From a virus: a stretch of DNA of 28,133 nucleotides. The stretch is from the IMG/VR virus record IMGVR_UViG_3300005722_000006, positions 1 through 28,133 of that record. One strand, 5' to 3'. The first letter of the stretch is position 1; the number at the start of each line of letters is the position of its first letter. Under the pieces are notes generated by a model. The model made no database searches. It saw only the letters and a program-made list of their open reading frames with translations, and was not told where the DNA came from. A program made the position numbers and the translations under genes. Below, one piece after another: positions 1 to 28,133 of the stretch.

Positions 1-41
1 TTGCCTACATATTGCTTTAATCGCTATTGAAACCCGTCACA

Positions 42-50
42 GGTAAAAAA
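42..50. other. attL core (GGTAAAAAA)
   Basis: GGTAAAAAA here is repeated at 26187-26195, at the other end of the prophage. Bases 1-41 would then be host DNA that originally lay downstream of tRNA-Cys. Joining the right copy to the sequence after this copy puts a TGA (51-53) in frame immediately after the integrase codons GGT-AAA-AAA, which is independent support for the crossover. Serine integrases exchange at a 2-bp core, so the exact point inside the repeat is not determined. Confidence 0.72.
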
Positions 51-70
51 TGACCGGCTTATTTGCCGGC
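45..70 (-). terminator. Intrinsic terminator of the leftward regulator gene
   Basis: On the minus strand GCCGG-C-AAATAA-GCCGG forms a 5-bp GC-rich stem with a 6-base loop, followed by TCA and then six T residues (the complement of the A run 45-50). The TAA stop codon of the regulator gene lies in the loop. The T run coincides with the attachment core. No T run follows on the plus strand, so it should work in the leftward direction only. Confidence 0.75.
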
Positions 71-601
71 TTCAGCCTGTTTGATAAACTCTTTTGTGAA
101 AGGGTGTGTTAGGAAGTCTTTGAGCGCATCTGACATTTTGTCCTGGAGGGCTTTCTTTTTCATGTTATCTTCAAGTGAATGGACAATGATGATGTTTTTC
201 CCATTGTGGTCTTTGGTAGTTTCAAGTACTCCAACATCTCTAAGTTCATCAGCTGCTTTTAGCACCATTTTCAGTAGTTCAACGTCTTTTTTACAGACGA
301 CTTCACCACGGTCGCCTTTTCTACTTCGTAGCACGCCCATTTTTGCGTACCTGGTGACTTGATACAAGCTGAGCACGTCTTCCATTTCTTTATGTGCAGC
401 CTGCCATCTGCTGATCCAGTCAGATTCTGATATTGTACCCAGTGGGTGAAGCGCATCACGTGCAGCAATAAATGCATCCCACGTGTCTTTTTTGCCTTGA
501 AATGACATACCTGAAATTTTTTCGAGTTTTTTAGTAATAGCCCCTTTTGAGATGGCGTCGATTTTGGTTATGACCGTGTTTGAGTGCGGATATCGGAACA
601 T
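59..601 (-). CDS. Putative MerR/HTH-like phage regulator (repressor position)
   Basis: This 180-residue protein is not recognised as a whole family. Around residues 80-115 the pattern YQVTRYAKMGVLRSRKG, then GEVVCKKDVELLK, resembles a MerR or excisionase-type winged helix (recognition helix, wing, then a DVELL helix), so DNA binding is plausible. It is the only leftward gene of the prophage and sits divergent from the early operon across a region full of repeated half-sites. In the circular phage it lies next to the integrase. These are the features of a lysogeny repressor or a lysis-lysogeny switch protein, but that role is inferred from position. It starts at ATG 601-599 with no Shine-Dalgarno, and its stop lies in the loop of its own terminator. 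It could instead be an excisionase-like or anti-repressor protein. Confidence 0.6.
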   Translation of the reverse strand: MFRYPHSNTVITKIDAISKGAITKKLEKISGMSFQGKKDTWDAFIAARDALHPLGTISESDWISRWQAAHKEMEDVLSLYQVTRYAKMGVLRSRKGDRGEVVCKKDVELLKMVLKAADELRDVGVLETTKDHNGKNIIIVHSLEDNMKKKALQDKMSDALKDFLTHPFTKEFIKQAEAGK

Positions 602-620
602 AAGTTGAAAAGTGAGGAAT

Positions 621-650
621 AGTCAAGTATGTATTTTTTTTTGACTAGTC
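621..650. promoter_or_regulatory. Operator-like half-site pair near regulator start
   Basis: AGTCAAGTA (621-629) and, inverted, TTTGACTAGTC (640-650) flank an A/T run 20-50 bases upstream of the regulator ATG. The shared hexamer AGTCAA/TTGACT is the same as in the larger inverted repeat at 688-714. The minus-strand word GACTAGTCAAA recurs at 24668-24678 before the integrase. Binding here could autoregulate the leftward gene. No convincing -10/-35 pair for that gene was found; a TATAAT on the minus strand (681-676) lacks a good -35. Confidence 0.5.
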
Positions 651-687
651 TGTTGGGTATTTATCTGATAATAAAATTATATAAAAA

Positions 688-714
688 AGTCAAGTCTGAT
701 AATGTGACTTGACT
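688..714. promoter_or_regulatory. Perfect 9-bp inverted repeat operator over the early promoter
   Basis: AGTCAAGTC (688-696) and GACTTGACT (706-714) are perfect inverted repeats separated by 9 bases. The right arm contains the -35 hexamer TTGACT of the rightward early promoter, so a dimer bound here would block RNA polymerase. The natural candidate ligand is the product of the divergent gene 59-601. Confidence 0.65.
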
Positions 715-737
715 AAACTCAAAAAAAATTCTACACT
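709..737 (+). promoter_or_regulatory. Rightward early promoter
   Basis: TTGACT (709-714), a 17-base spacer and TACACT (732-737) match a housekeeping sigma-factor promoter with ideal spacing. Transcription would begin near 744, giving a 5' leader of about 20 bases before the ATG at 763. The -35 lies in the right arm of the 9-bp inverted repeat. Confidence 0.65.
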
Positions 738-762
738 GTCAACCACTAGCCCCAACTCCGCT

Positions 763-933
763 ATGACAGTCACTGAAGCCCAGGAACTATTTGCACAAGA
801 TATCCCAGGTATAACCCTGGAGCAGACCCAGCATACCATGGTCTGCCTGGATGCATTAGTTGACCTGTGGATCGGTAACATCCAGCAGGAGTCGGTGCAA
901 GCTACACAACCACAACAGCAAACAGCTGCATGA
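763..933 (+). CDS. Small early protein, paralogue of the next gene
   Basis: A 56-residue protein beginning MTVTEAQELFAQD, of unknown function. It is the first gene of the rightward early operon, in the position of a Cro or early regulatory protein, but no helix-turn-helix is obvious. It aligns without gaps to the next gene over about 43 residues: MTVTEA, then D-x-P-x-IT-x-EQ, H, C, V and L in matching positions. The ATG at 763 is preferred over a TTG at 709, because the TTG lies inside the -35 hexamer and only the ATG start aligns with the paralogue. It ends in a Gln/Ala-rich tail and overlaps the next start by 4 bases (ATGA). Confidence 0.65.
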   Translation: MTVTEAQELFAQDIPGITLEQTQHTMVCLDALVDLWIGNIQQESVQATQPQQQTAA

Positions 934-1139
934 CAGTCACTGAAGCCCACGCAATACTTAAAAAAGACCGCCCCAACATAACCATGGAGCAGGCTGAACA
1001 TGAGTTGCTTTGCTTTCAGTCTATAGTACGGCTTGAACTTGATGACCTAGTCCTTCAAGAATTTGCTGCACAAAAAGCCAAAACCCCTCAGTATGACCTC
1101 GGACCAAAAAAAACACAGACGGAAAAAGTATCCGCCTAG
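930..1139 (+). CDS. Small early protein, tandem duplicate of previous gene
   Basis: A 69-residue protein of unknown function beginning MTVTEAHAILKKD. It shares the D-x-P-x-IT-x-EQ and single-Cys pattern with the preceding gene and has a longer Lys/Thr-rich tail. The first 20 bases of the two coding sequences are identical although the rest has diverged, which points either to local gene conversion or to constraint on the translation start. The start codon overlaps the upstream stop (ATGA), indicating translational coupling. The pair may act as a heterodimer, but this is only inference. Confidence 0.65.
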   Translation: MTVTEAHAILKKDRPNITMEQAEHELLCFQSIVRLELDDLVLQEFAAQKAKTPQYDLGPKKTQTEKVSA

Positions 1140-1172
1140 ATTAGGAACTCAGAATTTTAGTGTGCCTGTTGT

Positions 1173-2249
1173 ATGATCCAACTAGACCCTCGCATCACAT
1201 TCATTCCTGGATTCATAGACTCAGATCTGTGGATGCTAACCAAACTAGCTGCGCACTACGCCAAGTATGGCAGAGCCTTCCCCAAAATTGAAACCCTGCA
1301 AAAAATGACAGGTTACGGACGTAATAAGGTTATCAATGTAATCAGCCACCTGGTTGAGCTTGGCTTGGTTGATCGCAAGCACAGATACCGCAGATCAGGT
1401 GGGAATACCTCCAACGAATATAAAATAACCACACGCATGATTGGATATTTGGTACCCATGGAAGGTCACGAATTTGGCACAACTAATGGAAGTTCCACGG
1501 AGTTTGAAAATCAAACTGCGCAAGATGATGTGGTTGAAGCTACACCAGACCACCAAAATGAGCAGCCTCAAGAGGTGCCTCAACGAAAGAATCAGGAAAA
1601 TCACGGTGTCCCAAAAATAAACTCCGCGGGGTTTGAAAATCAAACTGTATATATAGATAATTCTATATCTCTTACTACTACTAATAAAAAAGATGTGCGC
1701 AAAGCTACAAAAAAACTCTTGACGAATACATCCGAGCCATATGCCAGAAGGATTACCACATGTGGAGTTACTTCAGATTTGTTTGATTTATTGCTTGACG
1801 AGGTTGAGCAAAAAAACCCTGGGATTACAGACCCTGCTAGACTGGCATCACTATCTTGCAGATTTGCTTTCCATTTCATGAGTAGAATCCGTAATGAGAG
1901 GGTTCAACTAAAAAATCAGGAGTATGCCAACCAACTCGCCCAGCAACGCATCCAAGACTACCACACCAAAAAAAATGATAACATCGCCAAAATTGGGCAA
2001 AGTAAGTCAAAAACTGGATACTCCAAGCCTGAGCCGCTACATGTGATTGACGCTGGTGAATACTGGCTACGGTCCGAATTTGAGGCAGAGATTGAGGGGT
2101 GTAATGCTGAGGGGATTGTACATCGAATTGTACAACCAAGCCTGAGCAGAGAGAGGATTTGGGATGAGGCGGAGCCGCGAGCCTCTGGGATTCCATCTGA
2201 GCTGCTAAAGCCTATCACTACCCAAGCACTCTCACAATCAAATCATTAA
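1173..2249 (+). CDS. Winged-helix replication initiator (lambda O-like organisation)
   Basis: A 358-residue protein. Residues about 10-90 form a winged helix-turn-helix like those of phage and plasmid replication initiators: a helix with LWMLTKLAAHYAKYG, then FPKIETLQKMTGYGRNKV, VISHLVELGLVDRKHR and a basic wing ending in NEYKIT. A polar, Gln/Asn-rich linker (about 100-165) follows, then a helical C-terminal half. The linker DNA contains two near-identical 25-bp palindromic repeats and an AT-rich tract, so the gene may contain the replication origin, as lambda O does. There is no helicase or primase gene in the prophage, so the protein would have to recruit host replication proteins. It could alternatively be a transcription regulator, but the internal repeats favour replication. 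Confidence 0.6.
   Translation: MIQLDPRITFIPGFIDSDLWMLTKLAAHYAKYGRAFPKIETLQKMTGYGRNKVINVISHLVELGLVDRKHRYRRSGGNTSNEYKITTRMIGYLVPMEGHEFGTTNGSSTEFENQTAQDDVVEATPDHQNEQPQEVPQRKNQENHGVPKINSAGFENQTVYIDNSISLTTTNKKDVRKATKKLLTNTSEPYARRITTCGVTSDLFDLLLDEVEQKNPGITDPARLASLSCRFAFHFMSRIRNERVQLKNQEYANQLAQQRIQDYHTKKNDNIAKIGQSKSKTGYSKPEPLHVIDAGEYWLRSEFEAEIEGCNAEGIVHRIVQPSLSRERIWDEAEPRASGIPSELLKPITTQALSQSNH
1494..1705 (+). other. Candidate phage replication origin inside the initiator gene
   Basis: Two 25-bp direct repeats, 1494-1518 and 1623-1647, match at 23 of 25 bases. Each contains the palindrome GTTTGA-AAA-TCAAAC (1502-1516 and 1631-1645). The second is followed by an AT-rich stretch (1648-1705) with TATATATAG and runs of A/T, a plausible duplex-unwinding element. 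Iterons plus an AT-rich region within the initiator gene is the lambda ori plan. Only two copies were found, so this is suggestive rather than proven. Confidence 0.45.
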
Positions 2250-2262
2250 CCCCTAACATTTT

Positions 2263-2502
2263 ATGCTCTCACCAAAAGAATTTTTTTATGAATACCGAAC
2301 TGAATTCACGATCGCCAGGCTGATTGCCGTACTGTACGTTGCAATATCAGCTGGTGCGGTTATTGGAGCTGCCACAGACCTTCCACCTTCTTGGGTTGGG
2401 TTTTTGGCTGTTTTCTTTCCGATATTCTCACTGTTTGTGGTCACTATAATCACGATGGTTGGTTGTATTTTTCGAGATATTATCAATGGTACATTTTTCT
2501 AA
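2263..2502 (+). CDS. Small membrane protein with two transmembrane helices
   Basis: A 79-residue protein of unknown function. Two hydrophobic segments are clear: residues about 18-38 (ARLIAVLYVAISAGAVIGAA) and 44-70 (VGFLAVFFPIFSLFVVTI). A short acidic-basic N-terminus precedes them. The start at 2263 follows the initiator gene's stop by 13 bases, with no Shine-Dalgarno. As an early-operon membrane protein it might act in superinfection exclusion or host envelope modification, or serve as an additional holin. Nothing in the sequence decides between these. Confidence 0.6.
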   Translation: MLSPKEFFYEYRTEFTIARLIAVLYVAISAGAVIGAATDLPPSWVGFLAVFFPIFSLFVVTIITMVGCIFRDIINGTFF

Positions 2503-2507
2503 TTCTT

Positions 2508-2717
2508 ATGCCTAATTTTATTTCAGTCCCATGCGACGCACGCACAGATAAACTCTACATTAATCCTGATACAGTCGTCTCATTCAAGGCGTGCGAGCCT
2601 GATACTTATGGCTCATATTGGGTGATAGTTGTTGATTTTATTGCTCGCGATTCTGTCATGTACAAGTTTAATAGAGAATCCGACTGGCAGGAAGTTATCA
2701 ATAATTTACTGAAATAA
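2508..2717 (+). CDS. Hypothetical small early protein
   Basis: A 69-residue soluble protein of unknown function, with beta-rich character (LYINPDTVVSFKACEPD, then YWVIVVDFIARDSV) and a C-terminal DWQEVINNLL helix. It looks like a small single-domain fold. The ATG at 2508 is chosen because it follows the previous stop by 5 bases, as elsewhere in this operon. The upstream in-frame extension would overlap the membrane-protein gene and has no good start. Confidence 0.6.
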   Translation: MPNFISVPCDARTDKLYINPDTVVSFKACEPDTYGSYWVIVVDFIARDSVMYKFNRESDWQEVINNLLK

Positions 2718-2726
2718 CCCAACTAT

Positions 2727-3032
2727 ATGCCCCATGCAACCATCACTACAGACAACTCAATACTTTTTCATGCCACATTTTTACCAGGAACTTTGTCTAA
2801 TCATATATCGCTACGTAAAATTACAAATGCTTTTGAACAATTTGTACATCAATCTATAGAAAAAAACATACAATCACAATGTCACGCTTTAGTCCAAAAA
2901 CTAGATATAGAAAATGATGAAATCCTATTTCTTATCAAGTCAAAATACTTTCAAGAAAACCCTGGTGTATCAGAGCTGATGAAAAACAGTATCAACCAAG
3001 CAGCAGGTACTTTTATTGGAATCCATCAATGA
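2727..3032 (+). CDS. Hypothetical early protein
   Basis: A 101-residue protein of unknown function. The N-terminal part is beta-like (ATITTDNSILFHATFLPG). The rest is largely helical (LRKITNAFEQFVHQSIEKNI and further helices to the end). There is no signal peptide or membrane segment. It starts 9 bases after the preceding gene and ends 3 bases before the next start, so it is part of the same early transcription unit. Confidence 0.55.
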   Translation: MPHATITTDNSILFHATFLPGTLSNHISLRKITNAFEQFVHQSIEKNIQSQCHALVQKLDIENDEILFLIKSKYFQENPGVSELMKNSINQAAGTFIGIHQ

Positions 3033-3035
3033 CAT

Positions 3036-3179
3036 ATGAACACATTACATTATTCAACGCTTCATCCTATTGAAATACTTATGATTGGATGGGTTGTTTT
3101 TAGTATTCTAGTGATGCTGGCGGCAGGGATTGTTTTTATAATCCAGGTCCAGAGTTTTTGGAAAGGTAATGATAAATAG
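3036..3179 (+). CDS. Very small single-pass membrane protein
   Basis: A 47-residue reading frame beginning MNTLHYSTLHPIEI. One strong hydrophobic helix runs from about residue 14 to 36 (MIGWVVFSILVMLAAG, then IVFII), followed by a short polar tail ending in WKGNDK. It fills exactly the gap between two larger genes, 3 bases after one stop and 3 bases before the next start, which is good evidence that it is translated. The function is unknown. Confidence 0.55.
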   Translation: MNTLHYSTLHPIEILMIGWVVFSILVMLAAGIVFIIQVQSFWKGNDK

Positions 3180-3182
3180 CTT

Positions 3183-3455
3183 ATGACTGAGAAATATCAA
3201 TTATCAAGAGAGTATTTAACACATGAAGAAATGGAAATTTTGGAAATTACCGAATCGTTAATGAAAAAATACAAGGCAATAGGGTATCAGCATCCTAATG
3301 ATCGCCTGCAAATTATAAAAGCAGCTCATATTATTCAAGATTTAATAATGCAGAGAATTGCGCGAAAAGCTGAACCTAACGTTTTCCCAGTTAAAAAGAT
3401 ACACCCTATGGGAAATCCACACATAACAAAATACGAAGATGATCTGATCGAATAA
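3183..3455 (+). CDS. Hypothetical helical early protein
   Basis: A 90-residue protein of unknown function. Residues about 12-65 are predicted helical, with an acidic first helix (THEEMEILEITESLMKKY) and a second helix (LQIIKAAHIIQDLIMQRIAR). The C-terminus is extended and Pro-rich, ending in an acidic EDDLIE. It starts three bases after the previous stop and sits one base before the next start, within the early operon. No DNA-binding motif is visible. Confidence 0.55.
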   Translation: MTEKYQLSREYLTHEEMEILEITESLMKKYKAIGYQHPNDRLQIIKAAHIIQDLIMQRIARKAEPNVFPVKKIHPMGNPHITKYEDDLIE

Positions 3456-3456
3456 T

Positions 3457-3612
3457 ATGACCCAAATCCTAATCCGCACCATCCTATTCATCACCACACC
3501 AATCTGGATACCTCCATTTTTTGTATTTCTACTAATAAAAACCTGGCAAAAACACCAGGAAGTCAAACAGCTGAATAAGAAGAAAGAAATTCTCAAAACC
3601 TCTATTTTATGA
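3457..3612 (+). CDS. Very small membrane-anchored protein
   Basis: A 51-residue reading frame beginning MTQILIRTILFITT. It has one hydrophobic segment (residues about 4-27, rich in Ile, Phe and Pro) and a strongly basic cytoplasmic tail (KTWQKHQEVKQLNKKKEIL). Its TGA stop overlaps the ATG of the methyltransferase gene (ATGA at 3609-3612), a coupling seen at several junctions here, which supports it as a gene. The function is unknown. Confidence 0.5.
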   Translation: MTQILIRTILFITTPIWIPPFFVFLLIKTWQKHQEVKQLNKKKEILKTSIL

Positions 3613-4961
3613 AGAAAATCAGTCAACTTACCCCTAATCCCCAAAACCCTCGGCTTATTTCAAAATCTGCTTTGAATGGTCTTCGCGAATCCCTCAAAAA
3701 GTTTGGAGATTTATCAGGGGTTGTATTCAACAAAACCACTGGTCAGCTAGTTGGTGGTCATCAGCGTGTAAAAATTTTCAGCGAAATTGACCCCAAAATT
3801 ATCATGACTTCGGAGACTGACGGCTGGTTTGAGTACGAGGGTCACAAGTTCCCATATCGTGAGGTTGAATGGAGTGAATCCAAGGAAGCCCAAGCGAACT
3901 TAACTGCCAACAATCCTGAAATTCAGGGTGCGTGGGATTTGGAAAAACTTCCTGAAATTGTAGCCACTGCACAGACTGAGGAAGGGTTTGATTCTCTTCA
4001 ACTGGGTTCTATAGCAGATATTGCCAACCCACCTGATACTGACTTGAATGCTGATGAAGTACCTGAGGTTGACCCTCCAGCTAAACCAGTCACTGCACAG
4101 GGAGATGTGTATGAGATAACGGTGGATAATACAACCCACCGCCTGATGTGTGGGGATTCTACCAGTCAAGCATCCGTGGATATTTTGATGGACGGCAAAA
4201 AAGCAGACTTGCTGCACACTGATCCGCCGTACATGGTGGATTACCACAGCAAAGAAGGAAATTCTTACTCCAAGGGTAAATACAAAGGTGAGACGATATT
4301 CAACGATAACTTGACCCATGAGGATGCACTGGAATTTTATGACAAAGTCGCCGCCTGCGCGTATGCTGCAACCAAGCAAAACGCCGCATTTTTTTGGTGG
4401 TTGGCAACCAGTAAGTATCCACTGAATGAGTCCGCCTTGCGCAAAAATGGCTGGCTGGTAAATCAGATGATTATTTGGGTGAAGGAGTCTTTTGTGTTTT
4501 CTATGGGGCAGATGTTTCATCGTGCGTATGAACCGTGCTTGGTGGGATGGAAAAAAGGTAAAAGACCATATACCAACCCCAAGCTGACTAATTTGCAAGA
4601 CGTTTTCAGCCTAAAATATGATGAGGTTGCCAGAACTATGGACGTGTGGTTTGAACGCCGTGATGCGGTACAAACCTATGTTCACCCCACCCAAAAACCA
4701 GTCAACATCCCAGCTAGGGCAATCGTGCGGTGCAGCAAACGTGGCGAAAGAGTCCTTGACCTTTTTGGCGGAAGTGGCTCAACACTACTTGCTTGCATCC
4801 AGCTTGGACGTATTGGATACTTGATGGAGCTTGACCCAAAGTACTGCGATGCCATTATCGGTCGTGTGATTTTATACGCACAATCAAAAAATTCGGACAT
4901 ATCAATCACCAAAAATGGGCAACCCGTGAATGTTGAAGAGTATGAGTCAGAAAATCAATAA
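3609..4961 (+). CDS. ParB-like domain / beta-class DNA methyltransferase fusion
   Basis: A 450-residue two-domain protein. Residues 1-140 are a ParB/sulfiredoxin-type domain: NPQNPR near the start and the nucleotide-binding GGHQR motif at 49-53. Residues about 160-420 are an S-adenosylmethionine-dependent DNA methyltransferase with catalytic DPPY at 205-208 and SAM-binding FGGSGS at 386-391. Motif IV lying before motif I is the beta-class order, and DPPY favours adenine-N6 methylation, although cytosine-N4 is possible. Such fusions are common next to phage terminase genes. The likely role is to methylate phage DNA against host restriction or to mark DNA for packaging. The end overlaps the small terminase gene by 32 bases. 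Confidence 0.9.
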   Translation: MKKISQLTPNPQNPRLISKSALNGLRESLKKFGDLSGVVFNKTTGQLVGGHQRVKIFSEIDPKIIMTSETDGWFEYEGHKFPYREVEWSESKEAQANLTANNPEIQGAWDLEKLPEIVATAQTEEGFDSLQLGSIADIANPPDTDLNADEVPEVDPPAKPVTAQGDVYEITVDNTTHRLMCGDSTSQASVDILMDGKKADLLHTDPPYMVDYHSKEGNSYSKGKYKGETIFNDNLTHEDALEFYDKVAACAYAATKQNAAFFWWLATSKYPLNESALRKNGWLVNQMIIWVKESFVFSMGQMFHRAYEPCLVGWKKGKRPYTNPKLTNLQDVFSLKYDEVARTMDVWFERRDAVQTYVHPTQKPVNIPARAIVRCSKRGERVLDLFGGSGSTLLACIQLGRIGYLMELDPKYCDAIIGRVILYAQSKNSDISITKNGQPVNVEEYESENQ

Positions 4962-5754
4962 ACAGCAGCTTGAAGCTTTATGTTCTTACGATATAGAATA
5001 TGCAGACATCGCCGCCGTGCTGCTAGTCAGTCAATCCCAGCTGGATGATTTTATTGCCCAGGAATACGGACTGACACCATCGCAATTTGTCAAAAAACAA
5101 AGCGCCCTGGGTCGAGCAAAAGCTGCTGAAAACATTCACAATCTAGCAAAATCTTCCCCATCTGCGGCAAAATACCTTCATTCACAGTCAAAAAACGGAC
5201 AAAATATGACTATTAACGGACAAAATCAGTCAGATATTTCACAATTTCGCTCAAAAATTCTGCAAAAAATCACAAAAGAGTTGCAAAATGATGAGCGATT
5301 TCAACAGTTATCACCCAAAAAGCAGAGTTTCATCAGTAATTATCTGACGTCCAAAAATGCGACAAAATCTGCAGAGGCTGCTGGCTACTCGGTGAAGTCT
5401 GCATATTCTCAAGGTTCCAGATTGTTGAAGAATGATGAGGTTGCGGCGTTGATTAAATTTTGTACTGAACGTGAGGCAGAGTTGTTATCAGATGATAAAT
5501 CACAGATATTGGCTGATTTAGATGAGATAATTGCCAACTGCAAAAGAGAGATAACGCTCGAAATGGTTGAATCGAATGTAGTGAACCGCCGAAATCCTGC
5601 TAATACGATGATTTCTGCCCTCGCGTTAAAAGCAAAGATTCAGGGAGTAGAGGCTCCAAATAAGCACTCATTTACGAGTCCAGACGGAACTGAGGAGCGC
5701 AAACCTATAATGTATTTACCAAAAAATGGACGAGACACAGACACCCCAGCTTAG
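4930..5754 (+). CDS. terS: Terminase small subunit (Terminase_2-like)
   Basis: A 274-residue protein. Residues 128-175 carry the Terminase_2 signature: LSPKKQSFISNYL, then NATKSAEAAGYSVKSAYSQG and SRLLKNDEV, a helix-turn-helix that recognises the packaging site. The N-terminal part (about 10-85) looks like a second DNA-binding module of the small-terminase kind (YADIAAVLLVSQSQLDDFI, then GRAKAAENI and SPSAAKYLHS). The two are joined by a Gln/Asn-rich linker, which makes the protein longer than usual. Starts at 4930 and 4942 are both possible. It overlaps the methyltransferase upstream and the large terminase downstream, as expected for a packaging operon. Confidence 0.82.
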   Translation: MLKSMSQKINKQQLEALCSYDIEYADIAAVLLVSQSQLDDFIAQEYGLTPSQFVKKQSALGRAKAAENIHNLAKSSPSAAKYLHSQSKNGQNMTINGQNQSDISQFRSKILQKITKELQNDERFQQLSPKKQSFISNYLTSKNATKSAEAAGYSVKSAYSQGSRLLKNDEVAALIKFCTEREAELLSDDKSQILADLDEIIANCKREITLEMVESNVVNRRNPANTMISALALKAKIQGVEAPNKHSFTSPDGTEERKPIMYLPKNGRDTDTPA

Positions 5755-7315
5755 ACCCCAGGAAGGATTTCAAGAGCAGTTCCTTTCTTCATCCGCTGAT
5801 ATTGTTATTGGCGGCTCTGGCGCTGGTGTCGGTAAAAGTTTTGCGCTGTTGATGGAAGCTGCGCGGCATTCGCACCGCAAGGGCTTTGCTGGGATTGTTT
5901 TTCGCAGAACATACAAAGAAATCAACGCTGGAGGTGGACTTTTCGACACCTCTCAAACGATATACCCAGCACTAAACGGCAAAGCAACTCAAAACAAATG
6001 GGTATTTCCATCCGGTGCAAAAATTGAATTCAGCCATCTGCAACACGAAAAAGATGTGTACAGTCACCAAGGTGTACAATACGCCTTTATAGGGTTTGAT
6101 GAGTTGACTCACTTTTCACGCAAGATGGTATTTTATTTGCTGACTCGCAACCGTTCAACTTGTGGTATTCGTCCGTATATGCGCGCCACATGTAACCCAG
6201 ACCCTGACAGCTGGGTGGCAGATTTTATTGAGTGGTATATTGACCAGCAAGAGGATTCACCAAATTACGGACTGCCGATTCCTGATCGCGTTGGAAAGCT
6301 ACGCTACTTTACAATCGATGACGGTAAAATAGTCTGGGGCAACTCTCTCCAGGAAGTTCACAATAAGGCTTCACATATTTTTGACGATCCTGCACTGGCT
6401 GACGTGCCGCTGTCCGAGCGTATTCTTTCGTTTACGTTTATCCCAGGCAAAATCCGTGACAATAAGATATTGATGAAAAAAGATCCTGGGTATCTGGCAA
6501 AGCTAACCAGTCAAGACTCCACCACTCGAGCCCAGCTTTTGGACGGAAACTGGAAAATATCCAGTGATGGGCTTTCGCTGTGTGACTATAAAGCAGTCAA
6601 CCGCATTTTTACTAATTTCACAGGTGCAGATAATGCAAATGACTTCCGCATTACTGTGGATGTTGCTGGGTTTGGGAAAGACTTGGCAGTGGTCAGCGTA
6701 TTCAACGGCTGGGACTGGCGCGCAATTCATATTCTGACAAAGTGTACTCCTGATCAGCTTGACCAGCTGATACTTCAGCAGCGGCAAAAATATGGAGTAT
6801 CTGAAGGGGACGTACTACCAGATGGTGACGGAATGGGATGGGGGCTTTCTAATAATCAGTACGTGTTTTTTCATGGTGGGGCTTCGGCACTAGATGATAG
6901 TCCAAATATGGCTGATGTTTCATCGTTTGAAATTGCTCAAAAGTACTCCGAACAAAAAAAGTTTGTGGATTATAAAAACCTGAGAACTCAGTGCTGGTAT
7001 TACTTGGCTGAACAGATTATTAACAAAGACAAGCTGTGCATGCGACTTGAAGAGATGATTATTACCGTGGATGGAGTGGAAACGGATGAAATTCCTGTCA
7101 AAAACAAAGCCATTGACATATGTCGCCTCATTAAAGAGGAACTGAGAGCCATTAAACGCCGCAACCCTGATAAAGAAACCAAAAAGCAAATTTCGACAAA
7201 GGAAGAGCTGAAGGAAGTACTTGGCAGATCGCCGGACATCTCGGACACACTTATGATGAATGCTTATTTTGACCTCAATCCCACCCCAGACTTTTCAGCA
7301 TTTGACGCACTCTAA
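5726..7315 (+). CDS. terL: Terminase large subunit
   Basis: A 529-residue packaging motor and nuclease. The N-terminal ATPase has a Walker A motif GGSGAGVGKS (29-38) and a Walker B with catalytic Glu, FIGFDE (121-126), followed by the coupling segment around THFSRKMVFYLLTRNR. The C-terminal RNase H-like nuclease begins at FRITVDVAG, with the metal-binding Asp at 312. Further acidic residues lie in the DGDG segment near 366-368 and in the ISDTLMM region near 513. It cleaves the concatemer and translocates DNA into the procapsid through the portal. Its 5' end overlaps the small-subunit gene by 29 bases. Confidence 0.95.
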   Translation: MDETQTPQLRPQEGFQEQFLSSSADIVIGGSGAGVGKSFALLMEAARHSHRKGFAGIVFRRTYKEINAGGGLFDTSQTIYPALNGKATQNKWVFPSGAKIEFSHLQHEKDVYSHQGVQYAFIGFDELTHFSRKMVFYLLTRNRSTCGIRPYMRATCNPDPDSWVADFIEWYIDQQEDSPNYGLPIPDRVGKLRYFTIDDGKIVWGNSLQEVHNKASHIFDDPALADVPLSERILSFTFIPGKIRDNKILMKKDPGYLAKLTSQDSTTRAQLLDGNWKISSDGLSLCDYKAVNRIFTNFTGADNANDFRITVDVAGFGKDLAVVSVFNGWDWRAIHILTKCTPDQLDQLILQQRQKYGVSEGDVLPDGDGMGWGLSNNQYVFFHGGASALDDSPNMADVSSFEIAQKYSEQKKFVDYKNLRTQCWYYLAEQIINKDKLCMRLEEMIITVDGVETDEIPVKNKAIDICRLIKEELRAIKRRNPDKETKKQISTKEELKEVLGRSPDISDTLMMNAYFDLNPTPDFSAFDAL

Positions 7316-7345
7316 TTTTTTCAAAAATTCACAATCACACGGACT

Positions 7346-7609
7346 ATGAACTCAGCGACCCTCAACTGGAAAAAAGCACAGGAAACTATTCGCACTTATG
7401 AAAAGCGGAAAAAACGCCAAAATGAGTGGAAGGATAGCGAGATTTGGATTTTATGCAAATTACATTTTTTTTATGCGGATGAATTGACATACCGCCAAAT
7501 TGCCACGGAAGCAGCCAAGGTGATTGATAGATCACCAAACGCGATACGTACTAAGCTTGATAGATTAGTTAAGACTGAATCATCTACATGTGATCGCTTG
7601 TCTCACTAA
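7346..7609 (+). CDS. Small HTH (Myb/GcrA-like) protein, candidate late regulator
   Basis: An 87-residue basic protein. After a Lys/Arg-rich N-terminus, residues about 28-78 form three helices of Myb/SANT or GcrA type: DSEIWILCKLHFFYADE, then LTYRQIATEAAKVI, then the probable recognition helix DRSPNAIRTKLDRLV. It is preceded by a 30-base gap after the large terminase. Its last codons and stop lie inside the first copy of the 55-bp element (7597-7651). A DNA-binding protein encoded directly before the first putative late promoter could be the activator that recognises all three copies. That link is inference. Confidence 0.65.
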   Translation: MNSATLNWKKAQETIRTYEKRKKRQNEWKDSEIWILCKLHFFYADELTYRQIATEAAKVIDRSPNAIRTKLDRLVKTESSTCDRLSH

Positions 7610-7651
7610 ATTTTGCAGTGTTCCAGGTTGAATTGGCATACTTCAACTATG
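7597..7651 (+). promoter_or_regulatory. 55-bp repeated element, copy 1 (putative late promoter)
   Basis: The first of three gapless 55-bp copies (others at 11254 and 15863), identical in all three at 39 positions. Conserved blocks are CTTGTCTCA (element positions 1-9), TAAATT (11-16), GTGTTCCAG (22-30), TTG (32-34), TACTT (43-47) and the ATG (53-55). CATACT at positions 41-46 could be a -10 box that would start a leaderless transcript at the ATG. This copy also has a GTTGAA/TTCAAC inverted repeat (7627-7632 and 7642-7647). The first 13 bases overlap the upstream gene's end. Confidence 0.7.
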
Positions 7652-8806
7652 ACAAGATTTTCACAAAAAGACCCACAGTGGAGGCATGTACGGATTGACC
7701 CAGCTTACAGTACGTCAACCATCGGCAAAATTGGCTGTGTGGTTTCTAGTTTTGGCATGATGGTGGGTATGCGTCCTGATGAGGTGTCAAAGCGCGCGCA
7801 TTTTGTTGCTCTTGGCGGACATCCGTCAAAAGTTCATTGGGTGTGGAATCAAGCTGATAGATTTGCTGGTGTACAATATGTCACCAGAATGTGGACAGGT
7901 AACTGGGGCAGAGTAGTTGAAGGGGTTTCTAGGGGTGAGGGAGTGTTGATTCAGACTAATTCAACACAGGCAGGGTGGAATCATTGGCTACTCGCCCGCT
8001 CGATTGATGGTGACAACGTAGTCTGTTCTGACCCTGACACCTTACCAGTCAGTGAGGTAAAAATACACAAAAATAAAATCACAGGCTCTGCCCACTATAC
8101 TACTAACTCAAGCCCTACTATGCCCACCAAACCCTTCCACATCAATAATGAATCACAGCTGAATGAATGGCTAACCAAGTGGGGACTAGCTAGGATGCAG
8201 GAGATTAATAACTTACCAAAAGATGGATATGGATATACTATATCTGATCTCTATACCAGAATTGACACCTTGCGCGCGTCTATAATACAAGACGAAAAAG
8301 GGGATAAAGCAATTTCTGACAGGTTGGAACAGTATATCAATGACAATCAGCAACTGCGTACAGATAATCGTGAACTAGAATCGCAGCTTTCCGTATTAGA
8401 AAAACAGCTTGTTGAAGCTGCACAGGCAGCAAGTGTGGCAGCTAAAGAACTGAATATGCAATCACCAATTGATGCTCCGATTGCCGACCCAGAGGCTCAA
8501 ACTGCATTGAAAGAATGGGCTGCATCTAACTCTGAAAGAATTACCCAAAAACTAGATGAAAAAATAGACGAAGCCGTGGGCTTTGATGTTGATGTATCCA
8601 AGTCAAGTGGTTTTGGTGACGGAATTGGATGGATTGCACGCAAAATTATTGACCGTGCAACTTCCAGCCGTTTTGTTGGCTCTACCGTGGTGAGTAGTTG
8701 GATTGCAGCAGTTACCGAGGACGTAGCAGCCCAGATTGTAGCCGTGGGCTTGGTCTGGTGTATCTACATGATAACCGAAATTTTTACCAGATATCGTAAA
8801 AAATAA
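7649..8806 (+). CDS. C39-like cysteine peptidase lysin with C-terminal membrane anchor
   Basis: A 385-residue protein. Residues 1-150 are a papain/C39-like peptidase of the FSQKDPQW type found in phage lysins, with probable catalytic Cys30 (IGKIGCVVSS), His112 (WNHWLLARS) and Asp128 (VCSDPD). A helical, coiled-coil-rich middle (about 175-280) follows, and the protein ends with a transmembrane helix around 361-380 (IVAVGLVWCIYMI) and a basic tail RYRKK. The likely role is cleavage of peptide cross-links in the host wall, tethered to the membrane. The ATG at 7649 is chosen because it is the conserved end of the 55-bp element; a TTG at 7613 would place codons inside that element. A wall-degrading virion protein is an alternative. 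Confidence 0.72.
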   Translation: MTRFSQKDPQWRHVRIDPAYSTSTIGKIGCVVSSFGMMVGMRPDEVSKRAHFVALGGHPSKVHWVWNQADRFAGVQYVTRMWTGNWGRVVEGVSRGEGVLIQTNSTQAGWNHWLLARSIDGDNVVCSDPDTLPVSEVKIHKNKITGSAHYTTNSSPTMPTKPFHINNESQLNEWLTKWGLARMQEINNLPKDGYGYTISDLYTRIDTLRASIIQDEKGDKAISDRLEQYINDNQQLRTDNRELESQLSVLEKQLVEAAQAASVAAKELNMQSPIDAPIADPEAQTALKEWAASNSERITQKLDEKIDEAVGFDVDVSKSSGFGDGIGWIARKIIDRATSSRFVGSTVVSSWIAAVTEDVAAQIVAVGLVWCIYMITEIFTRYRKK

Positions 8807-8810
8807 CTGT

Positions 8811-9023
8811 ATGGACATCAACATCATCACAACCGCACTGATCAGCCTGGCAACAGGTGTAATTGGATATTTGATTCGTGATAATACGATGCTGCGTGAA
8901 AGTGTAAAGGCGTTGCGTGGCTTGGTTTTTATCCTTTCAGCTCGGATTTTGGATGATGACAAAGCAACGGATGAATCGAAAGACACCGCACGTAAGGCGG
9001 TTGAAGAATTGCAGAATATATGA
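8811..9023 (+). CDS. Holin-like small membrane protein
   Basis: A 70-residue protein with one N-terminal transmembrane helix (residues about 4-21, IITTALISLATGVIGYLI) and a charged helical C-terminus (LRESVKALRG, then DDDKATDESKDTARKAVEEL). It follows the membrane-anchored peptidase by 4 bases and overlaps the portal gene by 4 (ATGA). Position and topology fit a class III-like holin or spanin-like partner of the lysin. Small size and low complexity make the function tentative. Confidence 0.5.
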   Translation: MDINIITTALISLATGVIGYLIRDNTMLRESVKALRGLVFILSARILDDDKATDESKDTARKAVEELQNI

Positions 9024-11095
9024 ACTCATTACTTGATCAATTTTTGCGTGGAATCAATGACCTCTTCCGGGGTACGTTCCGTTCTGATGCGAATGTGCAG
9101 GAATTTACGCCGTACTCACGGCAGCGGTTGACGTGGGATAAGTATGATTTGATTGCTGATAGCAATGGGTATATAACCGAAGCTGTGATGCAATGGGGTG
9201 CCAATGTTGGTGATGCGGGTTGGAGGATTGAATCTTCATTTCCAACGAGATCTGACAGAAATAATAAAAAAATCAAAGAAAATATTGAGCAGATTTTAAC
9301 AGATTTGCAGTTTGACACTATGGTGGAGGAGATTACTAACATGATTGCAATTAAAGGCAGTACGTTTGTCGCTCTTAATTCTTTCGGGACTCCTAAGGTT
9401 TATGGTCCGGATCATTTTAATGTGCATGCCAATTCATCTGAAAAAGAGATTTTGTGGGTTCAAAAATTAGAAAAAGGAGTGCCTAGTCAAAAAAAGTTAA
9501 TACCTAATAAGGATGTATGGATCTTCAAAGATCCTGCGGGGGTACATCAGATGCTTCCTGCGCCGCGTATTGACCGAGCATACGAAAAAATTGTTGGTGA
9601 GCTACATATTTGGAAGGGTAACAATAACAAATGGGCAAATGGGCTGATTGATCCATTTTTGCTGATGCTTGAAGGCGGCGATGCGAAAGGTGCTGCGCTC
9701 AGTTACTGGGGTGGCAGCGCAAAAGGTGATAAAAAAAGTCGCTTAGAAAGGTTATTAGAACGTGTTAAGAGTTTATTTGTAGGGAGTAAACATGCTGGTG
9801 AACTGATTGCTTCACCTTTTATTAAGGACATCAAGCAAATTACTCGGACAGCGAAGGAAATGCTGGGTGAGGAATTTCTTAATAGGATTGAGAAAATTTA
9901 CGCAATAACGTGGAGCCTGAAACCTGAGGACTTAGTGGGTGGTGCTAAATATGACAATGCTACAGCATATAACCACCAACTGGGTGACAAGGTTGGTCGT
10001 AAAATTGAATCACAGGTTTCAGACTTTGTGAATAAATGGCTTTTAGTTAAATTTGGAGTCCAAACCAATAAATTTTTGAAATTTTCTTATAATAAGCCAC
10101 GCGATCCAAAGCAGGAAGCACGTCAGAAATTAATTTTAGATGCGTATGTGCAAAGTCACTCGCAATCCGTCCCACTTTTGACGCTTGACGAGACCCGTGA
10201 AGTGATCGGGTTTGGTCCGGCTCCAGATGAGTTGAAGAACCTCGCAACTGTGTCTACACAACCTGCTACTGAGCCGAATTCGGACACTGATGATGACTCA
10301 GATGATGAGCCTGACGGTAGCCAGCAAGTGCGAAATGCAGCGTTTTCGTCAAAAAAAACACCAACTGAGCGGGCGCTACGCTCAAGTGCATATAGCCGAA
10401 CAGAGACGGACGATGGAGGAAACAAAGTCAAGAAAGGATTTCTACCCCAATGGGAAAAAGCATTTACAAAGCAGCTAGAAAAGTTTGCACGTCACGCCAA
10501 AAAAGCTGATTCTCTGGATGACATTACCTTCGACGACTTCCCCAAAATTGAGACATTTTACTCGATGAATACCCTCAAGCGTGACCTGATGGGGTTTGCA
10601 AGAATTGGGTACGATGAATTTTTGAAAACCACAAAAAAGTCTCAGAATGCATCACGTTTGCCAGAGGTGCTTCGTAACCTGGTCAGTGAGCGTGCGGTGA
10701 ATTTGCTGCAAGGCGGTGATTTGTTTGATTCGGTGGATGTGCAGACATACAGTCAGGTTGAGACAATTCTGGATAACTCAGAAACGGTGCAGGAATTTGT
10801 AGATAACCTACTAGAAAAAATCCCAGGATTTGCTAAAAATCGTGCGGAGCTAGTAGCTGAGACTGAGGTTGGCAATGCAATTGAAGAGTCACGATTTGTG
10901 ATGTACGAGTCTGAAGGGTGGAAGTTCAAAAAATGGCTAACCGCACGTGATGAAATTGTACGCGATTCACACCAAGACAACGAACGTCAAGGCTGGATTC
11001 CGATTAATGAGCCATTTAGCAACGGCAACATGAAACCAGGTGAAGACGCTCGCTGTCGATGTACAGCTGTATATAGTCTGGAAGGTGAGGATTAA
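9020..11095 (+). CDS. Portal protein fused to MuF-like minor head protein
   Basis: A 691-residue protein. Residues about 1-420 match a siphovirus portal: an N-terminal region ending in YSRQRLTWDKYD, a core with GDAGWRIESSFPTRSD, and the DPFLLMLEGGDAKGAAL and LKPEDLVGGAKYDNA segments. After an acidic low-complexity linker (about 410-450), residues 460-691 form a Mu F / SPP1 gp7-type domain, with AELVAETEVGNAIEES and the family's C-terminal pattern RDSHQDNERQ, then GEDARCRCTAVY. Portal and MuF are normally two genes. The fusion ties one minor head protein to each portal subunit. It is the last gene of the transcription unit that starts at 7649. Confidence 0.85.
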   Translation: MNSLLDQFLRGINDLFRGTFRSDANVQEFTPYSRQRLTWDKYDLIADSNGYITEAVMQWGANVGDAGWRIESSFPTRSDRNNKKIKENIEQILTDLQFDTMVEEITNMIAIKGSTFVALNSFGTPKVYGPDHFNVHANSSEKEILWVQKLEKGVPSQKKLIPNKDVWIFKDPAGVHQMLPAPRIDRAYEKIVGELHIWKGNNNKWANGLIDPFLLMLEGGDAKGAALSYWGGSAKGDKKSRLERLLERVKSLFVGSKHAGELIASPFIKDIKQITRTAKEMLGEEFLNRIEKIYAITWSLKPEDLVGGAKYDNATAYNHQLGDKVGRKIESQVSDFVNKWLLVKFGVQTNKFLKFSYNKPRDPKQEARQKLILDAYVQSHSQSVPLLTLDETREVIGFGPAPDELKNLATVSTQPATEPNSDTDDDSDDEPDGSQQVRNAAFSSKKTPTERALRSSAYSRTETDDGGNKVKKGFLPQWEKAFTKQLEKFARHAKKADSLDDITFDDFPKIETFYSMNTLKRDLMGFARIGYDEFLKTTKKSQNASRLPEVLRNLVSERAVNLLQGGDLFDSVDVQTYSQVETILDNSETVQEFVDNLLEKIPGFAKNRAELVAETEVGNAIEESRFVMYESEGWKFKKWLTARDEIVRDSHQDNERQGWIPINEPFSNGNMKPGEDARCRCTAVYSLEGED

Positions 11096-11217
11096 CCAAT
11101 ATCAATTGGGATGATGGAGATTGTGGCACTGCTTTCGTCGTTGGTAATCGTGGTGATTGCAGCTGGTACTACCTCCTCTTTGTCTTGATATTCAGGCTCT
11201 GTTAGGTTGTGATTCAT
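11092..11217 (-). CDS. Possible small antisense gene between portal and protease
   Basis: A 41-codon minus-strand frame beginning MNHNLTEPEYQDKEEVV occupies the only real gap in the structural region. Its stop overlaps the portal stop codon. A TTGACA lies about 30 bases upstream on the minus strand, but the -10 is weak. The plus strand of the same DNA has a 25-codon hydrophobic frame (11111-11188, MMEIVALLSSLVIVVIAAG), so codon evidence cannot settle which, if either, is real. Unknown function. Treat as a candidate only. Confidence 0.25.
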   Translation of the reverse strand: MNHNLTEPEYQDKEEVVPAAITTITNDESSATISIIPIDIG

Positions 11218-11253
11218 GAGTAAAATCAATCAATTAAATCTATTTTTGTCAAT

Positions 11254-11308
11254 CTTGTCTCATTAAATTATGGGGTGTTCCAGGTTGGGATGGTTTACTT
11301 GGAATATG
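11254..11308 (+). promoter_or_regulatory. 55-bp repeated element, copy 2 (putative late promoter)
   Basis: The same length as copies 1 and 3, with CTTGTCTCA, TAAATT, GTGTTCCAG, GTTG and TACTT at identical spacing and ending on the ATG at 11306. It opens the protease-capsid-connector unit. Here the -10-like hexamer is TTTACT. The GTTGAA/TTCAAC hairpin of copy 1 is not kept, so the hairpin is not the conserved feature. Confidence 0.7.
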
Positions 11309-12373
11309 TTCAAACTGTTCAAAGCAACTGATGGTGGCAAGCCTGGACTGGCAGTCATGTTTGCTATGGGTAGTAATCAAGTCAAAGGGCTTGGTAATAT
11401 TGAAGTTACCAAAGAATTTTTTGCGGAGGATGGAGTGGTTACTGATCAGTCAAACGCAAAGGGTGTTCGCTGGAAAATGATTGGTTTTTCGGAGGAAAAA
11501 ATGCGAAACCAATTCTTTTTGCGGAATTGGCAAAACATGGCAGTCAGTGACAAGCGGGCAAAGTCTATTCTGGCAGATTTCAACCATAAGGGTGAAACAG
11601 GCGAGATGAAGTTCCTTACCAGTACATTCATGAGTAAAATGAAGCTCACCTTGAGTGAGGCTGGATTTCGCGAAATGGAGTGTGTGATTGAGTCCACTAA
11701 TGAGCAGGTTGTAGCTGAGTCCGAGAACATCACAGGGATTTCACTGGTACTTGAGCCTGATAACTGGAACGATTGGAAGTTTTTTGAGTGGGATGAGGAC
11801 GAGTATTTTATTTTTGCCAAAACCGCGAACATCCGCTCCTTCGCCCTGCTGCTTGGAATCACTCCAGGTTCTGGTGGCACAGGAATCATGGAGCAAGAGT
11901 ATTTCTCAACTATAAAGGGAAGCACAGCTGTCCCAAACCGGTCAGGAGACGACCCAAACTCTCAATCATTTAGCAATAATAACAATGAAACTGATATGAC
12001 TAAAGAAGAGATCACACAGATCGCAACTGAGGCAGCTGCTGCTGTATTTGCAGCCGAGCAAGCCAAAAACAAAATTCAGATCGAAATAGACAAATCTGAG
12101 TTCAAAGCTGGAACAGTCGTGGAATCAAATGGTAAGAAACTCACACTAATGGAAGTACCAGAAGGTTCTGATATGAGTGCCGAAGACCTAGCCGAAGCTG
12201 AAAAGCAAGCCCAGATGGCTGAAGACCAAGCGGCAGCGGCAGCCAAAAAATCTGCAGCAATGAGAAAAGCATTCGCGGATGCTGCGAATATTAATGATAA
12301 GAATGAACTACAGTCAGGCTCTGCTAAGATGAGTAAAGCCGAAAGTAGCCTCAAAGAAACTTTTAAATTTTAA
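11306..12373 (+). CDS. Prohead protease with C-terminal scaffold domain
   Basis: A 355-residue protein directly before the capsid gene. The first 200 residues fit an S78-like prohead protease: His94 in ADFNHKG and Ser146 in ENITGISLVLEP, a spacing close to the HK97-type His/Ser pair. The capsid-proximal part (from about 230) is an Ala/Glu/Lys-rich helical domain typical of scaffolds. An internal ATG (11996) begins a separable scaffold. The start at 11306 is the conserved end of the 55-bp element; an in-frame ATG at 11270 lies inside that element and is rejected. The family is assigned from position and motifs. Homology is not obvious by eye. Confidence 0.68.
   Translation: MFKLFKATDGGKPGLAVMFAMGSNQVKGLGNIEVTKEFFAEDGVVTDQSNAKGVRWKMIGFSEEKMRNQFFLRNWQNMAVSDKRAKSILADFNHKGETGEMKFLTSTFMSKMKLTLSEAGFREMECVIESTNEQVVAESENITGISLVLEPDNWNDWKFFEWDEDEYFIFAKTANIRSFALLLGITPGSGGTGIMEQEYFSTIKGSTAVPNRSGDDPNSQSFSNNNNETDMTKEEITQIATEAAAAVFAAEQAKNKIQIEIDKSEFKAGTVVESNGKKLTLMEVPEGSDMSAEDLAEAEKQAQMAEDQAAAAAKKSAAMRKAFADAANINDKNELQSGSAKMSKAESSLKETFKF
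11996..12373 (+). other. Possible nested scaffold start inside the protease gene
   Basis: An in-frame ATG (codon 231 of the protease gene) begins MTKEEITQIATEAAAAVF and gives a 125-residue helical, Ala-rich, charged polypeptide of scaffold character. It follows an Asn/Ser-rich linker. Lambda C/Nu3 shows this arrangement. With no Shine-Dalgarno in this phage, internal initiation cannot be judged from sequence; proteolytic release is equally possible. Confidence 0.3.
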
Positions 12374-12377
12374 TTTT

Positions 12378-13616
12378 ATGCCTCAAGTACAATTTAATAA
12401 GTTACAAACATTTCGAGAAATTTCTGCTTCTCGAAGACAAGGAATAAGTGAAGCTGTGGATATGCTAGGGTCTTTCCGCCACGGAAAAGGAATCCCTATT
12501 GGAGCTTTATTTTCAGCAATTGATACTGCGGCTGGAAAGTCCGAAACATGGTTGAAAGACATGGCGACTTCATTCTCAATGGAAAAATATGGATATGTCA
12601 AGCCAGAGGTGACTTCACAGTTTCGGCAATTCAGCGAAGTAGAGAAGGAAGCTCAAAAAACGATGTCCAAAACTTTCGCTGTTGATACTGACGCAGTCAT
12701 TGAGACTACTATTTTCCCAGTACTGGAAGGTCTTACACGACAGTCAAACATTCTGTCGATGTGCCAGGTGCAGTACGAACTTGACCACAAAGACTTGGCT
12801 GAATGGGATGTAGAAAAAGACGCAGAGAATCTTGCAAAAGGTGATAAAGGTACTTCAGCTGATGATGTGCTTCGCGACTCACTGACCTTGTCAAACAAGA
12901 CAAAAAAGGTGCAAGCATCCACATCTATCCACGAGAGAGACTTGATGGATCTTGACCCTGTTGAGGTTGGCATCTTCTTGGCTCGTATTCAATCGCGTAT
13001 CGAGTGGGAGTTGCAGTCAAACATTCTGTACTCAGATGGTAGTTCTAACCAATTCAGCCGGGGGCTTATCAACGCAGTTGGTGGCACTGATTCGGAGAAT
13101 CACATTGGATCTATACCTGTAACACTTTTGGATGTTGGGATTTCTGATGATGTTGATGCTCTTGATTATGTTGATGGTCAACTATCAAAAAGGTTGTCAG
13201 GTGAAGAGGAATCCAAGTATGCAATTTTAATGAATCGCAATTCTATCTCTCGAGTTCGCCGAGCATTCAACCCCACATCTGGTGATCGCTACTTTAGACC
13301 TGGTGACTCTCTGATGATCAATGGGAAGGCAATCGAAAACGTACAGCGTATGGATGATAATCAGTTCTTATTTATGCACAAAGGAAGTTACCAAGTCATC
13401 ATGGCAAAAGACACATCGTTTATTAACGACGATGGTGTTTTGGACATCAAAGGTGGTATTATTACTTATGTTGCTCGAATTTATGCTGATGGCGCCCCAC
13501 GGATGGCATTCAAACACACCAATGGTCGAACCTTATCAACTGGGAATGAGACACCAAACAATGGTGATCGAAACTACTTCCGACATGGGTCGTTCCTCAA
13601 CGCATATGCATCATAA
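12378..13616 (+). CDS. Major capsid protein (HK97 fold)
   Basis: A 412-residue protein located after the protease/scaffold and before the connectors. An N-terminal helical delta-like segment (1 to about 100) precedes a body with features of HK97-fold capsids: FPVLEGLTRQSNILSM and YELDHKDLAEWDVEKD at the domain entry, the DPVEVGIFLARIQSRIEWEL spine helix, the SKYAILMNRNSISRVRRAF P-domain helix, and the C-terminal FINDDGVLDIKGGIITYVAR and GAPRMAFKHT strands. It would form the icosahedral shell after cleavage by the upstream protease. It starts 5 bases after the protease stop. Confidence 0.85.
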   Translation: MPQVQFNKLQTFREISASRRQGISEAVDMLGSFRHGKGIPIGALFSAIDTAAGKSETWLKDMATSFSMEKYGYVKPEVTSQFRQFSEVEKEAQKTMSKTFAVDTDAVIETTIFPVLEGLTRQSNILSMCQVQYELDHKDLAEWDVEKDAENLAKGDKGTSADDVLRDSLTLSNKTKKVQASTSIHERDLMDLDPVEVGIFLARIQSRIEWELQSNILYSDGSSNQFSRGLINAVGGTDSENHIGSIPVTLLDVGISDDVDALDYVDGQLSKRLSGEEESKYAILMNRNSISRVRRAFNPTSGDRYFRPGDSLMINGKAIENVQRMDDNQFLFMHKGSYQVIMAKDTSFINDDGVLDIKGGIITYVARIYADGAPRMAFKHTNGRTLSTGNETPNNGDRNYFRHGSFLNAYAS

Positions 13617-13628
13617 TGACATAGCTTT

Positions 13629-13961
13629 ATGAATTACTTACACAAAAGAGGTCTGGCTAAAATTTCAGGGGTTGCTCGCAGCTGTGGGTTCTCTGTGGAA
13701 GTTGAGGGTGAAACAGTTTTACTGACTGCTTTAACCGCCAAACAGCAAGAGGATAGCCTCAAAGAAGCACTCAAAGAAGCTAGAGCTGCTGCTGAAAAAG
13801 CACGTGTAGCAGAGCTTGAGCAAAAACCAAATGCCGAAACGTCTGATCCAGAACTAACCCCTGATGAACAGGAATCTGCTGAACCTGCCAAAAAAGTCCA
13901 GGAAACTGAGAAAAAAGCAGATAAGCCAAAACCGCAACCCACCAACAAACCCAAAAAATAG
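13629..13961 (+). CDS. Small capsid-associated protein of unknown function
   Basis: A 110-residue protein immediately after the capsid gene. The first 45 residues look like a small folded domain (ISGVARSCGFSVEVEGETVL). The rest is a highly charged coiled-coil and disordered tail rich in Lys, Glu, Ala and Pro (AKKVQETEKKADKPKP and similar). The position between capsid and connector is often occupied by head decoration or assembly factors. No function can be given. Confidence 0.6.
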   Translation: MNYLHKRGLAKISGVARSCGFSVEVEGETVLLTALTAKQQEDSLKEALKEARAAAEKARVAELEQKPNAETSDPELTPDEQESAEPAKKVQETEKKADKPKPQPTNKPKK

Positions 13962-13967
13962 AAACTG

Positions 13968-14642
13968 ATGTCCGTACTTGATGCACCTACACTGCTGACT
14001 GACTTTGGATATTCATCTGAGGATACTCAGTTGGATAATTACCTTACTGACGCAATTGCGTTTGCTGAGGCGGTGATGTGCAGGCATGGTCTGATTTTCT
14101 ATGCGCCTGGAAATCCACCAACCGCTACAACCAAAAAATTTTCCACGAGTGATCCGCATGTGTGGGTTGGTTATGCTGAATTGATTTCATCCGTGGTCAA
14201 AAAAACCAAGTTCACCCCTGAATCTGAAACGCTGACTGATGGTAAGGATTATGAATCCAACATGTATGCACCAGGTGTGCCTGATGTTTCACTGATCACT
14301 TCACTGGATTTATATGAGCCATTGAAAAGCAACCAGTATCTGGAAGTCACTGGGGTTTTTGCGTTTGGCGATGAAAGCAAGTTTCCAGCCGACCTCAAAA
14401 TCGCGCTGAAATCTACGCTTCAACAATTCGCTGAATACTTTATAAGCAAAAAGAAAAAAGCTGCCAACGGTGGTCAAACAGCCTCACAAATCAAAGTGGG
14501 TAAAATTGACATCAAGAACGGTACGGCAAAGGACGATATTACGTCAATGTACAATGGAATAGACCCAGGCGACCTGCAGTCTATATTCAGCGTTAATCAT
14601 AAATTTAATCAGGTCTTGATGGAATATGTCCCTATTGTCTGA
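13968..14642 (+). CDS. Head-tail connector (gp6-like adaptor)
   Basis: A 224-residue protein. The N-terminus LTDFGYSSEDTQLDNYLTDAIAFAEAV is the helical pattern of head-tail adaptors (HK97 gp6 / SPP1 gp15 type), which stack under the portal ring. The position, third after the portal and second after the capsid, agrees. A beta-rich middle and a C-terminal helix (ALKSTLQQFAEYF) make it larger than typical 100-residue adaptors. It overlaps the next gene by 17 bases. Confidence 0.65.
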   Translation: MSVLDAPTLLTDFGYSSEDTQLDNYLTDAIAFAEAVMCRHGLIFYAPGNPPTATTKKFSTSDPHVWVGYAELISSVVKKTKFTPESETLTDGKDYESNMYAPGVPDVSLITSLDLYEPLKSNQYLEVTGVFAFGDESKFPADLKIALKSTLQQFAEYFISKKKKAANGGQTASQIKVGKIDIKNGTAKDDITSMYNGIDPGDLQSIFSVNHKFNQVLMEYVPIV

Positions 14643-14970
14643 TCAACTTGCCGATACTGGATTTGAAGTCCGAACTACTGACATGGTTCGGTCAAAGTCT
14701 GGTGGGAAAGTCAAGACCATGACCACAATCGGTGAAAACGTGGACATCCACATTCAACCTTTGGATGGTGATATTACGCTTGGTACAATTTCTGGCAAAT
14801 CTTACTTAATGATTATTGAACGGAGTGCCTTGACTACTGACCTACCTGATAGCGCTCAGATCGTGTTTGGCACGGATATTTATGACATTCTCTCACTCGA
14901 AGAATACCCCACAGTGCAGATGCTGCCTCGTCACTATCAACTGGTGACTATGAAGGTTTTGAAGAATTAG
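14626..14970 (+). CDS. Head closure / head-tail joining protein
   Basis: A 114-residue beta-rich protein (GENVDIHIQPLDGD, then IMIIERSA-like strands and DIYDILSLEEYPTVQML) in the position of the head-closure protein (SPP1 gp16-like). It would plug the connector and dock the tail. The assignment rests on size, fold type and gene order. It overlaps the adaptor gene and is followed 9 bases later by the gp10-like gene. Confidence 0.55.
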   Translation: MSLLSDQLADTGFEVRTTDMVRSKSGGKVKTMTTIGENVDIHIQPLDGDITLGTISGKSYLMIIERSALTTDLPDSAQIVFGTDIYDILSLEEYPTVQMLPRHYQLVTMKVLKN

Positions 14971-14979
14971 AATTTTTTT

Positions 14980-15405
14980 ATGCTCTCAATAAAGACATCA
15001 GGATTTGATAAATTGCGTGTGAAATTAAGCAAAAAACCTACAGACCCTCTACGGAATGCTGTATTTGAAATTGCAGCTCTGGTGGAGAAAAAAGCAAAAT
15101 TGAATATCAATCAGAGAATATATGGTCAACCGCCATCTCCGCGATATACTAGATCAGGTGCAGCACAAAAGGGCTTTTTGAATCGCCAACTAGACACACA
15201 AGGTCTGCGTCGTGAAGTGATGAGTGATGCTCGTCTGAGTTATAATCCAAATAACAAACGGAATACCAACTACACTCCTTTTCTGAATCAGAATAAAAGA
15301 ATCAAACGTTTCAACACTGGATTCTGGGATGATGCCGTTGATGATGGACGCACAGCATCAGGCGGAATAATTCAAAAACATACGAAAAAGCACTATGGCA
15401 AGTAA
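14980..15405 (+). CDS. HK97 gp10-like head-tail protein
   Basis: A 141-residue basic protein. It begins with SIKTSGFDKLRVKLSKKP followed by a helix LRNAVFEIAALVEKKAKLNI, the usual opening of the gp10 family of head-tail or tail-completion proteins, and then a Gly/Pro/Ser loop (GQPPSPRYTRSG). The C-terminal part is Asn/Arg/Lys rich. Gene order (closure, gp10, tail terminator) matches many siphoviruses. It overlaps the next gene by 11 bases. Confidence 0.65.
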   Translation: MLSIKTSGFDKLRVKLSKKPTDPLRNAVFEIAALVEKKAKLNINQRIYGQPPSPRYTRSGAAQKGFLNRQLDTQGLRREVMSDARLSYNPNNKRNTNYTPFLNQNKRIKRFNTGFWDDAVDDGRTASGGIIQKHTKKHYGK

Positions 15406-15859
15406 TCCGATCCCCATCCTCAAATCACAAATCAAGCAGATCATCGATACCATTGAATGGGAAGGTCAGACCTTTGCCGCGCGTGCATTAGCTGGCAATC
15501 AGCATGTGTTTACTCACCCTCTTGTGGACTTTGCTTTGGATCCGTTGGTTGAGATATTGTACCGCTCCACAGCCTCTCGTGCTATTGATACAATGACGAA
15601 TGATAACATACACCAATTCACTGTACGGATTTTTTATGAAATTGACCCTACCAATTTTGATGAGGGTGTGGATATTTTGGAAGAGCTTGGCTTTTTGATA
15701 GTTGATACAGTCAAAGATTATATGTCAGGAGTTCCTGGGTGCAAGCAATTGATGCCTGCGGACGGTGCTGAGGTGCGGCAGTACGGTGATAATATGCTAA
15801 CTAAAGACGTGATTTTATCAGCGGTGACTGAATCTGGTCGACAGCGATTAGTACTCTGA
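15395..15859 (+). CDS. Tail terminator / tail completion protein
   Basis: A 154-residue protein with the alpha-beta pattern expected of tail terminators: an N-terminal helix (ILKSQIKQIIDTIEW), strands with NIHQFTVRIFYEID, a long helix (VDILEELGFLIVDTVKDYM) and a final strand. It would cap the tube and fix tail length together with the tape measure. The call is based mainly on position between the gp10-like gene and the tube gene. It is the last gene before the third 55-bp element. Confidence 0.6.
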   Translation: MASNPIPILKSQIKQIIDTIEWEGQTFAARALAGNQHVFTHPLVDFALDPLVEILYRSTASRAIDTMTNDNIHQFTVRIFYEIDPTNFDEGVDILEELGFLIVDTVKDYMSGVPGCKQLMPADGAEVRQYGDNMLTKDVILSAVTESGRQRLVL

Positions 15860-15862
15860 CTT

Positions 15863-15917
15863 CTTGTCTCATTAAATTTTTAGGTGTTCCAGATTGAGGT
15901 GACATACTTCAACCATG
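15863..15917 (+). promoter_or_regulatory. 55-bp repeated element, copy 3 (putative late promoter)
   Basis: It starts 3 bases after the tail terminator stop and ends on the ATG at 15915. All conserved blocks are present at the same spacing, with CATACT as the -10-like hexamer. In the frame that stays open through copies 1 and 2, this copy has an in-frame TGA, showing that the conservation is of DNA or RNA rather than protein. It opens the tail unit. Confidence 0.72.
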
Positions 15918-16163
15918 CCAAAAGAAACCCAAAAAGAGCAGAAAACGATCACGCGTCTGTTCACACGTATGCCTGGTGGTCCAGTTTCTATCAGTGGATC
16001 CAGCGAGGACAAAATTCAACGAAAAGCACGCCGAATGATGGGCATCAAGATGAGAGAATCCAAGGAAAAGTCCCTGGATATTACTGGAGATGGAAAGTTT
16101 GATGCCGCTGACAAATCCAAAGCTGGATCGGTTCTAGCAACCCCAACTTCAAAATCTGAATAA
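15915..16163 (+). CDS. Small protein with dockerin/EF-hand-like calcium loop
   Basis: An 82-residue basic protein. After a Lys/Arg-rich N-terminus with RMPGGPVSISGS, residues near 60-71 read DITGDGKFDAAD, a complete dockerin-type EF-hand loop with acidic or oxygen ligands at loop positions 1, 3, 5, 9 and 12. It is the first gene after the third 55-bp element and lies 2 bases before the tube gene, so it is probably made in quantity and may be a virion component. The function is unknown. A single loop alone would be half of a usual dockerin. Confidence 0.6.
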   Translation: MPKETQKEQKTITRLFTRMPGGPVSISGSSEDKIQRKARRMMGIKMRESKEKSLDITGDGKFDAADKSKAGSVLATPTSKSE

Positions 16164-16165
16164 CT

Positions 16166-17218
16166 ATGTCTCAATCACAACTAGGTGCACAGCAATTTTT
16201 TGCGATCGCGTTTGAAAGCACTCCATACACTGCCGAAGCTGTGCCGACGATTACTTTACCAGTTAGTAATAACACTATGCAGATGAGGGACAAAAAAGCG
16301 GATGAAAAGATACATTCTGGCTCTGTAAATGCCAACTACGATCAATACCGCATTAAAGAGTGGGCAGAGGGTGAAATCACCCAAAAGCTTGATGTAAAAT
16401 ACGCAAAATACTTGATTTACCTGGCAACAGGTGACGTAACTGCCGTACAAATTCCATCGACGACTGCGTATAGACACACATACAAAATCAAAGATAGTGC
16501 TGAACTCCCTACGTTTACTGCATTTTATTCTAGAGGTGCAGCTGGTGTGTATCGTGCGAAAGGATGCATGATAAACGAACTGACAATTGAAGTCACGGAG
16601 TCTGATGCAACGATTACAGCTAGTATCTTATCAATCCAGGAAGAGAAAATGACAGGTTCTGATGAGACATCAATTAATGCCGCCATCTCCTATGGTGAGC
16701 CAGAAGTCAAATATAACTTTGGAAATCTTGTTGCCAAATATGCCTCTGATGTTGCTGGGTTGGATGCTGCAACTGATGAGCTTAATCTGAAACCTGGATT
16801 CAAGTTCATCGTCAAAAACAATTTAGATTATGATTGGTCTAGTGGTAATACTGCAACGAAGCACCTTATTGCCAAGCGAATTGAAAGATTAGGCGGTACT
16901 CCTGAATACGAAATACAAAGTTCTGGAGAAACGTTACGAAGTGCTGTTAGCCTGGACTCTTGGAGAACTGACGAATTTCGAGCATATGAGTTTGATTTGA
17001 CTTCAATTTCTGCAGCTCCTGTTGGCGACTCTACAGTTCAACCTTCTTTAACATTCACCGTTGCACGTGCCAAGATGGATGCAACTATATCAAACACAGG
17101 TGTTGATGACTATTTGAGCCTGGATATGAATTTTCCTTTTTTAGCCACAAGTGTTAGTGACGGATATGCCATCAAAATCGACACAATCACAACGGTACCA
17201 GACTACACCGCTTTATAA
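16166..17218 (+). CDS. Major tail tube protein
   Basis: A 350-residue beta-rich protein in the place of the siphovirus tube gene, just before the tail chaperones. Visible features are the N-terminal QLGAQQFFAIAFEST, a strand-rich core (EWAEGEITQKLDVKYAKY), INELTIEVTESDATITASIL, and a C-terminal LSLDMNFPFLAT with KIDTITTVPDYTAL. Its length is greater than that of the smallest tube proteins, so an added Ig-like or decoration domain is possible. It would stack in rings around the tape measure. Confidence 0.75.
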   Translation: MSQSQLGAQQFFAIAFESTPYTAEAVPTITLPVSNNTMQMRDKKADEKIHSGSVNANYDQYRIKEWAEGEITQKLDVKYAKYLIYLATGDVTAVQIPSTTAYRHTYKIKDSAELPTFTAFYSRGAAGVYRAKGCMINELTIEVTESDATITASILSIQEEKMTGSDETSINAAISYGEPEVKYNFGNLVAKYASDVAGLDAATDELNLKPGFKFIVKNNLDYDWSSGNTATKHLIAKRIERLGGTPEYEIQSSGETLRSAVSLDSWRTDEFRAYEFDLTSISAAPVGDSTVQPSLTFTVARAKMDATISNTGVDDYLSLDMNFPFLATSVSDGYAIKIDTITTVPDYTAL

Positions 17219-17242
17219 GGTAGTCACCTAATTTTTATTTTT
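17218..17242 (+). terminator. Weak hairpin plus T-rich tract after tube gene
   Basis: AGGT-AGTC-ACCT (17218-17229) followed by a T-rich stretch ending in TTTTTT. The 4-bp stem is short. It could act as a partial terminator that lets the tube gene be expressed more than the tail chaperones downstream. Confidence 0.2.
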
Positions 17243-17246
17243 TCTT

Positions 17247-17621
17247 ATGAACGAAAATGCTACTCAACCGACCTTACCTCAGGATGATGGGGTTCAGAAC
17301 CAGTCTTCAATTTATCGCTTTAATTCCAACTTCGAGTTGACTCGTAAACAAGAAATTGACCTGTCCAGAATTCGACACGCTGGCGTCCAGTATTTCAGCG
17401 AAAACGGTAAAATATTCCCAAAAAACCCTGAACGTGCTAACGAAAACTTGATGCATGTTCAGAATGCGCTAGTCGGACTTTACTATTCACTCCCAGAGTT
17501 TGAAGTCTTATCACTTACAAAAACTAAATTTGATGAATTGTACGAACCAATACAACAAATTGACCCACTGGGTTTAAGGAAGGAACAAGAGAAGGAGGAG
17601 GAGAATCAGAAAGCCAAGTAA
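17247..17621 (+). CDS. Tail assembly chaperone G (zero-frame product)
   Basis: A 124-residue helical protein located between the tube and the tape measure, the universal place of the lambda G-type chaperone. The core (EIDLSRIRHAGVQYFSENGK, then LMHVQNALVGLYYSLPEFEV) is followed by a Lys/Glu-rich tail. Near its end lies a GGGTTTA slippery heptamer that gives the longer GT product. It binds the tape measure during tail assembly and is normally absent from virions. It starts at ATG 17247 after a T-rich stretch. Confidence 0.82.
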   Translation: MNENATQPTLPQDDGVQNQSSIYRFNSNFELTRKQEIDLSRIRHAGVQYFSENGKIFPKNPERANENLMHVQNALVGLYYSLPEFEVLSLTKTKFDELYEPIQQIDPLGLRKEQEKEEENQKAK

Positions 17622-17908
17622 TCTCTGACGCAGCTGCACTCTATGTTTGGAAAGTTGGTCGTGGTCGTGAAATTCCTAAAAAGTGGGTGCCTGACTTTCC
17701 ACTTGATGAGTACATGCTGATCAATGATGTGCTGCTAACTAGGGAGAATATAACCCTGACTGAACTACAAAATCTACCAGTTGAAACCTACCACAAAGTT
17801 GCCAGAATTTTGACTCAATTTGAGAGGGGTCAGGAAGAAAAACGCAAAGCTGATGAAGCTGACCGGGAAGCCAAACTTGCAGCCGCAGAATCTAAATCCA
17901 AACGCTAG
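17247..17908 (+). CDS. Tail assembly chaperone GT (-1 frameshift fusion)
   Basis: The predicted fusion is 110 residues of G followed by 110 residues from the -1 frame, 220 in all, joined at 17576. The T part reads VISDAAALYVWKVGRGREIP and KKWVPDFPLDEYMLIN, then a helical segment and a charged coiled-coil end rich in Lys, Glu and Ala. The T region has no good start codon of its own: a GTG at 17687 would cut off the well-formed ALYVWKVGRG part, which supports expression by frameshift. This is the conserved siphovirus G/GT mechanism. GT links the tape measure to the tube subunits. Confidence 0.85.
17570..17576 (+). promoter_or_regulatory. -1 ribosomal frameshift slippery site GGGTTTA
   Basis: GGGTTTA is a perfect X-XXY-YYZ heptamer, in the correct phase (zero frame ..G GGT TTA). 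After a -1 slip, translation continues at AAG (17576-17578) into an open frame that runs to the TAG at 17908. The overlap between the two frames is about 45 bases. No clear downstream hairpin was found; a purine-rich run (17591-17600) follows. Confidence 0.85.
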
Positions 17909-17913
17909 AAAGT

Positions 17914-20073
17914 ATGAATGAAACGCTAAGTATCGCAATCAATGGCTACGACAACGCAAGTGGCACGATGAAGCAGGTCATGGCGAGTACTGAGCAGTTG
18001 GCGAAAGAAACTGGGATGCTGCGTGGTGCCTATGGAAAGTTAAACAAAATGATGCTGGATGTTGCCAAAGTTGGCATGCTTGGACTTGTTGGTGTGGTTG
18101 GGGCTGTCGGCGTAGCCTCCTTCAACTTGAGTGCGGATATACAAGATAGTCAGGGTCAAATACAAGCCGAACTTGGGGTTACTGCTGATGAAGCCTATCA
18201 TCTAAGTGGTGTAGTTGAGGAAGTTTGGGGTGACAATTTTGGCGAGAACGTGGGTGATGCCACTGATGTGATTATTGCTTCACGCCAGCAGATCCAGGGT
18301 CTTGCTGATGAAGACCTGCCTGCAGTTGCCAGGGGTACGATTGCGATTCGTGATGCGTTTGAGCAGGATGTAAATGCGACTACTCAAGCAGCTGGGGTTC
18401 TGATGGAGGAGTTTGGGGTGTCATCTGAGCATGCAATGAACATGCTGGTAAATGGTTTTCAGGTTGGGCTTGATAACTCTGGTGACTTTTTGGACACGAT
18501 CAACGAATACGGCGGAATTTTTGCTGAAGGTGGCGCTAGTGCTGATCAGTTTTTTAACATTTTAGCCAGCGGTCAGCAGAATGGCGTGCTGGGTACGGAC
18601 AAAATTGCGGATTCTTTCAAGGAACTAAATGCTATTATTCTTGACGGTTCTGATGCACGTGCTGATGCCTTGGATGCAATTGGACTGAATAGTGCTGATT
18701 TCCTTTCCAACCTTTCCACTGGTAAAATGTCAACGATGGAAGCCTTTGACGAAATTACTGGTGCGTTATCTGGTACTGAGGATGAGGCAGTCCGTAATCA
18801 GGCAGCTGTGGCTTTGCTTGGGACAATGGTGGAAGACATGGGGTTTGATTCAATCGCTGCAATTGATTCTATGAGTGACAAGTGGGGTGATAACAGCGGA
18901 GCGGTTGAGGATTTACACGCTCAGTATCAGGACTTTTGGTCTATGGCAGATGGTCTTTGGAGGCAGCTACTGCTTGAAGTCAAACCATACACTGATGAGC
19001 TTTTAGCCCTAGCAAATGAAAATATGCCGATGCTAGAAAATGGTATCAGTCAGGTTTCGGATGTGATTGGAATTTCTATTGGACTGCTTCGTGATTCTGC
19101 CAATTTCTATATGGAAAACAAAAGTGCAATTGACACTCTCCTTGTCGTTGTCGGTTCCATGACAGCTGCCTGGTATCTCGCAAATACTGCAATGGCGGTT
19201 CACGCTAGTGCTACACTTTGGTGGAGTGGCGTAACCAAAGGTGCTACACTGGCACAGACTTTATTTAATGCTACTATGATGGCAAGTCCAATTGGATGGG
19301 TTACATTGTTGATTGGTGGGCTAATTGCGGCTGTTGTCTTGCTTTGGATGAATTGGGATTCTGTGACTGCCTGGATGATGGGTGCGTGGCAAGGTACGAT
19401 TGACTTCTTTGGGTGGTCATGGCAATGGCTACAAGCAAACTTTTTCAGTCTGCTGATGAATGGGTTTTTGATTTTAACTGGTCCTATCGGCTGGCTGTAT
19501 CTTACGTGGCAAAATAATTTTATGGGCATTCAGGATATTACTGGTGGAGTAATTGGTAATGTCATGGGTTTTTTTGATCGACTGGGTACAAAGGCTTTTG
19601 CAGTGAAAGACCAGGTTGTGGGTGCATTTCAGGGTCTGGGACATGGAATCAAAGGTGCTATCCGCTGGGCTTTGCAAGGTGTTGTGGACAACTTCAACGT
19701 ATTTATTCGTGGATTTAATGACATGTCTGGTGCAATTGGTGGCCCTACAATTACGCCCCTGGTTGTCCCTCAATTCGCCTCCGGTGTCCGAAACTTTGAA
19801 GGGGGTCCAGCGATTATCAACGAAGCTGGTGCGGAGGCACTAAGGGTTGGAACTACTACCTACTTACCACAGGGAACTGATGTGTATTCCGCCGCTGAAA
19901 CTCGGCAGATGCAACGAAGTGAGGATCGCAAGAGTGGTGGAAATCAACCCATAATAATCAAAATAGATGCACGTGGATCTATAATTGACGATCGTTCCCT
20001 CGCTGAATGGTTCCGCAAAATCAAGCGAATTGCTGCCCAGCAAGGGTTCAAAGTTGAAGGAATAACCGCATAA
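17914..20073 (+). CDS. Tail tape measure protein
   Basis: A 719-residue protein. The N-terminal half has the features of the phage minor tail/tape measure family: ATDVIIASRQQIQGL, FEQDVNATTQAAGVLMEEFG, MNMLVNGFQVGLD, and GTDKIADSFKELN with a following regular helix pattern. Hydrophobic helices occur at about 54-74 and in 405-475 (WVTLLIGGLIAAVVLLWM and neighbours). These are expected for membrane insertion during DNA entry. The C-terminus has FASGVRNFEGGPAIINEAGAEA. Length sets tail length; at the commonly used 0.15 nm per residue this implies a tail near 110 nm. Confidence 0.92.
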   Translation: MNETLSIAINGYDNASGTMKQVMASTEQLAKETGMLRGAYGKLNKMMLDVAKVGMLGLVGVVGAVGVASFNLSADIQDSQGQIQAELGVTADEAYHLSGVVEEVWGDNFGENVGDATDVIIASRQQIQGLADEDLPAVARGTIAIRDAFEQDVNATTQAAGVLMEEFGVSSEHAMNMLVNGFQVGLDNSGDFLDTINEYGGIFAEGGASADQFFNILASGQQNGVLGTDKIADSFKELNAIILDGSDARADALDAIGLNSADFLSNLSTGKMSTMEAFDEITGALSGTEDEAVRNQAAVALLGTMVEDMGFDSIAAIDSMSDKWGDNSGAVEDLHAQYQDFWSMADGLWRQLLLEVKPYTDELLALANENMPMLENGISQVSDVIGISIGLLRDSANFYMENKSAIDTLLVVVGSMTAAWYLANTAMAVHASATLWWSGVTKGATLAQTLFNATMMASPIGWVTLLIGGLIAAVVLLWMNWDSVTAWMMGAWQGTIDFFGWSWQWLQANFFSLLMNGFLILTGPIGWLYLTWQNNFMGIQDITGGVIGNVMGFFDRLGTKAFAVKDQVVGAFQGLGHGIKGAIRWALQGVVDNFNVFIRGFNDMSGAIGGPTITPLVVPQFASGVRNFEGGPAIINEAGAEALRVGTTTYLPQGTDVYSAAETRQMQRSEDRKSGGNQPIIIKIDARGSIIDDRSLAEWFRKIKRIAAQQGFKVEGITA

Positions 20074-20074
20074 T

Positions 20075-20449
20075 ATGCCTCTTGCACAACTCAAACTTGG
20101 AATATCTGAAGCGACCCTGGTGGTGATGCCGTCGCCGAATTTGCCTGATGGTATGCCACGCGGAATTTCTATCAAACGAATTGAGGAAGAGTCGGTAGAT
20201 AATCAGCGGTCTATCACATATCTCGGTGCCGAAAAAGAGGACATTACCCTAGAGTTCACGAAGTTACGTGAGGCTGACTTTGCCCTGATCCGTCAATACT
20301 GCAACACTGGTGAGTATTATTGCGTGATAGAAAGTTCATTGCGTCAGTATTTTACTGGCTGGGTTGAGGTGCGCCTGGATTCAATAACCGAAGACATGCA
20401 CACCCCAGATTTTCGCAGAGATATGACTGTAATTTTAAGACAATTATAA
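20075..20449 (+). CDS. Small tail protein (distal tail or tip)
   Basis: A 124-residue beta-rich protein located between the tape measure and the large tail-tip protein, where distal-tail or tip-adaptor proteins lie. Segments such as SIKRIEEESVDNQRSITYLG, DITLEFTKLREADFALIRQY and YFTGWVEVRLDSI alternate strands and a helix. It starts 1 base after the tape measure stop and ends 1 base before the next ATG, so the three genes are closely coupled. The family is not recognised. Confidence 0.6.
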   Translation: MPLAQLKLGISEATLVVMPSPNLPDGMPRGISIKRIEEESVDNQRSITYLGAEKEDITLEFTKLREADFALIRQYCNTGEYYCVIESSLRQYFTGWVEVRLDSITEDMHTPDFRRDMTVILRQL

Positions 20450-20450
20450 T

Positions 20451-23400
20451 ATGTCCTCATCAATCAATTCGTACGCCAAACGCGTCAAGCATATGCTCCC
20501 AGAAGTGGGTATTGCAACTGATTATGTGGACGAAAAGGTGTATGCGGCGATGAAGGGGAATCTATACCGTCGGTTAGTCACGGTAGATAACACTGGCAAA
20601 ACTGCAAAGTCAAACTATTTGGTACGGATAGTACTCGATACCGCAACGATCCACGACGAAAATAAGTGTAGCTATACGTTTGCTGATCTTCGCGTGTACG
20701 ATTCTGATGGGGTCACGCCACTGAATTTTTATGTAGATGCTCCAAACTTGCAGTGGACACAGGTGTACGTCCGCATTCCAGACCTCCCTGCAACCTCAAA
20801 AATAATATATTTGGAATATGGCAATCCAGGACTGGTGAATACCAGCTCGCCCTCATCGACCCTTGGTTCCGTCTTTGCTGACCTTACTGCTTGGTTTAGC
20901 TGCACAGAAACGAATCATGCCCATGTCGGTGCTAAAACAGCTACTGGAGATTTTCCAAACTGGCGAAATAAAGCCATTAAAACTAACTACGCTGTGCAGT
21001 TTGAGGGGAACACTGGCGGTCAAAATTTTTACTCTGCGAATAGGTGGGGAGGGTTGCAAGCTCGTCAGTATGTGCGGTTGACAACACCTCGTCGAGTTAT
21101 ACTTGCTTCAACACCATATTCTGTATTCATTGCGGAGGAGCGGTCGCTGAACGATGCGAAATGGCTGGTTGCGGACTCAGGTGCGGCTACTACCAATAAT
21201 CGACTGGCAATTGGCTATAGTTCTACCACGAATTTTCGGTGGAGTCAACAGGGTAACGACTTGAATTATACGGTGCCAGCTTTTGCCATAGATCAAAAAA
21301 GATTGTGGAGTTGTGTGCTTGATTCATCTGGTCATACGCTGAGACTGAACGGGTCGCAGGTCGCCTCCAACACAAACACCACCGCGATTGCCACCGCAAA
21401 TCGGCTCAGAATTGGCACATTAGACGCATCCCTTGGTTCAGATGCAACAAATTATATAGGAGATATCATTGTAATTGCACGTGAGATTACCTCTGCCGAA
21501 CGTAGTGCCATTGAAGAATATATGAATGTGAAGCACCAGATCTATGATACGCACGACTTCCCATCAATTACAGTAGGCGGCGAAACTTCAATCCCTGATT
21601 CGGCTGAGTTCACGTACAAAAGCTATGCTCCGATTGGGACTTGGTCAACCACGGTCAAACTGTCCGATTCCAAGTTAATCCACGGTATGGCACCAGCCGC
21701 TGGTGATGCTTCGATTATTCCATTCCTTGGCAAGCAGATTGCCATGGGTACAGATGCAGAGAGCTGGGATGCTTCAACCCAATCGAATCAAAAAATGATA
21801 CTTCGTCACTGCCGCGAGATTGAAGTGACTGATGCTGGTACGGTTGATACCGTCTCAATAGACCGAACCGTAGGCGAAGTAAATCGTGGGCGACTTGACC
21901 GATACGAGCTGGTGAACGATGCCGAATCGACCGTGTATGAGATAACTCCTGATGACTTTATTGCCTTTGATTTTCTGGTTCAGGACAAAGACAATTTTGA
22001 ATTTTCCACTTCATACCTGAGATTCTTGAAGGATTCATCGAATTATTATCAGGTGGACTTGGTCAAAAATGTCAATGCAGTGACGGCAAATGTGGCAAGT
22101 CTGGTTATGATTCCTATATCATCATTCATTCAGACTGGCACACTAATTTGGGCTGATGTTGTGGATATGCAAGTGCGGCCACGGACTTCAACAGGGACTA
22201 CTCAAACAGTCAATTACGAGAATTTCCGCGTGGTCAAGAATATAGAATCGGATGAGTTTGCCTACAATTTACCAGTATGCACTGGAAGCTGGGTCAGTGA
22301 GGATAACCGCTCAACATGGTTTCGTCAAATCAGTTCAGTCGGTCGTCTCAGAGGGCAGCAAAATGCAAATCGCGCTGTGACCGTAGATTTTGACGATTAC
22401 TTGACGATTGTCCGCTCGATGAAGTTTCGTGATTTTGATTCATTCCCTGATCGGTTTGCAATATATTATGCAATTGGTGACTTATCTGATTACTCACAGT
22501 GGTACAATTACTACCTGCGCAAAGTCTTGGGATTCTTCCTTCCGTCATCGATGATTGATGTTGATTTGACACCGCTGGCTGGGGATTCGTCGGTTTTTAC
22601 CACTTCTAGATTTTATTTTTTGATTCAGCAGCAAGATACAGTTGGTGAGATTATCGACGCACTGCTTGCTCCGATGCTTGGATACCTCACGTACGATCCA
22701 ACTTTGGGCAAGTTCGTGGCACGTTCTGGATACAAAACGTGGGATGGTGAGAATATCCCAACGCCATATGACTTGCCGACTAGCAAACTAATAAGTTATT
22801 CCACTGACTCTGGGTCAGACGACTTGGTGTATAATTCTATCGAGATGTCCAGATTGGAGGATGAAGTTGGTCCCTCTAGCCTGAATACCAAGACTGTTGC
22901 TTGGTTGATTGATGCGCAATATCAAATTCCAGCTGAATCAACGATTACTGCCTTTATCGAAACAAACATATCAGGAAGTGAAAAAATATATCTATTGGAT
23001 AACGCATTTTGGCATGGGTACAATGTTGGAACTAATGCAGATTCAACATCATACAATAATACAGGTGTCAGTATAGATTCAGTCAATATCGTGGATGATA
23101 AAATTGCGGTGACAGTCACTAACACGAATTTTTCTGAACGGTACTTGCGTCAAATCCATATTCAAGCTGACTCACACCGTCTGTTTCGCCGTGCCTTTGA
23201 GAGTGAATACGACAATCGCGCTATTGACTTTTTATTGCAAGATGAAGCATCAATCCAAAAACACGGTCGCAAACCCTACATATTCAACCAACTCTACTCC
23301 TTCAACGATTCAACGTATTGCCAGTTATTTGATGCGTTCTTGAAGCAATTCGCCAAGCCATCACGCGTGCATAGTCTGAAGCTGATGAAGGATCCCAACA

Positions 23401-23630
23401 TTCGTTTTGGTGCGGTTGTCCGATTCCGTAGCAGCCGTGGTCGGATTGTGACCGGGTTCGTCATTGAATGCACTGAGTATGCTAATGAATCCACCTTTGG
23501 ATTGGATGTGAAGTTGGTTGAGATATTTATTGATGAATCTGCTTTGATTGGCAACTTCCTGACGTTTACTGATGGAACCCCTATGCAGCGTGCCGCAGGA
23601 GTAGGCTTTTTACTCCGAGCTGGAGATTAA
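20451..23630 (+). CDS. Large tail-tip protein with DUF2341 and LamG-like domains
   Basis: A 1059-residue protein. Residues about 35-130 match the DUF2341 pattern: LYRRLVTVDNTGK, ADLRVYDSDGVTPLNFYVD, and RIPDLPATSKIIYLEYGNP. Residues about 145-365 look like a concanavalin/LamG jelly roll (WRNKAIKTNYAVQFEGN, LRLNGSQVASN, YIGDIIVIAREITSAERSAIEEY). The C-terminal half, from about 480, is tail-hub-like, with TVGEIIDALLAPMLGYLTYD and a final RVHSLKLMKDPNIRFGAVVRFRS region. The most likely role is the baseplate hub with an adhesin module for binding the host surface. DUF2341-LamG pairs are common in surface proteins. Confidence 0.75.
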   Translation: MSSSINSYAKRVKHMLPEVGIATDYVDEKVYAAMKGNLYRRLVTVDNTGKTAKSNYLVRIVLDTATIHDENKCSYTFADLRVYDSDGVTPLNFYVDAPNLQWTQVYVRIPDLPATSKIIYLEYGNPGLVNTSSPSSTLGSVFADLTAWFSCTETNHAHVGAKTATGDFPNWRNKAIKTNYAVQFEGNTGGQNFYSANRWGGLQARQYVRLTTPRRVILASTPYSVFIAEERSLNDAKWLVADSGAATTNNRLAIGYSSTTNFRWSQQGNDLNYTVPAFAIDQKRLWSCVLDSSGHTLRLNGSQVASNTNTTAIATANRLRIGTLDASLGSDATNYIGDIIVIAREITSAERSAIEEYMNVKHQIYDTHDFPSITVGGETSIPDSAEFTYKSYAPIGTWSTTVKLSDSKLIHGMAPAAGDASIIPFLGKQIAMGTDAESWDASTQSNQKMILRHCREIEVTDAGTVDTVSIDRTVGEVNRGRLDRYELVNDAESTVYEITPDDFIAFDFLVQDKDNFEFSTSYLRFLKDSSNYYQVDLVKNVNAVTANVASLVMIPISSFIQTGTLIWADVVDMQVRPRTSTGTTQTVNYENFRVVKNIESDEFAYNLPVCTGSWVSEDNRSTWFRQISSVGRLRGQQNANRAVTVDFDDYLTIVRSMKFRDFDSFPDRFAIYYAIGDLSDYSQWYNYYLRKVLGFFLPSSMIDVDLTPLAGDSSVFTTSRFYFLIQQQDTVGEIIDALLAPMLGYLTYDPTLGKFVARSGYKTWDGENIPTPYDLPTSKLISYSTDSGSDDLVYNSIEMSRLEDEVGPSSLNTKTVAWLIDAQYQIPAESTITAFIETNISGSEKIYLLDNAFWHGYNVGTNADSTSYNNTGVSIDSVNIVDDKIAVTVTNTNFSERYLRQIHIQADSHRLFRRAFESEYDNRAIDFLLQDEASIQKHGRKPYIFNQLYSFNDSTYCQLFDAFLKQFAKPSRVHSLKLMKDPNIRFGAVVRFRSSRGRIVTGFVIECTEYANESTFGLDVKLVEIFIDESALIGNFLTFTDGTPMQRAAGVGFLLRAGD

Positions 23631-23658
23631 CTTTTGTACTTTAATTTTTGAAAAAAAT

Positions 23659-24681
23659 ATGTCTAATATAGCTGTTCCTAATACCCCAAACAAGCCAATA
23701 CCAAGTGACAATGACCTGATTTATATCGCTGATGCTCTGGGTGGCGGTGATTGGGGTGACAAGCACGTAACCATCGCACAACTTAAATCTATCTTGAGTT
23801 TATCATTAACATCGGTTGACGGTGTTTTTAGTGATTATTCAATTTTACCTGTCATCACTTCAGGCACATTATCAGTTGCGATTAAAAAAATAAATGGTTC
23901 TGATAATTTAGACAGTCTTTTGCCTATGACTGGATACATAGGACAGAATAAGATAACAATCGATACCGCCAAGTCTATAACGTTATCTGCTGGTACTAAC
24001 TGGCTGAATCTGAATAACTCCCACTTTCGCAGTACTGCTAATAATCCATTTGACGTAGATTTATTTGTCTACCTGGTCTACAATACCGCATCTGCTGGTG
24101 CTGATACTGTTGATATTGTAATAAGTAGAATACCATATGCACTTGCCTTTAGTGATTTTGACTCGTCATCAACTAGCAATTATGGCAGATATACAAACGC
24201 TACTGTTACGCCTAATTCTGGTGATTTAGTTAGAGTCATAGGCAGGATTACGATACAGATGAACTCATCAAGCCAGTTTGTTGCTCCTATGAACTACAAA
24301 ACGGTCTCCGCTCCTATAAAAGAGACCAACTTTTCCAATTGGACGCCTGCAGTTACAGGAGAAGGCAGTTCAACTTTTGATGGCACTGGTGGTCGTGATG
24401 GGAGGTATAAGATTATTGGCGACCTTGTGAATTACACTATCTCCGCGTTTGGGATTGTTGGTGTGGCAAGCACAGCTAGCTTAACTGCAACACTACCATT
24501 CACCACTTCTGCAGGTGATTTTGGTGAAGGTGCTAATGTTAGTTTGGCTGCTGGTATTCGCTCAGGTGTTACTGTATTGTCAGGTGCTGCTGGTAATGTT
24601 AATGTGCGTGATCCTGTTGACGCATTTACGGTGGGATTTTGTGGATTCAGGATTGGGGGTGCCTATCGACTAGTCAAATAA
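23659..24681 (+). CDS. Tail fibre / receptor-binding protein
   Basis: A 340-residue protein after the tail tip. The first 55 residues (NTPNKPIPSDNDLIYIAD, then GDKHVTIAQLKSIL) resemble the virion-anchoring start of short tail fibres. The rest is Ser/Thr/Gly/Asn-rich, beta-structured sequence typical of fibre trunks and heads (FSNWTPAVTGEGSSTFDGT, then GRYKIIGDLVNYTIS). It probably determines host range. It starts 28 bases after the tip gene; the last codons overlap an operator-like word before the integrase. Confidence 0.65.
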   Translation: MSNIAVPNTPNKPIPSDNDLIYIADALGGGDWGDKHVTIAQLKSILSLSLTSVDGVFSDYSILPVITSGTLSVAIKKINGSDNLDSLLPMTGYIGQNKITIDTAKSITLSAGTNWLNLNNSHFRSTANNPFDVDLFVYLVYNTASAGADTVDIVISRIPYALAFSDFDSSSTSNYGRYTNATVTPNSGDLVRVIGRITIQMNSSSQFVAPMNYKTVSAPIKETNFSNWTPAVTGEGSSTFDGTGGRDGRYKIIGDLVNYTISAFGIVGVASTASLTATLPFTTSAGDFGEGANVSLAAGIRSGVTVLSGAAGNVNVRDPVDAFTVGFCGFRIGGAYRLVK

Positions 24682-24690
24682 CCTTTGACA
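24668..24690. promoter_or_regulatory. Operator-like site before the integrase
   Basis: GACTAGTCAAA (24668-24678) is an exact 11-base match to the minus strand of 640-650 in the immunity region. It is followed by an inverted partner TTTGACA (24684-24690), whose TTGACA could be a -35 hexamer, though no good -10 lies at the right distance. A regulator bound here would control the integrase independently of the tail operon. The first 11 bases also encode the end of the fibre gene. Confidence 0.45.
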
Positions 24691-24719
24691 AAAACCCAAA
24701 AGTATTGAACCGTCTCTGC

Positions 24720-26255
24720 ATGCCAAAAAATGCAGTAATTTACGCACGCGTATCCACCGATATGCAAAATGAAGGATTGAAGACACAGTTGTCGGTGTGT
24801 CGCGCGTATGCCTCATCTAATGATTTCCAAGTACTTCAAGAATTTACAGATGAAGACATTTCGGGGACGAAAGCAAATCGTAAAGGTCTGATTGAGCTAA
24901 AACAATTCTTATCAATAAATCCAGGTACAACTCTGATTGTATATCATCCAGATCGTCTAGCGCGAGACATGCAGGTGTGGCTTGATCTGACTAGGTTTTG
25001 TCAAGAATCGTTGACTGAAATTTACAGTCCGATGGCAAATGGTCGTGTTGACTTTAGCTCGGCGCAAGGGAAGCTTCAGTCAGGAATTGGTATGATATTT
25101 GCACAGTTCGAACGTGATAGGATTTTGGAAAGGTCTAGGGCAGGGATGTTGCGTCTAATGCAAGAGGGGTATTGGGTGTTTGGCTACCCTAAAGGGTATG
25201 GTAAGCGTAAAATCGGAAAGCAAAAATTCATGATTCCAAACCAGGATGCACCAATAATAAAGCACGCCCTGGAAAGTATCGCATCTGGATCAATGAATGT
25301 AGCTGAAGCCTATCAGTATGTCGTGACCAAAGGGGTCAAAATCGGCAAGTCCGCGTTTTACGAAGGAATAAAAAATCCACTATATGCTGGGCATTATGAG
25401 TACTCAAAGTGGGATATTCCATTTATCAAAGCGAAACACGAACCATTGATTACTTTGCAGCAACATAAGAAAATCCTCAAAAACACCAGGGGCAAGAATG
25501 ATGAACGCTCAGCGAAACGGAATGCATCATTGATTATGCGTGGACGAGTCCGCTGTGGCTGCTGTGGCAAAAAGATGACTGCTGCCTTCTCCAAGGGTCG
25601 TCACAATTATTATGGGTACTACTTTTGCCAAAACAAAGAATGCCCTGAGTATCGTATCAATCACAAGCAATCAGACTTTGAATTTGACTTCATCACATTC
25701 TTATCAAGAATAAAGCTAACACCATCTCAGATTGAACTAGTCACCACTCTGTGGAACGATGAACTAAACCGCCGATTTGGATCGCATGAGTCACGTGTGA
25801 TGCAACTGCGGTCACAGATAGCTTCACTACGCGCAACAATCACTAAGGCGACCACCAGAGCAGTCAACGCAGACTCAGATGAAGTCGCGCAAATGTACGA
25901 ACACCAGGTAGTAGATTTGAAGGGTCAACTAACCCTCACCGAAAACGAATTAGAAGTCGAAAAATTCAAAAATGATGAGGGTGCCTACATCAACTATAGA
26001 ACCGCTTTTACAGAATTGATAACAAAACTGAAAAATCCTGGTACTTACTGGGATAACGCGAATATTGCCAAGCAAAATCAGTTGTTTGATTTGCTGTTTT
26101 CTGGTGAAATTGAGTACACTTCAAAAAACAACTATAGAACCGCCTCCTCGTCCTGTGTTTATCAGCAAATCTGCCGATTGAAAGGTGGTAAAAAAACTTT
26201 GGAGGCAACGACCGGAATTGAACCGGTGTACAAGGTTTTGCAGACCTCTGCCTAA
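24720..26255 (+). CDS. int: Large serine integrase (site-specific recombinase)
   Basis: A 511-residue large serine recombinase. The resolvase-type catalytic domain begins AVIYARVSTDMQ with nucleophile Ser12, followed by GLKTQLSVCRAYA, LIVYHPDRLARDMQ and GMIFAQFERDRILERSRAG. The recombinase domain follows (about 165-270, GYPKGYGKRKIG to NPLYAGHYEYSKW), then a zinc ribbon (CGCCGK, then CQNKEC) and a coiled coil near 390-435. It integrates and, with a directionality factor, excises the prophage. The ATG at 24720 is chosen because the catalytic domain starts there. The last 20 or so codons come from host DNA including the antisense tRNA. In the free phage the frame should end at residue 492 with TGA, the natural C-terminus. 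Confidence 0.93.
   Translation: MPKNAVIYARVSTDMQNEGLKTQLSVCRAYASSNDFQVLQEFTDEDISGTKANRKGLIELKQFLSINPGTTLIVYHPDRLARDMQVWLDLTRFCQESLTEIYSPMANGRVDFSSAQGKLQSGIGMIFAQFERDRILERSRAGMLRLMQEGYWVFGYPKGYGKRKIGKQKFMIPNQDAPIIKHALESIASGSMNVAEAYQYVVTKGVKIGKSAFYEGIKNPLYAGHYEYSKWDIPFIKAKHEPLITLQQHKKILKNTRGKNDERSAKRNASLIMRGRVRCGCCGKKMTAAFSKGRHNYYGYYFCQNKECPEYRINHKQSDFEFDFITFLSRIKLTPSQIELVTTLWNDELNRRFGSHESRVMQLRSQIASLRATITKATTRAVNADSDEVAQMYEHQVVDLKGQLTLTENELEVEKFKNDEGAYINYRTAFTELITKLKNPGTYWDNANIAKQNQLFDLLFSGEIEYTSKNNYRTASSSCVYQQICRLKGGKKTLEATTGIEPVYKVLQTSA
26187..26195. other. attR core (GGTAAAAAA)
   Basis: This is the second copy of GGTAAAAAA, followed by one extra A. It lies inside the 3' end of the integrase frame and 4 bases beyond the CCA end of tRNA-Cys. 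Phage sequence is to the left and host tRNA to the right. The integrated tRNA gene is left intact because the crossover lies in its trailer. Confidence 0.72.
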
Positions 26256-26273
26256 CCACTCGGCCACGTCGCC
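26200..26273 (-). tRNA. tRNA-Cys (anticodon GCA)
   Basis: On the minus strand this folds as a full cloverleaf: acceptor GGCGACG with CGTTGCC (one G-U pair), D arm GCC-GAGTGGTTA-GGC, anticodon stem GAGGT/ACCTT with loop CTGCAAA (anticodon GCA), and T arm ACCGG-TTCAATT-CCGGT. The discriminator is U73, an identity element for cysteine tRNA, and the terminal CCA is encoded (26202-26200). The 3' end faces the prophage, the usual polarity for tRNA-linked integration. The antisense strand encodes the well-known spurious peptide ATTGIEPV. Confidence 0.96.
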
Positions 26274-26285
26274 AGTTGACAAAAC

Positions 26286-26316
26286 ATAGTAAAGACGTAA
26301 TTTTTATTTTCGTCAA
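26286..26316 (-). promoter_or_regulatory. Probable tRNA-Cys promoter
   Basis: On the minus strand TTGACG (26316-26311), a 19-base spacer and TACTAT (26291-26286) lie 13 bases before the mature 5' end. The spacer is slightly long, but position and hexamers fit. It lies on the host side, so prophage insertion does not separate the tRNA from its promoter. Confidence 0.45.
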
Positions 26317-26401
26317 GTAGTTATACCAGATACACCAAGCAACTAGACAAAATTACCTTTCCATAAACAAGTAAATTGCTTTATTACAAGGATAATTTTT
26401 G

Positions 26402-26421
26402 AGCCTAGTTGTGTCTAGGCT
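26402..26421. other. Hairpin in the host intergenic region
   Basis: AGCCTAG (26402-26408) and CTAGGCT (26415-26421) form a perfect 7-bp stem with a 6-base loop, 35 bases before the next gene. No T run follows on the plus strand, but the minus-strand and upstream contexts are AT-rich. It may be an operator or a weak terminator. A TATACT at about 26435 could be a -10 box for the downstream operon, though no good -35 was found. The rest of 26274-26456 shows nothing further. Confidence 0.35.
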
Positions 26422-26456
26422 ATCATGGGAAAAACTATACTATTTTTCTACCGCTT

Positions 26457-27098
26457 ATGTCTTTTTTGCGTGAAACCTTTAGATGGATTCAAAAGACGCA
26501 CGTTTTGAACACTCTATTTACTCCGTCATTTTTGTTGTATACCGCATCAGTGGTGGTTTTTTCTGCACTGTATCTGGATTTTGGTCAAGGCATCAAAAAT
26601 CGCTGGGACGCCTATGCTTATGTGCTGGTACTCAACGCAATTCTTATCTTTTTGCGATCGTTTGTGATTACTTTTTCCAACCTCCGAGTACATAGTCGCA
26701 AGCACCGTGGGATGGCAATTGGTTTTGACGCGTTGCTATTTGCAGCTGTTGTGTACCTTGCCTCTCTTGCCTTAAATTTTAGCCGTGAGACTGCTGATCC
26801 GCTTCAATTTTTTGTGATTTTTGCCATCAGCTCAGCTATTTTTTATGTGCAGCTGTTTTTGTCCCAGACTCAACCATTGCTCAAAGCCACCTTTTTAAAT
26901 TTTGCTTTTTACGTGTTTGGTACTGTCCTATTTTATGGTATAGTTCGCTCAAATGACTTTGGGATTGATATTGATTTACGTACGCGTACCTTGATGGTCA
27001 ATGGCATGGTCTTTGCCACTGCCTTTTTGGAAGCCTGTTTATTTTTTCAGGCGATGCGTCACTTTTTTTCACAAAATACTGAAGGGGCTGATGTGTGA
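26457..27098 (+). CDS. Host integral membrane protein, six predicted helices
   Basis: A 213-residue host protein of unknown function. Six hydrophobic segments are visible, at about residues 19-41, 50-70, 86-108, 114-134, 141-162 and 176-200, joined by short polar loops; one loop is basic (NLRVHSRKHRG). No signal peptide or catalytic motif is recognised. The ATG at 26457 is preferred to a TTG at 26409 that lies within the upstream hairpin. It ends 12 bases before the dihydrouridine synthase gene, so the two are probably co-transcribed. Confidence 0.7.
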   Translation: MSFLRETFRWIQKTHVLNTLFTPSFLLYTASVVVFSALYLDFGQGIKNRWDAYAYVLVLNAILIFLRSFVITFSNLRVHSRKHRGMAIGFDALLFAAVVYLASLALNFSRETADPLQFFVIFAISSAIFYVQLFLSQTQPLLKATFLNFAFYVFGTVLFYGIVRSNDFGIDIDLRTRTLMVNGMVFATAFLEACLFFQAMRHFFSQNTEGADV

Positions 27099-27110
27099 TA
27101 CCAGTGCACT

Positions 27111-28130
27111 ATGTTTGATTGGAAAAAATCGTTTGAACAGCCGCTGATGATACTTGCACCCATGGAGGACGTAACGGATACGGTGTTTCGCCGAGTAGTG
27201 GCTGAATGTGGTCGCCCTGATGTGATGTTTACAGAATTTACGTCTGTGGAGGGTGTTACCAATCAGATTGGCAGAAATCACGTGATTCATCGTTTTGAAT
27301 ATACTGATGCTGAACGTCCAATTATTGCTCAAATTTGGGGAAAAACACCACAAAATTATCGTGATACGGCTCAATTATGCGTGCAACGTGGTTTTGACGG
27401 AATTGACATTAACATGGGTTGCCCTGATAGAACTGTTATAAAAAATGGCTGTTGTAGTGCTTTAATCAAAAATCCCTTACTTGCTGCCGAAATTATTGCC
27501 GCCACCAAAGAAGGAGTCGCAGGCAAAATTCCTGTATCCGTAAAAACACGGATTGGCTTTGATACAATTACTACCACTACCTGGATTCCGTTTTTGTTGC
27601 AACAAGGTATTGCCGCCTTAACTATCCATGGGCGAACCGTTAAAGATCTATCCAAGGTGCCAAATCGCTGGCAAGAAATTGCCACTGCTGTACAATTGCG
27701 CGACCAGCTTCAACCTGATACTGCTGATCGCACTCCGATTATTGGCAATGGTGATATTATCAGTTTAGCCCAAGCTCATAACAAAATTGCAGAAATGGGG
27801 TTGCAAGGCATTATGATTGGCAGGGGAATTTTTAAAAATCCGTGGATATTTAATCCAGATATCACAGAAGATATGGATGGAAATTTGATTTATATGCCCA
27901 GTCAGGTGGTGTATGGTAAGCAGCATCGCTTGCAGGTTTTGCTTCGTCATTTAGAGTTGTGGCAACAATGCTGGGGTGAACAAAAAAATCAGGCAATCAT
28001 GAAAAAGTTTTACAAAATGTATGTGCAAAGTTTTGCTGGGGCATCTGCACTTCGTCAGCAGCTCATGGAGGCTGAATCTCTGCAACAGGCCATGGAGATT
28101 GTGTATAATCAACAAGTAAATAATGAATAA
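27111..28130 (+). CDS. dus: tRNA-dihydrouridine synthase
   Basis: A 339-residue FMN enzyme that reduces uridine in the D loop of tRNA using NADPH. All core motifs are present: FMN-binding APMEDVTD (16-23), catalytic Cys104 in NMGCPD, Lys145 in PVSVKTRIG, His173 in TIHGRT, and phosphate-binding GNGDI (212-216) and MIGRG (235-239). The TTTTWIPFLLQQGIAALTIHGRT and LSKVPNRW segments are of the style seen in Candidate Phyla Radiation genomes, which is the main taxonomic hint. The subfamily (DusB or DusC type) is not assigned. The gene is complete, ending 3 bases before the window edge. Confidence 0.93.
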   Translation: MFDWKKSFEQPLMILAPMEDVTDTVFRRVVAECGRPDVMFTEFTSVEGVTNQIGRNHVIHRFEYTDAERPIIAQIWGKTPQNYRDTAQLCVQRGFDGIDINMGCPDRTVIKNGCCSALIKNPLLAAEIIAATKEGVAGKIPVSVKTRIGFDTITTTTWIPFLLQQGIAALTIHGRTVKDLSKVPNRWQEIATAVQLRDQLQPDTADRTPIIGNGDIISLAQAHNKIAEMGLQGIMIGRGIFKNPWIFNPDITEDMDGNLIYMPSQVVYGKQHRLQVLLRHLELWQQCWGEQKNQAIMKKFYKMYVQSFAGASALRQQLMEAESLQQAMEIVYNQQVNNE

Positions 28131-28133
28131 TAG

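What the first reader, a model, noticed from the sequence alone, without database searches (positions are those of the whole stretch)
42..26195. A 9-bp att core explains both the tRNA-Cys insertion and a conditional integrase C-terminus
GGTAAAAAA flanks the element. Rejoining the ends to rebuild attP gives the integrase reading GGT-GGT-AAA-AAA-TGA, so the free phage integrase ends at residue 492 exactly at the core. In the prophage the frame instead runs through host DNA and the antisense tRNA to residue 511, adding a tail that includes ATTGIEPV. The integrase thus may differ between lysogen and free phage, which could affect excision. The in-frame stop appearing at the predicted junction is independent evidence for the boundary.
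Basis: partly seen in the sequence, partly recalled or inferred. Interest (0 to 1): 0.75.

Follow-up and report, generated by a model that had tools for sequence, protein, structure and literature searches.

The report
Serine integrase reading into a tRNA

Summary
The letters are as reported: GGTAAAAAA at 42-50 and 26187-26195, an integrase frame open to residue 511 inside the antisense tRNA-Cys, and TGA after residue 492 if the copies are joined. As an att core the 9-mer does not hold. A shared 9-mer arises by chance in 3% of 100-bp comparisons, a 15/16 match to the same spot lies in the portal gene, and the left copy is the U-tract of an intrinsic terminator.

The integrase is a large serine recombinase (LSR). 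In homologues with recoverable attL sites the shared block begins at the tRNA 3' end (-1 to +2) and runs into the tRNA, not 5-13 nt outside it. The window's spacing from a conserved Thr to the tRNA end (58 nt) is the family mode. So the window very probably recombined inside tRNA-Cys, and its true attL is not in the window.

The conditional C-terminus idea survives and generalises. In 49 of 60 sampled patescibacterial LSRs, and 19 of 30 from Bacteroidota, the ORF runs into a convergent tRNA/tmRNA; only 1 of 91 has a stop in the 30 nt before it. The principle is published (Mx8; DsiB; rumA ICEs), but the breadth contradicts statements that serine integrases rarely use tRNA genes.

The parts
24720..26255 (+). 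Large serine integrase ORF in its integrated form, 511 aa (ATG to TAA inside the antisense tRNA)
   Evidence: Pfam Resolvase E 1.5e-32 and Zn_ribbon_recom E 1.2e-5; PHROG integrase 9.1e-66; translation
26142..26199 (+). Coding phage arm (P) of the attachment site: 58 nt between the codon of conserved Thr474 and the tRNA 3' end
   Evidence: The same 58-nt spacing is the mode in 24 homologues (11 of 24 exactly 58; 18 of 24 within 58-61)
26200..26222 (+). Inferred att overlap block: antisense of the CCA/acceptor/T-arm of tRNA-Cys; extent inferred from the blocks of homologues
   Evidence: Homologous attL/attR pairs; no attL copy in the window
26200..26273 (-). tRNA-Cys(gca), the integration target, convergent with the integrase
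   Evidence: ARAGORN
26187..26195 (+).
42..50 (+).
53..70 (-). Intrinsic-terminator stem-loop following ORF 59-601
   Evidence: scan and folding, z -3.5; an outer stem pairs 39-43 with 75-79 across the proposed junction
59..601 (-). ORF of 180 aa at the left end; no Pfam match, weak PHROG match of unknown function
1173..24681 (+). Phage body: replication initiator (O-like), methyltransferase, terminase, portal/Mu F-like protein, tape measure and further structural genes
26409..28130 (+). Host flank: a 229-aa protein without a Pfam match and a tRNA-dihydrouridine synthase whose best matches are mostly patescibacterial

Best explanation
The window is a prophage in a patescibacterial (CPR) chromosome, integrated by its own large serine integrase at the 3' end of tRNA-Cys. 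Shown: the integrase gene ends convergent with the tRNA and its frame stays open into the antisense tRNA; homologues have the same layout with many different tRNAs and tmRNA; and where attL can be found, the shared block starts at the tRNA 3' end and extends into it. Inferred: attP lies across the end of the integrase gene, and its phage arm is the last 58 nt of coding sequence before the tRNA. Crossover happens inside the first ~20 nt of the antisense tRNA (from 26200 on). The last residues of the integrase, from about 494, are therefore encoded by the tRNA in the lysogen and by the other phage arm in the circle. The tail is probably mostly neutral, because it is predicted disordered and is conserved neither in sequence, length nor frame. 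The true attL lies beyond the left end of the record, and GGTAAAAAA at 42-50 is the T-tract of a terminator.
For: LSR domains and catalytic and zinc residues conserved in 26 sequences. 40 of 43 best-hit and 49 of 60 sampled patescibacterial LSR ORFs overlap a convergent tRNA/tmRNA, with 18 tRNA isotypes plus tmRNA. Stops in the own frame in the last 30 nt before the tRNA: 1 of 91, against 89 of 182 in the other frames. Shared att blocks starting at -1 to +2 relative to the tRNA end in seven elements: G263, G126, G302b, G018, G013, G352 (14-22 bp) and, weakly, G121 (10 bp). Long matches start within -4 to +3 of the tRNA end 7 times, against 8 times over the remaining ~143 offsets. Window spacing of 58 nt equals the family mode. 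Reconstructed circles give other tails. Residues 481-511 have pLDDT below 50. No tRNA-Cys 3' copy at the left end; terminator at 53-70.
Against: No empty site, circle read or close relative of this particular phage was found, so the window's own junctions are inferred from homologues only 22-27% identical. Shared blocks could be found in only about seven of 35 long contexts; the others may have very short overlaps, as serine integrases allow, so a core outside the tRNA cannot be excluded for this one.
Confidence: 0.8

Rival explanations
1. One reading: GGTAAAAAA at 42-50 / 26187-26195 is the overlap, host DNA is 1-41 and 26196 onward, and the free-phage integrase stops at residue 492 in front of a terminator shared with the convergent ORF 59-601.
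For: Exact 9-bp direct repeat unique to these two places; TGA at the joint; a plausible terminator follows the joint; serine integrases can use short overlaps.
Against: Chance expectation of 3% per 100 x 100 bp plus a 5% stop chance, chosen after the fact; both copies are T-tracts with their own explanation; it makes the exact 58-nt family spacing to the tRNA a coincidence; no homologue with a recovered block has it outside the tRNA; it needs the record to begin just 41 bp beyond attL; an outer stem pairs bases on both sides of the joint (weak).
Confidence: 0.08
2. The state-dependent tail is a regulatory switch: the integrated form, with the tRNA-encoded tail, differs in integration or excision activity from the circular form, as reported for the tyrosine integrase of phage Mx8.
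For: The frame is kept open right up to the crossover (1 of 91 with a stop in the last 30 nt) although those residues are variable and predicted disordered. 88 of 89 frames stay open at least 9 nt into the tRNA, against 81 expected. Precedents: Mx8 and rumA ICEs (PMC4701971, PMC6070905).
Against: All three phases are used (37/29/23) and tails differ in length and sequence, so no tail is conserved. Circular tails have lengths like first random stops.
Confidence: 0.2
3. The element is a decayed or chimeric prophage remnant and the open frame into the tRNA is accidental.
For: No attL in the window; degenerate att copies exist next to homologues (G018).
Against: Uninterrupted integrase and an apparently complete set of structural genes; the same open frame recurs in 89 of 103 patescibacterial loci.
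Confidence: 0.08

Closest known systems
DsiB of Dehalococcoides ssrA genomic islands (McMurdie 2011, PMC3146451)
   Same: Serine integrase gene whose 3' end overlaps the att site at the 3' end of tmRNA; stop codon only beyond the island; authors already proposed that full function may need the circular form
   Different: Targets tmRNA, not tRNA-Cys; CcrB-like with a second small recombinase DsiA; different phylum; not a phage
Streptococcal ICEs in rumA (PMC4701971)
   Same: attR lies inside the serine integrase gene, so the excised form has another length and C-terminus
   Different: Target is a protein gene, not a tRNA
Phage Mx8 integrase IntP/IntX (PMC6070905, PMC4701971)
   Same: attP inside the integrase gene; integration swaps the C-terminus; the integrated form is reported to be less active or altered
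   Different: Tyrosine integrase; a 112-residue end is replaced by 13 residues, whereas here only a predicted-disordered tail changes
Mycobacterium AICE serine recombinases in tRNA-Leu and phage phiRSM1 in tRNA-Ser (PMC3218068)
   Same: Serine recombinase integrating into a tRNA gene
   Different: Described as rare; overlap of the integrase frame with the tRNA is not mentioned in the passages read
A118 / TP901-1 phage serine integrases
   Same: Catalytic, recombinase and zinc domain similarity
   Different: From general knowledge, these do not target tRNA genes

Membership tests
Large serine recombinase (serine integrase) | N-terminal resolvase domain with catalytic Ser and conserved Arg | tested here: met
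   PF00239 residues 5-151; S12, R10, R79, R82 invariant in 26 sequences
Large serine recombinase (serine integrase) | Zinc-ribbon domain and coiled coil in a long C-terminal part | tested here: met
   PF13408 residues 274-307; C279, C282, C303, C308 at least 90% conserved; long helices 335-438 in the model
Large serine recombinase (serine integrase) | Recombination activity on attP/attB | not testable with these tools
   Needs an assay
tDNA-targeting serine integrases whose ORF spans att (DsiB-like layout) | Integrase gene convergent with a tRNA/tmRNA and ORF open into it | tested here: met
   ORF stop 53 nt into antisense tRNA-Cys
tDNA-targeting serine integrases whose ORF spans att (DsiB-like layout) | Displaced copy of the tRNA 3' end at the far junction (attL) | tested here: inconclusive
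   No such copy within the window, but the far end is probably outside the record. Membership is claimed for the layout, not for a proven att pair.
tDNA-targeting serine integrases whose ORF spans att (DsiB-like layout) | Fixed distance of conserved C-terminal motif to the tRNA 3' end (a feature found here) | tested here: met
   58 nt, the family mode
Mx8-type switch (integrase activity changed by integration) | Different activity of the two forms | not testable with these tools
   Needs an assay
Tyrosine integrase in a tRNA gene | Phage_integrase catalytic domain | tested here: not met
   Only serine recombinase domains found

The most novel reading that the evidence does not exclude
In Patescibacteria and Bacteroidota, serine integrases commonly insert at tRNA/tmRNA 3' ends, with the crossover at the universally shared CCA end, which would let one enzyme design move between many tRNAs. 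Translation across the crossover is kept open by selection, so the integrase carries a different tail in lysogen and circle, which acts as a built-in state sensor.
Probability: 0.2. Interest if true: 0.75.

Novelty: new member of a known kind. Interest (0 to 1): 0.5.

Why it matters
It corrects a prophage boundary. It also shows that serine integrases using tRNA ends, called 'not known' (PMC4383910) or 'rare' (PMC3218068), are the usual form among patescibacterial and Bacteroidota relatives of this enzyme. Island-finding programs that accept only tyrosine integrases at tRNA genes would miss these elements, and annotated integrase tails will often be antisense tRNA. The conserved open frame across the crossover makes the question of whether the integrase tail senses the integration state testable in many systems.

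Tried and rejected
Close relatives of the integrase, the capsid-region protein and the exact tRNA-Cys sequence in IMG/VR: none; terminase relatives were distant and carried no related integrase. Host by tRNA-dihydrouridine synthase: best matches about 50% identical and mostly patescibacterial, with no empty site available. Alternative genetic code (TGA = Gly, as in SR1): rejected, because several phage genes and the host gene 26409-27098 end in TGA. Conserved circular tail: two related tRNA-Glu elements share the att block plus inner P' arm (28 of 29 bp identical) and a vaguely similar in-frame peptide (SFYN..LV..G), but the match falls off beyond the arm, so a split integrase gene with a functional second piece is not claimed. 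Conserved antisense-tRNA peptide as a functional tail: rejected, all three phases are used. IMG/VR family members as free-phage attP examples: mixed and mostly other LSR clades. Bacteroidota, meant as a negative control, turned out to show the same pattern (19 of 30); the contrasting group is the mainly non-overlapping IMG/VR set (6 of 78 classified rows), with the caveat that some of those contigs end near the integrase.
Full report
WHAT WAS CLAIMED.

CHECK OF THE LETTERS. All of that is literally in the sequence. The 9-mer occurs only at those two places. But a shared 9-mer between two 100-bp stretches of this composition occurs in 3% of simulations (15% for 200 bp), 16 of 480 interior segments of the window share one with the junction, and a stop at the first codon after a random joint has probability 0.05. 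A longer near-match to the same junction, 15 of 16 bases, sits at 9722-9737 inside the portal gene. Each copy has its own explanation. The left one is the U-tract of an intrinsic terminator (stem 70-53 on the - strand) right after ORF 59-601(-). The right one is the T-tract behind tRNA-Cys. Folding also pairs 39-43 with 75-79 across the supposed joint (weak). The record is an IMG/VR virus sequence of 28,133 bases, so an att site 41 bases from its end would itself be a coincidence.

WHAT THE INTEGRASE IS. It is a large serine recombinase: resolvase domain, zinc ribbon, long coiled coil, with the catalytic serine and the zinc cysteines conserved. It is not a tyrosine integrase, the type usually found at tRNA genes. 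The host flank carries a tRNA-dihydrouridine synthase whose best matches are mostly patescibacterial. TGA is a stop codon here.

THE FAMILY. A search of 379 patescibacterial genomes gave matches in 219. In the best-matching set 40 of 43 integrase ORFs (window included) run into a convergent tRNA or tmRNA. In 60 further hits taken from lower in the list 49 do, two stop 12 and 42 nt before one, one is cut by a contig end and eight have none within reach. In Bacteroidota, searched as a control, 19 of 30 do. In 80 IMG/VR relatives only 6 do. On a tree of 201 of these proteins the trait changes 24 times against 54.7 on average when shuffled (minimum 46). Among host genomes alone the few negatives are scattered (17 changes against 18.9), so there the negatives look like noise or decay. 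Eighteen tRNA isotypes and tmRNA serve as targets.

WHERE THE CROSSOVER IS. For elements on long contigs I looked for the second att copy upstream. Copies were found for tRNA-Glu (21, 19 and 14 bp), tRNA-Gln (22, 19 and 18 bp within the tRNA, three copies), tRNA-Asn (15 bp), tRNA-Ser (17 bp, two copies) and, weakly, tmRNA (10 bp). Each block starts at -1 to +2 relative to the tRNA 3' end and extends into the tRNA. In a scan without hand picking, 7 of 15 long matches start within -4 to +3 of the tRNA end and the other 8 are spread over about 143 offsets. The distance from the conserved threonine (Thr474 in the window) to the tRNA end is 58 nt in 11 of 24 homologues and 58-61 nt in 18 of 24; in the window it is exactly 58. 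The window's attachment point is thus most likely the tRNA 3' end at 26200, and the proposed core at 26187-26195 lies 5-13 nt outside it, inside the coding phage arm. No copy of the tRNA-Cys 3' end exists at the left end of the window (best 12 of 18 matches anywhere). I conclude that the far junction is probably not in the record.

THE CONDITIONAL C-TERMINUS. The general idea holds. Rejoining the arms of homologous elements gives a circular-form tail different from the integrated tail in every case where the integrase frame crosses the att block. In most of these the stop lies beyond the shared block, 2 to 58 codons past it, and in one case (a second attL copy of G018) it falls at the block's edge. 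G169, whose integrase stops before the tRNA, is unchanged. In 91 loci only one has an in-frame stop in the last 30 nt before the tRNA, against 89 of 182 in the other two frames, and 88 of 89 frames stay open at least 9 nt into the tRNA (81 expected for random frames). So something keeps the frame open up to the crossover. Yet all three phases occur (37/29/23), tails share no sequence, the last residues before the tRNA are variable, and residues 481-511 of the window protein are predicted disordered. The simplest reading is that attP lies on the end of the gene and the tail beyond it is largely neutral. A switch, as reported for Mx8, is possible but untested.

PRIOR KNOWLEDGE. The principle is published: Mx8 (attP inside the tyrosine integrase gene, new 3' end on integration), streptococcal ICEs in rumA (serine integrase with another C-terminus in the excised form), and Dehalococcoides DsiB (serine integrase at tmRNA, ORF running past the att site, authors suggesting full function only in the circle). 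On the target side, Islander states that serine recombinases are not known to target tRNA genes, and an actinobacterial survey calls it rare, with phiRSM1 and eight mycobacterial elements. The high frequency found here therefore looks new, but I could search only an open-access library, and later surveys may have noted it.

VERDICT. The 9-bp core and the residue-492 stop are most likely wrong. The element is a new member of a known kind, in a family that is much more widespread than the literature read here says.

Noticed in passing
window 709-933 and 930-1139: Two small ORFs in tandem, overlapping by four bases, with similar starts (MTVTEAQELF.. / MTVTEAHAIL..) and a repeated DNA start (atgacagtcactgaagcccа region): a small tandem duplication.
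   Followed up: no
L115 7730-8602: Three copies of the tRNA-Gln 3' end within 0.9 kb upstream of one serine integrase element: an array of old att sites, suggesting repeated insertion or decay at one tRNA.
   Followed up: partly
L341 (G352), repeat copies at 2226 and 14756: The displaced tRNA-Ser 3' end lacks the TGG (CCA) that the restored tRNA has, as if the element supplied an encoded CCA on integration; two attL copies suggest tandem elements.
   Followed up: no
L193 around 7600-7730: An integrase of this family is followed by about 50 nt resembling an antisense tRNA-Leu 3' half without an intact tRNA, and its stop lies inside the T-loop part; possibly a free attP whose integrase tail would not change.
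   Followed up: no
window 9020-11095: Portal-type protein fused to a Mu F-like head morphogenesis domain in one 691-aa ORF.
   Followed up: no
window 20451-23630: 1059-aa protein near the tail genes carrying a DUF2341 domain.
   Followed up: no
window 1-46: One forward frame is open from the record's first bases to TAA at 44-46, convergent with ORF 59-601 across the terminator; may be the end of a gene that continues beyond the record.
   Followed up: no
Bacteroidota loci L353-L382: The tRNA-overlapping serine integrase layout is also common in Bacteroidota (19 of 30), several with the same tRNA-Asn, tRNA-Met or tRNA-Arg targets.
   Followed up: partly

Follow-up and report, generated by a model that had tools for sequence, protein, structure and literature searches.

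A repeated 55-bp element at three late gene starts of a Patescibacteria prophage: probable coordinated leaderless promoters

Organization of the prophage and its late units

The window, that is, the whole stretch of DNA analyzed here, is a virus record of 28,133 bases and holds a siphovirus-like prophage that encodes a serine recombinase. A tRNA-Cys(gca) gene on the minus strand (26200–26273) overlaps the 3′ end of the recombinase gene and is the likely attachment site; at the window's left end, no repeat matching it could be found. The next gene after the recombinase and the tRNA is a host-like dus gene, whose product finds its matches mostly in Patescibacteria (about 50% identity) and groups with two sequences, L013 and L020 (97/98), at about 50 to 56% identity, which places the host, an ultra-small uncultured bacterium, no finer than Patescibacteria. 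At the other end, repeated palindromes (AGTCAAGT/ACTTGACT, at 621–714) lie between a leftward gene (59–601) and the rightward early genes, and look like the repressor operators of an immunity region. Also on this side of the window are two adjacent small genes (763–1139), tandem paralogues without family matches whose products both start MTVTEA, and a replication-initiator-like gene containing a 25-nt repeat (1494–1518 and 1623–1647; 92%) that could represent origin iterons.

The late genes form three units, all on the plus strand. Late unit A (7649–11095) encodes a lysin-like protein, a small membrane protein, and the portal; late unit B (11306–15859) encodes protease-like and capsid-like proteins and connectors, all named without family matches; and late unit C (15915–24681) encodes an EF-hand-like protein of 82 aa, the tail tube, the tape measure, and further tail proteins. 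Family matches back the terminase large subunit (TerL), portal, tape measure, and tail tube (the last with a match just under the cut-off), and the names lysin, protease, and capsid come from gene position and the original prediction for this DNA. A short open reading frame (ORF) between the portal gene and late unit B (11111–11188; MMEIVALLSSLVIVVIAAG...) may encode a membrane peptide.

A 55-bp element before each late unit

One copy of a 55-bp element stands, on the plus strand, before each of these units: at 7597–7651, before the putative lysin gene (7649–8806); at 11254–11308, before the putative head protease gene (11306–12373); and at 15863–15917, before the gene for the 82-aa protein (15915–16163) and the tail genes. 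No element precedes the methyltransferase and terminase genes, which are located upstream of copy 1. Direct reading of the sequence agrees with the original prediction that the three copies align without gaps, are identical in 39 columns, and each end on an ATG, and the gene layout bears out its assignment of each copy to the head of a separate unit (lysin-portal, protease-capsid-connectors, and 82-aa protein-tube). The invariant columns read CTTGTCTCAnTAAATTnTnnnGTGTTCCAGnTTGnnnTGnnnTACTTnnAnnATG. Identity in 39 of 55 columns compares with a maximum of 15 (mean, 3.7) among 400,000 random triples of window positions. When aligned on the ATG, the upstream regions of the three copies are identical pairwise at 39 to 43 of 52 bases, versus about 29 to 31 of 52 reached by unrelated upstream pairs in about 90 TerL-matching viral loci, where most of the pairs scoring higher seem to reflect gene duplications or simple repeats.

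The element is confined to these three places within the window, as had been claimed: a pattern search allowing up to 3 mismatches matches only the three copies (and nothing in 100 shuffles), and a weight-matrix scan of both strands gives them 82 to 86 bits, with the next best site at −11.8. Its edges are sharp, with identity falling to 0 or 1 of 10 columns just upstream and to 3 and then 1 of 10 columns downstream. Copy 3 occupies the whole intergenic gap (the upstream gene stops at 15859). Copy 1 shares 13 nt with the end of the 87-aa ORF in front of it, whose stop codon lies inside the element, a point on which the original prediction needs correction. Copy 3 contains a TGA that would stop translation within the element, and a coding function across it was thus ruled out.

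The promoter core

Each of the three copies has TGn and then a hexamer, CATACT or TTTACT, which is separated from the ATG by 6 nt. These putative extended −10 sequences, all on the plus strand, are TGGCATACT in copy 1 (7634–7642), TGGTTTACT in copy 2 (11291–11299), and TGACATACT in copy 3 (15900–15908), and the pattern TGN[CT][AT]TACT-N6-ATG occurs in the window only there. The −10-like hexamers and their distance from the ATG had been noted previously and are confirmed in every copy; the conserved TGn, which had not been pointed out, places TG one base before the hexamer in 3/3 copies, as in extended −10 promoters. The hexamers agree with TATAAT at just 4 of 6 positions. A standard −35 is lacking, again as predicted, with none at a spacing of 16 to 18 nt (best, 3/6). 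A −10 that ends about 6 nt before the start codon is the arrangement of a leaderless promoter: as the usual distance from a −10 to the transcription start is 6 to 7 nt, the predicted start site is the A of the ATG or a position about one base away, and the late mRNAs would then be leaderless.

Other genes in the window and in related hosts appear to share this habit. None of 21 window genes has a Shine-Dalgarno sequence as judged by duplex energies, and 81% of window genes have T at −1 before the ATG. Two Patescibacteria genomes assigned to the same class, G003 (L210–L221) and G390 (L255–L270), combine little Shine-Dalgarno with a strong peak of −10 boxes (TANNNT) exactly 6 nt before the ATG, indicating widespread leaderless starts in one class of Patescibacteria: the boxes precede 27 of 144 unit-head genes in G003 (4.5 expected; P = 7e−14) and 30 of 137 in G390 (3.6 expected; P = 3e−19), with P values that assume independence among genes and build on simple ORF calls. 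About 40% of these boxes carry TGn (11/27 in G003 and 13/30 in G390). The genome nearest by Dus, G001, has a weak peak at the same gap (16 versus 8 expected), and the peak is absent from the very AT-rich genome G008. Because −10 boxes peak at exactly this gap in two genomes, leaderless starts look routine for related hosts; and because the host boxes share the gap and often the TGn, the core of the phage element appears, from sequence, to be a host-type leaderless extended −10 promoter. In a limited literature search, we found no earlier description of Patescibacteria as habitual users of leaderless transcription. More broadly, phages are known to make leaderless transcripts (PMC5312081), and about one in five bacterial species is predicted to use leaderless transcription (PMC9581028).

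The upstream block and a candidate activator

Upstream of the core, each copy holds a conserved block at about −52 to −19 (with the A of the ATG as +1), located on the plus strand at 7597–7630 in copy 1 (CTTGTCTCAnTAAATT...GTGTTCCAGnTTG), 11254–11287 in copy 2, and 15863–15896 in copy 3. Conservation in the block runs over two stretches, −52 to −37 and −31 to −19, and its motifs include CTTGTCTCA and GTGTTCCAG, the latter at −31 to −23, 10 bp before the −10. Its 33 bp amount to about three helical turns and sit where a −35 would be; the block is probably an activator site replacing the −35. We found in it no convincing dyad (best, 57% of 7 pairs) and no convincing tandem half-sites.

The likeliest activator, by gene position, is the candidate helix-turn-helix (HTH)-like protein of 87 aa encoded on the plus strand at 7346–7609 by a gene that follows terL and immediately precedes copy 1. 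Its HTH assignment derives from family matches that are all sub-threshold: a D5-like regulator (phrog_323; E = 0.017), BlaI (E = 0.014), a sigma-factor profile (E = 0.06), and Sigma70_r4 (E = 0.1). The predicted structure is all-helical with moderate confidence (pLDDT, 67), and neither a Foldseek search with this model nor a sequence search of the PDB returned anything significant.

Comparison with known promoters

The element had been said to look like a new phage late promoter. This holds for its sequence, whereas the strategy, in which a phage box replaces the −35, is known from P2 (Ogr) and T4 (MotA); judged by sequence, the element would work like P2 late and T4 middle promoters while being a member of neither class. 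In P2, four late operons share a TGT-N12-ACA box that is bound by Ogr, a small phage activator (PMC3931495). The likeness lies in several late operons under one common box, but the P2 box is absent upstream in the window element, and the 87-aa protein has too few cysteines for the CX2CX22CX4C zinc motif of Ogr and no match to Ogr. In T4 middle promoters, a MotA box centered at −30 replaces the −35, the host −10 is kept, and about half carry TGn (PMC2988021). The window element likewise has a sigma-70 type −10 and no −35, and its GTGTTCCAG is placed similarly to the MotA box; the MotA box itself (TGCTT core, 12 ± 1 bp before the −10) is absent, however, the block reaches to −52, and the predicted start is leaderless. 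The T4-type late promoter (TATAAATA) was not found in the element either. Host promoters of the two Patescibacteria genomes resemble the element in a −10 ending 6 nt before the ATG, in TGn, and in the lack of a Shine-Dalgarno sequence, but those at the 6-nt gap have no counterpart of the 33-bp block, and between one-quarter and one-third of them have a TTGACA-like −35.

Interpretation of the element

We interpret the three copies, with a probability of roughly 0.68, as coordinated leaderless late promoters of the prophage, one before each of the three late transcription units, in which a phage-activated block replaces the −35. Host RNA polymerase would recognize the extended −10 (TGn-YWTACT), and a phage activator, most likely the 87-aa protein, whose gene immediately precedes the first late promoter, would bind the phage-specific block; a common activator acting on this block is proposed to switch on the three units together. 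The element offers a specific, testable late promoter together with a candidate activator, a means of finding transcription units in such prophages, and possibly an inducible promoter for Patescibacteria, a group with few genetic tools. Our limited literature search turned up no publication on how Patescibacteria phages control their late genes.

Among other explanations, the block might be the operator of a phage repressor, with host polymerase alone using the extended −10 and the late units silent in the lysogen. Extended −10 promoters in principle need no activator, repeated phage-wide operators are known, and the conserved block of the G390 element described below lies within the −35/−10 spacer, a classic place for an operator. 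Yet the early region has different palindromes, those at 621–714, that resemble repressor operators, and the late block has no dyad, reaches −52, and replaces a −35 rather than overlapping one, all of which makes an operator unlikely. We regard as very unlikely that a phage sigma-like factor recognizes the element without a classical activator, the 87-aa protein then being sigma region 4-like or a sigma-appropriation factor: although the weak Sigma70_r4 and sigma-factor matches would suit such a role, as would the position of GTGTTCCAG, where the T4 MotA box sits (PMC2988021), the matches are not significant, 87 aa contain no region 2-like part, and the −10 looks host-type.

The location of the copies at module borders would also suit a recombination sequence kept there as a linker without promoter function, but the sharp 3′ end exactly on the ATG, the constant extended −10 at 6 nt, and the conservation in blocks within otherwise diverged copies render this highly improbable. 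Scarcely credible is a transcribed RNA leader at the head of each late operon, acting as a riboswitch-like or translational device. Its location before start codons would be apt, and copy 2 alone folds well (z = −3.0), but copies 1 and 3 fold poorly (z = −0.7 and +0.7, respectively) and the three folds differ; with no RNA fold common to the copies, this reading was rejected, and a DNA-bound activator fits better than an RNA device.

Relatives and a second element of like layout

The element is known from one genome, and the collections searched hold no relative with the same late genes. Neither the viral collection nor bacterial and archaeal genomes (searched with the exact pattern) nor a set of 380 Patescibacteria genomes yielded a copy; the sole matches in exact-pattern scans of viral and genome contigs are due to chance and lack an ATG in the right place. 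Searches with the capsid, the portal, and the G390 portal found no relatives. TerL relatives are up to 47% identical over the full length and have in common with the window only TerL, the methyltransferase, TerS, and portal fragments, and no analogous triple element was seen in them. Within Patescibacteria genomes, TerL matches numbered 2/380, 1/286, and 0/6.

A prophage in G390 (L250:853–9690, equal to G390:C1:34552–43389), with a TerL about 29% identical to that of the window, has its own late element, GGTATAAAAATTGTTG, at gene starts. When at most 2 mismatches are allowed, its late region holds six copies, each of them on the coding strand, and a scan at 3 mismatches finds 7 (0.35 expected by chance). 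The element takes the form (TTGACA)-n-GGTATAAAAATTGTTG-n-[TC]ANNNT-N6-ATG: GTTG-n-hexamer-N6-ATG is present at 2754, 4178, and 9675, and the gap is 9 nt at 958. The −10 assignments were read by eye; the hexamers CAACCT and TACGCT fit [TC]ANNNT, and TAAGAG (at 2754) lacks the final T. Like the window element, the G390 element combines a phage-specific block, TGn, and [TC]ANNNT, 6 nt before the ATG in three copies and 9 nt in one; unlike it, the G390 element has an unrelated block sequence and usually keeps TTGACA with an 18-nt spacer (4/6 copies), so that it may be controlled differently. In terms of sequence, it is an independent case of the same layout and no homologue.

We suggest only tentatively, as a proposal more doubtful than probable, that Patescibacteria phages generally control their late genes by a phage-specific box and their own small activator, built on the leaderless extended −10 of the host. 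If so, these would constitute a class of late promoters giving transcripts with no 5′ UTR, of which the window and G390 elements would be the first two examples.
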